Shown here one piece after another: positions 1-61,757 of a stretch of DNA of 61,757 bases (position 1 is its first letter; each line of letters begins with the position of its first letter). Source of the stretch: a virus; the IMG/VR virus record IMGVR_UViG_3300005563_000038, positions 1-61,757 of that record; one strand, written 5' to 3'. The translations under genes and the position numbers were made by a program. The notes below the pieces were generated by a model. That model was not told the origin of the DNA. It worked only from the letters and a program-made list of their open reading frames with translations, and ran no database searches.

Positions 1-545
1 GTCGACGTGTCGACCTGGTCGCCGGCCGCTTGCGTGGCGATGCCGAACGTGTCGTTGCCGTCGGTGTCCGGGCGCACCCAGTCCACCACCCACTTGGCCT
101 TGACGCCGGCGGTGGTCGAACCCGTGGGGATCTTCAGGCCGTTGGAGTCGAGCGCGTAGCTGCCGTCCGGGTTGCGCTGGTACAGCGGCACTTGCGTCTG
201 CAGGATGTCCAGCCAGAAGCGGATCGTGGCGTTGGGGCCAGCGTCGTCCGGCTTGATGCGCTGGATCATCTGCGAGTTGCCTTGCGCGTTGATGTTGTTG
301 TTCATCAACGAAGCATGGTTGAACCACTTCTTGGTCGGGTCGAACGAGTCGGCGCCGAACATGATCAGGCGGCTGTCACCCACGCACAGCTGGGGAACGC
401 CCGTCGGACCCTTCTGGGCGTAGACGAACGACAGCGGCAGGTGGGTCGGCAGATCTTCCGGCTCGGGGACCAGCTGGCGGGTGCTCTGGTCGTTGATCCC
501 GCGGAACAGGGTCATCGGTGCTGCGTTGACGATGGTCGTGGACAT
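1..545 (-). CDS. Contractile tail sheath protein, N-terminal part (cut by window edge)
   Basis: The reading frame starts at the ATG at 545 and runs without a stop to the left edge, so about 181 residues are visible and the C-terminus is missing. The N-terminal region contains LSFVYAQKGPTG, then MFGADSFDPTKKWFNHA and NAQGNSQMIQRIKPDDAGP. The order 'AQKGP', 'FG..SFD..KKWFNH', 'GNSQM.QR..PDDAG' resembles the first domain of myophage sheath proteins such as phiKZ gp29, as I remember them. The sheath polymerises around the tail tube and contracts on infection. The terminase lies 6 kb away, a neighbourhood similar to that in phiKZ-like phages. The gene is divergent from the next gene, with 341 bases between. 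It could be another tail protein of similar fold. Confidence 0.68.
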   Translation of the reverse strand, partial: MSTTIVNAAPMTLFRGINDQSTRQLVPEPEDLPTHLPLSFVYAQKGPTGVPQLCVGDSRLIMFGADSFDPTKKWFNHASLMNNNINAQGNSQMIQRIKPDDAGPNATIRFWLDILQTQVPLYQRNPDGSYALDSNGLKIPTGSTTAGVKAKWVVDWVRPDTDGNDTFGIATQAAGDQVDTS

Positions 546-886
546 GTTTAGGTTCCAGTAACAGTGAAGAGGAAAGAGGCCTTGGGATTCTCAACACCAC
601 GAGGTGTATTCGAGATCCGCCCGATTTGATGGCTTTTGGGACGCTGGTCGACGACACGTGTCAAAGACCAACGCTTTTTTCGTGGTGTTTTTTGGATTGC
701 ACATATCATGCCAGTGCGAAATTGTCCCGAGGCGCAACACTATAGTGCCTGCTGACTCGGAGATTCGTCAAAAGATTGTTATGAAATGCCCGGCTTCCGA
801 GCCTTTCATGGCATTAAGGAAAACATGCAGCGACCGGCTCGACTAGTCCGGTGGCTGCCCCATTCGGTAACTGCAAGGAATCAGTC
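546..886. other. Divergent intergenic region with a weak copy of the CACATATCAC motif
   Basis: This 341-base stretch separates the minus-strand sheath gene from the plus-strand gene at 887. It holds a degenerate copy of the recurrent promoter-like motif (CACATATCAT at 700-709) and a short GTCGAC-rich segment near 646-660. No convincing ORF or RNA gene is seen. A short frame at 604-846 has no ribosome site and atypical composition. Confidence 0.6.
700..716 (+). promoter_or_regulatory. Possible phage promoter, weak copy of CACATATCAC motif
   Basis: CACATATCAT at 700-709 is followed after three bases by AGTG. It matches 9 of 10 core bases of the four strong copies at 14611, 24558, 34177 and 39519, but lacks the T[C/G]AAA box 16 bases upstream. 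It lies about 175 bases before the ATG at 887, a leader length like that of the strong copies. Confidence 0.35.
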
Positions 887-1891
887 ATGATCAAAGAAAC
901 GGCCTACGACACGACGGCCTGCAAGGGGTTCTTGCTGGGCAAGCTCGAGGATGCCCTCGAGAAGGCACGGCTGACCCACAACATCGATTACGCGCAAGAC
1001 GGCTACGAACACGTCTACGCGATCAAGCGTTCACCCTACCTGCAAGAGGCCATTCCGTCGTTCGTCTACCCGGTGGTCGTCGGCGATGAAGGCGAGCGTC
1101 GCGTCTACTGGGATGCGCGTCCGTACATGCGTCCGTCGTCCGACGGTGGTCAATTCATCGGCAACCAGAACGGCTACGATGGCGGCAAGCTGCTGGCCGC
1201 GCTGCAGAAGATCTGGCTGGTCGAATCGAACAAGTACCTGCGCAACCTGTCGACGCTGCCGCTGGCTGCGTTCTGCTCGTGGGTGGGTGACAACATCGCC
1301 AAGCGTGTCGCACTCGATCCGGCAGACCAGCTGTCGGTCACAGTGCTGGCCGGTGTGTTCTACCTGAACAACTTCCTGCCCAACGAAGATCGCTCGACCC
1401 ACGAGAAGGTCGAGATGGTCTCGATGATCGCCAAGGCCACGAGCATCAAGCAGTCGGCCGTCTACGACATCGTCAACGATCGTCCGCGCATCGACAGCGT
1501 CGACGAGTTCTGCAGCATCTGCCAGGACTACACCCACTCGACGCGTCTGCGTGACCTGAACGCGACGACGCTATTCGGCATCCTGGGTGGCACCTGGTAC
1601 GGTGCGAACAAGTCCGAGATGGTCGCCGTCGCGCTCGAGTGGCCGCCGGCGTGGATGATGATGGTCTACCTGGCCATCACCGACCGGGGTTACCACCACT
1701 CGGCCATCACCCGCATGATCCACGATCGCTCCAGCTTCAAGAAGCAAGGTGCGACCTACGCGATCGCGCTGCCCGACTACGTCTCGAGCTTTCGTGACCA
1801 TGCGTGGGTCGCACAGCAGAACTCGACCTACGCCAACGGCAGCCCGATCCCCGTGCCGGGTGCGGCAAACTCCGCCGGCTCGACGTTCTGA
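887..1891 (+). CDS. Virion-like protein of unknown function (334 aa)
   Basis: The ATG at 887 is preceded by AAGGA at 875-879, seven bases away, so it is preferred over an in-frame GTG at 851. The 334-residue product is a soluble mixed alpha/beta protein with no signal peptide or membrane segment. It has a methionine-rich hydrophobic stretch (PPAWMMMVYLAIT) near residue 255 and a polar tail rich in Gly, Ser, Pro and Ala. I do not recognise the family. It heads a three-gene plus-strand run (887, 1919, 4545) sharing small gaps and ending at the terminator at 6285. Its position beside the sheath gene suggests a tail or other virion role, which is inference only. Confidence 0.9.
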   Translation: MIKETAYDTTACKGFLLGKLEDALEKARLTHNIDYAQDGYEHVYAIKRSPYLQEAIPSFVYPVVVGDEGERRVYWDARPYMRPSSDGGQFIGNQNGYDGGKLLAALQKIWLVESNKYLRNLSTLPLAAFCSWVGDNIAKRVALDPADQLSVTVLAGVFYLNNFLPNEDRSTHEKVEMVSMIAKATSIKQSAVYDIVNDRPRIDSVDEFCSICQDYTHSTRLRDLNATTLFGILGGTWYGANKSEMVAVALEWPPAWMMMVYLAITDRGYHHSAITRMIHDRSSFKKQGATYAIALPDYVSSFRDHAWVAQQNSTYANGSPIPVPGAANSAGSTF

Positions 1892-1918
1892 TCTGCACTC
1901 CTCCAACTAGGATAATCC

Positions 1919-4507
1919 ATGGACGGCTTTCTCCAGCAGCACGCGTATGCGAACGTGTGGTGCACGCCGAACCAGGATAGCCAATCGATCTTCAAGCCCT
2001 ACCGGATCAGTCCGGCCGGTGGGGCGTGGATCGACTTCAAGGTCATGTGGCGAACCATTTCGCTGCCCGACACGAAGTCGCGGTTCGCTATCTATCAGAT
2101 CGGACAACTCGGACCGCTGCTGCTGGGTCTGGCTCCGAAGTTTGATACTTGGGTCAAGGCCAGCGATGCGATGATCGCCAAGTCGCTGATGATGGACATC
2201 TACGCCGTCGACGGCGTGCAGATCCATCGCACCCAAGTCTGGTACCGGGTCACGCGCGACAAGGACCTGATCATTGCGATCAGAAAACCCGAGCTCACCA
2301 AGATTCCGATCGATCTGGACACGCAGCCGATCTACATCCGCTTTTATTCGAACGCGTTCTTCAACAGCACGCGTGCCAATTCGGCCGATGACGTGATCTA
2401 CTGCGAAGGCATCCAAGCTGTCACCAACAGTGACATCATGACGATGCAAGACCACATTGCCACGTACCGTGCCAAGCCTGGCTACGTGACGTGCTACAAA
2501 AACGGACTGCGGGTCGACACAATCGATCTGACCAACACCGTTTCTGGCGACTACATCGAGTTTGTCTTTGACGGCTCGGTCAAGCGCGTGGTCACCTTCA
2601 ACGTCCGGGATCTACCCCAGTTCACGTCCATCTTGGACAACACGGCCAAGTACCTGCTCCACTACCCCGGCAACGTGGGTGAGATCGAGTACATGGACGA
2701 CATCGACATCTACGTGGTCCAGCCCGGTACCGTCTCCGGACGCTACAAGGGGTTGTACTACCACAAGAACAGTCCGAGCGCCGTGCGCATGGTCACGCAC
2801 CAGGACTACTCGATCGATGTGGGCTACCTGCAGTCCTACGCCACCGCTCACCCGGAGCTGGGATCGGTCGACGACATGCAACTCATCGTCCAGATCAGAA
2901 ATTCGGGCTGGGCCCGTCCGCTGGTCGATGAGTTCAACCACATCAAGGATCTGTACCTGCTCAGCGATTCGGATCTGCTGGCAGCCATGATCGGGGTGAA
3001 CGCGACGGTGGATGTCTGGAAAGCCGAGAACCTCGAGAACTCGGGCTACACGGGCATCATGCGTGCCAACCAAGGTACGCTGACCACTTATCAGGTTCAA
3101 GAAGCCTACGGCTACAACGCGGTCAGCAAGTTGATTGCCGACACGCCGCAAGCCACGCCGGTCTCGTCGGGTCTGCCGCGCGCCACGCTTCCGAGCGGCT
3201 TGGCCAATCGCTGCACGGTCTACGAGTACGACGCCAACGGCTATCTGATCGACTTTCGCACGCACACGACGGGCAGCGCGTACGCCGCGGCCAGCAGTCA
3301 GTGCGCGATGATCGAAGCGATCTCGGGGCTGGCCAGCATGGGGCTGCAAGCCTACTGGAACGTTCCGACTCACTCGATCGATCCGTCGGTCAACTACCGG
3401 TTCTACATCTGCGGGTTCGTCAACGGACAGCCCGACTATCACTGGACAGATGTGACCGGTTCGGACCAGTACGCCATCATCGACGGCGTGGTGACCTGGG
3501 TGCTGGACCACAGCGTGTACTACACGCTCGTGCGCGGCAACCAGAACCACATCGCCTACACGCTGGACTACGCAGCGGTCGACTCGCTCATCACGTTCTC
3601 GCTGGCCGAGTACCGTGAAGACTTGCAAGCCCAACGCACGATGACGCTGCCCATGGGTGAGCTCGACATCTGGCTCAACGGCAAGTCGTTGATCGAAAAG
3701 ATCGACTACATCGTGGACTTCCCACGCGTGACGATCATCAACAAGGCCTACCTGATCAACCCCGATACGACCAACCAGCGTATCGCGATCCGGTTTACCA
3801 ACCACTGCAACAGCGACTTGTCTCGCAACGTGCCCGGTGATGTTGGTTTCGTGCAATACGGGGCGCTGTCGTTCAACAACCGCTACGACATCCGCGATGA
3901 CAAGGTCAATCGCGTGGTCGTCGAAGGTGCCCTTTACCGCTACGATGAACTCGAATTTGCCGAAGGCGATTTCGACATTCACGTGAGCGGCGCGACCAAT
4001 GGGTTCCCGTACTCGATCCGCGACATCGTGGTTCCGATGAACGGTTACCTGACTGCTGACAACCAAAAGACCGATCCGACCTACGAGCTGCGCGCTCGAG
4101 ACAAGATCGTCACGGATGCCATCAGCAACTACATGACGCTCAAGATCCCTGAAAAGGTGCCCACCAGCCCGAGCTCGATTGCAGGCTTGTATCCGGTGGT
4201 CAGCCCGTTCTTCAGCCGTATCGTCTACGACTTGAACAGCGGCGCGCTCTGGGACGAGATGATGACCGAACAGTACTCCGACGACTGGGTTCGCCAGACG
4301 GTGGAAGGCTACGAGTATCTGCTCGCCTGGGATCCGATCACTGACGTCAACTTCCTCGATCCGAATTTCGTGGTGGTCCAGCCTCACAACCTGAACCATT
4401 ACGTGGACATGGGGATCTATCAGTTCAAGTTCCTCAACCGTGTCCAACGGATCTACGCCCCGACGCGGATTTCCTTGTCCGGCTCCATCCGGGTGGCTCA
4501 GTTCTAA
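1919..4507 (+). CDS. Large beta-rich virion-like protein (862 aa)
   Basis: ATG at 1919, 27 bases after the previous stop. The 862-residue protein is dominated by alternating polar/hydrophobic and aromatic segments typical of phage beta-sandwich structural proteins. Examples are VDGVQIHRTQVWYRVT near residue 100 and GELDIWLNGKSLIEKIDY near residue 580. The last residues (SLSGSIRVAQF) also form strands. No enzymatic motif, signal peptide or membrane helix is visible. Size, composition and the shared operon with 887 and 4545 suggest a tail, baseplate or fibre component. The family is not recognised and the role is inferred. Confidence 0.9.
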   Translation: MDGFLQQHAYANVWCTPNQDSQSIFKPYRISPAGGAWIDFKVMWRTISLPDTKSRFAIYQIGQLGPLLLGLAPKFDTWVKASDAMIAKSLMMDIYAVDGVQIHRTQVWYRVTRDKDLIIAIRKPELTKIPIDLDTQPIYIRFYSNAFFNSTRANSADDVIYCEGIQAVTNSDIMTMQDHIATYRAKPGYVTCYKNGLRVDTIDLTNTVSGDYIEFVFDGSVKRVVTFNVRDLPQFTSILDNTAKYLLHYPGNVGEIEYMDDIDIYVVQPGTVSGRYKGLYYHKNSPSAVRMVTHQDYSIDVGYLQSYATAHPELGSVDDMQLIVQIRNSGWARPLVDEFNHIKDLYLLSDSDLLAAMIGVNATVDVWKAENLENSGYTGIMRANQGTLTTYQVQEAYGYNAVSKLIADTPQATPVSSGLPRATLPSGLANRCTVYEYDANGYLIDFRTHTTGSAYAAASSQCAMIEAISGLASMGLQAYWNVPTHSIDPSVNYRFYICGFVNGQPDYHWTDVTGSDQYAIIDGVVTWVLDHSVYYTLVRGNQNHIAYTLDYAAVDSLITFSLAEYREDLQAQRTMTLPMGELDIWLNGKSLIEKIDYIVDFPRVTIINKAYLINPDTTNQRIAIRFTNHCNSDLSRNVPGDVGFVQYGALSFNNRYDIRDDKVNRVVVEGALYRYDELEFAEGDFDIHVSGATNGFPYSIRDIVVPMNGYLTADNQKTDPTYELRARDKIVTDAISNYMTLKIPEKVPTSPSSIAGLYPVVSPFFSRIVYDLNSGALWDEMMTEQYSDDWVRQTVEGYEYLLAWDPITDVNFLDPNFVVVQPHNLNHYVDMGIYQFKFLNRVQRIYAPTRISLSGSIRVAQF

Positions 4508-4544
4508 GAGCCACCTTTTCAACCTTTCGTAGGAAAACCAACTC

Positions 4545-6263
4545 ATGGCAAATGACGGAGTCATCAGCACTTCCGGCATCTACGGTACCGATGGTGTTAC
4601 GCCCATCTACGATCCGGATGGCCGGTTCCAGGTCTGGTCGTTGGCCGAACTCTTCATGGGTTCTGCCATCAGCCCAGGCGACAAACGCTACGTGGGCAAG
4701 ATCGGCGACCTCGTGGTCGACACCGATCTGTTCCTGTGGTACATCATCACCAACATCGACTTGGCCACGCTCACCCCGACGCTGCTGGAAAAGGTCTCGC
4801 CGCAATCGACCGGCGCTGCCTCGGATGAAGACATCCTGCTGGGTGTGGGTCCGGGTCCGGTCTCGGGTGCGTTCCGTGTCTACGTGGACACGAGCGTCAA
4901 CCCGCACGTGGTTGCCGTGGACGCGGCCTGCGAGGTCCATGGTTCGATGGTCTCGTACTGCCGCATCTTCCGCGGTTCGGATCTGACGAGCGCAGGCAAC
5001 ATCATGAGCCTGCTCTACGATTCGGCCGGTAACGTGATCGGTGACAAGATCCCCCTGGAAAAGGTCGTGGTCCCCTCGGGTACCAACGTAGCCGTCTGGG
5101 GCGTTCCGGTTTGCTACACGATGCAAGAGCCGCCCAACGGCGAGCAGGTCACCATCGTGTTCTACTCGGACACCGATGCCGTGGTCTCCAAGGCCGTGCT
5201 GCTCGTGGACAATTCGGCGTTCATCCGAGCGCCCAATGCGGCCACCAAGTACATCTCCGGCATCTCGCTGGAATGCCCGTTCCTGTCGACGACCGACTCG
5301 CGAGTGATCAACCTGCCGCAGAACGTGCTCATCCAGTCGATGAACATGGTCGGGGTGCTCCACTACTCGGACGGCAGCATCCGCAAGATGCCCGTGGACA
5401 ACACCAAGTTCTCGCTGCTGGGTCTGGAAGCCTACCTGTCGACCATCGTGGGTCAACAGGCCAGCGTCATCCTGCGCTACCAGCTGTCGGCCGGCGAGAT
5501 CGCCTATGGCACGACCACCGGCCAGGTCGCTTCGATCACCGAGACCTACAAGGTCATCACGGCCCGTGAAGACAACGCCTACAGCGTCAAGCTGTACGGT
5601 TATCCGGAGTGGGTGGACTCGGTCAGCGGCTACACGCTGCGCTGGTTCATGTACACGGGCAACCGCGATGTCGTCTACGACGTGACCGACCTGGTGGACT
5701 ACTCGCAGTCGCCCGCGCCGCTGAACCCCACGCTCTACGGTGCGCAACAGACCATCGTGGTCGGTGTGAACCTGAGCGCGGTCAACGGGGCGTACAAGAA
5801 CTATCGTCACGTGCAAACGGAGACGCTGGCTCTGCTGGGCCCAGGCACCCAACGCACGACCAACTGGCAGATCTACTTCGATCAGAACCAGTCGCCGCCT
5901 TACGGTGTCAACAACCACGCCGACCTGACCTTCGTCAACTACAACTACTACAAGTTGAAGTACGACCTGGGCGAGACCGACGTGACCGCCTGGCTGCAGC
6001 GGCTGTACTTTGCTGCCCGCCCACTCGTGGACACCAACAAGGAAGCCGTCCCGCCCACGCCGACGCACTTCCGCATCAAGTACGGCGCGTTCAACTACGT
6101 CTTCCCGATCAGCCAGTGGGCTGACGAGCAGATCGTGGGCAACGGCCTGGGCGACAACGCCACGCTCTACATCGAGTTCTTGTTCCGCACGCCGGACACG
6201 GATCTCCAGTTGGCCGTGGCTGCGCTGCCGATCTACCAGACCAACCCGGGTGCGGGCATCTAG
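4545..6263 (+). CDS. Beta-rich virion-like protein (572 aa)
   Basis: ATG at 4545, 37 bases after the 1919 gene, with TAGGAAAA upstream. The N-terminus contains repeated glycine/aspartate turns (GIYGTDGVTPIYDPDGRF). The middle is made of strand-like segments such as GNVIGDKIPLEKVVVPSG. The C-terminal part holds an aromatic motif around NYNYYKLKYDLG. There is no catalytic signature or transmembrane segment. The composition resembles fibre or baseplate beta-domains of jumbo myophages; I cannot name a family. It is the last gene of the run and is followed 22 bases later by a strong hairpin ending in TTTATGC, facing the terminase gene. Confidence 0.9.
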   Translation: MANDGVISTSGIYGTDGVTPIYDPDGRFQVWSLAELFMGSAISPGDKRYVGKIGDLVVDTDLFLWYIITNIDLATLTPTLLEKVSPQSTGAASDEDILLGVGPGPVSGAFRVYVDTSVNPHVVAVDAACEVHGSMVSYCRIFRGSDLTSAGNIMSLLYDSAGNVIGDKIPLEKVVVPSGTNVAVWGVPVCYTMQEPPNGEQVTIVFYSDTDAVVSKAVLLVDNSAFIRAPNAATKYISGISLECPFLSTTDSRVINLPQNVLIQSMNMVGVLHYSDGSIRKMPVDNTKFSLLGLEAYLSTIVGQQASVILRYQLSAGEIAYGTTTGQVASITETYKVITAREDNAYSVKLYGYPEWVDSVSGYTLRWFMYTGNRDVVYDVTDLVDYSQSPAPLNPTLYGAQQTIVVGVNLSAVNGAYKNYRHVQTETLALLGPGTQRTTNWQIYFDQNQSPPYGVNNHADLTFVNYNYYKLKYDLGETDVTAWLQRLYFAARPLVDTNKEAVPPTPTHFRIKYGAFNYVFPISQWADEQIVGNGLGDNATLYIEFLFRTPDTDLQLAVAALPIYQTNPGAGI

Positions 6264-6284
6264 TCGATCGCGACACGGCATATC

Positions 6285-6313
6285 GGGGGAGGGGTAACCC
6301 TCCCCCTTTATGC
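6285..6313 (+). terminator. Hairpin terminator with TTTATGC tail between convergent genes
   Basis: GGGGGAGGG (6285-6293), loop GTAA, CCCTCCCCC (6298-6306), then TTTATGC. It lies between the plus-strand gene ending at 6263 and the terminase ending at 6318. It is one of many hairpins here with TTTATG directly after the 3' arm. Confidence 0.85.
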
Positions 6314-6317
6314 TGTC

Positions 6318-8528
6318 TCACATGCCAAAGCGCCAGGCGTTGGCAGCGGGTTCTCGCGAGTAGCCGCTGTTGGGAACGGCCGCAGTCTGCCACGACGGCG
6401 CGCTGGGTTTCTCACCAAGCGCCTTACGGGCACGGCGGCGTTCCTTGGCACCTCGGATGAGTTCGTCCACCGAGAAGATCTCGTTTTCTTCTCGGATGAC
6501 CCGCACCATGAGCGAGCGCATGGCTTGCTCGATGCGTTGGGACATGTACTCATCGCGTTCGTGACCCAGGGCGTCCGACAGCGCTTCGATGTCGATGCGC
6601 AGTTGGCGCTGTTCGTCCAGCGCGGCCAGTTGACGTGGATCGGCCGTCAAGCGGTTGGCCCCTGCCGAGATCATGCGCGAATCGATACCGTAGAACTGCA
6701 GGTTGACACCCTTGATGATCAGCCAGAAGCACAGCAGCCAGCCAATGACCATGTCGTCGTGCTCACCGTCGCCGTGGTCGATTCGACCGTTCTTGGTGAT
6801 CAGACCCGCGATCTGGTCGATCAGCGTCTTGTCATGGACCTTGTCGGGTCCGCGCACGACGGCTGTGTTCAGCGCGGTCGAGTACAGCGCCGATCGCGCG
6901 TTCTCACCGGTGGCGCTCGTGACAAAGCCAAAGCACTTTTTGTAACGCACGTAGACTTCAGGATCCCGGCGGTTCATCGGGATCTTGATTTCCTGGTAGC
7001 GCTCCGGATCTTCCTGGTGATGCTGGACGGCCGTGTTGTACAGGCGTCGGAACGGATCGATCCCCATTTCCGGCAGGTGCAGCAGCAGGTAATCGAGCAA
7101 GGCTACGCCGGTCGAACGTCGTTCGATGATGGCTGTCACGTTGACAAAGCGCGCCAAGATGGCGGCCACCCACGATGAGAACTTGATCAGGTTCGTGTCG
7201 TTGTAGGTACCAGCGGCCACGACTTCCATCGTGTACGCATCCAGCAAAACCAGCGAGATATCGTCGTTACCTGAGGCTTCGGAGGTGTCCATGCCGAGGA
7301 TGAACTTGGAGTTGTTCATCCGGTACTCGACCTCGGACTCGGGGATATACCAGCGCGTGATATACGTACCGATGCTGGCCACTTCCGAGTACTGCACGTC
7401 CATGTGGCTACCGACGATGCGTTCGAGCAGCGGACCCGGGATCGGGGAGGTTTCAGTACCCGAAGTCCACATGTTAAAGAAGTCGCGGTTGGCCGATTCG
7501 GGCGATTGCAGCGCGCCTTCGAGGCGATCCAGCAGCCACTTGTCGGACTTGCCAACCTGACGGTGGTTCATGATGAGAGCCACCCGGAACACGCCCCCGC
7601 GGCTATTGCGGCGGACCATCTCTTCGAGCTCGGAGATGTTGGCGCAGTCCAAGAACTTCTCGGACCAGGGCGCCGAGTCTTGCGTCATCTTGAAGATGTA
7701 GCGACCCGACGGGTTGTCCTTCTTGGCAGCGGTGGTTGTCAGGATCACCCCCCAAGGCGCATTCTCGCGCTTGGACTTTTCGATAGCCGCGCCCATGGCG
7801 CCGAAGGCCGATTCGAGCGCGACCTGAATGTGGGCCTGGAATGGCGGCTCGTCAACGTGGAAGATCGCCGTGGTCAAACCCCGGCCGACCTTGATGGCGT
7901 TCTTCTCAGACGCTTGGGGCACGTGGGTGGAGTAGCGATTATTCAGCGCGTTGATCGTGATTTCTTCGGTGTTGTTGACGTCCGTGGCTCCTCGCTGATT
8001 GAGGTACTCCGGAAACTCGTCAGCCTGTTCCTTCAACCGGGTGATGTTAGAGCGGCGCAGGCCGTCGTCCTTGGTCAACAGGTTGATCTTGGTGTTGGTG
8101 CAGATGATGTTCAGCAGCAGGTTCATCAGCATGTCAATGCCAAAGGACTTGCCGGTCTGGCGGATCTGGATCCACAAAAACATCACGTGGTTAAAGAACA
8201 GCCAGTAGGCCGCAATCACGGCGCGGTTGGCTTCAAACAGGGTGGCTTCCGTACCGCCGATGGCCGGCGCACGGGCAACTTCTCGAAAGAAGTACCACGG
8301 GTTGATCTTGCACTCCCAGGCGATCATCGCCTTTTGCTCCAGGGTCAGATCCGGAGCGTGGGGATCGACCCCTTGAAGAAGTGGGTTGATCAGGGCCAGT
8401 ACAAAAGCGTGGTTGCGGATACCCATCTGGCGGTACAGGGCTGCCAGACGGATGAAGGAAACGTTCTTGGTCTTTGTATCGACGATGGCGGTCGGATATC
8501 TGGACCAATCTTCAGCGTAGAGAATCAT
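6318..8528 (-). CDS. terL: Terminase large subunit (DNA packaging ATPase/nuclease)
   Basis: Terminase large subunits use ATP to pump DNA into the prohead and cut the concatemer. In the 736-residue product, QIRQTGKS at 121-128 is the Walker A motif, AIFHVDE at 221-227 the Walker B with catalytic Glu, and TTTA at 264-267 the coupling motif. In the nuclease domain GMDTSEASGNDD (Asp 414) and the late DHGDGEHDDM supply metal-binding acids, in the T4 gp17 and phiKZ gp25 pattern. The ATG at 8528 begins MILYAEDW; the frame is open further upstream without a better start. A perfect inverted repeat at 8623-8667 separates it from the upstream minus gene, so it probably has its own promoter. Confidence 0.93.
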   Translation of the reverse strand: MILYAEDWSRYPTAIVDTKTKNVSFIRLAALYRQMGIRNHAFVLALINPLLQGVDPHAPDLTLEQKAMIAWECKINPWYFFREVARAPAIGGTEATLFEANRAVIAAYWLFFNHVMFLWIQIRQTGKSFGIDMLMNLLLNIICTNTKINLLTKDDGLRRSNITRLKEQADEFPEYLNQRGATDVNNTEEITINALNNRYSTHVPQASEKNAIKVGRGLTTAIFHVDEPPFQAHIQVALESAFGAMGAAIEKSKRENAPWGVILTTTAAKKDNPSGRYIFKMTQDSAPWSEKFLDCANISELEEMVRRNSRGGVFRVALIMNHRQVGKSDKWLLDRLEGALQSPESANRDFFNMWTSGTETSPIPGPLLERIVGSHMDVQYSEVASIGTYITRWYIPESEVEYRMNNSKFILGMDTSEASGNDDISLVLLDAYTMEVVAAGTYNDTNLIKFSSWVAAILARFVNVTAIIERRSTGVALLDYLLLHLPEMGIDPFRRLYNTAVQHHQEDPERYQEIKIPMNRRDPEVYVRYKKCFGFVTSATGENARSALYSTALNTAVVRGPDKVHDKTLIDQIAGLITKNGRIDHGDGEHDDMVIGWLLCFWLIIKGVNLQFYGIDSRMISAGANRLTADPRQLAALDEQRQLRIDIEALSDALGHERDEYMSQRIEQAMRSLMVRVIREENEIFSVDELIRGAKERRRARKALGEKPSAPSWQTAAVPNSGYSREPAANAWRFGM

Positions 8529-8622
8529 GATGGTCTCTCGAAAATCATAGGGCGCGTAACGAGTGCGCGCAGAGCTATAAGCTACATGCACGAGGTAATA
8601 AACCTTACATAACACATATACG

Positions 8623-8667
8623 GCATAAAGCCCCCGTAGCTGGATGAGGGCTACGGGGGCTTTATGC
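8623..8667 (-). terminator. Symmetrical 18-bp inverted repeat, bidirectional terminator
   Basis: GCATAAAGCCCCCGTAGC (8623-8640) is perfectly repeated in inverse at 8650-8667 around a nine-base loop. Both strands therefore read a hairpin ending in CTTTATGC. It sits between two minus-strand genes, after the stop at 8675 and before the terminase start, so on the minus strand it would insulate terminase from upstream transcription. Confidence 0.85.
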
Positions 8668-8674
8668 GCTTGCG

Positions 8675-9091
8675 TTAAATCACGCGCGGCGGATCGTTGA
8701 AGCTGGCAATGTGAACCTGGATCAGGTCAATGAAAGCTTCAATGGCTGCTTCCTTTTGGTTCCGGGGTGAGGACCAACCGTGGAGCAGCTTGGGAAATGT
8801 CCTGCCATCCGCACAAGCTTCAATCAACGAGGTCGGTGCACGGCCGGCCGTCGTTGCAAAAACTTCGTACGTCGTGACGATCTTGTTTGGAATGTACCAG
8901 CGCAAGTACTCGCACTGGAACTTGCGTTCCTTGCAATGGATCGTCAGCGTGTAGTCCGTCGACGCGTAAGCAACGAGGGACTCAAGACGAGACCGAATTT
9001 CAGTAATCTCAGTAACCGTACGGGCACCCCTGACACGTTCGAGTAGCCGCGCCAGCAGCAGCTCGATTAGCCGGAGGTAGTACACGATCAC
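8675..9091 (-). CDS. Small unknown protein, GTG start overlapping upstream stop (138 aa)
   Basis: The frame is open far upstream, but that part is antisense-like noise inside the neighbouring gene. The likely start is the GTG at 9091, which overlaps the TGA of the upstream gene as GTGA, a classic translational-coupling arrangement. The product begins IVYYLRLIELLLARLLERVRG, a leucine/arginine-rich amphipathic helix. It continues with a basic, Cys-containing strand region (TIHCKERKFQCEYLRWYIP). No known family is recognised. Coupling to the 418-residue gene suggests the two products work together. Confidence 0.75.
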   Translation of the reverse strand: MIVYYLRLIELLLARLLERVRGARTVTEITEIRSRLESLVAYASTDYTLTIHCKERKFQCEYLRWYIPNKIVTTYEVFATTAGRAPTSLIEACADGRTFPKLLHGWSSPRNQKEAAIEAFIDLIQVHIASFNDPPRVI

Positions 9092-10344
9092 GCGACCTCG
9101 CGCGTGGTCGAGTTCATGTAATGGTTCTTCGTGCAGGCACGCGCCACCATGTACAGCAGGCACGCCGTGCGCACGGCCGAGATCACCGACGGCGTCTTCG
9201 GTTCGATCGCTTTCTTGACGATCTCTTCCATCGCTCGCCGCAGCTCCAGCAGATCCGGGTCGCTCGAGCGCGAGGAGGTGTAGACCCCACGCAGGCGCAC
9301 CAGAAGCGCCGGCAGATCCACGTTGGCTCGCAAGTTGGTACGGTTGGCCGAGAAGTAGCCAAAAGAGTGGATCAAGCATTTGTCGATGAGCTCACCGACC
9401 TGGTCGTTGGCCGTGCGCAGGTAGTTGTTGGACAGATACTGCAGCGTGGTCAGGACATGCTTGGGAGCAGCTGTCTCCATCACGCTTTCGACAACGTCCA
9501 ACAATTCCGGACGGATGAACGAGTTCTTGTCGGCGATGACTGACTTCAGGTAACGCACGTAACCTTCCAGACCACCGGTCTTTTCACGCAGCACGTCCTC
9601 GCCATCGAACTCGACGGTGCCCGATTTCGAATGGATGCGGTTGCCGGTCTTGTGGACCTTCAAGAACTCGTTGTAGATGTTCTTGATCATGTCGCGGATA
9701 CGGCCCTGGATGTCGTTGACCATGTAGACCACGCGCCCGTCGCTCTCCATCTTGGAGATCGTGTCGAAATGCTTGGACGAGGTCGAGATAATGTCGGCGC
9801 AGCGCACCTCGAGCACCTTGATCCAAGACCCTTCGGTCTTGATCAGGTACTTGTTGGACAGCGCCGCGTACGTGGCTTCAGCCGCGCCCTTGTCAGCCGG
9901 GAACTTGAAGTGTCGGTACAGCCGACTCGTGATGAACTTGATCTGCAGCGCCTTGAGCACGTCCGTCATCGCAGCGATCTTCTGCGCATGGGTCATGCCC
10001 GAGGCATTGAGGAACTTGTGCACGAGCCAGATGCAGCTTTCGTTCATCGGATCGCCAGCCACGTTGAACACGCCGTTGGCGCCGTTGACTTCAGGCAGCA
10101 CCGCGATCGACTCGCGAAGGGCGTACTCGTTGGCATCCAGGATCTCGTCGAACCAGCGATTCTTGTCCGCATCGGTAAAGCGCACGACTTGCACCCCGAT
10201 GAGGTTGCCTCCAAAGAACTGGGAATGATCCGGGTTCTTGTTGATGAAGCTGACCACGTATTGGTGGATGCGTTGGGCCAGGCCCTGATCGATCACCAAT
10301 CCATGGCAAGCTTGCTCAAAGATCTCTTTGATTTTACTGCTCAT
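9088..10344 (-). CDS. Unknown helical protein (418 aa), virion-like context
   Basis: The ATG at 10344 begins MSSKIKEIFEQACHG and is the only ATG near the start; no strong ribosome site is visible. The 418-residue product is mostly predicted helix with charged amphipathic segments, for example MTHAQKIAAMTDVLKALQI near residue 130. It has no membrane segment or catalytic motif. It is the first gene of a minus-strand pair with the overlapping 138-residue gene and lies upstream of terminase. A structural or packaging-associated role is plausible but not shown. Upstream is a 576-base noncoding region with strong hairpins. Confidence 0.88.
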   Translation of the reverse strand: MSSKIKEIFEQACHGLVIDQGLAQRIHQYVVSFINKNPDHSQFFGGNLIGVQVVRFTDADKNRWFDEILDANEYALRESIAVLPEVNGANGVFNVAGDPMNESCIWLVHKFLNASGMTHAQKIAAMTDVLKALQIKFITSRLYRHFKFPADKGAAEATYAALSNKYLIKTEGSWIKVLEVRCADIISTSSKHFDTISKMESDGRVVYMVNDIQGRIRDMIKNIYNEFLKVHKTGNRIHSKSGTVEFDGEDVLREKTGGLEGYVRYLKSVIADKNSFIRPELLDVVESVMETAAPKHVLTTLQYLSNNYLRTANDQVGELIDKCLIHSFGYFSANRTNLRANVDLPALLVRLRGVYTSSRSSDPDLLELRRAMEEIVKKAIEPKTPSVISAVRTACLLYMVARACTKNHYMNSTTREVA

Positions 10345-10785
10345 GGCAAGACGCTTTGAAATTTGAGGGAAAAGGTAAGGCAGCTGAGTGGGGCTCAGCC
10401 GAGACACACAATGAGGCTTGCGCTTTTGACGCGATCTAAAGACCCAACAGGACCGCTGGTACTGCCGATGAGTTTGGTCGGCTATAAGGGGCCTTAAAAC
10501 CTCGGCAATCACCCCCCGCGCGCCCGGGCCGCGGTCGCGGGGGGTAGGGGGGCAAAGTTGTCATTCATCTTCTCGTCGCTTTGCGACCCCAAAAGTGTCT
10601 GGAGTAAAAGGGAAGGGATCCCCCAGATCCCTGACCTTCACCTTTTTCTCCGTAGACCTCGTCGACAACTTTCTTTCGCTTCGCGATTTTCTCTCCAAAG
10701 TCCCTTGACTTCGTCATCCCTGCATTATACTACGCGTGCGTGCGCGCGTGCGCGCTTAACCTTCACTTTAAAAACGGTATCATAA

Positions 10786-10804
10786 GGGGGTCTGTAAGAC
10801 CCCC
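10786..10804 (-). terminator. Hairpin with TTATGA tail on the minus strand
   Basis: GGGGGTCT, loop GTA, AGACCCCC. On the minus strand the 3' arm is followed by TTATGATACC, close to the recurrent TTTATG tail. On the plus strand it is followed by ATTTAAAA. It may back up the terminator at 10887. Confidence 0.55.
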
Positions 10805-10881
10805 ATTTAAAAAAATAGCTCTACTAGTTTGGGGAAGTTTGTATTTTTTGACTAAGGAGCACTAATTGTCGTCAAGACAGC

Positions 10882-10906
10882 AAAAATCGGGCGCCGCGGC
10901 GCCCGA
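10882..10906 (-). terminator. Intrinsic terminator after the 253-aa gene
   Basis: On the minus strand a nine-pair GC stem (TCGGGCGCC pairing with GGCGCCCGA, 10887-10906) is followed by five U residues (A-run at 10882-10886). It lies 15 bases past the stop of the gene at 10921-11682. Confidence 0.8.
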
Positions 10907-10920
10907 CTCTTGAAAAGGCC

Positions 10921-11682
10921 TTACTGGGCCGGGGCGATCTTGTCGGTGCGGGTCTTGACCACGATGGAGATCGATTCGACCGAGACCTGGTAGGCCGAGC
11001 CGTCCATGTAGAGCGTGCGGTTGTCCGTGTAGGACGCGCCCACACCCATGGGGGCATGGTGGCTGGGCGCCATCGTGTCGGTGTAGAACACGAAGTCGCA
11101 CGAACCCTTGTTGGGTAGCAGCTCCGGGTTCTGGAACAGTCGCACGACCTCGTCGGGGGTGACCTCGATGGCGCGCGTGCCCGAGGTGGTCAGCGGCACG
11201 CGCATGACGTCTTCGGCGTCACCCGAGTCTTCTTCCGGGTTGATGCCAGCCTTGGTCAGGCGTTCTTTCTTTTCGCGCAGCGCCGCAGCGGCCATGATCC
11301 AGTCGTTGGCCTGGGTCTCCAGCGTGGTGATGTACTCTTCGAGCGAAGCGACTTCACCTTGGAGCGCGTCTTCGGGCGTCGGGGCCGTGGAGTCGGCCGT
11401 GGCCGTGTACTCGCCCGTGGCCGGATCTTTCTTGGCGTAGGCGATGTTCAGCGCGCGGGTCATGATCACACCCAGCGGGCCGGTCATGACCACGCCTTGT
11501 TTTTCGGTCAGGCCGTCCACTTGCGTCGGGATGGTGCCGTCTTGCTTGGCACGGTCCAGCGCCACTTGCGCTTGGGCTGCCGGGGTGATGGCGCGCGGCA
11601 CTTGCGTCTCGGCCGCGGGGTCGGTCTTGATCGATTCGGAGCTGACGGTCAGACCGATCAGCGCAGTCTTGATGAGTTCCAT
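10921..11682 (-). CDS. Unknown protein (253 aa), virion-like
   Basis: ATG at 11682 with a purine-rich GAAGAAAGA upstream. The 253-residue product starts MELIKTALIGLTVSS. It has a Pro/Ala/Thr-rich stretch to about residue 110, a helical region (LEEYITTLETQANDWIMAAA) and a C-terminal beta-rich domain ending KTRTDKIAPAQ. No family is recognised. The gene is monocistronic: a U-tract terminator follows and divergent plus-strand genes start on the other side. The strong codon bias resembles that of the structural genes. Confidence 0.88.
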   Translation of the reverse strand: MELIKTALIGLTVSSESIKTDPAAETQVPRAITPAAQAQVALDRAKQDGTIPTQVDGLTEKQGVVMTGPLGVIMTRALNIAYAKKDPATGEYTATADSTAPTPEDALQGEVASLEEYITTLETQANDWIMAAAALREKKERLTKAGINPEEDSGDAEDVMRVPLTTSGTRAIEVTPDEVVRLFQNPELLPNKGSCDFVFYTDTMAPSHHAPMGVGASYTDNRTLYMDGSAYQVSVESISIVVKTRTDKIAPAQ

Positions 11683-11812
11683 GAGAGTCTTTCTTCAGGA
11701 GTCAACAGACACGGGCGTCTGCTGAGGAAGGATTTGGCTACATAACAATCCCTGGGTTGGGCCGGGGATCCTTATGACTAACGCATTCAAAACCGAAAGG
11801 ACTTGTTTGACC

Positions 11813-12448
11813 ATGGCCCCCAAGGTATCGCTGACGATCGTCTCCAATGAGATCGTTTTCAGCATCACGGAGATGGGCTTCATCAAGAAGCACCTCCATT
11901 GGAAGTATCCTGCGGCCATGGGTGACTTGATCGACGCAACACGCGCTCTGATGCGAGACATCCAAAAGCTTGCCAAGCAGGACTACAAGCTGACCTACAC
12001 AGCGTCGCGCTATCATCCCGATGATGACGCTCGCTTCGTTGTCTATGAACTCTTGGGCCACGAGAATGCAGGCCTGAGAAGTTTGGTGGCAATGCAACCA
12101 CTCGAACCTGAGCGTCGCGGTCATTTTCGAAACGCAGTCAATAAGGTCCACATCCGTTTTGACGACGTGATCAGACAGCTGCGCCAGTGTGCACAAGACC
12201 AGAGTCTGGAACACCATGCAAGCCCGGGCGGCTTGAAGGCGCTTTCCGTACTCAATCTGGTGATTGGCTATCTTGAGTCCGTCGCCAACCAGATCGTCAT
12301 CCAGAGCTTCGGTCTGACCAAAGACAACAATGACATCGTGACACTGAGCATGGATTTGGGTCATTCGCAGAGCATGAGTCACTACGTGCGCCTGTCGTTT
12401 GACTTTGCTCACTCGGCCACCCCTACCACCACCGAAAGCTCCAAATGA
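11813..12448 (+). CDS. Unknown small protein (211 aa)
   Basis: Two starts are possible: ATG at 11813 with AAGGA eleven bases upstream, or ATG at 11774 with only GGGGAT. I prefer 11813 because the 13 extra codons look noncoding. The product begins MAPKVSLTIVSNEIVFS, is rich in His, Arg and Asp, and ends in a Thr/Ser-rich tail. It has no recognised domain or membrane segment. Its stop overlaps the next start (ATGA at 12445), so it forms a three-gene plus-strand unit with 12445 and 12928. Codon bias is weaker than in the structural genes, hinting at lower expression. Confidence 0.82.
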   Translation: MAPKVSLTIVSNEIVFSITEMGFIKKHLHWKYPAAMGDLIDATRALMRDIQKLAKQDYKLTYTASRYHPDDDARFVVYELLGHENAGLRSLVAMQPLEPERRGHFRNAVNKVHIRFDDVIRQLRQCAQDQSLEHHASPGGLKALSVLNLVIGYLESVANQIVIQSFGLTKDNNDIVTLSMDLGHSQSMSHYVRLSFDFAHSATPTTTESSK

Positions 12449-12921
12449 CTGATACCACTGCCCAAGTGGTCCCCACAGTCGACACCGAAGGCGACAAGTT
12501 CTTCGGTGCGAACTACGCGGACCCGATCATCAAGTTCGCAACCGACGTCTACATCGGCTCGCTGCTGCTGTACTGGACCAACCACGACCTGCCCGCAGGC
12601 CACACGCAAATCACGGTCTCGGCCACCAAGGCCATTCCCGAGGACATCCCCAAGGGATTTACCGCGTCCAACCTGCTCGAAGAGATCCTCATGGCCAACC
12701 AGGCCGGGTTCTCGCAGAAGATCGACTTTCCTGTCGGCTACGTGCGAACCGATTTCTGGAAGGGGCTGGCCAAGAACACGCGCGCCCTGCCGGCGCGCTA
12801 CGCGACCAATGCGTTCACCGTGATCCGCTCGTCCACCAAGGATCAGCACGGATTGCGGATCGAACTCATGAGCAAAAAGCTCAACCGCGCGATCTACGTC
12901 GACATCTCCTCGCCAGGGTGA
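12445..12921 (+). CDS. Unknown small protein (158 aa)
   Basis: Start and upstream stop overlap as ATGA, indicating translational coupling to the 211-residue gene. The 158-residue product starts MTDTTAQVVPTVDTEGDKFFG and has alternating strand/helix composition with no Cys. It contains a hydrophobic strand-like segment (VYIGSLLLYWTNHDLPAG) that is too polar to be a clear membrane helix. No known family is recognised. The codon bias is strong, unlike its two neighbours, suggesting higher expression or a structural role. Confidence 0.87.
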   Translation: MTDTTAQVVPTVDTEGDKFFGANYADPIIKFATDVYIGSLLLYWTNHDLPAGHTQITVSATKAIPEDIPKGFTASNLLEEILMANQAGFSQKIDFPVGYVRTDFWKGLAKNTRALPARYATNAFTVIRSSTKDQHGLRIELMSKKLNRAIYVDISSPG

Positions 12922-12927
12922 TCCACG

Positions 12928-13560
12928 ATGAACGCCCGGCAGCATCTTCGAGACCATGTCGAGACGGAACTGAAGCGCCGGACCGACGAAGAGACCCCGC
13001 AGGTAGAAGATCCAACCATCGTCAAAGCGATGGTGTTGGACGACTACAAGCTTGACCAGCTGACGGAGCCCGTCTTTTACAACCCCGATCACTCTGCCGA
13101 TGCGCTCTACGCCTCGTACCGAGTCATCCTCACTTCTTCCATGAGCCCGCTTCAGGTCAAGACCCTCAACCGAGTGTCTTTTTCCAAACGGGGCGCACGG
13201 CACGCATTCAATGACAAGTCCCTCGTCGCTGTCCGGTTGGCCTACATCCCCAATCGCACAAAAGGCTTGCGCGTCTTGTCGTTTTCCAATGACTACGACT
13301 TTAACCGACGCTCCAAGTCTGGTTATGAAAAGCCTCTGGATCACCGGCTCTTGAAAAAGGACCGCACCGTGGCCAAGAAGTTCATTGAGCATTCCGAAAG
13401 CCTCGGATTGCGGGTGCAGTTTTACTCCAAACAAGACGGTCTGATCATGTCGGCACAAGGCAGCCACACCGTCGATAAAGAGAGTTGCATGGTTGTGGTC
13501 GAGATCGCCACAGGACAAAACGGAACCCCGCTGTTCCGGCATTCGTCCAACCATTTTTGA
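12928..13560 (+). CDS. Unknown basic protein (210 aa)
   Basis: ATG at 12928, six bases after the previous stop. The 210-residue product is rich in Lys, Arg and Ser, with basic clusters such as NRRSKSGYEKPLDHRLLKK near residue 130, and could bind nucleic acid; this is only a composition argument. It lacks Cys/His metal sites and membrane segments. It is the last gene of the 11813-13560 unit; a hairpin with CTTTATGC follows at 13689. Confidence 0.85.
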   Translation: MNARQHLRDHVETELKRRTDEETPQVEDPTIVKAMVLDDYKLDQLTEPVFYNPDHSADALYASYRVILTSSMSPLQVKTLNRVSFSKRGARHAFNDKSLVAVRLAYIPNRTKGLRVLSFSNDYDFNRRSKSGYEKPLDHRLLKKDRTVAKKFIEHSESLGLRVQFYSKQDGLIMSAQGSHTVDKESCMVVVEIATGQNGTPLFRHSSNHF

Positions 13561-13688
13561 ATTCTCGCCCCCTCGTCTGTCGATTAACAGTGACCGTGAA
13601 AAGAATAAGCGTCTCCTTGGATGAGTTGAAAGTTGGGTACCAAGTGCTGAGACCTCGCGGATGGACTGTAAGTACAATTAATGCGTAC

Positions 13689-13718
13689 AGCCCCAGGCTT
13701 TGTCCTGGGGCTTTATGC
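13689..13718 (+). terminator. Hairpin terminator with TTTATGC tail
   Basis: AGCCCCAGG (13689-13697), six-base loop, CCTGGGGCT (13704-13712), followed by TTATGC so that CTTTATGC straddles the stem end. It ends the plus-strand unit 11813-13560. Confidence 0.82.
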
Positions 13719-13723
13719 TGGCA

Positions 13724-13753
13724 GCATAAAGGGGGAGGCTCTCGAGCCTCCCC
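13724..13753 (-). terminator. Opposite-strand hairpin terminator with CTTTATGC tail
   Basis: On the minus strand GGGGAGGCT, four-base loop, AGCCTCCCC, then CTTTATGC. It directly follows the minus gene ending at 13757 and lies back-to-back with the plus-strand terminator at 13689, forming a convergent pair. Confidence 0.85.
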
Positions 13754-13756
13754 AAT

Positions 13757-14560
13757 TTAGCGTTGACCCCCCACGGTCAGTCGCAGGAAACGGCCGTAGC
13801 TCTCGCTGTCGTTCATCAGCGAGATCTTCTGCCACTTCTCGCGCAGGTAGGTTTCGTAGAGCTCGTTGGCGTCCGCGTAGGAGTCCACGATTTCCTTGAA
13901 CCGGCCCAGGGCATGACCGCCGTACAGCTCGCCGATGTCCACCTGGATCACCAGCTCGTTGTAGATGTAGGCCTTGACGGCGAGTTCGACCAGCTTGGAA
14001 AACTGGCGGTACGTGCGCAGCTGCAGGTGACTCATCGTCTCGTCGGCCGACAAAATGCAGCGCAGGAACGTCGTGGACGGCAGCAGTGTCGTGTCCTTGA
14101 CCATGACCGTGTTCTCACCGATCAGTTGCACGGTGGACGTGGTGGTCACGGGGATGGTGCCGGCCGTATCGACCAGGCCTTGGGCCAGCGCCATCAGTTG
14201 GGTCGACTGGCAACCGGTACTCAGGCCGTAGTAGCTGGTGCCGGTCGGGTCGTTGAAGGTGATGTTGAGCACCGCCGTGATCACGCGGCCTTGTGTGCGA
14301 TCCTTGGGGATGCGGTAGATAGTGGTGAAGTCGTTGGGGCGATCGAAACCCAGGCCTTCGAGGCGAATGTAGGCTTCGGTACCCCCGATCAGGTCGCAGT
14401 CGATGAACACGCGCGGGCGCAGCACCGCGTTCATGATGCAAGAGGTCAGCGATTCGACCGGCTGGTTCCAGGTACGGCTTCGGTTGAGGAACACCGCCTC
14501 CAAGATGGCCTTGGGGATCCTGGCCCGCACCTCGTCAATGGCTTTACTGACAGCGTTCAT
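13757..14560 (-). CDS. Unknown virion-like protein (267 aa)
   Basis: ATG at 14560; weak GAAAG ribosome site. The 267-residue product begins MNAVSKAIDEVRARIPKAILEAVF. It has a central beta-rich section with a Gly/Ser/Thr-rich loop (TSYYGLSTGCQSTQ) and a helical C-terminal third (YADANELYETYLREKWQK). The pattern resembles small baseplate or neck proteins but no family is recognised. It is monocistronic, with its own terminator and divergent from the tubulin-like gene. Confidence 0.88.
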   Translation of the reverse strand: MNAVSKAIDEVRARIPKAILEAVFLNRSRTWNQPVESLTSCIMNAVLRPRVFIDCDLIGGTEAYIRLEGLGFDRPNDFTTIYRIPKDRTQGRVITAVLNITFNDPTGTSYYGLSTGCQSTQLMALAQGLVDTAGTIPVTTTSTVQLIGENTVMVKDTTLLPSTTFLRCILSADETMSHLQLRTYRQFSKLVELAVKAYIYNELVIQVDIGELYGGHALGRFKEIVDSYADANELYETYLREKWQKISLMNDSESYGRFLRLTVGGQR

Positions 14561-14594
14561 TGGAGAGCTTTCGAGTGATTAAGGGGCTTAAGAC

Positions 14595-14629
14595 TCAAAC
14601 GTGTTTCAAACACATATCACAGTCTTGAG
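14595..14629 (+). promoter_or_regulatory. Phage promoter candidate (CACATATCAC class) before the tubulin gene
   Basis: TCAAA (14595-14599), then CACATATCAC at 14611-14620 and CTTGAG at 14624-14629. The same three boxes with identical spacing occur at 24542, 34161 and 39503, always before plus-strand genes. It would give the tubulin-like gene a leader of about 160 bases. Confidence 0.75.
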
Positions 14630-14787
14630 CGTCAAATGGTTAGGGCTTCGAAGCGTCGCCCTTCATACCAAGAGCGCGGCAAACGTGGTGACTTTTGTCA
14701 CTTGGCTGCGCTATTTCTCTGAGAGAGGACACCGTAACGGAACAACCTCGTATTCCCAACACCTTTTCAATTGAGAGTCTTACCACC

Positions 14788-15774
14788 ATGACCCAACAAA
14801 AAGGCAGCATCAGGCTGTACGCCTGTGGCGGCGCCGGTATCAACATCGGCAAGATGCTCGAGCAGTTCCGCGGTGTCAAGGAACCTGGCATGGGTGTCCT
14901 GGACCAGGTCTACATCGACACGTCCCACTCCAACGCCAAGGGCGTCAACCCCGACCACTCGTACTTCTTCGACGACATGGACGGCTCGGGCAAGGTCCGC
15001 AAGGAAAACCACGAAGAGATCGCCGCCCGCACGCGCGAGATCCTCCTGAAGTTCCCGCCGCAAGACCTGAACATCGTCCTGAACTCGGGCAGCGGCGGCT
15101 CCGGCTCGGTCATCGGCCCGTCGCTGGTCTCCGAACTTCTGGAACGGAACCTGCCCGTGGTCGTGATCATGATCGGCACGACCGACACGCGCCTGGAGAT
15201 CGACAACACCGTCAAGACGATCAAGTCCTACGAAGCCATCGCCAAGCTGCGCAAGACGCCGGTCGCGATGGGCTACTTCCAGAACTCGGTGGCCACGCCG
15301 CGTCCCAAGGTCGACACGCTGGTGCTCCAGCTGGTCTCGGCCCTGATGACCATCTACAGCCGCGAGAACTCCGAGCTCGACTCCAAGGACCTGCACAACT
15401 TCCTGCACTTCGACCTGGTCACCACGTTCAAGCCGCAGCTCGCCTCGCTGCTGGCCGTCAACGGCGAGTTCCCGGCCCACGTCACGACCGGCTCGGTCAT
15501 CTCGGTGGCCAGCCTGGCCAAGGAAGGCGAGATCACCTCGCTGCCGTTCGTGCCCGACTACCAGTGCACCGGCTTTCTGCCGCCCGACGCTCACGAGCGC
15601 GTCCAGAAGGCCTCGCCCGTCTACCTCGTCACGGTCGCCGACCTGCCCGGCGCGGCCATGAAGGAGCTGACCGCGGCTCTGACCAACCTGGACGAGGCCC
15701 AGCGCGCTCGCGTCCAGACGGCCAAGATCCTGAATGACTCGGACAAGGCCACCGACTCTGGCCTGGTGTTCTAA
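14788..15774 (+). CDS. phuZ: Tubulin/FtsZ-like GTPase (PhuZ type)
   Basis: PhuZ-type tubulins polymerise in the infected cell, centre the phage nucleus and carry capsids to it. In the 328-residue product ACGGAGIN at 12-19 matches the first tubulin/FtsZ glycine loop. NSGSGGSGSVIGP at 99-111 occupies the place of the signature GGGTG(S/T)G, though it is diverged (SGSGGSG). YIDTSH near 42-47 fits the next nucleotide-contact strand. The length agrees with phiKZ gp39 (about 315 residues). The C-terminal tail is acidic/polar (LNDSDKATDSGLVF), as in filament-forming phage tubulins. ATG at 14788 has GAGAG upstream. It is monocistronic between the promoter motif at 14595 and the terminator at 15786, with very strong codon bias. 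Confidence 0.85.
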   Translation: MTQQKGSIRLYACGGAGINIGKMLEQFRGVKEPGMGVLDQVYIDTSHSNAKGVNPDHSYFFDDMDGSGKVRKENHEEIAARTREILLKFPPQDLNIVLNSGSGGSGSVIGPSLVSELLERNLPVVVIMIGTTDTRLEIDNTVKTIKSYEAIAKLRKTPVAMGYFQNSVATPRPKVDTLVLQLVSALMTIYSRENSELDSKDLHNFLHFDLVTTFKPQLASLLAVNGEFPAHVTTGSVISVASLAKEGEITSLPFVPDYQCTGFLPPDAHERVQKASPVYLVTVADLPGAAMKELTAALTNLDEAQRARVQTAKILNDSDKATDSGLVF

Positions 15775-15785
15775 TCACCACATAA

Positions 15786-15823
15786 CCCCTGCTGAACCGT
15801 AACTGGTCAGCAGGGGTTTATGT
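15786..15823 (+). terminator. Hairpin terminator with TTTATGT tail
   Basis: CCCCTGCTGA (15786-15795) pairs with TCAGCAGGGG (15807-15816), followed by TTTATGT. It ends the tubulin-like transcript. Confidence 0.85.
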
Positions 15824-15964
15824 CCGCCTCAGCATACAGTCTAGAACTCACCAGAAACGCCTACAAGCGATTATTTTCGACCCGGCAAGGGCTGGGTACG
15901 TTCCTAGTGAGTTTTTACAAATTGCCTCATTCCTTTGTCTAACCCTGACCACCACCCTAAAGCG

Positions 15965-16405
15965 ATGAAAAAGCATCCGACCTATGTTGTCCCGATGGAC
16001 GCCATGGTGGAAGAGATTCGCCTGGCTGCGGTTGAGGAAAGTCAAGTCCTTAGCCTCATTTATCCATCTGACCCGGTATTCAAACCGGGCGAAATCGTCA
16101 CAGCAGGAAAGTTCCAAGATCAGTGGATTCGTCGCGCCATGGACGATCCGCATGTTCGCTCGTTGGTCATGCACCTGGAGCAGGCGCTGTTTGCGCGACT
16201 GCTTCAAGACGTGTACCTCGTCTCAACCCTCAATGTCGCGAGGATCAATCTCGACGCTTTTCGCAACCGTCTGAAGCGCGATCACCAGGTCGACGATGAA
16301 CTCTTGTTTCGCCAGGTGTTTGGCGGTTACATGAAGTTCTCGCACGTGCCTTCAGATGTCAAGCTTGGCTACGATGGACTGTCGCTCTATCTGCAAGCTG
16401 TCTAG
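15965..16405 (+). CDS. Unknown small protein (146 aa)
   Basis: ATG at 15965 is chosen over an in-frame TTG at 15935; neither has a good ribosome site. The product begins MKKHPTYVVPMDAMVEEI, is helical and charged, with LVMHLEQALFARLLQDVYLV near residue 75, and has no recognised domain. It is the first of eight tightly packed plus-strand genes up to 19858. An inverted repeat (AACTCAC and GTGAGTT) lies in its leader around 15846-15918. Confidence 0.75.
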   Translation: MKKHPTYVVPMDAMVEEIRLAAVEESQVLSLIYPSDPVFKPGEIVTAGKFQDQWIRRAMDDPHVRSLVMHLEQALFARLLQDVYLVSTLNVARINLDAFRNRLKRDHQVDDELLFRQVFGGYMKFSHVPSDVKLGYDGLSLYLQAV

Positions 16406-16423
16406 ACCTCCAAACCAGAAGTC

Positions 16424-17236
16424 ATGAAAGCCCTCTCCATTGGACAAACCTCGCAAGTGATCCAGCGTGGTATCTTGATCGACATCTCCGATTTGGCCCA
16501 AGCCATCGAAGAAGAGTTCGGTGAGATCTTTCTGCCGTACGAGCCCGGGTGGTACCACCAGCTCGACGAAGAACATCCGATCATGCCCGACATGGTCAAA
16601 GGCGTGCCTCAGATCTACCACACCAAAGGTGGGGCGACGGTGGCGCCGTGGGGCGAACAAGTGACTGTCGTCGCTGACCCCAACCAGGCCAAGAGCTCGG
16701 TCTACAACCAGGACAACGAAATGGTCCTGTCGGTGTATGACCAAGAATCTGCCCGCAAACACTACCCGTACGCCATCCGTACGATCTGCTCGCGCCGACC
16801 ACGCCTGCCCGTCAACGGAGCCAAGGTCGTCTACGAGTACATCAGCTGGATCATCGACCACGCCTGTGAATGGCAGCCGATGGACACGCCCTTCGAGCAG
16901 TTCGTCAAGCACCTGATCCGGCCCGAAGCCCTCGAAGCTGCCGAGATCCGGGAGGTCGATTGGACCGATGTACCCGGCCAGCGCCCCAAGGTCAACCATG
17001 TCAACGACTCGAACGTGCCACACGTCGAGCGGGGCAACAAGTTGATCGACGCGCTCACCGATCGCCTGCAGTTTTACTGCGCTCACCTGCGTCTGACGCT
17101 GGACGCCTTCATGGGGATCAGCACGTGGGAAACCTACCAGGTCACCAATCGCGGCATCAGCACGATCGTGATCGAAAAGCTCGGGGACTACCGCGTCCTC
17201 GAATGGGAACGACTCAAAAAGGAAGGCAAGATCTAG
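16424..17236 (+). CDS. Unknown protein (270 aa)
   Basis: ATG at 16424, 18 bases after the previous stop. The 270-residue soluble product has aromatic motifs (EPGWYHQLDEEHP, VVYEYISWIIDHACEWQPMD) and a charged C-terminus (VLEWERLKKEGKI). No catalytic motif is obvious. Second gene of the 15965-19858 run; it may be part of a virion or host-takeover module, but nothing in the sequence decides this. Confidence 0.87.
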   Translation: MKALSIGQTSQVIQRGILIDISDLAQAIEEEFGEIFLPYEPGWYHQLDEEHPIMPDMVKGVPQIYHTKGGATVAPWGEQVTVVADPNQAKSSVYNQDNEMVLSVYDQESARKHYPYAIRTICSRRPRLPVNGAKVVYEYISWIIDHACEWQPMDTPFEQFVKHLIRPEALEAAEIREVDWTDVPGQRPKVNHVNDSNVPHVERGNKLIDALTDRLQFYCAHLRLTLDAFMGISTWETYQVTNRGISTIVIEKLGDYRVLEWERLKKEGKI

Positions 17237-17239
17237 GTC

Positions 17240-17707
17240 TTGCAGGGGGTGCCACTCTTGATTCCTGATAGCACAACTTACCTGCCGGTATTGCTGAGCG
17301 TGCACGATGTCATGATGTACATTCGTGATTCGCTGCCCACCGCCGGCGTCGATTTGAACCCGATCATCACGGCCATGCTTGACAAGGTCGTGCGCAACCG
17401 CGTGAACACCTACGGGTTGTTCATGGGACCACTCGGGGCCTACAAGGTCCAAGCTCCTGAGAACCTCAGGATGGATGACCTGACCATCGACATGCACCTG
17501 CACGAAGCAGAAGTGTATCTGATCGACATGCTGGCTGCGGCGCTGCCGCACGCCCCGATGGACATGAAAGACTTCTACTACGTCTACCCGCGTGGAGAAG
17601 ACCAAACCAACCTGATCGTCTATGTCCCGATGGATAAATCCCAGTGCCCGCCAGCGCTCCATGGCAAACTGGTCCCAGCCGCAGCAGTTCGTCATACCGC
17701 TCGCTGA
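17240..17707 (+). CDS. Unknown protein (155 aa), non-ATG start
   Basis: No ATG opens this frame. Candidates are TTG at 17240 or TTG at 17258; the latter has GGGGGTG nine bases upstream and is the better-supported start. The product (from IPDSTTYLPVLLSVHDVMMYI) has helical segments and an acidic middle (MDDLTIDMHLHEAEVYLIDML). Its 3' end overlaps the next gene by 47 bases. No family is recognised. Third gene of the small-gene run. Confidence 0.7.
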   Translation: MQGVPLLIPDSTTYLPVLLSVHDVMMYIRDSLPTAGVDLNPIITAMLDKVVRNRVNTYGLFMGPLGAYKVQAPENLRMDDLTIDMHLHEAEVYLIDMLAAALPHAPMDMKDFYYVYPRGEDQTNLIVYVPMDKSQCPPALHGKLVPAAAVRHTAR

Positions 17708-18089
17708 ACACGGCACGCTTGGCCAAGAGTTCTCCGATCGGTTCTTCTTCTACGACAACGGGTTGAAGGACGCGATCGAGCAGATTCTCAGAGGGTATGT
17801 CCATACTGCCGATTCCATGGAAGACCATACGGGCTCGCCCTATGCGCCAATCCTGGAAGACATGGACCGGTATCTGAACGCAGTCCACGATTGCAACGCC
17901 GAACCCCAAGGAGGTTTTGGTGACTTGTACTTTGCCACGCAAATGGCTTGTGAATATCTGGACATCTACATGTACGGAATCATGAACCACTTCTTTGGTA
18001 AGGGTGAATTTCGAATCCTGGAAGCCAAGGACTTGAATCCCCAGCACTCCGATAGATACGAATATCTGATCACGGTGAAATTTGCATGA
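17661..18089 (+). CDS. Unknown small acidic protein (142 aa)
   Basis: The ATG at 17661 (MANWSQPQQFVIPL) lies inside the end of the preceding gene; an upstream in-frame ATG at 17622 is also possible. The product is acidic and aromatic (FSDRFFFYDNGLKDAIEQI, YLDIYMYGIMNHFFGKGEF), without catalytic or membrane signatures. Its last codons overlap the next start as ATGA. The overlaps on both sides point to one translationally coupled unit. Confidence 0.78.
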   Translation: MANWSQPQQFVIPLAEHGTLGQEFSDRFFFYDNGLKDAIEQILRGYVHTADSMEDHTGSPYAPILEDMDRYLNAVHDCNAEPQGGFGDLYFATQMACEYLDIYMYGIMNHFFGKGEFRILEAKDLNPQHSDRYEYLITVKFA

Positions 18090-18526
18090 CTCCTCGCAAG
18101 TTGAGTATAGTGCGTCACCCTGATCCTGAGTTGTTAATAGTCGAGGGTGGCGACTGCTTGCACGACCTCCAGCAGTGTCTGCGTCGCAATCCCGAGTTCG
18201 ATATCGACGTGGTCATGGACCACTTGATCGATTGCATCTTCGAATACAGAACGGTTGAAAACGAGTTGTTGCACCTCAAGAGCACGTTGCTCAGAGTCGG
18301 TGCGTATGACCCGGGCCCCGTTCGCCATGATCGGGGAATGCTCTATGAAGCCTTTGACGACGAAGTCTTTACTTTGGAAGACCTCCACTGGAAAGCGGTG
18401 CGCGTCGGGCTCGAGCTCAAGACCCTTTTCAAGCGGCTCAAGCTGTTTGAAGAGGACATCCTCAGATACCAACATAGTAGGATTATAGGTGATCGAACTA
18501 TCATCCTTCGCAGAAGGAGACGATGA
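18086..18526 (+). CDS. Unknown small protein (146 aa)
   Basis: Starts in an ATGA overlap with the previous stop. The 146-residue product is leucine- and histidine-rich and mostly helical, with amphipathic stretches (LDLHWKAV-type and LKTLFKRLKLFEEDILRYQ). It ends with a run of arginines (ILRRRRR) that could bind nucleic acid. The purine-rich AGAAGGAGA encoding that tail doubles as the ribosome site of the next gene, a visible economy of sequence. Confidence 0.8.
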   Translation: MTPRKLSIVRHPDPELLIVEGGDCLHDLQQCLRRNPEFDIDVVMDHLIDCIFEYRTVENELLHLKSTLLRVGAYDPGPVRHDRGMLYEAFDDEVFTLEDLHWKAVRVGLELKTLFKRLKLFEEDILRYQHSRIIGDRTIILRRRRR

Positions 18527-18527
18527 C

Positions 18528-19139
18528 ATGCCCGAAGACCTTCCCGAGAAAGAGCGTCGCACCTACGTCGACCCTGCCCCGGAAATGCCGCGCTTTGTCA
18601 TCATGGATCTCCGTGATGAAACACTGACGTTTTGCAATGGCATCCGCCAGATGACCGAACTTGGCATCGACATCCCCACGGCCACGGCCGAGGTGATCGA
18701 CACGATCCAGCACGAAAAGGACGCCGCCTACGAGGTCGCCTACACGGCCTACGAGATGACACCTCCTGACGAAGACTCCCTGATGAACCAGGAAGTCCAC
18801 AAGTACCTGAAGCTGCGCGAGGACTTCGCCATGGCGCTGTACCGCCAGTTTCAGCTGTTCAAGATGTACGTCAACGGCTTGCTGTTTTACGAGCTACACC
18901 ACATCGACCCCAACGTCCTCGTGCTCAACAAGCTCGAGATCCCGACCAACCGACATGACCGACTCCTGCGAGCAAACACACGTCAAGTTGATCTTGCCCA
19001 TCAACGACGCCTACAGGCAGCTGCACCTCAGCCTGAGAAGGTATTCGGCCAGCCAGGCAAGGTTGGAGGAATCCTTCGGCGAGGTGATCAGGTACCTGCT
19101 GGCCCAGCACTGGTTCTACGAGGTCGAAAGCTTCCTTGA
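18528..19139 (+). CDS. Unknown acidic protein (203 aa) with odd C-terminus
   Basis: ATG at 18528 has a near-perfect ribosome site (AGAAGGAGA at 18512-18520). Residues 1 to about 140 look like a normal acidic helical protein (EVIDTIQHEKDAAYEVAYTAYEM). From about residue 143 (NRHDRLLRANTR onward) the composition changes to Arg/Gln/Ala/Gly-rich, typical of out-of-frame translation. This tail overlaps the next gene by 185 bases. An ATGA at 18955 would make a normal stop-start junction if the frame shifted just before it. Either a genuine long overlap, a frameshift or a sequencing error is possible. Confidence 0.72.
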   Translation: MPEDLPEKERRTYVDPAPEMPRFVIMDLRDETLTFCNGIRQMTELGIDIPTATAEVIDTIQHEKDAAYEVAYTAYEMTPPDEDSLMNQEVHKYLKLREDFAMALYRQFQLFKMYVNGLLFYELHHIDPNVLVLNKLEIPTNRHDRLLRANTRQVDLAHQRRLQAAAPQPEKVFGQPGKVGGILRRGDQVPAGPALVLRGRKLP

Positions 19140-19401
19140 AGAAGAGGCTCTCGAAGATTCCATCTTCGATGAGCTTCAGATTCACGATCGAGCCGAACGC
19201 CTGGCGTTCCTGGAGGGTTTCTTCAGGTTCGCCGTCCAATTGCGCTCTGCCCTGATTCAGTACCGGGTTCCCCAGCGATGGGTGCAACACGAACTGATCA
19301 AGGCGGGCGCCATTGGTCACCGTGACTACACGGCGATTTTTTTTGAGAGTGTCCCGGTTCCCAAAGGCTGCTTTCCCCGCGGTTTTGGCTGGCGTCGATA
19401 A
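18955..19401 (+). CDS. Unknown acidic helical protein (148 aa)
   Basis: ATG at 18955 (MTDSCEQTHVKLILPIND). The product is helical and acidic, with a Glu-rich stretch (VESFLEEEALEDSIFDEL) near residue 60 and a more basic C-terminus. Coding character is convincing throughout, including the section shared with the preceding frame, so this frame is the real one there. No recognised domain. Seventh gene of the 15965-19858 run. Confidence 0.8.
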   Translation: MTDSCEQTHVKLILPINDAYRQLHLSLRRYSASQARLEESFGEVIRYLLAQHWFYEVESFLEEEALEDSIFDELQIHDRAERLAFLEGFFRFAVQLRSALIQYRVPQRWVQHELIKAGAIGHRDYTAIFFESVPVPKGCFPRGFGWRR

Positions 19402-19444
19402 TCGTGTGATCAGATCTTCGCACCCCACCAACACGGAATAACCC

Positions 19445-19858
19445 ATGGCTGATACTCCCTACCCGTTCGAGGTCAAGAAAGTCTACAGCTTCACGCTGTA
19501 TCCGGCCACGGTGATGCCGGGGGACTTCACGAACGTCACCGTGATGGCCATCATGGACTACGACAGCGCGCTGCAGTTCGCTGACATCCCGGCCATCCAC
19601 CCCAACGTCTTTCCCTACCTGCCCTCGGGCACCCCCAACGATCCGACCCAGTACGACTACCTCAAGGTCAAGCTGTCGTCCGGTGTGGTCACGGTCCTGG
19701 GCATTCCCTGGATCAACGAAGCCACGATCGCTCTGGTCCGGTCGCTGACGGCCAACGTCGTCATCGAAGGGGTCAGCAACAACGACGCCCCGCGCATCCT
19801 GGCCGCTCTCGTGCAGAACGGTTTCAATAACGTGAACGTCAAGATCGTCAGCGCCTGA
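19445..19858 (+). CDS. Small virion-like beta protein (137 aa)
   Basis: ATG at 19445. The product (MADTPYPFEVKKVYSFTLYP) is beta-rich with strand-turn patterns (MPGDFTNVTVMAIMDYDS, KLSSGVVTVLGIPWINEATI) and strong codon bias, unlike the rest of the preceding small-gene run. It looks like a virion or major small structural component. It closes the run; a long untranslated stretch follows up to the terminator at 20199. Confidence 0.88.
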   Translation: MADTPYPFEVKKVYSFTLYPATVMPGDFTNVTVMAIMDYDSALQFADIPAIHPNVFPYLPSGTPNDPTQYDYLKVKLSSGVVTVLGIPWINEATIALVRSLTANVVIEGVSNNDAPRILAALVQNGFNNVNVKIVSA

Positions 19859-20198
19859 CGGGTGCGGTGATAAAAAACACACAGCCGAATATGCTGTGCA
19901 CAAAGGGAGCCGGTCACTCCCAGCTCGTCATCTGTGCTTCGAACAGTGTCTGGGGTTACCTCCTTTCCCTCGGATACCTAGTAAGAGTTGGTGAAAGCTT
20001 TTGAGCACGAGACCTTGAGTTGCGTTAGCGCATCGAATCCGACTCTACCTGTGGTGGAGGCTCGTTCAATTTAGCGGTGGCACCCCGCTGAGTTGTCCGA
20101 TCACCTCTGGCAGACCCGGGGAGAAACAGACCCGTCGTCCTAGATGTCTTGACGTTGATTCGGTTTTCTGTGTGAAGAAGTGAAAGACCCGGTAGGGT

Positions 20199-20229
20199 GG
20201 GGGTGGTTTCGGCCACCCCCTTCTTATCG
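20199..20229 (+). terminator. Hairpin terminator
   Basis: GGGGGTGG (20199-20206), loop TTTCGG, CCACCCCC (20213-20220), then TTCTTATCG. It ends transcription from the 15965-19858 run after a long untranslated trailer. Confidence 0.75.
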
Positions 20230-20266
20230 TCCAGTTTCTTTGAGGTGTTGGCTTTTTCTGCTATTG

Positions 20267-20338
20267 AAGGATAGATACGAGAGATAACGCGTAGCCGTCA
20301 GGTGGCGCCACATCCCTCGTATCTATCCTTTCTTTTTG
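20267..20338 (+). terminator. Long perfect 15-bp hairpin with U-rich tail
   Basis: AAGGATAGATACGAG (20267-20281) is exactly inverted at 20316-20330, followed by TTCTTTTT. The 34-base loop holds its own palindrome (GTGGCGCCAC). This can act as a terminator or attenuator; it stands 76 bases before the next gene. Confidence 0.6.
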
Positions 20339-20405
20339 CCGTCTAGCTCGACAGTGCCTGGTTTTTCCGTATGGTATAGCCTCTTGACGTATCAAGGTGA
20401 ACACC

Positions 20406-20879
20406 ATGCTAGCCTGGCTCACACACCTGCGGGTAGAGCTCGACTGGGCATTGAATGCCTTTCTGAGCGATCGACACCCTGCTTCCATGATCTTGAAGTC
20501 CTTGGGCTTCAAACCTGCTAGCTTTCTGGCCCGTAAGGAATACTCGGTCTGGAAAGAAGGCTTTCGGTTGTGCTCAGTCCAGGAACTTGCCACTCCGGCT
20601 GACATGCATCCGCTCATCATGCGAGTTCGACTGTTTGTGGCGCACGAGCGCTCAACCAAAGAGAACCCGCAGCCTTTGTTTCGTGTCTATTGGTCGTTTC
20701 ACTTGCATGACAAAAAGAGGACTCCGACCAAACATGCGTTCATTTCCGAGCCGTTTCCGCTCAAAGCCCTGACGGCGGTGCTCAGGGCCTCCAAGCATCC
20801 GGCTCAGGCTGCCAGTGCGATGATTCGCATTGCAGAAAGCTCCAAGGCAAATGCACGTTGGGCAGAAGCCACGCCATAG
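20406..20879 (+). CDS. Unknown small basic protein (157 aa)
   Basis: ATG at 20406 is preceded by AAGGTGA at a good distance; an in-frame GTG at 20397 is less likely. The product is basic and His/Ala-rich (MLAWLTHLRVELDWALN; later RVYWSFHLHDKKRTPTKHAF) with no catalytic motif. It is isolated between the long hairpin upstream and a terminator directly downstream. Codon bias is weak, suggesting a recently acquired or low-expressed accessory gene. Confidence 0.82.
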   Translation: MLAWLTHLRVELDWALNAFLSDRHPASMILKSLGFKPASFLARKEYSVWKEGFRLCSVQELATPADMHPLIMRVRLFVAHERSTKENPQPLFRVYWSFHLHDKKRTPTKHAFISEPFPLKALTAVLRASKHPAQAASAMIRIAESSKANARWAEATP

Positions 20880-20881
20880 AC

Positions 20882-20911
20882 GGAGAGGGGGCAACCCCTC
20901 TCCTTTTATGC
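20882..20911 (+). terminator. Hairpin terminator with TTTTATGC tail
   Basis: GGAGAGGGG (20882-20890), loop GCAA, CCCCTCTCC (20895-20903), then TTTTATGC. It separates the 157-residue gene from the DNA polymerase C-half. Confidence 0.85.
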
Positions 20912-20967
20912 CGGCTCTTTTTTAGAGGTTGATCTCATCCTTTGTACCCGATATAAACCCAACACCA

Positions 20968-23151
20968 ATGACAGCCGTAAATCCCTTTGTTCTGGAAAAG
21001 GACAAGTACGTACGGGATCTGAATCTGTTCAAGCACTACATCGAAGATCAGGCGCTGTACCTGTCGCTGATGTTTGACAAGTCCATCGACTACTGTCGCG
21101 ACTTTGTCATCCGGCAACTCAAGCCCGGTGGTCGGTTCCCTTTCAGGGATCCCAAGGTGGTGTATGCAGAGCGTGACAACCAGGCTGATCGCGTCGAAAA
21201 AGAAGGCACTCTGAACGGGTTCCTGTCCGATACGATCAAAAACGAGCACCTGATCGCGCCCAACTTCTCTACGTACCTGCCCGCCAAGGTCGAGAAATCG
21301 TACCTTGCCGCATTCATCGATTTTAACGTTGCAGCCCGCGGCAAAGCCAAAAAGGCGATGTTCGCCGCGGAAATGGCCGGCGACGAGATCCTAAAGCAGT
21401 TCAAGGAGAACGAGCAAAAGAGTCGCAAGATTCGAAACAACTCGATTTCCGGGGGTCACACGACCCCGTCCACCCCGCTGGTCAACAAGACCAGTCACTC
21501 GACCCTCACGTCTGTGTGTCGGTCCACCTCGGGCTACGGCAATGCGAACAACGAAAAGCTGCTGTGCGGCAATCGGCATTACTGGAATCCCAAGATCGCC
21601 CTGAACAACATCGTCTCGATTGTACGGAACACGGATTACGATAAGCTCCAACGTGCCATGGAGCTGTTTGGCATCCGTGCCCCCACTGTCGAAGAAACGC
21701 TGCACGTCGTCACGGTCTCGGCTAACAAGTACTGCCCGTCCGAGTACGCGACCAAGACCTACCGCGCCCTGATCGAAAAGTTGACCGCTATCCAGCGGGC
21801 CGCGTTTGTCTACACTGGTGACCTGTACCACCTGGCCAAGTACAACGACCAGATGATGCGCACCTTCATCTCCAAGCTGTCGGCCAAAGTCATGGAAGAC
21901 TGCCCGGATGCCACCAAGGTCATCAAGAGCCACCGTGACGAGTACCACATGCTGGCCGAGCTCTATTTCCCCAATGAGCTCGTGGCCATGTCTGAAGAGA
22001 TGTTCCCGGCGTCCGATCCGAAGGTCAAGAACCGGTCGGTGACGATGAAAGACATTCAAGGCACCAAGCTCGAAGAGTGGATTGCCTCGACTGTCAAGAA
22101 CATCGCCGCCGTGGTCGAAGAGTATCGCCCGTTCATCGAAGCGATCATGGTCACGTCCAATGTGCCTGCGTCCCTGGCCTTTTTCCCAGACTCCGTGCGG
22201 GATGCGGCGGTCACCTCCGATACCGACTCGACCATCTTTACGGTGCAAGACTGGGTGTTTTGGATGCACGGCGAGGATCCGGGCTTCAATGAAAAGACCG
22301 ATGCGACCGGCGCGGCCATGGTGTTTCTGGCTGCCGAGTCGATCACTCACGTGCTGGCCCGCATGAGCGCGAACTTTGGTATCGAGACGAGTCGCATCCA
22401 CCAGGTCGCGATGAAAAACGAGTTCATGTTCCCGGTCTTTGCGGTCACCCCGATCGGCAAGCACTACTACGCGATGATCTCTGCCCAAGAAGGCAACGTC
22501 TTCCGTAAGTACAAACTCGAAAAGAAGGGCGTGCACCTGAAGTCGTCCAATGTGCCCAAGCAGATCATCGACCAAGCCGAGATGATGATGCGTGACATCC
22601 TGGAGACGATCAAGCGCGGGGAAAAGCTCAGCCTGATGAAGTACCTGCGTGAAGTCGCCGACACCGAGCGTGAGATCCAGCGCTCGATCCTGGCCGGTGA
22701 ATCGACCTACATGCGCAACGCCCAGATCAAGTCGGCCGACGCGTACACCAAGGGCGAGATGAATTCCCCGTACATGCACTACCACATGTGGCAGGCGTGC
22801 TTTGCCGACAAGTACGGTGATGCCCCCCATCCGCCCTATGCGTGCTCCAAGGTGGCCGTCACCATGGATTCGGCCACTGACTTTAAGACTTGGATTGCCA
22901 ACATCCAGGACAAAAAGATCGCCGCCAAGCTCGAAAAGTTCTTCAAGGACAACAACAAGACGACGATGACGGCCCTGCTGCTGCCCAAGCAAACGCTGGC
23001 CATCTCGGGCATGCCCACGGAAATCGCCCAGATCGCAGCCATCCGCCGCTCGGTCTACGACATCACGTCGGTGTTCTACATCGTGCTGGAGTCCATTGGC
23101 TACTACGTGGCCAACGACAATCTGACGACGCTTTGCATGGACAACTATTGA
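20968..23151 (+). CDS. Family B DNA polymerase, C-terminal half (fingers/palm/thumb)
   Basis: This 727-residue protein carries the second half of a family B replicative polymerase. RKIRNNSISGG at 153-163 fits motif B of the fingers (K-x3-NS-x-YG; Lys 154, Asn 158, Ser 159). SDTDST at 417-422 is motif C, whose aspartates bind the catalytic metals. There is no exonuclease and no motif A; both are found in the minus-strand protein at 56867-58588. The ATG at 20968 (MTAVNPFVLEKDKYV) is used; an upstream in-frame TTG abuts the only purine-rich site. The two halves must associate to form an active enzyme, as in the split gp43 of some Aeromonas T4-like phages. That they associate is inferred. Confidence 0.88.
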   Translation: MTAVNPFVLEKDKYVRDLNLFKHYIEDQALYLSLMFDKSIDYCRDFVIRQLKPGGRFPFRDPKVVYAERDNQADRVEKEGTLNGFLSDTIKNEHLIAPNFSTYLPAKVEKSYLAAFIDFNVAARGKAKKAMFAAEMAGDEILKQFKENEQKSRKIRNNSISGGHTTPSTPLVNKTSHSTLTSVCRSTSGYGNANNEKLLCGNRHYWNPKIALNNIVSIVRNTDYDKLQRAMELFGIRAPTVEETLHVVTVSANKYCPSEYATKTYRALIEKLTAIQRAAFVYTGDLYHLAKYNDQMMRTFISKLSAKVMEDCPDATKVIKSHRDEYHMLAELYFPNELVAMSEEMFPASDPKVKNRSVTMKDIQGTKLEEWIASTVKNIAAVVEEYRPFIEAIMVTSNVPASLAFFPDSVRDAAVTSDTDSTIFTVQDWVFWMHGEDPGFNEKTDATGAAMVFLAAESITHVLARMSANFGIETSRIHQVAMKNEFMFPVFAVTPIGKHYYAMISAQEGNVFRKYKLEKKGVHLKSSNVPKQIIDQAEMMMRDILETIKRGEKLSLMKYLREVADTEREIQRSILAGESTYMRNAQIKSADAYTKGEMNSPYMHYHMWQACFADKYGDAPHPPYACSKVAVTMDSATDFKTWIANIQDKKIAAKLEKFFKDNNKTTMTALLLPKQTLAISGMPTEIAQIAAIRRSVYDITSVFYIVLESIGYYVANDNLTTLCMDNY

Positions 23152-23156
23152 AGGCG

Positions 23157-23191
23157 GCATAAAGGGGAGCCCTCGGGCTCCCCGCTTATGC
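23157..23191 (-). terminator. Bidirectional hairpin between convergent genes
   Basis: GGGGAGCC (23164-23171), loop CTCG, GGCTCCCC (23176-23183). On the minus strand it is followed by TTTATGCC, on the plus strand by GCTTATGC. The plus-side TTA is also the stop codon of the minus gene, so the two signals overlap. Confidence 0.85.
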
Positions 23192-24331
23192 TTCTGCGAT
23201 TTGCAGGATGTCGCGACGTGCATCGAAGTACAGGTTGTACGGCAGCGAGCTCTGCAGCGCCTTGTCGGTGCGGTAGAGCTGGAAGTTGCGGACAATCCGG
23301 TTGACTTCAGCCGAGGATCGGGTCCTCGGGTTTTGCACGGTGACCTTGAACAAAAACGACAGCATCTCAAGACGAGCCAGGCACAGAGCCCAGATCACCT
23401 GACGAGTCAAAGCCACATCCGGCAACTTCGCCAGATCTGCCAGCGTATCCACGCTGACCATGGGGATGGTCTTGAGCATGCCGTTGAAACTGCGCTGCCC
23501 CGAAGCCAGGATCTCCAGCTGCTTTTTCTGCACGACGTTCAACTTGTTGTCATAGTCGGTCAGGAAAAACGAGTGGCGCTTGTTGATCTCGGCCAGCGGG
23601 ATGTTGTTCAGCAGGTTGTACAGCCGGTTGAACAGCGTCACGTCCAGATGCGAGTACAGCATGTTCGTGAGTGGGTACGAGTAGATGAAGTGAGTGATCC
23701 CCCGGGGAGAATCGCCCGCCGCTTCAGCCCGAGCCGTCTCGATCTCGCTCCACTGGCGGTATTGTAGCGCCAGCATGGGGATGTTGATCGCAATGACCGC
23801 CACCCCTTCTTCCAAGCCGTCGCCGGTGCCATCGGGGATGTTCAGCCCCAGATCGCTCTTGGGATGGCTGAGCACTTTGATCGGTTCGAGGTTCTGCCAG
23901 TTCTTGGCCGCGTCTTGAAAGTCAAAGTCGTCATCGTGACCGATCAGGACTTCCCGGACCCCTTTGCCGTAGAACTGCCCGTCAAACAGCTGGCCCTTGG
24001 AAATGGCCGAAGTCATCTTGTTGGCCATGGCCACGCCCAGCGCCTTGGAGCTGCACATGGCGTAGAATCGGTCCAGCGGGAGGGATCGCGCGACCCCCAC
24101 TCCGTAGATCAACTTGATCAGGAAGTGCGAGGCATCGACGCGACCCGGATACGTACGGTAATAGGCCGTCACGATCTTCAAACTGGCCTGGAACCCAGCT
24201 TTCAGGTAATTCCAGTCAGGAACCGTGACCACCCCTTCGTCCGCACCTTTGTCGAAGCCAAACAGCTTTTGCATATGGTCCAAAGGCAGGTTAGAGTGTT
24301 CTGTCATGTCGGAGAAATCCAACATTTGCAT
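23186..24331 (-). CDS. Unknown protein (381 aa)
   Basis: The ATG at 24331 (MQMLDFSDMTEH) is the first plausible start; an internal ATG at 24307 has a slightly better upstream GGA. The 381-residue product has a cysteine/glycine segment (RFYAMCSSKALGVAMANKM) near residue 95, an acidic turn (IGHDDDFDFQDAAKNW) and a helical C-terminal half. No known family is recognised. The leader is remarkable: it contains a multi-hairpin structure (24402-24502) and a second hairpin (24508-24532), suggesting control at RNA level. Divergent from the candidate shell gene. Confidence 0.82.
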   Translation of the reverse strand: MQMLDFSDMTEHSNLPLDHMQKLFGFDKGADEGVVTVPDWNYLKAGFQASLKIVTAYYRTYPGRVDASHFLIKLIYGVGVARSLPLDRFYAMCSSKALGVAMANKMTSAISKGQLFDGQFYGKGVREVLIGHDDDFDFQDAAKNWQNLEPIKVLSHPKSDLGLNIPDGTGDGLEEGVAVIAINIPMLALQYRQWSEIETARAEAAGDSPRGITHFIYSYPLTNMLYSHLDVTLFNRLYNLLNNIPLAEINKRHSFFLTDYDNKLNVVQKKQLEILASGQRSFNGMLKTIPMVSVDTLADLAKLPDVALTRQVIWALCLARLEMLSFLFKVTVQNPRTRSSAEVNRIVRNFQLYRTDKALQSSLPYNLYFDARRDILQIAEA

Positions 24332-24401
24332 AGCATTTACAGGGGGTGTTTTGTGCTGTAGTGTAAAAAAACACCTTGGGTCCAATGGTGTGGAGGAAGT
24401 G

Positions 24402-24502
24402 GTGACACCGAATCCGCTCTGCCTGGCGTGCAAGCGCCAGGTGGAGGGTACCCCACTACGCCTCGCTATACGTTGCGGCGTTTTAGGAGGATTCGGTGTC
24501 AC
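24402..24502 (-). ncRNA. Cloverleaf-like structured RNA element, probably leader of the 381-aa gene
   Basis: A perfect 14-bp closing helix (GTGACACCGAATCC at 24402-24415, inverse at 24489-24502) encloses two clear hairpins: CCTGGCG/CGCCAGG (24422-24441) and ACGCC/GGCGT (24458-24481). A weaker third lies between them (GTGG/CCAC). On the minus strand it lies 71-171 bases before the ATG at 24331, as a riboswitch or attenuator would; on the plus strand it precedes a promoter. Strand and transcription are inferred; the pairing is direct. Confidence 0.5.
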
Positions 24503-24507
24503 TATTT

Positions 24508-24532
24508 TCACCAGGTTGGGCAATCCTGGTGA
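24508..24532. repeat. 8-bp perfect hairpin beside the cloverleaf element
   Basis: TCACCAGG (24508-24515) and CCTGGTGA (24525-24532) are exact inverses around a nine-base loop. Adjacent to the 101-base element, it adds to an unusually structured intergenic stretch. Confidence 0.6.
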
Positions 24533-24541
24533 GGTGTGGAT

Positions 24542-24577
24542 TGAAACTCGTTTCAGCCACATATCACAAGCTTGGAG
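24542..24577 (+). promoter_or_regulatory. Phage promoter candidate (CACATATCAC class) before the shell gene
   Basis: TGAAA at 24542-24546, CACATATCAC at 24558-24567 and CTTGGAG at 24571-24577, with the same spacing as the other strong copies. The next gene starts at 24918, so the leader would be about 340 bases, the longest of the set. Confidence 0.75.
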
Positions 24578-24917
24578 TGTCGGTGCAAACTGACAATTCA
24601 GGCCTCCAAAGCCTGAAGAACTCCAAGGCGTGTTGCGATGCCAACGTCGCAGGACTTATCCATCTGACCACTTGATTGGTCTAGCAGTATCTGTCGTTCG
24701 AGTCCCGAGCACTTAAGGATCAGAGTACACCAAACAGTGGCGTCAAGGCTGCGGGCTAACCACCGCGCGACGTTTCGACTGGCTCCTATTTCCTGAACGC
24801 TGGACCAAGGGCTGATAGCTGACTAGATAACGAGTGTGGGTAACCCTGTTTAAGACTGCGGACAACACATCGCCGCCCGTTTGGGTTAGATGCATCCTTA
24901 AAAAGGAAAGAGAAAAG

Positions 24918-26924
24918 ATGTCGATTCACAACGACGATGACGACGACACCAACGGTGCCGCTCCGACTCCTTCGTCTCCGCCGCCTGCCGCCGCCGCTCC
25001 GGTGAGCCAGCCGCCGTCGCCGAGCACCCTGCTCGCCGCCAGCCAGCGCTCGCCCGCCCCGACCCCGGTCCCGGTCCCGCAACCTCCTCAACAGCAACGC
25101 CAATCCATGAACGCGAACGCATCCCCCCTGAGCTCCCTGTCCCTGCCCGGCAACCTGGCCCCGCTGTCGCTGACGCCGGCCGCCGACGCCATCAAGAACT
25201 TCGTCGAGACGGCCCAGAAGATCATCGGCACCCCCGGTGAAGGCTACGACGTCAAGCTGCTGGTCGTGTCCCACAACGACACGCCCATCACGCTGTTCGC
25301 CGCCTCCGTGGTCGTCGTGGTCCAGCACAAGGCGCAGCCCGATGCGGCCCTGGGCTACCACACCCTGATCATGGGCGACACCGCCGGCCCGATCCAGAAC
25401 GAGTTCGTGCCGATCCCCGGTCACGGCCAGGTCGAAGTCGTGCGCGTCGTGGGCGAGTCGTACAACGACGAGTACCGCGCGGCCGTGGCCACGATGCTGC
25501 AGAAGCACTTCCCCAAGGTCGATCCGAAGAAGATGTTCGACTCCGAAGGCCAGGTCGTGCCGGCCGGCTACAACGGCAAGGACGAATCGCTGGTGCGCGT
25601 CACCATCGCTTCGGCTCTCGTCGCCGCGGCCACGCTGCTGAACCAGAACACCCCGGGCTTCACGGACCTGTCCCTGATCGCCGGCGCCGAGAAGCTCCAG
25701 ACCGTCGCCAAGCTGCAGTTCGGCCAAGGCCAGACCGCCGACTCGGTCGGCCAGCCCCAGCGCACCGACATCAAGATCACCTTCTCCGAAGTCAGCGGCC
25801 AGGCGCGCCAGCAGAACCAGGGCCTGCAGTCCCTGAATTCCGGCCAGGTCCTCAAGCCCCTGCTGAACATCGGCGGCTTCACCGACCTGGTGTGGCACCC
25901 GTCGTCCGAGGTCACCGCGCACAACCCGTACGCGGCCGCCTACGGCACGCCGGCGCAGCACCAGTCGATGCCCTACCTGTACCAGCCGCGCTTCGTGATC
26001 ACCCACGTCGAAGCTCCGCAGCTGCGCACGATGCCGGGCACCCTGCTGGGCCTGATCTCGACGCTGACCATGCGCGACAACAACAACTGGATGGCCTCGT
26101 TCACCCGCCCGACGGGTCCCGAGCAGGACATCCACGACATCGGCGCCATCGGCATCGAGGCCAACATCGGCCGCGATCCGTCGGGCTTCGGCAAGCCGTT
26201 CGAGACGCGCGCCGCGACGTTCAACGACGCCGAGCAAGCGCTCATGCTGCGTGCCTACGTGCGCCCCGAACTCGCGATCTCCATGGACGTCGACGAGTGC
26301 GGCCCGAGCACCTGGCTGACTTCCGCCTTCCTGGCGGCGGCCCGCAACAACCAGGCCGCGCACGACTTCATCCTGGAGTCGGCCAACCTGCTGACCAACG
26401 GCAACTTCGCCGCGCTGTGGAACCCGGCCTGGAAGATCGTCATCAACGACGAGTCCCGCGTGCACCTGGGTCACTACACGGACGGCAAGGGCAACGTGCG
26501 CGACATCCGCGACATCGACCACCTGTGCGTGCTCAACGTCCGTGGCGAGACCGATCCGCGCATCGCGCGCGACTGGTCCAACACCTGGGCCAAGATCGGC
26601 TACCCGATCGAGCTGCGCCTGCGTGAGCGCCTGCGCATCATGAACATGATCTCGAGCTCCATCGTGATCACGGGCTACGCGCATCGCATCACCTTCACCA
26701 CCAACTTCCTGAACACGCTCGAGCGCGCGATCGCGGCCACCGGCCTGTCCATCCGCGCCGACACGCCGTACCAGGACCTGGGCGACCAGGGCCGCGCCAG
26801 CGCCGACTGGCTGTCCGCGGGCGCTCTCGCCTCCGGCCAGTCCACGTTCACGCGCAGCTACGGCGGCCAGCAGAGCCAGGGCGGCGGCTCCGGTTCCAGC
26901 AGCTTCGGCCGCTGGAGCCGCTGA
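24918..26924 (+). CDS. Candidate phage nucleus shell protein (ChmA-like), 668 aa
   Basis: ATG at 24918 with AAAGGAAAGAG just upstream. The 668-residue product has a disordered acidic then Pro/Ala/Ser-rich N-terminus (about residues 1-75), a long folded core, and a Gly/Gln/Ser-rich C-terminal tail ending FGRWSR. Core segments include LLVVSHNDTPITLFAAS, GYHTLIMGDTAG, and IVITGYAHRITFTTNFL near the end. Flexible tails around a core, this length, extreme codon bias, its own promoter and the following RNAP beta' gene all match what is known of ChmA (phiKZ gp54, 201phi2-1 gp105), which forms the lattice enclosing replicating phage DNA. I could not align it; a major capsid or other abundant protein is the alternative. 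Confidence 0.55.
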   Translation: MSIHNDDDDDTNGAAPTPSSPPPAAAAPVSQPPSPSTLLAASQRSPAPTPVPVPQPPQQQRQSMNANASPLSSLSLPGNLAPLSLTPAADAIKNFVETAQKIIGTPGEGYDVKLLVVSHNDTPITLFAASVVVVVQHKAQPDAALGYHTLIMGDTAGPIQNEFVPIPGHGQVEVVRVVGESYNDEYRAAVATMLQKHFPKVDPKKMFDSEGQVVPAGYNGKDESLVRVTIASALVAAATLLNQNTPGFTDLSLIAGAEKLQTVAKLQFGQGQTADSVGQPQRTDIKITFSEVSGQARQQNQGLQSLNSGQVLKPLLNIGGFTDLVWHPSSEVTAHNPYAAAYGTPAQHQSMPYLYQPRFVITHVEAPQLRTMPGTLLGLISTLTMRDNNNWMASFTRPTGPEQDIHDIGAIGIEANIGRDPSGFGKPFETRAATFNDAEQALMLRAYVRPELAISMDVDECGPSTWLTSAFLAAARNNQAAHDFILESANLLTNGNFAALWNPAWKIVINDESRVHLGHYTDGKGNVRDIRDIDHLCVLNVRGETDPRIARDWSNTWAKIGYPIELRLRERLRIMNMISSSIVITGYAHRITFTTNFLNTLERAIAATGLSIRADTPYQDLGDQGRASADWLSAGALASGQSTFTRSYGGQQSQGGGSGSSSFGRWSR

Positions 26925-27053
26925 ACGGCTCACTCCGACCTTGAGCTAGGTTAGTTGTCGATACACCACCAGTCAGACGGTGGGTAGGCGATAACAACAC
27001 GAGGCTCAGGGTTGTTCTCCTGCATCGACCTACGCGTTGCAAGTCAGAAACTG

Positions 27054-27083
27054 GGAGGACTCCGCAAGGGGTCCTCCTTTTTT
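27054..27083 (+). terminator. Intrinsic terminator with U6 tail
   Basis: GGAGGAC(T)CC, loop GCAA, GG(G)GTCCTCC, followed by TTTTTT. It ends the 668-residue gene after a trailer of about 130 bases that contains further weak stems (CCACC/GGTGG near 26970). Here the tail is a plain U-tract, not TTTATG. Confidence 0.85.
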
Positions 27084-27144
27084 CACCGGCTTGATGAATC
27101 CAATGTGTGGTGTCGTTTAAGGTAACACGTAAAAAGGAGAGTGC

Positions 27145-28638
27145 ATGGGCGTTCATCTGGAACTAGTCAATTTTGACATAGAGTTCAATCGTCGCTCCGG
27201 CGGCGAGGCAGTCATCTTGAATGACCTGCCGATGTACACCAAGAAAGATCGTGAAGACTTCGATCGCCTGGTGTTCACCAAGTTCTCTGGCGACTTGCTC
27301 AGTTCAGTGCCGTCGTGTGACCGCGGCTGCTCGACGGGTGAGTACAACAAGAACATCATCTGTCCCGAATGTGGTACGCCGGTGCTACCCATTCTCGATC
27401 AAGACATCGAACCGGCCACGTGGATTCGTGCACCCCATGGCGTCGATGCGCTGATCAACCCGATGATCTGGGAGATGTTGTCCCAGCACTTCAAGTTCGG
27501 GAAATTCAACATCATCCATTTCCTCTGCGATACCGAATACAAGCCGGGGTTCATCCCCGACAAGATCGGCATGGTACTGGAGTTGTACGTGCAAGGCCAG
27601 CCCATCGAACGCGGGCTGAACTACTTCGTGCGCAACTTCTGGGAGATCATGGAGGGTCTGTTCAGCCTGAAGCCGTTCAAGAAGCCGCCGGGCCGCGCCC
27701 AGGTGCTTCGGCGAGTGCTGGACGACTATCGCGACTGCATCTTCTCGCAGTTCATCCCGATCACCCACCGGTCACTGTTGGTGCTCGAGCCCAACGAGCT
27801 CGGCATCTTCATCGACAAGGTCACGATCGGCGGCATGGACGCGATTCGCATGTTGGCCGGCATCGACACCGATGCCAACGTCTACAGCGTGCGGGTGCGC
27901 GAGAACCGGACTGCCAAGACGATCAACGAACTGACGATCTTCCAAAAGCAGACCTACGACAACAATTTCATCAGCAAGAAGGGCGTGTTCCGAAAGCACG
28001 TCTTTGCGACGCGGTCGTACTTCAGTTTCCGGGCTGTCGTGTCTTCGATCACGGACAAGCACCACTACCGCGAGATCTACATCCCGTGGGACATCGCGTG
28101 CTCCTTGCTGCGGGTGCATCTGCTCAACAAGCTGATGCGCATGGACTACACCCAGCCCGAAGCGGTCATGTTCCTCGAAGCGTATGCTCGCAAGAGCCAT
28201 CCGCTGCTCAAGGGCATGTTCGACGAGCTGATCGCAGAAGCTCCCAGCGGTATCGGGATCTGCTGCACGCTCAATCGGAATCCGTCTCTGGCACGCGGTT
28301 CCATCGAGCAGGTCTACATTTCGCGAATCAAGGAACCGGTGGAGGGCGAGACGCTCGACCCGACCGTGTCTTTGTCCATCCTGATCGTCAAGGCGCTCAA
28401 CTGCGACTTCGATGGCGATGCGCTGCAGTTCACGCTGGCGCTGGACCAACGGATCGAGAATGCGCTCGATGCCCTGGCTCCGGCCATGTCGCTGTTCGGT
28501 CTGGACAACCCGCGTCAACTGGCCAACACGGCCTCTTTGTCCAAGCCGGTGGTGGCCAACATCGCCGAGTGGATCGAAGAGCCTGCATTCGAAGACCCCA
28601 GCAAGCTGAAGTACATGCAACAGCTTGCCATGGCCTGA
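27145..28638 (+). CDS. RNA polymerase beta' subunit, N-terminal half
   Basis: phiKZ-like phages encode RNA polymerases whose beta and beta' are each divided into two proteins. This 497-residue product carries the beta' active centre: NCDFDGDAL at 419-427 matches the universal NADFDGD loop, whose three aspartates (421, 423, 425) hold the catalytic magnesium. CDRGC (58-62) and CPEC (73-76) form the N-terminal zinc ribbon. Its size suits the non-virion enzyme (phiKZ gp74 as I remember it), but the virion form cannot be excluded. ATG at 27145 follows AAAAAGGAGAG. It leads the run 27145-29298. Its C-terminal partner is probably 41870-43894. Confidence 0.9.
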   Translation: MGVHLELVNFDIEFNRRSGGEAVILNDLPMYTKKDREDFDRLVFTKFSGDLLSSVPSCDRGCSTGEYNKNIICPECGTPVLPILDQDIEPATWIRAPHGVDALINPMIWEMLSQHFKFGKFNIIHFLCDTEYKPGFIPDKIGMVLELYVQGQPIERGLNYFVRNFWEIMEGLFSLKPFKKPPGRAQVLRRVLDDYRDCIFSQFIPITHRSLLVLEPNELGIFIDKVTIGGMDAIRMLAGIDTDANVYSVRVRENRTAKTINELTIFQKQTYDNNFISKKGVFRKHVFATRSYFSFRAVVSSITDKHHYREIYIPWDIACSLLRVHLLNKLMRMDYTQPEAVMFLEAYARKSHPLLKGMFDELIAEAPSGIGICCTLNRNPSLARGSIEQVYISRIKEPVEGETLDPTVSLSILIVKALNCDFDGDALQFTLALDQRIENALDALAPAMSLFGLDNPRQLANTASLSKPVVANIAEWIEEPAFEDPSKLKYMQQLAMA

Positions 28639-28674
28639 GAAAGCAAGTCCAATTACAAGGGAAAGGAGCTTTAA

Positions 28675-29298
28675 ATGCCAATCGTAATTGACGGCGGTGC
28701 CACTGCCTTCAAGACGCTAGCATTCGGAATGCCGCATCAAGGGACTCTGAACTTCCTGGAGCACCGTCTCCAGCGAACCAGCGAGTATCTGAATGAAGCG
28801 GGTCGCGAATTCATGTCGCGTGGTCTGGAGATCTTCAACGAGTATGCCGGCAGCGAAGCCATGCGCAAAGCCAAGGCAGCTATTCGAAGTGTCCAGCACA
28901 TGTTCGACCCCAATGTGATCATGCCGCTGCACGACATCGGTGCCATTCAACAGGCGCCCATCTCGATGCAGCGCTGGATCATGGCCGAGCCCACGGTGCG
29001 ATCGCTGTTTCACCAGAACCGGTGCGATGGCTATTCGGACACCTATGTGGACATGCATCCGGGCCGCATCGGCAAGGATCATGAAGACTGGCGGGCGGTC
29101 ATGAATGGTCGCGTCGTGGAGACGCCGGAGAGCGAAGAGTACGAGTGGGAGTCCACCAACTACTTCGATGTCCGCGAAGATGATGTGCAACTGCAGCTCG
29201 TCGATCAGAATATGATCATCGACGTCTGGGACAAGCTCCGGGTGCTGGTCACCTCGGGCAAGGAAGATCCGACGTCGCCGCGCTGCGACTCGCTCTGA
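28675..29298 (+). CDS. Unknown protein (207 aa), downstream of RNAP beta' half
   Basis: ATG at 28675 with GAAAGGAG upstream, 36 bases after the RNAP gene. The 207-residue product starts MPIVIDGGATAFKTLAFGMPHQ. It has helical Arg/Glu-rich middle segments (LEHRLQRTSEYLNEAGREFM) and an aromatic, acidic C-terminal part (WESTNYFDVREDDVQ). No domain is recognised. Co-transcription with the polymerase subunit is likely; a U-tract terminator follows. It might be a virion protein or a polymerase accessory. Confidence 0.87.
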   Translation: MPIVIDGGATAFKTLAFGMPHQGTLNFLEHRLQRTSEYLNEAGREFMSRGLEIFNEYAGSEAMRKAKAAIRSVQHMFDPNVIMPLHDIGAIQQAPISMQRWIMAEPTVRSLFHQNRCDGYSDTYVDMHPGRIGKDHEDWRAVMNGRVVETPESEEYEWESTNYFDVREDDVQLQLVDQNMIIDVWDKLRVLVTSGKEDPTSPRCDSL

Positions 29299-29305
29299 CA
29301 GCAAA

Positions 29306-29337
29306 AAGAAGGGCCTTAACCAGCCCTTCTTTTTTTG
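29306..29337 (+). terminator. Classical intrinsic terminator, long U-run
   Basis: AAGAAGGGC (29306-29314), eight-base loop, GCCCTTCTT (29323-29331), then a run of T to 29336. It ends the 27145-29298 transcript. Confidence 0.9.
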
Positions 29338-29375
29338 TGTTAGCAGAGCCCGAACACCTTCTTCGAAAGTCTGTG

Positions 29376-29789
29376 ATGGCCATCAAACAAGTCCCCACAC
29401 TGTCTTCTGCTGGTTGGGTAGGAACCCCGGCCGAGAAGATCGATACCCTGATGACGTACTTTGTGTACACCATCAAAAACCAGACCTCCATCTTCGGTAG
29501 CAACGCCACGAGTCTGCAAGCCATTCTCGAAGACGCTGGTAACGACATGAACAAGGTCAGCTCCAACATGCGTACGGCATTAATTACGTACCTGGGTCAC
29601 TACTATGACTCAGTGAACGTGGACATCTCGTACGCGCTGACGGACCCGAAAACCTCGTCTTCTTTGACCACTGTTTCCGTCAATGTGACGGTGACCGAGG
29701 ACGGTAAAACGTACTCGGTGGAACAGCAGTTGCAGTTGATTGACGGCAAGTTCCAGTCCTTCATCGACATGACGTCAGCCGACAGCTGA
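29376..29789 (+). CDS. Unknown small protein (137 aa), virion-like
   Basis: The ATG at 29376 (MAIKQVPTLSSAGWVG) has GAAAG upstream; an in-frame non-ATG start 39 bases earlier is less likely because it falls in the terminator trailer. The product has a helical half and a strand-rich Thr/Ser/Val half (SSSLTTVSVNVTVTEDG) resembling small phage structural proteins. No family is named. It begins the unit 29376-30517. Confidence 0.85.
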   Translation: MAIKQVPTLSSAGWVGTPAEKIDTLMTYFVYTIKNQTSIFGSNATSLQAILEDAGNDMNKVSSNMRTALITYLGHYYDSVNVDISYALTDPKTSSSLTTVSVNVTVTEDGKTYSVEQQLQLIDGKFQSFIDMTSADS

Positions 29790-29833
29790 GGCTCTTCGCA
29801 CTTCCCAATTCCCTTTCCGACTGGATCCCAAAA

Positions 29834-30517
29834 ATGAACTTCGACCTGAATGCCGCCGTCGACCAGGCGCTGGACCAAAAGCTGGCCGAACGTGGCGCCC
29901 TGCTGGCCGCCCAATCGCTGCTGGCTGCCGGCAATGCGCTGCGCTCGCAAGCCTTCGCGATGACCGCCAACATCGACGTGCGCACGTTCGCCGCCAAGCC
30001 GGCCCAGCTGTCGGACGGCTCGGCCATCGTGCTGCTGACCTCGCTCAAGAACGTGGCCGGCACCTTCCGCCTGTTCGTCTCGCCGACCAAGCAAGCCGAC
30101 GGCAACCTGGTGCGCTCGATCCTGGTGGTCGCCGAGAACGAGGTCAACACGCTCCAGACCCAGTTCCTGACGCTGTCGGACGAGCAGAGCAACGAGCTGC
30201 ATCGCCAGCTCGAAGTGATCCAGCTGCCGCTGGAAGGCTCCATCGAGCTGTGTCTGGCGCTGATCTCGGCCCCGATCGAGAACTACGAGTACTTCGTCGA
30301 CCCGAACGCCCCCAAGGCCGACGAAGCGCCCGCTGACGGCGCCGGCGACGCTGCCCCGAGCGGTGACGCCGCCCTGGCTGCCGGCACCGAACTGGCCAAG
30401 GCTGCCGATCCGGTCGATGCCGCCCCGGCGGGCACGGCCGCTGCTGCGCTGGACGCCGGCTCGAACGGCACGGCCGCTGCCGACGTGGCTCCGGCTGCCG
30501 CCGAAGTCGCCAACTGA
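29834..30517 (+). CDS. Unknown protein with Ala/Asp-rich tail (227 aa)
   Basis: ATG at 29834. Residues 1 to about 150 form a folded helical/strand domain (MNFDLNAAVDQALDQKLAERG; LSDGSAIVLLTSLKNVAGTF). Residues from about 155 to the end are a low-complexity Ala/Asp/Gly/Pro tail with few charged side chains other than Asp and Glu. The same tail style appears at larger scale in the giant protein at 47036-50140. Codon bias is strong. A U-tract terminator follows immediately. Confidence 0.88.
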   Translation: MNFDLNAAVDQALDQKLAERGALLAAQSLLAAGNALRSQAFAMTANIDVRTFAAKPAQLSDGSAIVLLTSLKNVAGTFRLFVSPTKQADGNLVRSILVVAENEVNTLQTQFLTLSDEQSNELHRQLEVIQLPLEGSIELCLALISAPIENYEYFVDPNAPKADEAPADGAGDAAPSGDAALAAGTELAKAADPVDAAPAGTAAAALDAGSNGTAAADVAPAAAEVAN

Positions 30518-30550
30518 GGATTTCCTCCCTGCTTCTGAGAAGAGGCTTTG

Positions 30551-30586
30551 AAGCCAGGCGGGGTTCGCGCCCTGCCTGGCTTTTTT
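30551..30586 (+). terminator. Classical intrinsic terminator, U6 tail
   Basis: AAGCCAGGC (30551-30559), 14-base loop, GCCTGGCTT (30574-30582), then T-run. It follows the 227-residue gene. Confidence 0.9.
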
Positions 30587-30614
30587 GATGCAACAGGTAT
30601 TTTGGAGCTAAGAA

Positions 30615-31190
30615 ATGTCCAACGATCAACGCCCCGTTCGTACCAAGGGTAGCGAAATCAACGGCATCTGGGAGAGTCTGCAAGCGGCCGAACAGGCCGA
30701 GATGACGCGGTTGCCGGAGAACGTCTTTGCGGCCAACTTCGTTCCCTTCTTCGCGGGTGAACCCGTTCCCGACCACATCAACATGGGTACGTGGATCGGC
30801 ATTGCCGGTGGGCCGTTCCGCGAAGTCATGATCGTCAACCCGATCAATGGCGAAGAACTGTTCAAGGTGCCCGCCATGTTCGACATGGACGGCATGCGCG
30901 TTTCGGATCGCCGGGAGATCTCGGTGCGAGACGCCATCCAGAACATGATGAACCTGTCCAACGTCTCACCGGTGCGCGCCAAGGCCTACTTCGAACAGAA
31001 GATGGCCAGCCTCGGGCTTCAACAAGACCCGGCGCTGTTTGCCGACAAGTACGTCGACATGTGGAACGTGATTTTTGCGCGCTACAACAAGCCGCTGCTG
31101 ACCACTGTCGACAAGCTCAAGGAAAAGGTCGCCAAAGTGGCGGTCAACCGCACCAACACGTTCGTCGACGACGACGATAACCTGCTGTGA
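30615..31190 (+). CDS. Unknown protein (191 aa)
   Basis: ATG at 30615 with GGAGC upstream. The 191-residue product has a strand-rich centre (NMGTWIGIAGGPFREVMIVNP) and a Lys-rich helical end with an acidic DDDD cluster (NTFVDDDDNLL). No family is recognised. Its stop overlaps the GTG start of the phosphoesterase (GTGA at 31187), so the two are translationally coupled and could work together. Confidence 0.85.
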   Translation: MSNDQRPVRTKGSEINGIWESLQAAEQAEMTRLPENVFAANFVPFFAGEPVPDHINMGTWIGIAGGPFREVMIVNPINGEELFKVPAMFDMDGMRVSDRREISVRDAIQNMMNLSNVSPVRAKAYFEQKMASLGLQQDPALFADKYVDMWNVIFARYNKPLLTTVDKLKEKVAKVAVNRTNTFVDDDDNLL

Positions 31191-32317
31191 AGTATCCGCT
31201 GAGGATCGGCACAGCCAGCGATCTGCACCTGGGCCATCCTCGTAACGCTACGCCCTTCATCATCGAGAACTTGAAGAAGGCGTTTCCGGACAATGCCGAG
31301 ACGGCCGAGCTGGACATGATTGTGCTGGTCGGTGACGTCTTTGATGGCCTGTTGTCTCTGCCGGACAAAGTCATCACCGACATCGACTTTTGGATCATTG
31401 GCCTGTTGCGCCTGTGCGCCAAGCATGACATCGTCTTGCGCGTCCTCGAAGGTACACCGAGCCACGACTGGAAACAGTCGCAGCGCTTTGTGACCTGGAA
31501 CGAGGGCGCCAACATCGGGTGCGACCTGAAGTACGTCAAGAACCTGGAGATCGAGTACATCGAGCGGTTTGACGCCAATGTCCTTTATATCCCCGACGAG
31601 TGGGATCCGAGCACGGCCAAGACTTTGGAACAAGTCAAGGCCCTCATGGCGTTCAAGAATCTGCAGCAGGTGGATTTTGCGTTCATGCATGGCCAGTTCG
31701 AATACCAGCTGCCGCCCGTGGTCAAAGCGCCCAAGCACGATTCGGCCGAGTACTTGAAGATTGTCAAGCACCTGATCTTCATCGGTCACGTGCATCTGTT
31801 TAGCCAGTATGAGCGCATCGTGGCGCAAGGCTCGTTCGATCGTTTGGCCCACAACGAAGAAGGAGCCAAGGGTCACGTGCGCGCCGTGGTGCAAGACGAG
31901 CACAACTGGCAGATCAAGTTCATCGAAAACAAAGGTGCCCGAAAGTTTGTCACTATCGGGGTCATCGGCTACGATCCGGTCACTTGCTTTGGCGAGATCG
32001 AATCGCGGATCTACGACGACGACATCCCTGAAGACAGCTTCATTCGCATCGAATGTGAGAAGGGTCATCCCTTACTCAACAGTCTCGACCAGCTGATCCG
32101 TAAATGGCCAGCTTTCACGTGGTCGTCCATCGTCCGAGGCGATGATCCCGATAGTCCTGCGGTCTATCCGGACAGCGAACTCAATGACGACGACTACCAT
32201 CCCATCCAGATCACACGTGACAACGTGATCGATTTGGTGACCCAACATCTGCGCAACAAGCAAGCAGCCAACGACATGGTTGACTCGGTGGCCGGCGCGA
32301 TGAAGGCGATACTCTAA
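31187..32317 (+). CDS. Metallophosphoesterase, SbcD/Mre11-like nuclease
   Basis: The full calcineurin-type motif set is present: SDLHLGH (Asp 12, His 14), VGDVFDG (Asp 50, Asp 53), EGTPSHD (His 93, Asp 94; the usual Asn of GNHD is replaced), FMHGQF (His 168) and GHVH (His 201, His 203). In SbcD/Mre11 and T4 gp47 this module binds two metals and cuts DNA ends in recombination and repair with an ATPase partner (SbcC, gp46). The 376-residue length fits. No SbcC-like gene is visible here. The GTG at 31187 overlaps the preceding stop. Confidence 0.88.
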   Translation: MKYPLRIGTASDLHLGHPRNATPFIIENLKKAFPDNAETAELDMIVLVGDVFDGLLSLPDKVITDIDFWIIGLLRLCAKHDIVLRVLEGTPSHDWKQSQRFVTWNEGANIGCDLKYVKNLEIEYIERFDANVLYIPDEWDPSTAKTLEQVKALMAFKNLQQVDFAFMHGQFEYQLPPVVKAPKHDSAEYLKIVKHLIFIGHVHLFSQYERIVAQGSFDRLAHNEEGAKGHVRAVVQDEHNWQIKFIENKGARKFVTIGVIGYDPVTCFGEIESRIYDDDIPEDSFIRIECEKGHPLLNSLDQLIRKWPAFTWSSIVRGDDPDSPAVYPDSELNDDDYHPIQITRDNVIDLVTQHLRNKQAANDMVDSVAGAMKAIL

Positions 32318-32327
32318 GGAGCCGTAG

Positions 32328-33161
32328 ATGAATATCGGTCCAGTGGCTGCCCGCGTCGTCGGGCAGTTCCCTCTGTCGATCGCCACGTCGCTGGCCCTTG
32401 AAGGGGCTGTGGGCATACACCCCGATCATCCCGAGCAGAACAAAGATCTGCTCGTGACGTATCAGACGATGTGGGTGAATCTGAAGACGCTATTTCGAAA
32501 CCTGTACCAAGCCATTGACCGCGAAGCGATCCTGGGGGTGCGACCTGATGAACTGCTGGACGGCTTTGTCCAGGAAGTCAATCAGTTCGAATCGGTGATC
32601 GCCACGCTGACCAGTGGCAAGATGAAAGTCGTCTGGTACGTGTGTGATTACAAGGACCTGGACAAGGCCTATCCCCACGCGCTCCTTCGTGGCGACACCA
32701 CCAACTTGCAGCTGGCGTATTCGGCGGCCATGAAGTCCACGCTCGGTCCTTGGCTGCGCGTGTACAAAGACAAGGCCAAGTTCTTTCTCTTGAAGATCCG
32801 GGACTACAACGAGTCGCGTACGCTGATGCTCACGCATTATGCGATCGACTTGCTGGCTCCCAACTTCAAGAGTTTTGACCTGCTCGAATCGCATACTGGC
32901 GCGATCAAGTCCAAGCACCTGTGGTACACCAAGTACTACAACGGCAAGGACTATCCGCAGCTGCCTTTCCGGGAAGACTTGCTGCAAGTGTTTGGTGACA
33001 ACGAGACGTTCCGTCCGATGGCTCCGAGCATTCGCAAGCAAATCATCGAGATTGCCAAGCAGTACAACTGGTCGCCCGTGAGCACATCCGAGAAGGTGGA
33101 ATACGGGCTCAACCAGATCAAGGATCCGTATTTGAGGGATGTCCTGAGGTCGTTGCGATAG
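32328..33161 (+). CDS. Unknown protein (277 aa), DNA-metabolism context
   Basis: ATG at 32328, ten bases after the phosphoesterase, with AAGGAG upstream. The 277-residue product is Lys/Tyr-rich and helical (RNLYQAIDREAILGVRPDELLDGF; HLWYTKYYNGKDYPQLPF), with no known catalytic motif. Placement between an SbcD-like nuclease and an SSB-like protein suggests replication or recombination. It is one candidate for a recombination mediator or nuclease partner, but no sequence evidence decides. Confidence 0.86.
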   Translation: MNIGPVAARVVGQFPLSIATSLALEGAVGIHPDHPEQNKDLLVTYQTMWVNLKTLFRNLYQAIDREAILGVRPDELLDGFVQEVNQFESVIATLTSGKMKVVWYVCDYKDLDKAYPHALLRGDTTNLQLAYSAAMKSTLGPWLRVYKDKAKFFLLKIRDYNESRTLMLTHYAIDLLAPNFKSFDLLESHTGAIKSKHLWYTKYYNGKDYPQLPFREDLLQVFGDNETFRPMAPSIRKQIIEIAKQYNWSPVSTSEKVEYGLNQIKDPYLRDVLRSLR

Positions 33162-33294
33162 GCGTGTAGGGTGAGTTGGTTTTTACTTCGTGCCCCCATG
33201 ATTTGTAAACAACCAACCACACCCAAACAACGCTTTCCCGCAATGGGGCAGTATACGCCCTAACCTCAACCAACCTCAAAGATAGGTACTCAAA

Positions 33295-34017
33295 ATGGCC
33301 GGAGATTTCCGTCCGCCTCCGCGGAAAAAAGTGATCCTGGATCACGCCAAGTTCCACCTGCGCGCGCCCAATGCCGCTGGCAAGACCGCATCGCTGCAGT
33401 GGCAGCTGATCTCGTCGAACCCGCGCATGGTCGTGTGGACCAACGATCCGAACGACACGATCAACAACGGCAAGATCCAGGCCGCCATGGGCGTGGCCAC
33501 GTTCTTCAGCGTGCTGCGCCTGATCGAGCAAGCCGCCAACTCCGAAGGTCCCTACAAGGAGAAGGTCGACAACAAGAACTTCACCTGGGCCGGCGGCAAG
33601 CGTTCCGACGAAGCGGTGGTCGAGTCCTCGACGATCATCCAGAAGGACGAAGATGGTCTGATCACCGTCTGCCTGTCCGCACCGCGTCGTCCCCAGATCC
33701 GCTTCCCGTTCATCAACGAGGACTTCCACCACTTCGTGCACCGTGATGGTTCGGTGTTCACCAAGGGCGAAGCCTCCAAGCTGACCGCGCTCGCGTTCTG
33801 TGACATGCTGCGCCCGATCTACGCGGCGCTGCTGGTCAAGGAATACGTCGAACCCCCGCCCAAGGAAGATCGCAACGGCGGCGGTGGTAACCGTGGTGGC
33901 GGTGGAGGCGGCGGTGGCCGCAGCTACAGCGGCGGCGGTGGCGGCGGTGGCAACCGCGGCGGTGGCGGCGCCCCGGCCGGTGGTGGCGCCGACGACGACG
34001 AAGGCATCGGCTGGTAA
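33295..34017 (+). CDS. Candidate single-stranded DNA-binding protein (240 aa)
   Basis: ATG at 33295 after an imperfect hairpin in the leader. Residues 1 to about 185 make a basic beta-rich domain (RKKVILDHAKFHLRAPN; SLQWQLISSNPRMVVWTND) followed by an acidic strand-rich half. Residues about 190-230 are a long Gly/Asn/Arg linker. The end GGGADDDEGIGW is acidic with a terminal aromatic residue, the architecture of bacterial SSB tails, which recruit replication partners through their acidic tip. Strong codon bias and a U-tract terminator suggest high expression. The family was not recognised; RNA binding is an alternative. Confidence 0.6.
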   Translation: MAGDFRPPPRKKVILDHAKFHLRAPNAAGKTASLQWQLISSNPRMVVWTNDPNDTINNGKIQAAMGVATFFSVLRLIEQAANSEGPYKEKVDNKNFTWAGGKRSDEAVVESSTIIQKDEDGLITVCLSAPRRPQIRFPFINEDFHHFVHRDGSVFTKGEASKLTALAFCDMLRPIYAALLVKEYVEPPPKEDRNGGGGNRGGGGGGGGRSYSGGGGGGGNRGGGGAPAGGGADDDEGIGW

Positions 34018-34036
34018 TTCGCCGACGCAGGCAACT

Positions 34037-34079
34037 GCATAAGGGCCCTGGAGACCACTACGGTCTCCAGGGCTTTTTG
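34037..34079 (+). terminator. 12-bp hairpin terminator, U-tract on plus strand
   Basis: GCCCTGGAGACC (34045-34056), five-base loop, GGTCTCCAGGGC (34062-34073), then TTTTTG. On the minus strand the same stem is followed by CCTTATGC. It ends the 31187-34017 unit. Confidence 0.9.
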
Positions 34080-34160
34080 TCCTGTAGAAAATTTCTCCAT
34101 ATATAAGGGCAAGTTTTACACCTTTGAGGAATAGAGTAGCGTGTGTTGTCTAGCGAAGAT

Positions 34161-34195
34161 TGAAAAGGGAATCAGACACATATCACGCTATTGAG
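34161..34195 (+). promoter_or_regulatory. Phage promoter candidate (CACATATCAC class)
   Basis: TGAAA (34161-34165), CACATATCAC (34177-34186), ATTGAG (34190-34195), spaced as in the other copies. It precedes the gene at 34276 with a leader of about 85 bases. Confidence 0.75.
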
Positions 34196-34275
34196 TCACT
34201 AGAAATGACGCTAGGGCTGAGCGCATAAAGTGCACATTCGCTTCAGTCCAACTGCAAACAAACCGGGTGCCATGC

Positions 34276-36045
34276 ATGCATATCAAAATCGATTTCAGTA
34301 ACCGGACGCCCTCGGCGGCCGGGCTGGTCATCTCGCATCGAAGTGAGCAACTCGTCTGGGACATTCCCAGTCAAGATGTCATGGCTGACTTCGACATCTT
34401 TGCCGAGATCAACGGCTATTGGGAGCAGTTGCCCGAAGCCGTGCAAGACAAGATCTTCAGTATCTACGCCAAGATCAACGAATCGCTGATGAACGACTGG
34501 GTGTTCGAAAACCAGATCTCGACGCTGCGTCCGTTGATCGCTGACCTGTTTCGGGCGCACCCCGAAGAAGACGTCTACATCTGGGTGTGGACCAAGGCCA
34601 ACGTGTCGGTGCCTTCGGGTCCCAACGGGATCAAGCGCACCTACGATCCCAAGCGTGATGACCACCGCATCGAGCGCACGTACATCGAAGACGACTATCG
34701 CAAGCTGATCGCGCTGTCGGTCGTGCTGCGGATCATGATCCCGATCTGGGGTCAGTTCATGCTCAATTCGAAGTCGCGCACCGACAACATGTTCAAGGAG
34801 TATCAGGCGTTCAGCTTGCTGGCGCTGGCTCCGGTCATGCAGTGGGAAGCGATGAAGCGGTTCACTGTCTTTGTCAACTACACGCTGCCCAAGGATCGCG
34901 CGTTGGACGCGGTGATCATCTCGGGTCTGAGCTCCCACGATTTCCCGGACTGGGTGCTGGCCATGACGGTCGTGCGGCGGCTGTGTCGTGGCGACGTGCG
35001 GGGCAACAACCCGGACGCAACGCTGGTGGCGCACCTGTTCGTGTATCTGTCGCAGCGCTTGCGTTCGATCGAATCGACCACGGGCAAGATCATCGGCAAG
35101 ACCACGATCGCCGATCATGGCGAGTCCGACTCGAACCTGTCGGTGCTGGAGAACTTCAAGATCAAGGAGTCCGTGCCGGCTGGCGACATCGCCGGGGTGA
35201 GCTTCTACATCAACTTCCAGCTCCAGAAGGTCCTGAACGAAGAGCCGCTGGGTCCGCTGGCACTGGCCAACCGGCTGTGTCGCGACTGGGAAGCCGAAGC
35301 CCATGGCAAGCCGATCATCTTCGATCCGAAGTTCCCGCAGCTGATCCGCATGTCGCACCTGAGCGTGCAGGCGCTGGCCACCGAACGGCTGACCAAGGTC
35401 CAGGTCATGCTCTCGGCCTGGGTCATGAGCCGTTACGTGCCGATCCGCTCGATCCCCAATCTGCAGAAGACCGATCTGCTGGGCATCATCACGTTCGCTC
35501 AAGCCTATCTGTGGCACCACGGTCACAAGGAACTGGCTGCGCTGTGCAGCGCCGTCGGCCGCAACGAAGGCGAAGAGACCATGAGCGCGCTGGCCGTGTC
35601 CATGGATGCGATCGAAAAGCCCGAGATGGCCGAGCTCATCAAGCGCTTTCCGTATCGCAAGCGTACCAGCAGCCGTTCGAAGACGGCCCGCTCGACGATT
35701 CCCGTGCTCTCGACCATCGACGACATGGTCGACATGGTGGCGCAGCAGTCCTGGAACTTGACCTTGCCCAAGGAATGGGTCAGTGTCATGACCGGACATG
35801 CCCGCAACCGGCGCTACAACGCGCCCTCCAACTTGCGGACCAAGCTGGCTCGACTTGTCATCGAGCTGGATGACCGCACGGCTCGCGTTCTGGGTGTGCG
35901 TGACACGATCTTCGATGTCACGCTCGAACAGTTCGCTGCCCGCGTGCGCACGGTGGCTGAAGACTACACCAGCCGAGATCGCGTGGCCGATGTCCCTTTC
36001 CAGGTGACGACAGCGCCGATCGACAATCCGTACGCCAACCTCTGA
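34276..36045 (+). CDS. Large unknown protein (589 aa), promoter-class partner of tubulin and shell genes
   Basis: ATG at 34276 (MHIKIDFSNRTP); an in-frame GTG at 34267 lacks a ribosome site. The 589-residue product is mainly helical, with Arg-rich segments (FPYRKRTSSRSKTARST near residue 460), a LFVYLSQRLRSIE helix and no catalytic motif. It shares the strong promoter motif with the tubulin, shell and RNAP genes. It lies between the RNAP beta' N-half and beta C-half. A non-catalytic subunit of the phage RNA polymerase (compare phiKZ gp68) is therefore possible, but that is a positional guess and a virion role is equally open. Confidence 0.85.
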   Translation: MHIKIDFSNRTPSAAGLVISHRSEQLVWDIPSQDVMADFDIFAEINGYWEQLPEAVQDKIFSIYAKINESLMNDWVFENQISTLRPLIADLFRAHPEEDVYIWVWTKANVSVPSGPNGIKRTYDPKRDDHRIERTYIEDDYRKLIALSVVLRIMIPIWGQFMLNSKSRTDNMFKEYQAFSLLALAPVMQWEAMKRFTVFVNYTLPKDRALDAVIISGLSSHDFPDWVLAMTVVRRLCRGDVRGNNPDATLVAHLFVYLSQRLRSIESTTGKIIGKTTIADHGESDSNLSVLENFKIKESVPAGDIAGVSFYINFQLQKVLNEEPLGPLALANRLCRDWEAEAHGKPIIFDPKFPQLIRMSHLSVQALATERLTKVQVMLSAWVMSRYVPIRSIPNLQKTDLLGIITFAQAYLWHHGHKELAALCSAVGRNEGEETMSALAVSMDAIEKPEMAELIKRFPYRKRTSSRSKTARSTIPVLSTIDDMVDMVAQQSWNLTLPKEWVSVMTGHARNRRYNAPSNLRTKLARLVIELDDRTARVLGVRDTIFDVTLEQFAARVRTVAEDYTSRDRVADVPFQVTTAPIDNPYANL

Positions 36046-36124
36046 ACGTTACCCAGTCCATCATCGTAAGTGCCTCTGCGGTGGTGGACTCCCCAGCTTC
36101 CATGACTAAAAGGAGAGAAGTGTC

Positions 36125-37630
36125 ATGAACCAACAAAACAACGGGACCATCTCGAGTGTTGAGATCATCAGCATGATCGTGACCCCGGCCGGCACCTATC
36201 AGGATCAGGTGCGGCGTCCGTACATCGCGCAAGCCACGGGCGACACGATCCGGGTGATCCAGGAACGATTCGACCAAGCCAATGGTCGGATGTCCACGGG
36301 TCTGTTCGACGGGGTGGCCTCCAACTTCGTGCAGCCGCAGATCCAGGCCGAAGGCGCGCCCATCGCCATCGCTGGTGGCTGGCGCCGGGAGCGATTCAAC
36401 TTCGTTCTCAAGGTCAAGGTGGTCAACAAGTTCGGCGGCCATTCGATCGACGTGATCAACGGCCACACCGACTACGCAGACATGTCGTTCTCGGGCATGC
36501 TCGATCCGCGCATCCGGTTCTTCATCAACGGCATCGTCCGGGTGGTGAGCACCAACCAGATGACAGGTCACGGCCTGGAGCTGACCGGCAAGGTCGTCGA
36601 CAGCTATCAGGTCTTTGCCAACCACAACTACGACGGTCCCAAGGACTTCTACAACAACGCCAACGATCCGAACCTGACCATGCGACCGGACGATGTCTTC
36701 GGCGCGCTGCAAGCGCACGAGTACACGACCAACCCGGATCTGATGGATCTGCGGGCCGTGGCCACCAGCCAGGCCAAGACGTCCCACCGCAACAATACCC
36801 TGTCGTCGGCTTACGCCGGCACGATCGTTCGCGGCTATGTGGACTCCGTGGTCAAGAACATGTACGCGGAAAACTCCAAGCAGGTCTATGCAGACGCCAT
36901 CGGCGCTACTGCGCAGCGCCCGCTCAACCGCGACGAGTTCATCCGGGCGCTGAACAACATGACCGGCTCGCCCGCGTCTGACAGCTTCCAGCTGATGGAC
37001 CTGTATCGCATGGATCCGATGCTCGAGTCGCCCAACGACGACCGCATCCGCATCGTGCGACCGCAACCTGTCGTGCGCATGGCCAGCTGGGGTGGCAACG
37101 GCCCGTCGGTGGAAGAAACGCCCAACGCGGCCAACTCCCAGCACTGGCAAGGCAACAACCACGAGACCCTGGCCGCCACCATCCTGGCCAATGGCCTGCC
37201 GGCCCTGCTGCTGGAGTATGGGATCGTCGAGCTCGTCTTTCAGGCAACCAATCATTCGCGCCAGCCGGTCATCGAGACCCTGTACGCCAATGGCCTGGCC
37301 GACAACTACGACTGTCGCCCGTTCCTGCCGTCGGTGGAAAACCGCATCCAGCGCGAGATCATCGACCAGATCTCGTACAACAACGATCTTCCGTACAAGA
37401 TCCGAGTTCACTGCGATGTGGCCTGGTCCACCAAGATCACCCTGCAGTTTCACAACGAAGTCGTCGAGTTCGTCTCGCCGACCTTCGCTGATTCGCTGAT
37501 GTCCCCGGTCATCACCGCCGACCGTGATCGACTCGGAGACGTCGCTCACTCGTTCGGTACTCTCGTTCAATCGCTCGTGCAGGTCAAGGGTCCGTCTCTC
37601 GAGATGGTCCGCGACTTCAGCAATTTCTGA
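36125..37630 (+). CDS. Large unknown protein (501 aa), probably structural
   Basis: ATG at 36125 with AAAAGGAGAG upstream, the best ribosome site of the region. The 501-residue product has a beta-rich N-terminal half (GGWRRERFNFVLKVKVVNKF; IRFFINGIVRVVSTNQM), a His/Asn-rich middle, and Arg/Asp-rich strands at the end. No enzyme motif or membrane helix. It reads like a virion structural protein of jumbo myophages. It lies between the 34276 and 37647 genes in one plus-strand unit ending at the hairpin at 39064. Confidence 0.88.
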   Translation: MNQQNNGTISSVEIISMIVTPAGTYQDQVRRPYIAQATGDTIRVIQERFDQANGRMSTGLFDGVASNFVQPQIQAEGAPIAIAGGWRRERFNFVLKVKVVNKFGGHSIDVINGHTDYADMSFSGMLDPRIRFFINGIVRVVSTNQMTGHGLELTGKVVDSYQVFANHNYDGPKDFYNNANDPNLTMRPDDVFGALQAHEYTTNPDLMDLRAVATSQAKTSHRNNTLSSAYAGTIVRGYVDSVVKNMYAENSKQVYADAIGATAQRPLNRDEFIRALNNMTGSPASDSFQLMDLYRMDPMLESPNDDRIRIVRPQPVVRMASWGGNGPSVEETPNAANSQHWQGNNHETLAATILANGLPALLLEYGIVELVFQATNHSRQPVIETLYANGLADNYDCRPFLPSVENRIQREIIDQISYNNDLPYKIRVHCDVAWSTKITLQFHNEVVEFVSPTFADSLMSPVITADRDRLGDVAHSFGTLVQSLVQVKGPSLEMVRDFSNF

Positions 37631-37646
37631 CAACAAGGAGTCCTAG

Positions 37647-39059
37647 ATGGACATCATCGATCTCTACAAGAGCATCCTGCAGAATGCAGCGATGCGAGCG
37701 GACGAGCACGGGTTCGTGTCGCTGTATCTGGCCGACCTCAAGCCGTCTCCGGTCGAGGTCAAGGGCAAGCGCCTGACGCTGCCCACGCGAGAACAGCTGG
37801 CCCAGCCCGACACCGACAGCCGCATCTTCTTTCATCCGCTGATCGAACAGCCGCATCGCGGCGAGTCCGAGGTGGTCGAGAAGCTGCGCGAGCACATCAG
37901 CCAGAACCTGAACCTGTCGCTGTGCTTCGTGGCCATCAGCCTGCTGCAACTGGCCACCTCGCCAGCCCAGCACCTGGGCCTGTCGCCGGACCAGACCGAG
38001 TACATGACCACGATCAAGGAAGCCGACGAAGAGACGATCGCGCGCTTCATCAAGCTGGCCGAAGCGATGGCAGCGCACGATCCGCGTCGCTCGTTCGTCA
38101 ACCTGTACGTCAAGCGCGGCGCCACAGTCGGTGGTCGCAAGCGCATGCGTGCCGGCATCGTCAGCTTCCCGCTGTACGAAGAGCTCAAGAAGGTGCCCGA
38201 GAAGGGCCAGCCCAACGAGGTCTTCGGCGTCAAGCTGCGCAAGGACGATCGAGCGGTGCTGACCAGCCTGCTCGAGTACATGCTGCCGGGCATCGACAAG
38301 CCCGAGAACTTCATCAGCGCCAGCGACTCGACCGTGGCGCCGTTCCTGGACGCCCTGATGAAGGCCGTGGGCAGTATCGCCGTGCACATCAACAACATGG
38401 TCGAGCTGTTCGCCAAGCCGCTGCCCCAGATGGAACAGCTCAAGTTCGACTTGGACTGGCAGGACTCGTTCGAGGACCTCACGCGACTGCTGCCGCAGAT
38501 CCGTGCGATTCCCGCTCAACCGGGCAATGAAGGCAAGGCGATCAAGACCCCGACCACCGGTGGTACTGTCGTTCCCGTGCCCGAGCTGTCCCACGTGCCT
38601 CCGGCCCAGGCCGCCGTGATCACGCCGCCCACGGCGCCTGCTCCGGCTCCCAGCCTGCCTGCGGAAGTCACGGGCAAGCCGGCGGTCGACCACTTCGGCA
38701 ACCCGATCGGCGTGGGCGCGGCGCCCAGGATCACCCCGCCCCCGGCGGTGCAGATCACGCCGCCTCCGGTGCAACCGCAGACCTATCCGGCACCCCAGCA
38801 CATGGGTGGCTACGGGTATCCGCAGCAGACCAACCCGTACCAGACCCAGCAGCCTCAGGCCGTGCCGCTGACGGCTTCGGGCAAGGTCAGCTTCCGTGAC
38901 GCGCTCGCGCAACGTCCGGACATCGCTGCGGCCGTGGGCTACGGTCAGCCGTCCTACGGCTATCGTGCCGGCAGCCGCCTGGACGACGAGCCGCGCTGGG
39001 CTCAGCCGTCCTACAACCGCGGCTACGGTGGCGGTGGTACGGACTTCAGCCGCATCTAA
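37647..39059 (+). CDS. Unknown protein with Pro/Gln/Tyr-rich C-terminus (470 aa)
   Basis: ATG at 37647 with AAGGAG upstream. Residues 1 to about 290 form a helical folded domain (MDIIDLYKSILQNAAMR; HISQNLNLSLCFVAIS). Residues about 300-470 are low-complexity: proline/valine/threonine, then Gln/Tyr/Gly-rich with repeated YGYP- and SYGY-like units ending GGGGTDFSRI. Such tails may mediate condensation or flexible attachment. Codon bias is strong. It is the last gene before the large hairpin at 39064. Confidence 0.87.
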   Translation: MDIIDLYKSILQNAAMRADEHGFVSLYLADLKPSPVEVKGKRLTLPTREQLAQPDTDSRIFFHPLIEQPHRGESEVVEKLREHISQNLNLSLCFVAISLLQLATSPAQHLGLSPDQTEYMTTIKEADEETIARFIKLAEAMAAHDPRRSFVNLYVKRGATVGGRKRMRAGIVSFPLYEELKKVPEKGQPNEVFGVKLRKDDRAVLTSLLEYMLPGIDKPENFISASDSTVAPFLDALMKAVGSIAVHINNMVELFAKPLPQMEQLKFDLDWQDSFEDLTRLLPQIRAIPAQPGNEGKAIKTPTTGGTVVPVPELSHVPPAQAAVITPPTAPAPAPSLPAEVTGKPAVDHFGNPIGVGAAPRITPPPAVQITPPPVQPQTYPAPQHMGGYGYPQQTNPYQTQQPQAVPLTASGKVSFRDALAQRPDIAAAVGYGQPSYGYRAGSRLDDEPRWAQPSYNRGYGGGGTDFSRI

Positions 39060-39063
39060 GGCG

Positions 39064-39136
39064 GCATAAAACCACAAGCCTGCTGCGCAGCCAACCGATT
39101 AACCCGGGAGGCTGCGCAGCAGGATCAGTGGTTTCT
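39064..39136 (-). terminator. Large bidirectional hairpin between convergent genes
   Basis: CCTGCTGCGCAGCC (39079-39092) is exactly inverted at 39110-39123, with an outer ACCAC/GTGGT extension. On the minus strand it is followed by TTTTATGCC; on the plus strand by TTTCTTCTTTTC. It serves the plus gene ending at 39059 and the minus gene ending at 39145. Confidence 0.88.
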
Positions 39137-39144
39137 TCTTTTCT

Positions 39145-39486
39145 TCAGTTCAGCCGTGCTTTGGTGTATTCGGCTTGACGAATCACCTCGATCTCATCGG
39201 GGCTGGCGATGAGCAACTGCGTCAGATCGGCAGGAACGTCCTGTGGTGACGAGAAGTTGTTCATGCGCATGACCACCCAATGCAGATACAGAGGGATCCC
39301 CATGTCCAAGAGTAGCCCGTTCAGATCGAATTCGAACCGGTACGCCTTGATGGGGTCGACGTTCATCACCGTGGTGCTGGCAGCCCCACGCAGATACGTC
39401 ATGTGATCTTCCAAGACATTACGGAACTGGTCCGTATAGTAGGCGCCGGTGCCCTGGGCCACCAGCATGGAGTCTACGGCAGACAT
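39145..39486 (-). CDS. Small unknown protein (113 aa)
   Basis: ATG at 39486. The 113-residue product begins MSAVDSMLVAQGTGAYYTDQ and has an amphipathic middle (DLNGLLLDMGIPLYLHWVVMRMNN) and a helical end (EVIRQAEYTKARLN). No family is recognised; a small virion protein is likely from composition. It is a single minus-strand gene inserted between two plus-strand blocks and divergent from the RNAP beta promoter at 39503. Confidence 0.85.
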   Translation of the reverse strand: MSAVDSMLVAQGTGAYYTDQFRNVLEDHMTYLRGAASTTVMNVDPIKAYRFEFDLNGLLLDMGIPLYLHWVVMRMNNFSSPQDVPADLTQLLIASPDEIEVIRQAEYTKARLN

Positions 39487-39502
39487 TTGAAAGGCTTTCT
39501 AA

Positions 39503-39537
39503 TCAAAGGGTCTTGAGACACATATCACTGACTTGGT
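39503..39537 (+). promoter_or_regulatory. Phage promoter candidate (CACATATCAC class) before the RNAP operon
   Basis: TCAAA (39503-39507), CACATATCAC (39519-39528), CTTGG (39532-39536), in the common spacing. The RNAP beta gene starts at 39681, giving a leader of about 145 bases. Confidence 0.75.
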
Positions 39538-39680
39538 AGCGATACAAGACTCGGAGATTTAAGTTGGAGTTTCACACTCCATCATAAAAACAGATGGTTT
39601 CAGTGCGATAAATGCATGGGCTCCAGGTCCGTGCAACCTCCCGTGCATCGTCGCATGCAGCGCGAAATAAGGATCCATTC

Positions 39681-41873
39681 ATGAGCGAAAGCGTTGTTTC
39701 AGCAAAGATGAAACACCCTCGCTGGCAACCCAATCAGATCTACCGGGAGCTGATGGGGGTGTTGAGTCTGTCGAGTTTCGACGGGTTCAATTCTGCCTCG
39801 AGAAAGCAGATGTTTTCCAGCCACATTGGCCAGGCCCTGGTCATCCGTGGTTCGACGGTTCGCCGCATCCAAACCGGGATGGAGCGCGAATACGGCAAGT
39901 ACACGTTCGCCCCGAAGTTTCCCGTGGATGCGCAGGTCATCCGCGTGCTCGAGCGCTATCCGCGCACGATCGACGCGGACAAGATCAAGCACAACCCGGA
40001 AATGTTGATCATCTACGAAGACGACAAGACTCGAACGGTCGGTTGTCTGTCGTTGGTCGACTACTATTCCAACCACCCGTATTTCGGCTTTGCGTATAAG
40101 CCCACACCGGCCTTGAAGAACATCCGCACGCCCAATGCGACGTTCGCCAAGGACACGATCTTGCAGAACTCGCCGGCCATCACGGACAACGGCGACTACA
40201 TGTACGGTTGTGAGTGCAATGTGGTCTTCATGTCACACCCGGCGGTGGCTGAAGACGGCATTCTGATCTCGCGGGACGTGCTGCCAAAGTTCGGCTTCAA
40301 GATCTACGATCGTCGCACGATCGAGTGGGGCTCCAAGCAGTATCCGGTCAACTGTTACGGTGACCAGGACAACTACAAGCCCTTCCCGGACATCGGCGAC
40401 TACGTTCGAGACGATGGCGTGCTGGGCGCGCTGCGCACCGAAGACCCCGATTACGGGCCGGTTGAGCAGTCCATCAACGCCACGCTCGAGTTCGACAACT
40501 GCTTTAATCACCTGGTCTATTCCGGTCGCCGTGGCGGCAAGGTCATCGACATCAAGGTGATGCACGATCCCGAAAGCCGCGTGCCTACCACGCTGATCGG
40601 CATGGACGTGCAGATGCAGCGCTATGACAAGGCGCGCCGGGCGTATTACCAGGCCATCGTCAACGAGTACGAAGCGCTGCGCAAGCATCGCAAGGAAAAG
40701 CTGACGCTGACCAAGGACTTCCATCGCCTGGTGGTCGAAGCCATCTCGGTGGTGGGCACACCGCGCCAGAAGCTCCAAGGCGTCAAGGGCGCCGACGAAC
40801 CCGTTTCCAAGCTGTATCGCGGCATCCCGCTGGACGATTGGCGTGTGGAGTTCGTCATCGAGCACGACGTGATCCCCACGGTCGGCTTCAAGCTGACCGA
40901 CACGCATGGCGGCAAGGGCGTCATCTGTCACATCGCCGAACCGCACGAGATGCCCGTGGACGCAGCCGGCAACCGAGCCGACATCGTCATGGCGCCCGAC
41001 GCTCGGATGGCGCGGATGAATCTGGGCGGTCTGTACGAACCCTACATCAACGCCGTCTCGCGCGACTTCCTGGTCGAGATCAAGCAAGCCCTCGATCTGG
41101 ATCCGAAGGTCACCGGCATCGTGCACTACGACATGCCTCGGATCAAGCAGCACCCCAACTATCCGGCTGTCGAAGCCCGGATCAAGCGGTTCTACGAGAT
41201 CATCAGCCCGCGTGTGCACAACTGGATGACCAGCGGCGACTACGGCAAACCCTTCGAGCAGCACGTGGAAGAGCTCCTCAAGGATGGGTTCTATCACTAC
41301 ATCCCGCCCGACAACGAACCTGAAGGCCCGCAGATCGTGCGCGACCTGCAGCGCGAGTTCAAGTCGGTCTATGGGCCCGTGACGTACATCGGCAACTCCG
41401 GTCTGAAGCGCACCACCAAGCGCCCGCACCGGATCGGTAGCATGTACATCATCGAGCTGGACAAGATCGGCGATGACCGCACTGCCGTGTCGTCTTCCAA
41501 GCTCCAGAACTTCGGTGTGCTGGCCCCGATCACCAGCCGGGACAAGAACTCGTCGCCGATCCGACGCCAAGCCATCCGAGCCTTCGGCGAGACCGAAGAG
41601 CGGATCATCGCAGCCAATGTGGACGATGAAACGATGGCCGAGCTGGGCGATCGCAACAACAACATCCTGACCCATCGGTTGATCCTGGACGCGCTGTATA
41701 ACGCGGACAAGCCAACCAACGTGGTCAACCTGGTCAATCGAGAGGAGAACCCGTTGGGCAATGCTCGACCACTGCAACTGGTCAAGCACCAAGCCTTCTG
41801 CGGCGGCTGGAAGTTCGTCTACGAACCCTACCAGCCCAATGTCTCGAACAACCTTGCGGAGATTGAAGAGTGA
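39681..41873 (+). CDS. RNA polymerase beta subunit, C-terminal half
   Basis: The 730-residue product shows the conserved beta regions in order: DGFNSASRKQMFSSHIGQA (34-52; rifampicin-pocket region), EDGILIS (191-197), KLTDTHGGKGV (404-414; KxRHGNKG equivalent), and DARMARMNLGGLYE (440-453; PSRMNxGxxxE). IGSMYIIELDKIGDD lies near the C-terminus. These line the catalytic cleft next to beta'. ATG at 39681 follows AAGGATC. Size suggests the non-virion enzyme of phiKZ-like phages (gp71-73 equivalent, from memory). Its stop overlaps the GTG start of the beta' C-half, so the two subunits are made together. Confidence 0.92.
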   Translation: MSESVVSAKMKHPRWQPNQIYRELMGVLSLSSFDGFNSASRKQMFSSHIGQALVIRGSTVRRIQTGMEREYGKYTFAPKFPVDAQVIRVLERYPRTIDADKIKHNPEMLIIYEDDKTRTVGCLSLVDYYSNHPYFGFAYKPTPALKNIRTPNATFAKDTILQNSPAITDNGDYMYGCECNVVFMSHPAVAEDGILISRDVLPKFGFKIYDRRTIEWGSKQYPVNCYGDQDNYKPFPDIGDYVRDDGVLGALRTEDPDYGPVEQSINATLEFDNCFNHLVYSGRRGGKVIDIKVMHDPESRVPTTLIGMDVQMQRYDKARRAYYQAIVNEYEALRKHRKEKLTLTKDFHRLVVEAISVVGTPRQKLQGVKGADEPVSKLYRGIPLDDWRVEFVIEHDVIPTVGFKLTDTHGGKGVICHIAEPHEMPVDAAGNRADIVMAPDARMARMNLGGLYEPYINAVSRDFLVEIKQALDLDPKVTGIVHYDMPRIKQHPNYPAVEARIKRFYEIISPRVHNWMTSGDYGKPFEQHVEELLKDGFYHYIPPDNEPEGPQIVRDLQREFKSVYGPVTYIGNSGLKRTTKRPHRIGSMYIIELDKIGDDRTAVSSSKLQNFGVLAPITSRDKNSSPIRRQAIRAFGETEERIIAANVDDETMAELGDRNNNILTHRLILDALYNADKPTNVVNLVNREENPLGNARPLQLVKHQAFCGGWKFVYEPYQPNVSNNLAEIEE

Positions 41874-43894
41874 AGATTCACGCACGCACGCTGCTGAAGT
41901 ATCCCCAGGCTCAGCTCTGGGACATGCTGACGGGCTCGTTCACGTTGGTCTTTGACGACGGCGAACTCCAGACCAATGACAAGGAAACTCTCTACAGCCT
42001 GTACTGCTGGGAGTTTCATCGCCAGTTCCCGACGGCCCCGTTGCTGACGGGCCATCACCTGCAAAAGGTGCTCAAAGGTGGCCGCCTGACCGCCAAGACG
42101 CACTTGACCTTGATCGGCAAGTGTCTCTGGGATGTCTACGACCACCTGTGCGAGGAACTGCGCGACGAGCAAAAGCGTCTGGACCTGCGGTTCAAGATGG
42201 CTGCCACGGGCTACGACATCGTCAACGAGATGTACAACGACTTGAGCTATCGGCTCGAAGAGTACACCATCTCCATCGATATCACGGACTTCGTGGACAT
42301 GCTTGATGCGCCGCGGATGCAAAAACTCTACGACGAGCTCACGCCTGACGAAGCGGGCATCGCCAAGCTGTACGCCGGGATCACGGACATCACGTTCAAC
42401 GATCCCCTGGTTCGGGAAAACACGGTCTCGCGTCTGGCACGCTCGGGCCTGATCTCCATCAACCAGCTGCACCAGTGCATCGGCGTGCGCGGCTATGTCT
42501 CCGATTCGGACGACGTGCGGATCAAGCATCCAGTCATGCGCGGTTATGTCGAGGGCATGCGGTTGTTCCGTGACTCCATCGCCGAGTCCCGGTCTGCTGC
42601 CAAGGCGATGATGTTCTCCAAGGACAACCTGCAACGCTCCGAGTATTTCTCGCGGCGACTGCAGTTCATCTCCATGGCCGTCGAGAACCTGCACCACGAA
42701 GACTGCGGTTCTGGCCGCTATCTGCGCTGGACGGTCAATCCGCCGATCGTGCGGGGTGAGCGCACGTTGTACGAAGGGGATCTGCCGCACCTGGTGGGCA
42801 AGATCTATCTGGATGACGACGGCATGCTCAAGACGATCAAGGCCAGCGACAAGCATCTGATCGGCAAGAAGATCCAGATGCGCTCGGTCCTGTACTGTCA
42901 GCATCCGGATCCGGCCGGCATCTGCCGGGTGTGTTTCGGTGCCTTTGCAGACATCGTGCCTCCCAAGACCAACCTGGGTCACATGTGCTCGGCCTACATC
43001 GCCCAGCAGTCGTCCCAGATGATCTTGTCGATCAAGCATTTGGATGGCTCGTCCGAGATCGAGACGGTGGTGGTGGGCGACGGCGATCGGTTCTACATCA
43101 AGTCGTACAAGGACGGCAACTCGTATCAGTTCGCTGACACGCTCAAGACGTCCAAGGTGTGGCTGGTGATCTTCAAGGACGACGCGGTCAATCTGACCGA
43201 TGTCCGAGAAGTCGAGGACGTGCGCCAACTGTCGGTCACGCGCATCACCGAGCTCGAGTCGATTGGCATTCGTGTCAACGACGGCAAGAACGAGTTCGAA
43301 GAGGAAGTCAACGTTTATGCGAAGCCGCGCAAGTCTTCGCTGAGCCACGACATGCTCGCGCACATCAAGAAAGTCGAGTGGACGGTCGATGCCCTGGGCA
43401 ACGCCGTGATCGACATGACCGGTTGGGATTTCAGTCGTCCCATCCTGGATCTGCCGCAGAAGTACTTCAATGTGGCCGACCACTCCAAGGAGATGGCCGA
43501 CATGCTCGAAGCTTCCGTGGACGATGTGGCGCATCGGGACCGTTTCGTGCAGCCGGCCTCGCTGCTGGGTGACCTGTTCAAGCTGGTCAATGAGAAGCTC
43601 AATGTCAATATCGCTCCGCTCGAAGTGGTGCTGTATTCGGCAACGATCGTCTCTGCGGCCGACAATGACTATAGCTTGCCCAAGCCACACACCAAGCAAG
43701 GTCTGGGTGTCATGCGCATGACCATGGACTATCGCAGCCTCGCGCCGCGGATGGCCTATGAGCGGCACTACGACATCATCACCAAGCCGGCAAGCTATGC
43801 GTTGAAGAACCGACCCGATCACGTCCTGGACATGATTCTCATGCCCCGAGAAGTGAGCGCGGCCCGCCGGCGGCGGCAACAGCAAGCCGCCTGA
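41870..43894 (+). CDS. RNA polymerase beta' subunit, C-terminal half (first copy)
   Basis: GTG at 41870 overlaps the beta stop as GTGA. In the 674-residue product, residues 218-270 (IKHPVMRGYVEGMRLF to RRLQ) align with the bacterial beta' bridge-helix region (NFREGL to LTRRLVD). EDCGS with Cys 279, LYCQ (Cys 343) and ICRVC (Cys 352, 355) form the second beta' zinc site. LGHMCSAYIAQQSSQMILS at 369-387 is the trigger-loop start (GEAVGIIAAQSIGEPGTQL equivalent). The C-terminus is Arg/Gln-rich (ARRRRQQQAA). With 27145 and 39681 it would supply three quarters of one polymerase; no beta N-half was recognised. Confidence 0.92.
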   Translation: MKIHARTLLKYPQAQLWDMLTGSFTLVFDDGELQTNDKETLYSLYCWEFHRQFPTAPLLTGHHLQKVLKGGRLTAKTHLTLIGKCLWDVYDHLCEELRDEQKRLDLRFKMAATGYDIVNEMYNDLSYRLEEYTISIDITDFVDMLDAPRMQKLYDELTPDEAGIAKLYAGITDITFNDPLVRENTVSRLARSGLISINQLHQCIGVRGYVSDSDDVRIKHPVMRGYVEGMRLFRDSIAESRSAAKAMMFSKDNLQRSEYFSRRLQFISMAVENLHHEDCGSGRYLRWTVNPPIVRGERTLYEGDLPHLVGKIYLDDDGMLKTIKASDKHLIGKKIQMRSVLYCQHPDPAGICRVCFGAFADIVPPKTNLGHMCSAYIAQQSSQMILSIKHLDGSSEIETVVVGDGDRFYIKSYKDGNSYQFADTLKTSKVWLVIFKDDAVNLTDVREVEDVRQLSVTRITELESIGIRVNDGKNEFEEEVNVYAKPRKSSLSHDMLAHIKKVEWTVDALGNAVIDMTGWDFSRPILDLPQKYFNVADHSKEMADMLEASVDDVAHRDRFVQPASLLGDLFKLVNEKLNVNIAPLEVVLYSATIVSAADNDYSLPKPHTKQGLGVMRMTMDYRSLAPRMAYERHYDIITKPASYALKNRPDHVLDMILMPREVSAARRRRQQQAA

Positions 43895-43959
43895 CAAAGC
43901 CTGGCCACCAATGGCGGGGGAGGGAGCAATCCCTCCCCTTACAGACTGAAAGTTTGAAC

Positions 43960-45501
43960 ATGATTGCCCCGGAGTACTTCCATGCGGACTTGTACTCACA
44001 CTGCTTTGTTCTGACCAAGGCCTCGCCACGGGGCCAAGAGCTCATCCGTGAGTTCGGACAGCAGTACATTCAGTACGCGATGGAGCTAGTGAATCGTCGT
44101 TACCAGAGGGTGCAAAAATGCATCTTCGCCGAGAACGTGTATTTCGGCCAAGAACGCCGGTTCCATGTCCACCAGTGGATTCCCTTTGTCAAGTTTCTGG
44201 CCGACAAGGGTGTCTACGCTGCCAACTACGTCGTCGTGCAGCACGCCCCACCGGCGGCTGTCAAAGTCGACATCCAACTGCTGCCCCAGTGGCAGGAGCG
44301 GGAGTACCAAGTCCCCATCATCTCTTACCTGACTGATGAAGCTCCCCGGCGCATCAAGCTGGTGGAGATCCAAACGGGCAAGGGCAAGACCTTTTGTGCC
44401 ATGCGGGCAGTTGCCAATCTCGGTTTGCGAACCGTGATCATGCTCAAGCCTGGCTACATGGACAAGTGGGAAAAGGATATCCGAGAGCTGTGTGGCTACG
44501 TGCGTGGCCCCGATCTTGAGATCATCGAAGATGGCTCCAAGAACCTCAAGAAGTTGATCGACAAGGCGCTCAAGGGAAAACTGACCGCCAAGATCATCAT
44601 CATCAGCTCGCACCTGATGCGCAAGTGGTTCAAGAAGTACAAAGAGTTTGGCGATAAGACCCTGTATGACGGCTATGGTTGCCGTCCAGGCGAGTTCATG
44701 GAAGTCCTTGGGGCGGGCGTGCGTCTGATTGACGAAGTCCACCAAGAGTTTCATCTGAACTTCACGATCGACCTGTACACCAACGTGGCTTGGTCGATCT
44801 CGCTGTCAGCCACACTCAAATGCGACGACGCGTTTTTGAATCGAATGTACGAGGTGGCCTACCCCAAGCCAGAGCGCTTTGCGGGGCTACCCTACGACCG
44901 GTACATCCACGCGTTTGCGTGGTTCTACAAGTTCAGAAACCCCATTCTGATCCAAACAACCGAGCGCGGTGGGACCACCTACAGTCACCACGCGTTCGAG
45001 CGCAGCATCCGAAAGTTCAAGCGAATCGAGGATGACTACTTTGCCATGATCAACCGGATCGTGCGCGAGTTTTTCTTGATGAAGTTTGTCAAGGGGGATC
45101 GCTTACTGATCTACTGCGGCTCGGTCGAGCTGTGTGGCAACCTTGTGTCTTACCTGCGCAACATCCACCCGACATTCGACATCCGTCGCTATGTCGAGGA
45201 GGACCCGTATGAGAACTTGATGGAGGCCGAGATCTCGGTCTCGACGCTGTTGTCCGCTGGCACCGGACATGACATCCCCGGACTGACAACCGTGATTCTG
45301 ACGACCGCGGTCAAGTCCACCCAACAGAACGTCCAAGGCTTTGGCCGCTTGAGAAACTTGACTGGCAAGGAACTCAAGTTCGTGTACCTCGTGTGTCAAG
45401 ACATCGCAAAACACATGAACTACCACGAGGTCAAGAAGGACTTGCTGATCACGATGGCCCAGAGCTATTCGATCCGCAACAACCCTTCGGACATTGGTTA
45501 G
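43960..45501 (+). CDS. Superfamily 2 DNA/RNA helicase
   Basis: The ATG at 43960 is taken over an in-frame TTG at 43954. The 513-residue product has helicase motif I TGKGKT (139-144), motif II DEVH (258-261), motif III SAT (283-285) and motif VI QGFGRLR (459-465), in the order of SF2 enzymes such as T4 UvsW. An N-terminal domain of about 130 residues precedes them. Likely roles are replication restart, recombination or RNA unwinding. It follows the RNAP genes; the 65-base gap contains a GGGGGAGGGA...TCCCTCCCC inverted repeat, so it may be separately expressed. A TTTATG-type terminator follows. Confidence 0.9.
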   Translation: MIAPEYFHADLYSHCFVLTKASPRGQELIREFGQQYIQYAMELVNRRYQRVQKCIFAENVYFGQERRFHVHQWIPFVKFLADKGVYAANYVVVQHAPPAAVKVDIQLLPQWQEREYQVPIISYLTDEAPRRIKLVEIQTGKGKTFCAMRAVANLGLRTVIMLKPGYMDKWEKDIRELCGYVRGPDLEIIEDGSKNLKKLIDKALKGKLTAKIIIISSHLMRKWFKKYKEFGDKTLYDGYGCRPGEFMEVLGAGVRLIDEVHQEFHLNFTIDLYTNVAWSISLSATLKCDDAFLNRMYEVAYPKPERFAGLPYDRYIHAFAWFYKFRNPILIQTTERGGTTYSHHAFERSIRKFKRIEDDYFAMINRIVREFFLMKFVKGDRLLIYCGSVELCGNLVSYLRNIHPTFDIRRYVEEDPYENLMEAEISVSTLLSAGTGHDIPGLTTVILTTAVKSTQQNVQGFGRLRNLTGKELKFVYLVCQDIAKHMNYHEVKKDLLITMAQSYSIRNNPSDIG

Positions 45502-45516
45502 TGAAGAGCGTCATGG

Positions 45517-45564
45517 GACAAGCAGCACCTAGGGTAAAACCTACAGTGTTGCTTGTCTTTATGA
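45517..45564 (+). terminator. Hairpin terminator with TTTATGA tail
   Basis: GACAAGCAGCAC (45517-45528) pairs with GTGTTGCTTGTC (45546-45557) through one G-U pair, followed by TTTATGA. It ends the helicase transcript. Confidence 0.8.
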
Positions 45565-45609
45565 CGCATTCCCTGCCCTTCTTTTTTTGGCCTGAACTAG
45601 GAAACGACC

Positions 45610-46032
45610 ATGAGCGAAGAACAAGCACCCGCTGGCGAAGACACGCCCAAGCAAGAACCTGCCTACACCCGCGAGCAAAAGATCGCCATCACGGCGACCA
45701 TGCTGTCGCACATCTCGTCGGACCTGGGTCTGATTGCCAAGACGCTGACCGAAAAGGACAACGGCCACGCCTACGAGATCAGCTACGAAGACGTGGCCAT
45801 CCTGAGCAACAAGGCTCTGCGGGCCAAGTCCAGCATCGCCGCGCTGGCGCGTATCTTCAACGCCGAACTGCCCGAAGGGCAAGCCGCGGACATCGCTGCA
45901 TCAACCACCCCGGCCAAGACCACCAGCGACGTGATCTTGACCGACATCCAGAAGGCCATCTTGGGCAACAAGACGCCCATCAACGAGGCCGTGGTGAGCA
46001 AGTCGGTCCACGACGGCGCCGACGGCGCGTGA
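45610..46032 (+). CDS. Unknown small protein (140 aa)
   Basis: ATG at 45610 with AGGAAAC upstream. The 140-residue product has a disordered acidic start (MSEEQAPAGEDTPKQEP), a helical core (AITATMLSHISSDLGLIAKTL; LSNKALRAKSSIAALARIF) and a Thr/Ala/Ser-rich end. No family is recognised. Codon bias is strong. It stands alone between the helicase terminator and the hairpin at 46055 that faces the endolysin. Confidence 0.85.
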   Translation: MSEEQAPAGEDTPKQEPAYTREQKIAITATMLSHISSDLGLIAKTLTEKDNGHAYEISYEDVAILSNKALRAKSSIAALARIFNAELPEGQAADIAASTTPAKTTSDVILTDIQKAILGNKTPINEAVVSKSVHDGADGA

Positions 46033-46054
46033 GTCGCTTCTGAGGCGTCATATC

Positions 46055-46083
46055 GGGGGAGCCGCAAGGCTCCCCCTTTATGC
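46055..46083 (+). terminator. Hairpin terminator with TTTATGC tail between convergent genes
   Basis: GGGGGAGCC (46055-46063), loop GCAA, GGCTCCCCC (46068-46076), TTTATGC. The preceding CATATC resembles the flank of the terminator at 6285, so the two are near-duplicates. Confidence 0.87.
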
Positions 46084-46084
46084 C

Positions 46085-46951
46085 CTAGTGGTGATCCCAG
46101 TAGAACGCAGCCATCTGCAGCTTGACGTCGTAGCCTTGCTGACCCTGGCCGTTGTAGCCCACTGCAAAGCCGTGCCAATCGCGCGTGCGCAGGCAACCGA
46201 GCAGGTGTGCGTCGGCCAAGATGAACTTGACGAACTGCTGCAGTTGCAGCGTCTCGCTGGTCTGGGCATCGGCCACGTAGGCGGCCACGTTCGGGTAGCC
46301 CATCACGGCGTACTGGTAGCCCATGATCTGGAACAGACCCCAGGACGCGGCGCACTGCGCGCTGGCCAGATCCAGCGTGGCGGCCTTGGCCATGCGGTCG
46401 TACTCCTTGGCACCCCCGGTGTAGCCTCCGGCCGTCTGGTTGTAGACGTCCGACCAGTGGGTCTGCAGCCAGTTGTCGATGACCGCCACAGTCGTGGCGC
46501 CTGGGCTGTAGAGCATGCCCGCCGCCTTGGCCACTGCCATCGCGCTCATGGGCGACTTGTTCATCATCGCCATGAGTTGGCGGCGAAAGACATGGCGCTC
46601 GAACAGGATGTCGACTCGGCCATCATCGAAGAACCCCGAACCACTGGTCTCGACTTGCTGGACGGCCTTGACGCTGGAAATGGGCACGCCCAGGGCCAGC
46701 GCGGCCGGCGACCAGGACGCGTCACCCAGGTACTTGGCGGCGATCAGCGGATCCAGCAGCGCTGCGGTAGGCGCCGAGTACGTGCCCGTGCTCTTGATGA
46801 AGTTCTTGACCTGGAACGTGATGAGCGCATCGCGCGTGAGCGGGCCAAAACCCCCGTCACACTGCAGGTGCAGTCCGCACTGCTGGTTGAGCATGCGTTG
46901 GATCTTGCCGATGTACGGGTCGGAGTCTCCGACTTTGAACTCTTGAGTCAT
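46085..46951 (-). CDS. Endolysin: peptidoglycan-binding domain plus N-acetylmuramidase
   Basis: ATG at 46951 with GAGG at a good distance. Residues 1 to about 70 match a peptidoglycan-binding type 1 domain (VGDSDPYIGKIQRMLN; CDGGFGPLTRDALITFQ). Residues about 90-288 match the N-acetylmuramidase family (DUF3380): VETSGSGFF with candidate catalytic Glu 101, DILFERHVFRR, and ASWGLFQIMGYQY, then GYNGQGQQGYD. The enzyme cuts cell-wall glycan to release progeny or, if in the virion, to help entry. It lacks a signal peptide, so export would need a holin or another route; no holin is recognised in this window. Confidence 0.9.
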   Translation of the reverse strand: MTQEFKVGDSDPYIGKIQRMLNQQCGLHLQCDGGFGPLTRDALITFQVKNFIKSTGTYSAPTAALLDPLIAAKYLGDASWSPAALALGVPISSVKAVQQVETSGSGFFDDGRVDILFERHVFRRQLMAMMNKSPMSAMAVAKAAGMLYSPGATTVAVIDNWLQTHWSDVYNQTAGGYTGGAKEYDRMAKAATLDLASAQCAASWGLFQIMGYQYAVMGYPNVAAYVADAQTSETLQLQQFVKFILADAHLLGCLRTRDWHGFAVGYNGQGQQGYDVKLQMAAFYWDHH

Positions 46952-46975
46952 TTTTGCCTCGAAAGAAATGGTGAA

Positions 46976-47009
46976 CATAAAGAGCACCCCGGTTGCCCAG
47001 GGCGCTCTT
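46976..47009 (-). terminator. Hairpin terminator (minus) with TTTATG tail
   Basis: On the minus strand AGAGCGCCC pairs with GGGGTGCTCT (one G-U pair) and is followed by TTATG so that TTTATG straddles the stem end. It ends the giant gene at 47036 and lies just upstream of the endolysin start. Confidence 0.75.
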
Positions 47010-47035
47010 TACTAGCGGCTGTATGCCGCGACGGA

Positions 47036-50000
47036 TCAGCGGCCGGTCGGGCTGAAGTAGGCCAGGATGCGGTTCTTGGCGTTCTCGGCCAGGTGAGACA
47101 CCGATTGCTCGATGCTCACGGCGCGACGCGCCAGGTCACGTCCGTCGACCGGGCCCATGACCTTGAACAGGTTGATCATCTTCTGCCAGGCCTTGATCTC
47201 CTCGGGGTTGAGGACGACGTGTTCGGCAAAGCGGTAGACGTACAGCTCGTGAAAGACCCCCTGCGCACCGTGCTCGAACATGCGCAGCATCGCGGTGAAC
47301 AGCGCCTCGAAGTGCTCGGTGTCCTTGGTGACGATGGACATCATCGCGCGGTACAGGTTGACCTGGTTGGCCGCGCCGACCTTCGGATCCATCGGCCGGC
47401 CGGGCTTCATCATCTCCATGTAGTTCTTGATGGTGATGATCGGGCCCAGCATGCTGGTGGGAACCTTGGCCAGGATGGCGTCCACGCTCGGGATGCCGGT
47501 CGGACCGCTGGACACCGGCGCAGGAGCCGGCTGGGGCGGAGCGATCGGGGTGCCCGGAGCGATGGGCAGCACGGGCTTGACCGGATCGGGCACGACCGGG
47601 GCGGGTGCCGGCGCCGTGGATTGGTCGGCCACGCCGGTGTCCTGCACGACCGGAGCGGGCGTGGAAGTGGTCGTGGTTGCGGTCGTGGTGTCCGGTGCCG
47701 GGGTGTCGGCGGACAGGTCGGTGTTGTTGGAGTCGGTCACGGTGTCAGTGGTCGTGGGAGTGGGAGCCGGCGCGATCACTTGATCGGTCGGGGTGGAGGG
47801 TACGGCAGGCGCCTGGTCGGGCGCTGCAGCGATGAGGTCAGCCAGCGACGGCGCAGAGGCGATCACGGCCGGAGCCGGAGGCGTCACCGCTTGCGCGTCG
47901 GTGCTGGGCGTTGCTGCGGTTGCAGACCCGTTGCTGTCTGCGGCGTCACCGCCGCTTGCGGGTTGGTCGGTGCTGGTTGCGACGGGCGGTTGCTCACCCG
48001 CATCGACACCTTGCCCCGCGGCAGGATCGAGCTGTTGTTGGGGTGCCGAGTCAGTGCCATCGCTGGTCACCGCTTGGTCAGCCACCGGGGCAGGGACGCC
48101 TTCTGCTTGACCGGCGGCATCGGCACTGGCAGCGGGCGCGCTGACAGGGCTTGTTGCACCACCGACTGCTCCGACGTCTGCGGTACCGGCCCCGGGGAGT
48201 ACGCTGCCGGAAGCATCGCCACTCCCACCGCCACTCCATTGCCCGTCACCACCTTCATCGGCGGGTGCGGGAGCGGCTGCGACGTCACCCCCGCTTCCGC
48301 TGCCGTCGGAAACGACAGCCCCGCTGGGATCGTTCCCGGAAACGGGTTGTTGGGAGGCGCTGCTCCCGGAATCGGCATCCGATGCGACATCGGTGTTCTC
48401 CTGGTTGGCCGTCACGTCAGCAGCGGCAGCTGCTCCGGTGTCCAGCTGTTGATCAGAACTGCCAGCTGCGTCGGTGACAGCGCTGCCCACCACGGCAGTC
48501 GCGTCGGTTCCGACAGAGCCAGCATCGGGGGTGGGGGCAGCGGACGAATCCGAAGCGTCGGCGGAAGTTCCGGAAACAGTTCCGGTTGCATCGGATCCGC
48601 TACCGGCATCAGCTGCTCCAGAATCAGTCTGGACACTCGTCCCATTGCTGCCGTCCGTCACAGGTTGCGCAGTCCCCGCGCTGCTGCCAGCGTCAGGCAC
48701 GTCAGCATTGCCAGTGGCGACGCCAGCACCGTCGCCACTGACAGTAGCGTCAGCAGAAACAGCGGCGGAAACGTCCGCGGTTGGTGCAGCAGCCACGACA
48801 GGCTGATCACTGCCAGCACCGTCAGCAGCAGGAACATCGCTGCTCGCTTGAGCAGCTGTCCCGGTGTCAGCCGGGGCTTGGGCAGGGTCAGATTGGTCAT
48901 TGGGCGAGCTCGTGTCGTTGGTGGCGGTCACGGCGCCAGCAGCGTCGTCACCACCGGTTGCGGTCGGAGCAGCATCGGTGCTGCTGCTTGCAGTTCCATC
49001 GGTTGCGCTGGCGGCAGCCGGATCTGCGGCGGCAGTGCCACCATCCGAAGTTCCGTCAGCCGGTTGAGCAGGGACGCCGGCGTCTGCGGGTGCGTCCACC
49101 ACGGGGTCGGTGGGTTGGCCATCGGTTGTCACCACTGCTTCGGGGGATCCTTGGGGATCTCCTTGCGCGGGCGCAGCTTGCGCAGCGCTTCCTTGATCCG
49201 CTCCTTGAGCGGCTTGTTGTTCGGCACCACCATTGGTGTCTCCTTGTTCCGAGTCATCGGGCTCGACGACTTGATCGGCTTCATCGGGCGAAGCCGAGTC
49301 GGGAGCGACCTGATCGGGGATGGCGACTTCATCGTCGAGCGCCTTGGCGTCTTCGATGGTCTGGTCGTCAGCCACCGGCATGGTCGACGGACCCGGGGCG
49401 GCGTCAGCCGGCGGGGTGTCGCCCGTGCCTTGCGCGCTGCCGTCCAGCGTCAGCGTGTTGCCAGCAGCGGCTTGGGCCTGGGCATCCTTCAGGGACTGGA
49501 CCTTGGCGGTCAGTTCCGTCTGCAGTTCCATGGCCCGTTCCATCATGGCGTGTTCGATGTCGGCCACCGACAGATCGGTGCGACCAGTGAGTTCACGCCA
49601 GGCCTGGTCTTCGGCCGCGGCCGTGATGTCAGCTGCCGTCGAGTCGGCTGTCAGAGCCAGCGACAGCGGCACGGGGATCGGCTGCGTGGCGTCCGGATCA
49701 CCGGCGTCCGGAGCGATGGCTGCGGCCACGGCCGCCGGATCGCTCGTGTCGACGTTGGGGTCCTTGGCCAGCGCCGCGGCCATGTCGTTGGAGGCTTGTT
49801 CGGCCGCCACCGGATCGGGCACCAGCGGGGTGGAGTCGCCCGAACTGGTCTGGGTCATCGACGTGGTCGCCTGGTTCTCCGCGGACGAGGCCGAATCGCT
49901 CGGACCATCTTCCACGTTCTGGATCACTGCAGCGGTACCGTCGGTCGAGGCCGTCCCGGCGGCTTGGGTGGAGGCGTCACCGGTTGCCGTCGTGTCGGCC

Positions 50001-50140
50001 GCCGGTTGGGCATCGGTTGCGGCAGTGTCGGACGAATCTCCGGTTGCGGCAGGTGCGGTTGCGGTGTCGCTTGCAGCGACGGGGGCAGCAGCAGTGCTGT
50101 CAGCAGCGTCATCGGCAGGGACTTGATCTTGATCATTCAT
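47036..50140 (-). CDS. Giant disordered acidic protein with small C-terminal domain (1034 aa)
   Basis: ATG at 50140 with GGAG six bases upstream. Residues 1-266 are Ala/Asp/Ser/Thr-rich with one short helical island (AWRELTGRTDLSVADIEHAMMERAMEL, 180-206). Residues 267-854, 588 in a row by my count, contain no Lys, Arg, His, Cys, Phe or Tyr and only one Trp. They consist almost entirely of Ala, Asp, Gly, Ser, Thr, Pro, Val and Gln. Residues from about 880 form a normal folded domain (VDAILAKVPTSMLGP; EHFEALFTAMLRMFEHGAQG; EIKAWQKMINLFKVMG). No repeat unit, signal peptide or membrane helix is visible. Virion-internal spacer or condensate-former are possible roles, unproven. Confidence 0.88.
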   Translation of the reverse strand: MNDQDQVPADDAADSTAAAPVAASDTATAPAATGDSSDTAATDAQPAADTTATGDASTQAAGTASTDGTAAVIQNVEDGPSDSASSAENQATTSMTQTSSGDSTPLVPDPVAAEQASNDMAAALAKDPNVDTSDPAAVAAAIAPDAGDPDATQPIPVPLSLALTADSTAADITAAAEDQAWRELTGRTDLSVADIEHAMMERAMELQTELTAKVQSLKDAQAQAAAGNTLTLDGSAQGTGDTPPADAAPGPSTMPVADDQTIEDAKALDDEVAIPDQVAPDSASPDEADQVVEPDDSEQGDTNGGAEQQAAQGADQGSAAQAAPAQGDPQGSPEAVVTTDGQPTDPVVDAPADAGVPAQPADGTSDGGTAAADPAAASATDGTASSSTDAAPTATGGDDAAGAVTATNDTSSPNDQSDPAQAPADTGTAAQASSDVPAADGAGSDQPVVAAAPTADVSAAVSADATVSGDGAGVATGNADVPDAGSSAGTAQPVTDGSNGTSVQTDSGAADAGSGSDATGTVSGTSADASDSSAAPTPDAGSVGTDATAVVGSAVTDAAGSSDQQLDTGAAAAADVTANQENTDVASDADSGSSASQQPVSGNDPSGAVVSDGSGSGGDVAAAPAPADEGGDGQWSGGGSGDASGSVLPGAGTADVGAVGGATSPVSAPAASADAAGQAEGVPAPVADQAVTSDGTDSAPQQQLDPAAGQGVDAGEQPPVATSTDQPASGGDAADSNGSATAATPSTDAQAVTPPAPAVIASAPSLADLIAAAPDQAPAVPSTPTDQVIAPAPTPTTTDTVTDSNNTDLSADTPAPDTTTATTTTSTPAPVVQDTGVADQSTAPAPAPVVPDPVKPVLPIAPGTPIAPPQPAPAPVSSGPTGIPSVDAILAKVPTSMLGPIITIKNYMEMMKPGRPMDPKVGAANQVNLYRAMMSIVTKDTEHFEALFTAMLRMFEHGAQGVFHELYVYRFAEHVVLNPEEIKAWQKMINLFKVMGPVDGRDLARRAVSIEQSVSHLAENAKNRILAYFSPTGR

Positions 50141-50161
50141 GTTGACTCCGGATGTGGATGT

Positions 50162-50189
50162 GAGTCGTCCTGATTTAACAGGACGACTC
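50162..50189 (-). repeat. 11-bp hairpin just upstream of the giant gene
   Basis: GAGTCGTCCTG and its exact inverse CAGGACGACTC flank ATTTAA. On the minus strand it lies about 22 bases upstream of the start codon at 50140 and 64 bases after the preceding gene. No U-tract follows, so an RNA leader or protein-binding site is as likely as a terminator. Confidence 0.6.
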
Positions 50190-50252
50190 TTGATCGGGGA
50201 TGGCCACAGCATGACCCATCCCGGTTAGATTTGGCTTGGCTGTTTTTGGCAG

Positions 50253-51557
50253 TCAAACGAACGCGGTTTCGACGTCCATTTGTGCCAGCTCCAGCACGTT
50301 CGAGTGCATGGCTTTCATGAACAACCCCATGAACACGTTACCGATGTCCGCAATGGCAATCGACAAGCTGGTGGGGGTGTCCGACAGGCGCTTGCCCAAG
50401 CACGCTTCGCACAAGTCGGTCTTGGGAAACCGGCAATACATCGGTGAGCGCAAAAGCACGCGCTTGCCCATGTACGCACCGACATTGCTCTCGTCGATGA
50501 AGGTGTCGACCGAGCCTTCGATGGCGGTAAAGCCCAAGAGCTTGGCTTCTTCGCCAGGCCGCGCAAAAAAGAAGTTACCCATGCGCGAGCCGCAGTCCTT
50601 GCCTGTGATGGCCAGGTTCGACGAAGCCCGGAACTGCCACTTGACCGCTTCACCCGACAGCTCGGTTTGCGCGCCGCGGTTAAACGATCCGGAACGCGAA
50701 GCTGTGTTCATGACCGGCAGGTCACGGATGTCCCAGCCTTCGGACAGCGAACGCGTGACGAGCGCCACGTCCAGCGAATCATCGAGCGTGGCTTCAGCGC
50801 CTTGCATGAGAAACAGCTTTTTGCGCACGACATTGAACGGCTTGTCTCCGAGCAGAAACCCCATGGACGAATCGCCCTTGAGGTACTCCTTCAGGTAGTC
50901 CACCAGTTCTTTGTCGATGGCCGCGATGGTGGCCGGATCGTGCAGACGGTCCTTGTACTTTTCCAGCAGTTGCTCGCGGAACTCCTTGATGCCCGGGGGT
51001 GCGGTCATCGACTTGTAGGAGCAGCCGGGCACGCACAGCTGGGTGTAGGCAGCCAGCGCTGCCGTGGCGTTGCCGTAGTTGACGTGTTCGTCCGCGTAGA
51101 TCTTGGTCGGATCACGCTCGGTCCCCACCGGCGGGGTGTTGACCAGGCGTTGGGCGATGATCGCTTCGACGTTCTCGGTCTTGATGCGACCTTCCATGTA
51201 GTCGATCTTGTCGCCGAACGGGTAGACCAGACAGATGCAGTTGTACAGCAAGTTGCCGTACGACGTGAGCACGTCTTTTTTCAGGTTGGGAATGTCACCG
51301 GCCTTGGCCTGGACCTTTTCCTTGAACTTGAAGATGGGCTCGCCCGAGGGCGCATCTTCGATGGGCAACAGCATCTGCGGGTTTTCCGGATTGCAGAAGT
51401 AGTGCCCTTGCTTGGTCTGGACGATGCGAAACGGGTAGGCGTTTTTCATCCATTCGCCTTCGGGTTCGCGGATCAGGCTGAACGCGGCGATGACCCAGGC
51501 CGTGCGCTTGTATTCCCCGGCGCGCATGGCCGCCAGGAAGAACTCGTATCGATTCAC
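50253..51557 (-). CDS. RNA polymerase beta' subunit, C-terminal half (second copy)
   Basis: This 434-residue protein repeats the beta' landmarks of the 41870 gene: EGWDIRDLPVMNTASRSG and following (273-310; bridge-helix region), AITGKDCGS (Cys 322), LRSPMYC (Cys 375) and LCEACLG (Cys 383, 386; second zinc site). SLSIAIADIGNVFMGLFMK (397-415) is a strongly diverged trigger-loop start. It is shorter than the first copy and differs throughout, so it belongs to a second enzyme, by analogy with phiKZ the virion-packaged polymerase (gp80). GTG at 51557 overlaps the upstream stop. It ends about 112 bases before the giant gene starts. Confidence 0.85.
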   Translation of the reverse strand: MNRYEFFLAAMRAGEYKRTAWVIAAFSLIREPEGEWMKNAYPFRIVQTKQGHYFCNPENPQMLLPIEDAPSGEPIFKFKEKVQAKAGDIPNLKKDVLTSYGNLLYNCICLVYPFGDKIDYMEGRIKTENVEAIIAQRLVNTPPVGTERDPTKIYADEHVNYGNATAALAAYTQLCVPGCSYKSMTAPPGIKEFREQLLEKYKDRLHDPATIAAIDKELVDYLKEYLKGDSSMGFLLGDKPFNVVRKKLFLMQGAEATLDDSLDVALVTRSLSEGWDIRDLPVMNTASRSGSFNRGAQTELSGEAVKWQFRASSNLAITGKDCGSRMGNFFFARPGEEAKLLGFTAIEGSVDTFIDESNVGAYMGKRVLLRSPMYCRFPKTDLCEACLGKRLSDTPTSLSIAIADIGNVFMGLFMKAMHSNVLELAQMDVETAFV

Positions 51558-52510
51558 AGCAGACCTCCACGGCCGGCTTGCACCGGCCTGTCGATGGCAG
51601 ACGGCAGAACGACCTTGGTCTGGGCCTTTGTGCCAGCTTCACGGAATGCCTGGAACTTGATCGTCAGGCTGCTCAGCTCGTTGTAGATCGGGGTGATCCG
51701 ATCGAGCGAGTCGCCGTAGGTCTTTTCCAGTTCGCGCATGACCACGTCACGCAGGTTGCCCGTACCCGCATCGCTGGAGATCAGTGCGCCAGCCATCAGC
51801 TGGACGGCGATCTCGATGGCAAAGGCCTTGGCCAGCACGGGCGCCGTCTTCTGACGCGCTTCCATCTGGTCGATGATCTCGGTGTGGTACTGCGCGTAGG
51901 GTTGCCCCACCGGCTCGCCCATCTCCACCAGATCCCAGATGTAGAGCCACTGGTTGTCCAGCGCAGCGCGGTACAGCCGCAGCGTGTCGATGTAGGCTTT
52001 GTCTTCTTCGGGCTGTTTGAGCGCGGCGTGCTCACTGGCCAGCTTGTCCATGATCACCCGAATGGCCGCGATCGTGGCGTGGTCGACCGTTTGCAGGAGG
52101 ATGACCACCCGCTCTTCATCGGTGCCGTTGACCAGCGCCAAGATTTCCGCCAACGCTTCTTCGGGCGCGGCTACTTGCGTGCAGATCTCGATGATGTTGT
52201 CAAAGTACTCGGTCTGTTCGAGCCGACGCAGACCCAGCAGGATCTGGTTGCCTTCAGACACCGTGGCTTCGTCAACCAGATCGATGCGCAGCTGCTGCAA
52301 GATGTAGTCCTGGAACTGGCTGGTCAGTGCCACGATCCGTTGGATCGAATCGCTCGCACCTTCGTTGTCGGCCGACATCAGAATGTCTTCATAGCCGACT
52401 GTGTACTCCGTCAGCCCGAACGCTTCGAACAAGTCGAAGGCTTGCGAGATCGCATTGTAGATCTCCGGGCTTGCGGCCGTCTTCAAATGGACGTCCAAAG
52501 TTTCAAGCAT
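51554..52510 (-). CDS. Unknown acidic helical protein (318 aa), coupled to RNAP beta' half
   Basis: ATG at 52510 with CAAGGAC upstream. The 318-residue product is strongly helical and acidic with regular hydrophobic spacing (MLETLDVHLKTAASPEIYNA; QILLGLRRLEQTEYFDNII; LRLYRAALDNQWLYIWDLVEM). It ends with a basic Gly/Arg tail (VQAGRGGLL). It is translationally coupled to the second RNAP beta' C-half (GTGA overlap at 51554-51557). Virion packaging of the polymerase, or a structural role in the same particle, would fit. No domain is recognised. Confidence 0.87.
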   Translation of the reverse strand: MLETLDVHLKTAASPEIYNAISQAFDLFEAFGLTEYTVGYEDILMSADNEGASDSIQRIVALTSQFQDYILQQLRIDLVDEATVSEGNQILLGLRRLEQTEYFDNIIEICTQVAAPEEALAEILALVNGTDEERVVILLQTVDHATIAAIRVIMDKLASEHAALKQPEEDKAYIDTLRLYRAALDNQWLYIWDLVEMGEPVGQPYAQYHTEIIDQMEARQKTAPVLAKAFAIEIAVQLMAGALISSDAGTGNLRDVVMRELEKTYGDSLDRITPIYNELSSLTIKFQAFREAGTKAQTKVVLPSAIDRPVQAGRGGLL

Positions 52511-52723
52511 GTTGTTTGTCCTTGAGCCCGAGGTTGGGCATTGGGCAATCCTTAAGTCTTTAAGGAGAGCAATCAAATGATTACCCCGCCCAGACGGGAA
52601 AAAATACAGGGGATTTCTTAATCCTGTAGCCTGGAATTTGGGACCTCAACTCTAATTTTAGAGTGTGCACCTGTCCAGATTCCAAACCAAATTTTTAAGT
52701 CTCGTCCGGAGAGATTTCAGATC

Positions 52724-53383
52724 ATGCATAACCAAGCCCCCAAACCCAGGAAGCTCAATCCGGTTGTCAGCGCCGTCGGGGTGATGGCCATCGACAACGC
52801 CAACTCCGAGTTCCGCCAGCAACAAGCGCAAGTGCGCAAGGCCAAGAACTCGTGGGACGACGTCAACCGCCTGAGCGGTCTGTGCCAGCGTCTGCTGCTG
52901 AGCGCCACCGGCCTGCTGCCGTCGATCCGCAACGAGCGGCTGATGAGCTTGATCGACGACCGTGCCACGTTCAACACGAACGCGCACATCCTGGCGCGTG
53001 ATCTGAGCGCCTACCAGAACAACTTCGAGGCCCTCAAGGCCCGACACGCTGGCAAGTCCGGCGATGCCTCCGACGACAACGACAACATGGAGGCCATCGA
53101 CATCTACACCCAGTACGCATCGTTCTACGAGCGCTGGGACGGTGTCCTGCAACCGACCATGAACCACATCCTGGAACAACTCCAGGCTGCCGAAGCCAAG
53201 CTGCGCGAGATCGACAACGATGCAGCCGACACCCTGGGTGTCGAAACGAGCCAGCTGCTCGACGCTGCGAAGGGAATCCAAGTTCAACGCGAACCGGTCC
53301 TTTCGCCCGAACAAGATCCGACCGTCGTCACCGACGTGGAACCGACCAAGCCCGACAACGCTTCGGCCTCCACGCCCGAGTGA
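52724..53383 (+). CDS. Unknown coiled-coil-like protein (219 aa)
   Basis: ATG at 52724 with GGAGA upstream. The 219-residue product has a basic start (MHNQAPKPRKLNPVVSAVGV), a helical charged core (NSEFRQQQAQVRKAKNSWDD; MNHILEQLQAAEAKLREIDND) and a Pro/Thr/Glu-rich disordered end (SPEQDPTVVTDVEPT). The leader has a short hairpin (CTCTAA/TTAGAG near 52650). Probably co-transcribed with 53420; no function is recognised. Confidence 0.87.
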   Translation: MHNQAPKPRKLNPVVSAVGVMAIDNANSEFRQQQAQVRKAKNSWDDVNRLSGLCQRLLLSATGLLPSIRNERLMSLIDDRATFNTNAHILARDLSAYQNNFEALKARHAGKSGDASDDNDNMEAIDIYTQYASFYERWDGVLQPTMNHILEQLQAAEAKLREIDNDAADTLGVETSQLLDAAKGIQVQREPVLSPEQDPTVVTDVEPTKPDNASASTPE

Positions 53384-53419
53384 TCGGATCGCGTTCATCG
53401 ACTCCCATCTTCTCTGACC

Positions 53420-55234
53420 ATGACCACACCTGAACAAGAACCGGGGACTCCACCCGAATCGATCGCGCCCGTCGTCGAACGCACCTCGGCCGCTGCCGCC
53501 GCGCAAGCTGCGCCGGCCGTCACGATCCCGGCGGACGCTCCGACGCCTGCCCCCTCTCTGGACATCTCATCGGTGACGATACCTGCGCCGGCAGTCTCGG
53601 GTGATCCGGTGACGCCGCCTGCTGACGCTCCGGCCATGACCCTGACCGGTGGCCCGGTCACGTCCAGCGGTCCCAACACCCCCAGCCTGCTCATGCCCAC
53701 GGTGGCTGCGCCGTCGTCGCAACCCACCGACACACCGGAAGCGGACAAGGTGGCGATCGAAGAGCCGCCGGTCGATCCGATGAACGACACCGACAGCGCC
53801 GAGGTCGCGACCACCGTCAAGATGATCGAGCCGGGTGAGAACCCGAACGTCCACCAGGAATTCATCATCGAGAAAAAGGGCACCCGCGGCGACGCGAGAG
53901 CCCTGAACACGCAGAACCAGCAGCAAGCGGTGTTTCCCGACATGCTGCCGGCCTCGATGGTCAACAACCTGGAGCATCCGGCTGCGGCGCGTCAAGATGA
54001 CGACGATGCGCGGCGCTGGTCGCAAATCGTCCAGAGCGCGGCCGGGGCCATTCCGGGCTCGGAGATGCTCCAAGGCATCTTGGATCGTCCGGACGCCGAG
54101 TTCCGCCAGTACCTGAAGACCGAACGCAACCGCGTGGGCTACAGCGCTCCGCAGTTCGCTGACATGGGCGGCGGCAAGCTCTCGGGTGAACGTGCCATCC
54201 AGCGCGTGCGCGCCCTCATGGGCTCGGGCGGCCTGGTCACGGTCCCGCTGTACCACTCGGGGTTCCACATCACGATCAAGACGCCCAGCGAGTCGGCCCT
54301 GATCGAGGTGCGTCGCCGCATGGAAAACGAGCGCATCGAGCTGGGTCGCTACACGTTCGGCATGGTGTTTTCCAACACCGCGTCCTACACCGTCAACATC
54401 ATGATGGATCTGATCCTGGAGCACGTCACCGAGACGACGCTCAAGAACCAGACCGACCTGCGCCAGCGCATCGACGCCCTGGACATCCCCGTCCTGATGT
54501 GGGGCATGGCTTGCGCTGTCTGGCCCAACGGCTTTCAGTACGCGCGCGCCCTGACCACCGAGCAAGGCATCCTGCACCACCAGGTCATCACCGGCCTGAT
54601 CGATGTGGCCAAGCTGCTGTGGGTGGACAACAAGGCGTTCACGGCCAAGCAAAAGGCCCACATGTCCAACCGCGTCGTCGGCTCGATGACCGACGAACAG
54701 ATCCAGGCCTACAAGGACGACTTTCCGCTGCGCGCCGGCCGGGTGGTTCAACTGGCACCGGGCATCTCGGTGGAGTTTGCTCCGCCGTCCGTCGAAGCCT
54801 ACATCGCTTCGGGTCGCCGCTGGGTCGAAAAGCTCGTGCAGATCGTCGAAGGCACGATCACCAACGACCGCGAGGACATCGAAGGTCGCAACCGTGCCAT
54901 CGTCCAGCACGGCAACGCAACCTACATGCGCCAGCTCGGTCACTGGGTCAAGCAGATCAAGCTCGGCGAGATCGACAAGGAAGAAGTCATCGACGACACC
55001 GAGAACGTCGAACTGGTGCTCGAGACGCTGTCGGAAAGCCAGGAGATCCGCGAAGCGTACATCGCCGGCTACCGCAACTACGTCAACGACATCACCACGG
55101 CCATCATCGCCATTCCCGAAGCCGCGTCGAACGACCTGATGGTTCCGCGCTTCCCGAACCTGATCGCCATCGACGTCATCTCGACGTTTTTCATTCTTCT
55201 CATGCAGCGAGTCAACCAACTGATCAACCGCTGA
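53420..55234 (+). CDS. Large virion-like protein with disordered N-terminus (604 aa)
   Basis: ATG at 53420. Residues 1 to about 130 are Pro/Ala/Thr/Ser-rich and disordered. A folded region begins around residue 150, with GGLVTVPLYHSGFHITIKTPS and RRMENERIELGRYTFGMVF near residues 270-310, then helical segments. It ends in a hydrophobic helix (LIAIDVISTFFILLMQRVNQL). The arrangement resembles phage baseplate or neck proteins but I cannot place it in a family. Strong codon bias, plus-strand unit 52724-56132. Confidence 0.87.
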   Translation: MTTPEQEPGTPPESIAPVVERTSAAAAAQAAPAVTIPADAPTPAPSLDISSVTIPAPAVSGDPVTPPADAPAMTLTGGPVTSSGPNTPSLLMPTVAAPSSQPTDTPEADKVAIEEPPVDPMNDTDSAEVATTVKMIEPGENPNVHQEFIIEKKGTRGDARALNTQNQQQAVFPDMLPASMVNNLEHPAAARQDDDDARRWSQIVQSAAGAIPGSEMLQGILDRPDAEFRQYLKTERNRVGYSAPQFADMGGGKLSGERAIQRVRALMGSGGLVTVPLYHSGFHITIKTPSESALIEVRRRMENERIELGRYTFGMVFSNTASYTVNIMMDLILEHVTETTLKNQTDLRQRIDALDIPVLMWGMACAVWPNGFQYARALTTEQGILHHQVITGLIDVAKLLWVDNKAFTAKQKAHMSNRVVGSMTDEQIQAYKDDFPLRAGRVVQLAPGISVEFAPPSVEAYIASGRRWVEKLVQIVEGTITNDREDIEGRNRAIVQHGNATYMRQLGHWVKQIKLGEIDKEEVIDDTENVELVLETLSESQEIREAYIAGYRNYVNDITTAIIAIPEAASNDLMVPRFPNLIAIDVISTFFILLMQRVNQLINR

Positions 55235-55296
55235 CGGGTCAATACCACGTCTGTGATTATCGGTTCGGGGTTGACGCCCTGGACACGCCTGAAGAA

Positions 55297-55692
55297 ATGA
55301 GGACGGACAACCGAGTCCGAAGAGCTCTCGCCGACATCATCGAGAAAGTTCCTCGACTCGGATCCATCCATGCACGGATGGTGCTGAACGAGTACTACGA
55401 AAAGACCTATCAGATTTACAATCATGATGATCCTGGAGCAGAACCGTTCGCACCTATCCTGATGCACTGGAATCAGGACACCATCACAGAAGGTGGGTTG
55501 CATGAGAGGATGAAGGAGTTCGTGATGCTGGATGTTGGAAAATGCTTCAACATTTCGTTTCCCGAATTCCTGGAGCAGCCAACATATGTCTGCGAGCTGA
55601 TGCTCAAGACTGTGAGAGACAAGATCAAAAGGGAAGGCCCTGAGATCGACAAAGCCCTGGCCGCTGTGGCCGAGCTGAACAAGAACAAATAG
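55297..55692 (+). CDS. Unknown small protein (131 aa)
   Basis: The frame is open from far upstream, but the part inside the previous gene is noise; the first usable start in the gap is the ATG at 55297 (MRTDNRVRRALADII), with only GAAGAA before it. The product is helical and charged (IHARMVLNEYYEKTYQIYN; KTVRDKIKREGPEIDKAL), without known motifs. Codon bias is weaker than in the preceding structural gene. Its stop lies 26 bases before the next gene. Confidence 0.78.
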   Translation: MRTDNRVRRALADIIEKVPRLGSIHARMVLNEYYEKTYQIYNHDDPGAEPFAPILMHWNQDTITEGGLHERMKEFVMLDVGKCFNISFPEFLEQPTYVCELMLKTVRDKIKREGPEIDKALAAVAELNKNK

Positions 55693-55718
55693 CGTTTCAA
55701 CGGATTAGGAGTCGAGTC

Positions 55719-56132
55719 ATGCACTTTGGATGGGAGAAATACGAGCTTTTCCAGGATACCGCGCCTGCCAAAGTGATGGCAGCGCTGGTCTTGCTCAAGC
55801 TCAATGGTCAAGCGTCGGATGATCAGCACCTGCGCGAGCTTGCCGCCGAGATCTTGGGTGTCGAAGTCGAAGCCACGTGTAATGACATGTGTGGCAACTT
55901 CGTCATCTCGGAGATGGTGGCTGCTTTCCGCGCCAAGCGCTCGGACATCGACGTCAACGAAGAAGTCTGGTTGATGCGCGCCATGGATCCGCTGATCCTG
56001 CCGTCCATCGACCTGTGGATCACCAACGCCAAGAAAGCCGGTGTCAGCTCCGATCGCATCAAGAGCGCCGAGGCGCAACGGGATCGCATCGCGCGCTGGC
56101 AGTTCAACCACGGCACCAAGCAAGATCGGTAA
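55719..56132 (+). CDS. Unknown small protein (137 aa)
   Basis: ATG at 55719 with TTAGGAGT upstream, a good ribosome site. The 137-residue product is helical (AKVMAALVLLKLNGQ; LRELAAEILGVEVEATCNDMC) and ends in a basic segment (RIARWQFNHGTKQDR). The paired cysteines near residue 55 could bind metal, but only two are present. Last gene of the plus-strand unit; a TTATGT-tailed hairpin follows. Confidence 0.86.
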   Translation: MHFGWEKYELFQDTAPAKVMAALVLLKLNGQASDDQHLRELAAEILGVEVEATCNDMCGNFVISEMVAAFRAKRSDIDVNEEVWLMRAMDPLILPSIDLWITNAKKAGVSSDRIKSAEAQRDRIARWQFNHGTKQDR

Positions 56133-56149
56133 CCCCGTCATGGGGGTGG

Positions 56150-56186
56150 AAGCTACTCATCCGCCAAGGGTGGGTAGCTTTTATGT
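56150..56186 (+). terminator. Hairpin terminator with TTATGT tail
   Basis: AAGCTAC (56150-56156) pairs with GTAGCTT (56174-56180), extended by CA/TG, followed by TTATGT. It ends the unit 52724-56132. Confidence 0.7.
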
Positions 56187-56490
56187 CGCTATACTGTGCA
56201 CCTTGACCATCGCTGCTGATCAAACATGTTCTCACCGGGAAACAGATCCCAACGAGAAAGACCTTGGCTGGTTATAGCCTGATCATCTTGAAAAGCTTGA
56301 TGGGGTAAGCTGCCTGACCGTGCGAGAGTGGATGCTTGCTTGCGTCAGCCTTCGGCGTTTTGGGGATGTTCTTTGAAAGTTCGATGACAGTCACGTGGCA
56401 GCCAGTTAGCGCCTCGCCCACTTTGGTTTAAAAGACCTCCTGAGGGGTGGGAAAGGACGATGGCATAAGTCTTTTGTCCACGAGCAGATC

Positions 56491-56528
56491 GGGTACGACG
56501 TCCTTAACCGGCGTCGTACCCTTTATGC
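56491..56528 (+). terminator. Hairpin terminator with TTTATGC tail
   Basis: GGGTACGACG (56491-56500), 11-base loop, CGTCGTACCC (56512-56521), TTTATGC. There is no gene within 350 bases upstream on this strand, so it may end a noncoding transcript or act as a barrier before the convergent minus genes. Confidence 0.82.
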
Positions 56529-56535
56529 TGCCACG

Positions 56536-56561
56536 GCATAAAAGGGGAGCCGAAGCTCCCC
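56536..56561 (-). terminator. Hairpin terminator (minus) with TTTTATGC tail
   Basis: On the minus strand GGGGAGC, loop TTCG, GCTCCCC, then TTTTATGC. It immediately follows the DUF6527-like gene and ends the polymerase N-half transcript. Confidence 0.85.
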
Positions 56562-56563
56562 GT

Positions 56564-56857
56564 TTACGGACACCAGACAATCTTGCCGTCGGTGACCCAG
56601 TAGTGCGACTTGCACGGAAACTGCTGGTTACCGATCGACGGATAAAGGGTTGGACCGTTGGGACCTTCGGTAAAAGTCCATCCGGAATTCTCGCCCGGTT
56701 CGTTCAAAGGAGTCACCGTTTCCCATCTGCACTCTCCGCAAGCGCAGAGGTGAATGGCCAGGTTAAATCGACGAGACAGGTAGAGCACGCCATGTTCAAG
56801 CTTACTCCTGTCTCCGATGTGTACGACTTCTTTGACCACCAGGCGTTCCGTTTTCAT
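56564..56857 (-). CDS. DUF6527-like small metal-binding protein (97 aa)
   Basis: ATG at 56857 with AAAGGA six bases upstream, ten bases after the polymerase N-half. The 97-residue product contains LCACGECRWETVTPL (Cys 38, 40, 43), GPTLYPSI, and PCKSHYWVTDGKIVWCP (Cys 82, Cys 96), the pattern I associate with DUF6527: a cysteine-rich metal site, 'TL.PS' and 'C.SHYW...G...W'. In bacteria this family often travels with ubiquitin-like conjugation genes, but no E1- or E2-like gene is seen here. A zinc-binding accessory of replication is possible from its position. Confidence 0.7.
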   Translation of the reverse strand: MKTERLVVKEVVHIGDRSKLEHGVLYLSRRFNLAIHLCACGECRWETVTPLNEPGENSGWTFTEGPNGPTLYPSIGNQQFPCKSHYWVTDGKIVWCP

Positions 56858-56866
56858 GACAGTCCT

Positions 56867-58588
56867 TTAAGCAACGATTCGATCGACCTCTTCCTGCGCG
56901 AAGGCGTCTGCCATCTCGACCAGGGTGGGCATACCAAACAGGTTGCAACAGACTTCAACGGCATTGGTGGGTCCTGCACTCAGGTTGATCCCCATCATCC
57001 GCCGGGTGTACTCCGAAACCCCTTCAATGGAGATCAGTTCCTTGACGGTGGTGTTGCGGGCCATGTTCATGACCGCCCCGCCGTTTGGATAGCTACCTGA
57101 GACGTCCAAGTCAGCGACGTTGCGGCGCAGATTGGTTCTCAGGTTCGGGAACTCCAGGATGCACTTCAGACCGTTGTCGGCCAGCAGGTGCGCTGGCAGC
57201 ATGATGATCCAGTCTTCGCCACTGATCGTCTTCAGATCGATGTCGTCGGTCATCTGGTCCGAGGTCGTACCCATGATCCGCGGCGGATCCACGGTCTGGA
57301 CAAAGTAGTGCAGCTCGTCGACCAGACGGCGCGGCTGCGACTTGAAGTCCGTAAAGTCCGAGGATCCTCCCAGCAGCGGCATCACGACCGACAAGTCCTT
57401 GGTCTGCTCGTCCAGCAGTTCCATGGACACGCAATCGAACACGTTGTAGATGATGTATTCGAGCTGGAATTTCGATTGCATCAATTGGTGCCAGGCCAAG
57501 CCATGGCCCACGTTCTCGAACTCGGGGTTGTTAAACCGCAGCTTACCCAAGTTGAGCTTCAGACCCAGGATGTAGTCCAACGAGTACGAGGCTTCAGCCG
57601 GATCGGAAATCCGGATCTGCTTGTACGCACACATCGAGTCGACCACGTAGAAGCTGGCCGGCGTAAAGACGGTGTGCCACTGCTCGTGCGGTGGCTTGGG
57701 CATGATCTTGCCCGAGGACGTCTTTTTTTGCTTGGGACCTTGTTTGTACTCGAAAAAGCGGAACTCACGCGGCACCGACGGATCGCTAAAGACATCGGCC
57801 AGGTTCATGCCGCAGCGCTCAAGCGCCGTCTTCATCTTGGGGATGTCGAAGTCGATGTTCCACATCGCAAAGAAGTCAGGCTTCCACTCGTGCGCCTTTT
57901 GGATCACGCGCTTGACGATCTCACCTTCGGAGTCGACGATGTCGATTTCCCAGACGATCTTGCGTTCATCGACGTACTTGCCCAAGTGCTGGCGCAGCAT
58001 CGCCTGCAAGCGGTTCTTGACGTCGGAAAAGCCTGCCACGAAACTCGCCAGGACCGCTGTGTAGATACGGTCCTTGAACGAGATCGTCTGCATGATGATC
58101 TCTTGCTCCTTGGAAAAGACGTTCGTCTCCGTATCAGAGCAGGCCACCGAGTAAGGCGTGTTGGTATCAGGAAAGCGCTCCTGGTACATCCGCTTGATGA
58201 CGGCCGTCGACTTGATGTCCGCGCCGTAGACATACGGGTTGCGACAGGTCTTTCGCAAGTTGGGCTTGTCGTCGTTGCGGTAGGTCTGCTCGAGCGCTGC
58301 GTTGATGGACCAGACCAGCTCGGTCTGCGTCGACTTGTACTCCATCAACTTGGATTTGAGCTCGGTTTCTTTCTTTTGCTGGTGATCGCGCGCGTTCTTG
58401 GCGGTGATCCAAAACGGACGCTTGAAGTTGGTGATACCCCGGCTGGTGGGGATGGTACGGCCGTCCTTGGTGTGGACGATCTCCTTGACAAAATGGTAGT
58501 CGTTTCGGCTACCCGGCGGCGGCGGGCAGTATACGGCGAAACGGCATTCCACTGCCTTGATGTTGTCCTTGTCGATGACTGCTGTCAT
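56867..58588 (-). CDS. Family B DNA polymerase, N-terminal half (exonuclease and motif A)
   Basis: The 573-residue product carries the 3'-5' proofreading exonuclease: SDTET (Asp 152, Glu 154; Exo I), MWNIDFD (Asn 244, Asp 248; Exo II) and YNVFD (Tyr 381, Asp 385; Exo III). It also has palm motif A, DLDVSGSYPN (Asp 495, Tyr 500, Pro 501), in place of DxxSLYP. It ends about 70 residues later, before any motif B or C; these are on the plus-strand protein at 20968-23151. ATG at 58588 with AGGAC upstream. Followed closely by the DUF6527-like gene. The gene split is the unusual point; both halves keep their catalytic residues, so a functional two-part enzyme is expected. Confidence 0.9.
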   Translation of the reverse strand: MTAVIDKDNIKAVECRFAVYCPPPPGSRNDYHFVKEIVHTKDGRTIPTSRGITNFKRPFWITAKNARDHQQKKETELKSKLMEYKSTQTELVWSINAALEQTYRNDDKPNLRKTCRNPYVYGADIKSTAVIKRMYQERFPDTNTPYSVACSDTETNVFSKEQEIIMQTISFKDRIYTAVLASFVAGFSDVKNRLQAMLRQHLGKYVDERKIVWEIDIVDSEGEIVKRVIQKAHEWKPDFFAMWNIDFDIPKMKTALERCGMNLADVFSDPSVPREFRFFEYKQGPKQKKTSSGKIMPKPPHEQWHTVFTPASFYVVDSMCAYKQIRISDPAEASYSLDYILGLKLNLGKLRFNNPEFENVGHGLAWHQLMQSKFQLEYIIYNVFDCVSMELLDEQTKDLSVVMPLLGGSSDFTDFKSQPRRLVDELHYFVQTVDPPRIMGTTSDQMTDDIDLKTISGEDWIIMLPAHLLADNGLKCILEFPNLRTNLRRNVADLDVSGSYPNGGAVMNMARNTTVKELISIEGVSEYTRRMMGINLSAGPTNAVEVCCNLFGMPTLVEMADAFAQEEVDRIVA

Positions 58589-58760
58589 GGATGGTCCTGC
58601 AATTATTGTGACTGAACGTCCTAGATATAGGGCATTCTTGACCGTTTTGTCTTTGTTGCTGGCTTGTGGTGATACACGAACACAAGAAGACGACAAGGTG
58701 TGATTTTAAGCAAAGCTGAGCTGTAGACTGCCAGCTAAACCTCCTGCCAAGGACTTCGTC

Positions 58761-60131
58761 ATGAACAAAAAGTTCTCTCTCGCCGCCTTGGTGCCTTCCA
58801 ACGAAGGCATCGAGTTCCAGAACGGCGCGTTCTTCAAGCAACTGGTCCTCGTGCTGGAGCAGCACGAACCGGGGATGCGCCGCAGCCTGCGCCGTGGTGA
58901 CCTGGAAAAGCTCGGCCACGAGCTGGACGAAGTCATCCTGAAGTTCACGGGCCTGAAGACGGACGTGATGTGGGAAGAGTTCGACATGAACGCCTACGTG
59001 GCTGCGCCCATCCTGGATGCGAATTCGCCGATCTACCTGTCGATCAACGAGTACTACGCACCGGGCACCGGCGGGGCCAACTACTTCGTCAAGAAAGAAG
59101 GCAACGCCTTCAACATCGACCCCAAGAGCGGCAAGGTCTCGGGCAAGATCACGCAGGAAGTGTTCCAGATCGGCGCCCCGGCGATCACCTATCGCCAAGC
59201 CAAGCTGTCGGACGAAGAACTGGCCGCCGTCATCCTGCACGAAGTCGGCCACATCTTCTCGATGCTCGAGTGCCTGGACAAGACCTGCTCGTCCAACGCC
59301 ATCCTGACCGAGCTGGACCAGCGCTTGCGCTCGGGCCTGCCCCCGAAGGAACGCGAAGTCCTGCTGGAAAAGGCCGGCAAGGCCATGGGCTTCGAGCGCG
59401 ACGTCATCGAAGACGCCGTCAAGACCACCGACGACAAGGTGGCCCTGACCGTTTACGCGGCCTACTCGATCAAGACCATCCGCACCACCTCGGGCGACAA
59501 CCTCCTGGACGTCAACACCTGGGAGACGCTGGCTGACCAGTATGCCACGCGTCATGGCGCCGGCAAGGCCCTGGTCTCGGCGCTGGACAAGATGTTCGAC
59601 GGCGCAGGCATGATGTCGCGCCGCAGCAACACGCTGTACCTGATCATGGAAGTGGTCAAGATGGTGCGCACGATTCTCCTGATCGGCTCCGGGGCGGCGG
59701 TCATCGGTGCGGGTCTGCTCAGCCTGGCCGCTGGCGGCATCATCTTCGTCTTCTACGGTGCGCTCCTCATGGCCATCGGCGTGGCCACGGTCTTCGAGGG
59801 CAACTTCGAAGACGGCTCGGGCACCTACGCCAACGCCAGCGTACGCCTGCTGCGCATCAAGCACCAGCTCATCGAGCAGGTCAAGCGCTTGGACCACACC
59901 GTGGCCCCGCTGGAGATGAAGCAGCAGCTGCTGGCTGACATCGGCGCCATCGACGAAGTCCTGACGGCCTACAAGGAACGCAACGGCTGGCTCGACGCCG
60001 TGGCCACGTTCTTGTCGTCGGGTTTCAAGAACCGCCAGGCCAACATCAAGTTCCAGAAGGCTCTGGAGAGTCTGGCCATGAACGACTTGTTCGTCAAGTC
60101 GCTCGAGCTCAAGACGCTCAAGACCGCCTGA
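58761..60131 (+). CDS. Membrane-associated HExxH metalloprotease (456 aa)
   Basis: ATG at 58761 with AAGGA upstream. HEVGH (160-164) is a zinc-protease HExxH site. ETLAD (255-259) fits the downstream Glu helix of gluzincins, in which the third ligand lies in ExxAD. Around residues 304-345 there is a long hydrophobic stretch, enough for two membrane helices. The C-terminal 110 residues are helical and charged. An M48- or minigluzincin-like protease acting at a membrane, or packaged in the virion, is plausible; the substrate is unknown. Very strong codon bias. It leads the unit with 60173 and 60708. Confidence 0.78.
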   Translation: MNKKFSLAALVPSNEGIEFQNGAFFKQLVLVLEQHEPGMRRSLRRGDLEKLGHELDEVILKFTGLKTDVMWEEFDMNAYVAAPILDANSPIYLSINEYYAPGTGGANYFVKKEGNAFNIDPKSGKVSGKITQEVFQIGAPAITYRQAKLSDEELAAVILHEVGHIFSMLECLDKTCSSNAILTELDQRLRSGLPPKEREVLLEKAGKAMGFERDVIEDAVKTTDDKVALTVYAAYSIKTIRTTSGDNLLDVNTWETLADQYATRHGAGKALVSALDKMFDGAGMMSRRSNTLYLIMEVVKMVRTILLIGSGAAVIGAGLLSLAAGGIIFVFYGALLMAIGVATVFEGNFEDGSGTYANASVRLLRIKHQLIEQVKRLDHTVAPLEMKQQLLADIGAIDEVLTAYKERNGWLDAVATFLSSGFKNRQANIKFQKALESLAMNDLFVKSLELKTLKTA

Positions 60132-60172
60132 AGTCTCTCTTTCCACCATTTTCAGATACAGGTTCAAATACC

Positions 60173-60700
60173 ATGTTCAACGCCAAAGTGATCCCCTACG
60201 TCAACTCCCTGTCGGCGCTCAGCCTGTCGGCCACGGAGAAGATGTTCATCGGCGCGGCTGCCGTGGCCGCCACCGTCGTGGAACTGCTGGAACTGCCCTC
60301 GGCGCCGGTGGGCGAGCCCGAGGACTACTACAACCGCCACGCCACCCAGATCGTGCGTGACCAAGTCGGCTCCTTCAACGAAGCGGCCCCCATCGACACG
60401 TTCGCCGCCACCTCGCTGGCGCGCAAGTTCTGGATGTTCCGCTACAACGTGCTGTACGGCATGCGTCCGTACGTGGGCGTCAAGGACAACTTCTTCTGCG
60501 GCTACATGCAGCCGTGCAACTTCTTCTCCGAAGCCGAGATCGCCATGCTCGACCGCAACGCCGAGGCCATCGCGCGTCTGCAGAACCAGATCCGCGTGAT
60601 CCTGGAAGTCGCTGCGCGCCCGGGCTCCATCGAGCTGCGCGACTCGACGCTGGCCGCGGTCGAATCGCCCGTGACCGAGACGGTGGCCGTCGGCTTCTGA
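60173..60700 (+). CDS. Unknown protein (175 aa), same unit as protease
   Basis: ATG at 60173, 41 bases after the protease. The 175-residue product has a Ser/Ala-rich start (MFNAKVIPYVNSLSALSLS), a short hydrophobic segment (FIGAAAVAATVVELLEL, 25-41) that may be membrane-active, then aromatic segments (RKFWMFRYNVLYGMRPYVG) and a helical end. Two Cys only. No family. Strong codon bias; eight bases separate it from the next start. Confidence 0.88.
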   Translation: MFNAKVIPYVNSLSALSLSATEKMFIGAAAVAATVVELLELPSAPVGEPEDYYNRHATQIVRDQVGSFNEAAPIDTFAATSLARKFWMFRYNVLYGMRPYVGVKDNFFCGYMQPCNFFSEAEIAMLDRNAEAIARLQNQIRVILEVAARPGSIELRDSTLAAVESPVTETVAVGF

Positions 60701-60707
60701 GCAGACC

Positions 60708-61757
60708 ATGCCCATCACCTCCCAGGACACCGGGTTCACGTTGGACACGATCCAGCAGAACCCGGGCTACGACCTTGACCAAGCCCTCTTTGGCGACGTG
60801 GTTGCGGGAGAAGTCCCCACCATGAAAGAAGAGGCCGCGGCCGATGGTCTGGTGTACCGTCACGCCATGATGAACACCGAGTTCAAGAGCCACGGTGAAC
60901 ATCACAGCCTTTCCAACTCGATCGAAGGTCTGGACGATCTGTCGATGAAGGTCGACTTGCTCGGTGGCAAGTACGACGACATCGACTACCTACGTGCCGA
61001 CATCTTCGATGCCCAGGGCATGAACCGGGATCTGGCATTGTCGTGCGAAGCACTGCTGCCAGGCTTCCTGAATGAACAGCGCCCCGTCGGGTTCTTCACC
61101 CAGCTGCCCACCAAAACCCAATACACCGTTTCTCTCGAGTTCCTGAACACGAGCAAAGAAGCGGTCATTGCGGCGATGTGGGCCGTGCTGCACGAGCTGA
61201 TGGAAAAGATCCGCAGCTGGTACGAGAACTACCGCAAGGAACAAGACGAGGCCGCGGCCAACTTGGCCGTGCGCCGCATGTACGTGATCCTGACCAACGC
61301 AAGCGACGTGGCCCGCGTGATCAGCGACGAGTACAAGTTCTCCCACACTCAGGACTACGACGCGCAGCTGCACGCCCGGGTGGGTACGGTCAAGGAAGGC
61401 CAGGAAGACTGGCTGGCCCAGTACCTGGAACGCGCCCGTCAGCATCCGTTCGACTTCAAGACCTGGGTCGAAAAGCGCAAGGCCGTGCTGGACCTGTTCG
61501 TCCATCAGGACCAGTTCGAGCTGCTGCCTGGCATCATCCAGGACGCCACCCGTATCCAGAACCAGTTGGTCGGCTTGATCAACTCGGGCGTGGAAGCCGG
61601 GGTCGTCAAGGTGATCGAGAGCCCGGACTTCGAACGCATCGCCACCTTCGTCAACGAGTTCACCCACGCTCGCCTGACCCAAGGCGAGTTGGAGAACTTC
61701 CACTCCGAAGACGTCGTCAAGGTGATCTCCAAGTTGTTCAAGCCAGTCACCGTGCTG
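60708..61757 (+). CDS. Unknown protein, C-terminus cut by window edge (350 aa visible)
   Basis: ATG at 60708 (MPITSQDTGFTLDT). The frame is open to the right edge without a stop. The visible 350 residues are helical and acidic with many Asp, Glu and Gln, including MEKIRSWYENYRKEQDEAAANLA and LLPGIIQDATRIQNQLVGLI. No enzyme or membrane motif. Similar in style to the internal virion proteins of large myophages. It continues the plus-strand unit that begins with the protease. Confidence 0.85.
   Translation, partial: MPITSQDTGFTLDTIQQNPGYDLDQALFGDVVAGEVPTMKEEAAADGLVYRHAMMNTEFKSHGEHHSLSNSIEGLDDLSMKVDLLGGKYDDIDYLRADIFDAQGMNRDLALSCEALLPGFLNEQRPVGFFTQLPTKTQYTVSLEFLNTSKEAVIAAMWAVLHELMEKIRSWYENYRKEQDEAAANLAVRRMYVILTNASDVARVISDEYKFSHTQDYDAQLHARVGTVKEGQEDWLAQYLERARQHPFDFKTWVEKRKAVLDLFVHQDQFELLPGIIQDATRIQNQLVGLINSGVEAGVVKVIESPDFERIATFVNEFTHARLTQGELENFHSEDVVKVISKLFKPVTVL

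Follow-up and report, generated by a model that had tools for sequence, protein, structure and literature searches.

Gene content of the fragment

The window analyzed here is the entire IMG/VR fragment IMGVR_UViG_3300005563_000038 (61.8 kb, 59% G+C). It encodes PhuZ, chimallin and the parts of the non-virion RNA polymerase (nvRNAP) that correspond to phiKZ gp55, gp68, gp71-73 and gp74, along with a DNA polymerase, an SbcD-like protein and a gp80-type subunit of the virion RNA polymerase (vRNAP), whose gene is the only vRNAP subunit gene within the fragment (Table 1). gp123, the fifth nvRNAP gene, lies outside the fragment. The order of the genes parallels phiKZ gp54 to gp75. Members of the Chimalliviridae are recognized by a chimallin gene, multisubunit nvRNAP genes and synteny with phiKZ, and all three are present (PF25677, phrog_4795, phrog_3295, phrog_3015, phrog_2987, phrog_3209). 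Because of this gene content and gene order, the fragment is assigned to a chimallivirus, i.e., a phiKZ-related, nucleus-forming phage that is uncultured and G+C-rich. Among named phages, Burkholderia phage FLC9 is the closest relative (nvRNAP beta, 49%), and the nearest contig is G001 (L017; beta identity 57%). When compared with named phages at the nucleotide level, the nvRNAP region gave no match.

An earlier note on this DNA had listed a tubulin-like GTPase, a candidate shell protein, an RNAP beta/beta' operon and a 589-aa protein. The first two are phuZ (phrog_4733) and chmA (PF25677, phrog_4795), and the operon consists of the nvRNAP beta and beta' parts (phrog_3295, phrog_3015). The gene of the 589-aa protein is confirmed on the plus strand, and its product can now be named as a homolog of phiKZ gp68, the fifth nvRNAP subunit. 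The beta reading frame is best started at the ATG that aligns with the FLC9 start, not at 39612.

Upstream of the phuZ promoter, positions 10921-13560 form a lineage-specific block whose genes are shared, if at all, with the nearest contig only. Downstream, positions 15965-19139 hold small plus-strand genes that have no PHROG matches and are almost missing from relatives. If they are part of the phuZ early unit, these small genes are candidates for host-takeover proteins.

Table 1. Predicted early promoters and associated genes in the window. Promoter coordinates run from the T[C/G]AAA box to the predicted +1 G; leaders are counted from that G.
Feature	Position	Strand	Remarks
Predicted early promoter, phuZ unit	14595..14627	+	TCAAA box to predicted +1 G 14627; leader 161 bases; 38.2 bits pooled, 22.1 bits phiKZ-only
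phuZ, phage tubulin	14788..15774	+	phrog_4733, E 4.7e-86
Predicted early promoter, chmA	24542..24574	+	predicted +1 G 24574; leader 344 bases; 37.9 bits pooled, 24.2 bits phiKZ-only
chmA, chimallin, major nuclear shell protein (phiKZ gp54)	24918..26924	+	PF25677, E 8.1e-38; phrog_4795, E 1.1e-90
gp55 homolog, nvRNAP subunit	27145..28638	+	phrog_2987, E 1e-131; position after chmA as for phiKZ gp55
Predicted early promoter, gp68 unit	34161..34193	+	predicted +1 G 34193; leader 83 bases; 34.1 bits pooled, 8.6 bits phiKZ-only
gp68 homolog, fifth (sigma-like) nvRNAP subunit	34276..36045	+	phrog_3209, E 4e-103; phiKZ gp68 at equivalent place in gene order
Predicted early promoter, nvRNAP beta/beta' unit	39503..39535	+	predicted +1 G 39535; leader 146 bases to ATG 39681; 29.2 bits pooled, 18.8 bits phiKZ-only
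nvRNAP beta part (phiKZ gp71-73)	39681..41873	+	phrog_3295, E 3.6e-202; start picked by FLC9 alignment
nvRNAP beta' part (phiKZ gp74)	41870..43894	+	phrog_3015, E 3.8e-181
gp80-type virion RNAP subunit gene	50253-51557	-	without early promoter

Sequence and geometry of the four intergenic sites

The pattern T[C/G]AAA-N11-CACATATCAC-N3-[C/A]TTG occurs in the whole window at exactly the four places where the earlier note had put it (Table 1), on the plus strand only and with no mismatch. One hundred shuffles of the window contain no match, i.e., none is expected by chance, and the related pattern T[C/G]AAA-N11-CACATATCAC-N3-HTTG finds no further place in the window at up to three mismatches. Our own gene calls uphold the description of the sites as intergenic and facing plus-strand genes: all four lie between genes, each pointing into the next plus-strand gene. 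The leaders, given previously as 85-340 bases, are corrected to the values in Table 1. The chmA leader is long compared with those of relatives (56-141 bases; the median over all leaders of the relatives is 60 bases) and folds somewhat better than its shuffles (z -2.07); an Rfam search of the window and of this leader gave no match. A weak fifth copy had been proposed at position 700. Positions 700..709 (+) carry the 10-base core only, with one mismatch, and score -4.5 bits compared with 29-38 bits for the four sites; the G is correctly placed and the upstream boxes are missing, and this position was dropped as a promoter of the same class.

The conserved element is longer than first described. 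A TTT[C/G]AR-like element directly precedes the core at a constant distance, a feature also of the extended promoters in the literature; at the gp68 site its place is taken by AATCAG. The core CACATATCAC is present in all four sites, and in all four the terminal G of [C/A]TTG lies six bases past the core.

A matrix pooled from 12 other records gives the four sites 29-38 bits and the next place in the window 4.4 bits. Conservation in this pooled motif is strongest at ATAT (1.7-1.9 bits per base). Individual matrices were also refined in the 12 fetched records. Since some of these runs were seeded with window sites, a window-free test was made with a matrix whose only starting material was two phiKZ sites. 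With it the four places score 24.2, 22.1, 18.8 and 8.6 bits against a mean of 7.4 and a maximum of 16.0 in 50 shuffles, and three of the four exceed every shuffle. The fourth, the gp68 site, falls inside the shuffle range and is tied at 8.6 bits by position 8620, which is not a site; the pooled matrix separates it clearly (34.1 bits, compared with 4.4 bits for the next non-site). Position 8620 was rejected as weak (2.0 bits pooled) and not oriented. A matrix refined on the window alone was discarded; four sites were too small a basis, and the matrix had come to follow codon periodicity.

The sites might instead be read by the host enzyme, through sigma-70 or some other host sigma factor, as could be argued from their location between genes, their orientation and their partial A+T richness in a genome of 59% G+C. 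We consider this extremely improbable. The earlier description of the pattern as unlike sigma-70 holds at the three sites (14595, 24542 and 34161) inside the scanned interval 14400-34300, where there is no match resembling TTGACA - 16-18 bases - TATAAT and no excess over shuffles. The motif is also constant across records of 37-60% G+C from different hosts, and infection by phiKZ is resistant to rifampicin (PMC4666361).

Occurrence of the motif in related phages

A scan of IMG/VR (2.9 million contigs) with the bare pattern matched 12 records, 9 of them phiKZ-like; the pattern by itself retrieved phiKZ-related viruses from this collection. Chimallin and nvRNAP beta are both encoded by 7 of the 8 matched records larger than 100 kb, and the eighth, G003, has 46 phiKZ proteins matched elsewhere in its genome. 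G003 (L145-L153; 180 kb, 38.5% G+C) is phiKZ-like, contains none of the window genes and has a CACATAT core in most of its sites. G011 (L168-L170; 48 kb, 60% G+C), also phiKZ-like, has two intergenic sites at 18892 and 41097; both carry CACATATCAC, the same 10-mer as the four window sites. It has nearly no nucleotide overlap with the window and might represent a different segment of a closely related virus. The hits L005 and L011 (identical sequence) and L009 were set aside as chance matches; they are inside coding regions of A+T-rich contigs that have no phiKZ-like genes.

The matrices refined in the 12 records find 19-39 sites each. Most of these sites are intergenic and oriented, most have a G at the predicted start, and they are found predominantly on the main coding strand. 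In phiKZ 32-34 sites exceed 20 bits, which is near the 28 early promoters given for this phage in a review (PMC13282480). With its +1 columns masked, the phiKZ matrix detects a total of 82 sites across 12 non-phiKZ records, namely the window and 11 others. The earlier note had named equal frequency inside coding regions as an argument against its proposal; by site lists that depend on our own simple gene caller, 81 of these 82 sites are intergenic, 71 are oriented and 71 have a G at core+13 (binomial p 5e-72 and 2e-29), an outcome in favour of that proposal.

The same genes follow the motif in the relatives. Among records holding the region, an early-promoter match precedes chmA, gp68 and nvRNAP beta in 11/11 each and phuZ in 10/11, counts that rest on the same simple gene caller and are not independent, the effective number being smaller as the 11 records include close relatives such as G004 and G009. 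The remaining window genes combined account for about 16 cases. Examples are ATTTGAGATTTATATTACTAAATTG upstream of phiKZ chmA, ATTTGAGATCTATATTACTAACATG upstream of phiKZ gp68, and, in FLC9, CACATATCACTAACTTG before chmA and CACATATTACTAACATAG before beta. The motif remains unchanged in records spanning 37-60% G+C with differing hosts. Promoters of the early class are expected to be intergenic, to stand before early units and to be absent from virion-protein units, and the placement of the matches agrees with this, few other window genes carrying one.

A long, intergenic and repeated motif might instead be the binding site of a phage protein, used in partitioning, packaging or repression, or a dispersed repeat. 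Such a role is hardly credible given the strict orientation toward the next gene, the conserved G at the published start distance, and the fact that in every relative the motif is followed by the same orthologous genes even though the flanking sequence differs.

A strong intrinsic terminator (27053-27078) separates chmA from the gp55 nvRNAP gene. phiKZ likewise has a G+C-rich hairpin and a T run immediately before gp55. No early promoter was found for gp55 in the window (best score -12.3), whereas one is present before gp55 in the relatives G009, G004, G007 and FLC6; gp55 may therefore depend on read-through in this virus.

The window core, ATATCAC in all four sites, differs from the published ATATTA[C/T]. 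At the fifth core base most phiKZ sites have a T, but a C is found in 5/32 phiKZ sites and in up to 14/16 sites in G007, so the C-containing core is within the range of the family, though it is not the published consensus. Its frequency increases with genome G+C (12 records; Spearman 0.78, p 0.003, uncorrected for kinship). Base-composition drift within a fixed geometry is enough to explain the C-containing core.

Proposed early transcription and comparison with known systems

Jumbo phages with two multisubunit RNA polymerases have an A+T-rich early promoter centred near -10 that is ascribed to the virion RNAP (PMC7598289), as is the early class of phiKZ-related phages (PMC7598289, PMC5312081). 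Mapped starts lie six bases past the element in AR9, phiKZ and phiR1-37 (PMC5312081). The window sites have the corresponding parts: an A+T-rich element of about ten bases that lies near -10 if the predicted start is used, a G six bases on, and, at a constant distance, an upstream extension made up of an A-rich box and TTTYARR. Directly observed are the motif and its geometry, the oriented placement between genes, and the conservation of the motif ahead of orthologous genes. Together with the published promoters these observations indicate, with a probability of about 93%, that the four sites are virion-RNAP early promoters of a phiKZ-related chimallivirus; start sites, timing and polymerase are predicted by comparison. 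The earlier suggestion of one temporal class served by a phage polymerase is supported by this comparison, the class being apparently the early one and the polymerase probably that of the virion.

A middle or late promoter read by the nvRNAP is a very improbable alternative. The motif does serve phage genes, and its TG at the predicted start recalls the late phiKZ T(-3)ATG(+1), but the final four bases are CTTG or ATTG in 4/4 sites and never TATG, which is not the late-promoter sequence. Among the genes behind the motif are those for subunits of the nvRNAP itself, which in phiKZ are made from early genes (PMC4666361), and every box of the layout agrees with the early class. The gp80-type vRNAP subunit gene has no motif, consistent with the middle-class vRNAP genes of phiKZ (PMC4666361).

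If the four sites are early promoters, the virion RNA polymerase would enter with the DNA and read about 37 bases. Recognition would involve the upstream [C/G]AAA box, TTT[C/G]AR, the CACATATCAC core and an initiator with TG at its end. The core would probably melt around -10, and [C/A]TTG would be the initiator, its terminal G, six bases beyond the core, serving as +1. The four transcripts would yield PhuZ, ChmA of the nuclear shell, the gp68 homolog and nvRNAP beta/beta', after which the second polymerase, the nvRNAP, would take over the later genes. Since the four early units encode the tubulin, the shell and the larger part of the nvRNAP, the injected polymerase would build both the phage nucleus and the second polymerase. 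To our knowledge, neither a sigma factor nor a specificity factor has been described for the virion RNA polymerase.

A possible, if somewhat doubtful, extension is that an invariant core early regulon is common to nucleus-forming phages, made up of separately promoted phuZ, chmA, gp68 and nvRNAP beta units, that the injected polymerase must fire to obtain the nucleus and its own successor, and that in G+C-rich lineages the virion polymerase co-evolved with its promoters to the C-containing core CACATATCAC. If polymerase and promoters did co-evolve, recognition could be dissected via naturally diverged pairs.

This kind of signal has already been published for OBP, N1M2, 201phi2-1 and phiKZ, and it is not a new kind of promoter. 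New here are the lineage, the C-containing core and the conserved set of four promoters. For an uncultured, G+C-rich chimallivirus, the programme of early transcription could be read, provisionally, from sequence alone. The extended geometry is retained from 37 to 60% G+C, the conserved set (shell, tubulin, gp68, beta) points to the first products of the injected polymerase, and promoter recognition by the virion polymerase could be studied on these naturally diverged versions.

Among published early promoters with this layout, that of Pseudomonas phage OBP is BSHAWWWWWTTTYARRYAKATATTATYWWADTG; those of Klebsiella phage N1M2 and Pseudomonas phage 201phi2-1 are similar, and the spacing matches (PMC7058600). 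These predicted promoters share with the window sites the A-rich box, TTTYARR and the TG end (PMC7058600), but have ATATTAT or ATATTAC where the window has ATATCAC, and their upstream A/T tracts are partly G/C here. phiKZ early promoters are alike in the three boxes, the spacing, the ATAT core, the G six bases on, and the sites before chmA, gp68 and the gp71-73/gp74 unit. They differ in having mostly [C/G]TATATTAC, compared with CACATATCAC in 4/4 sites here, and phiKZ phuZ is without its own promoter, downstream in a longer unit, whereas phuZ here has one. In FLC9, whose sites were found here and are not annotated, the chmA site is identical in core and end (CACATATCAC-TAA-CTTG), although most FLC9 sites have ATATTAC or ATATAAC. 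The AR9 early promoter, AAATATATATTAT-(6N)-G, is also an A+T-rich element near -10 with a start G six bases on (PMC5312081), but AR9 has uracil DNA, no phage nucleus and a different box sequence.
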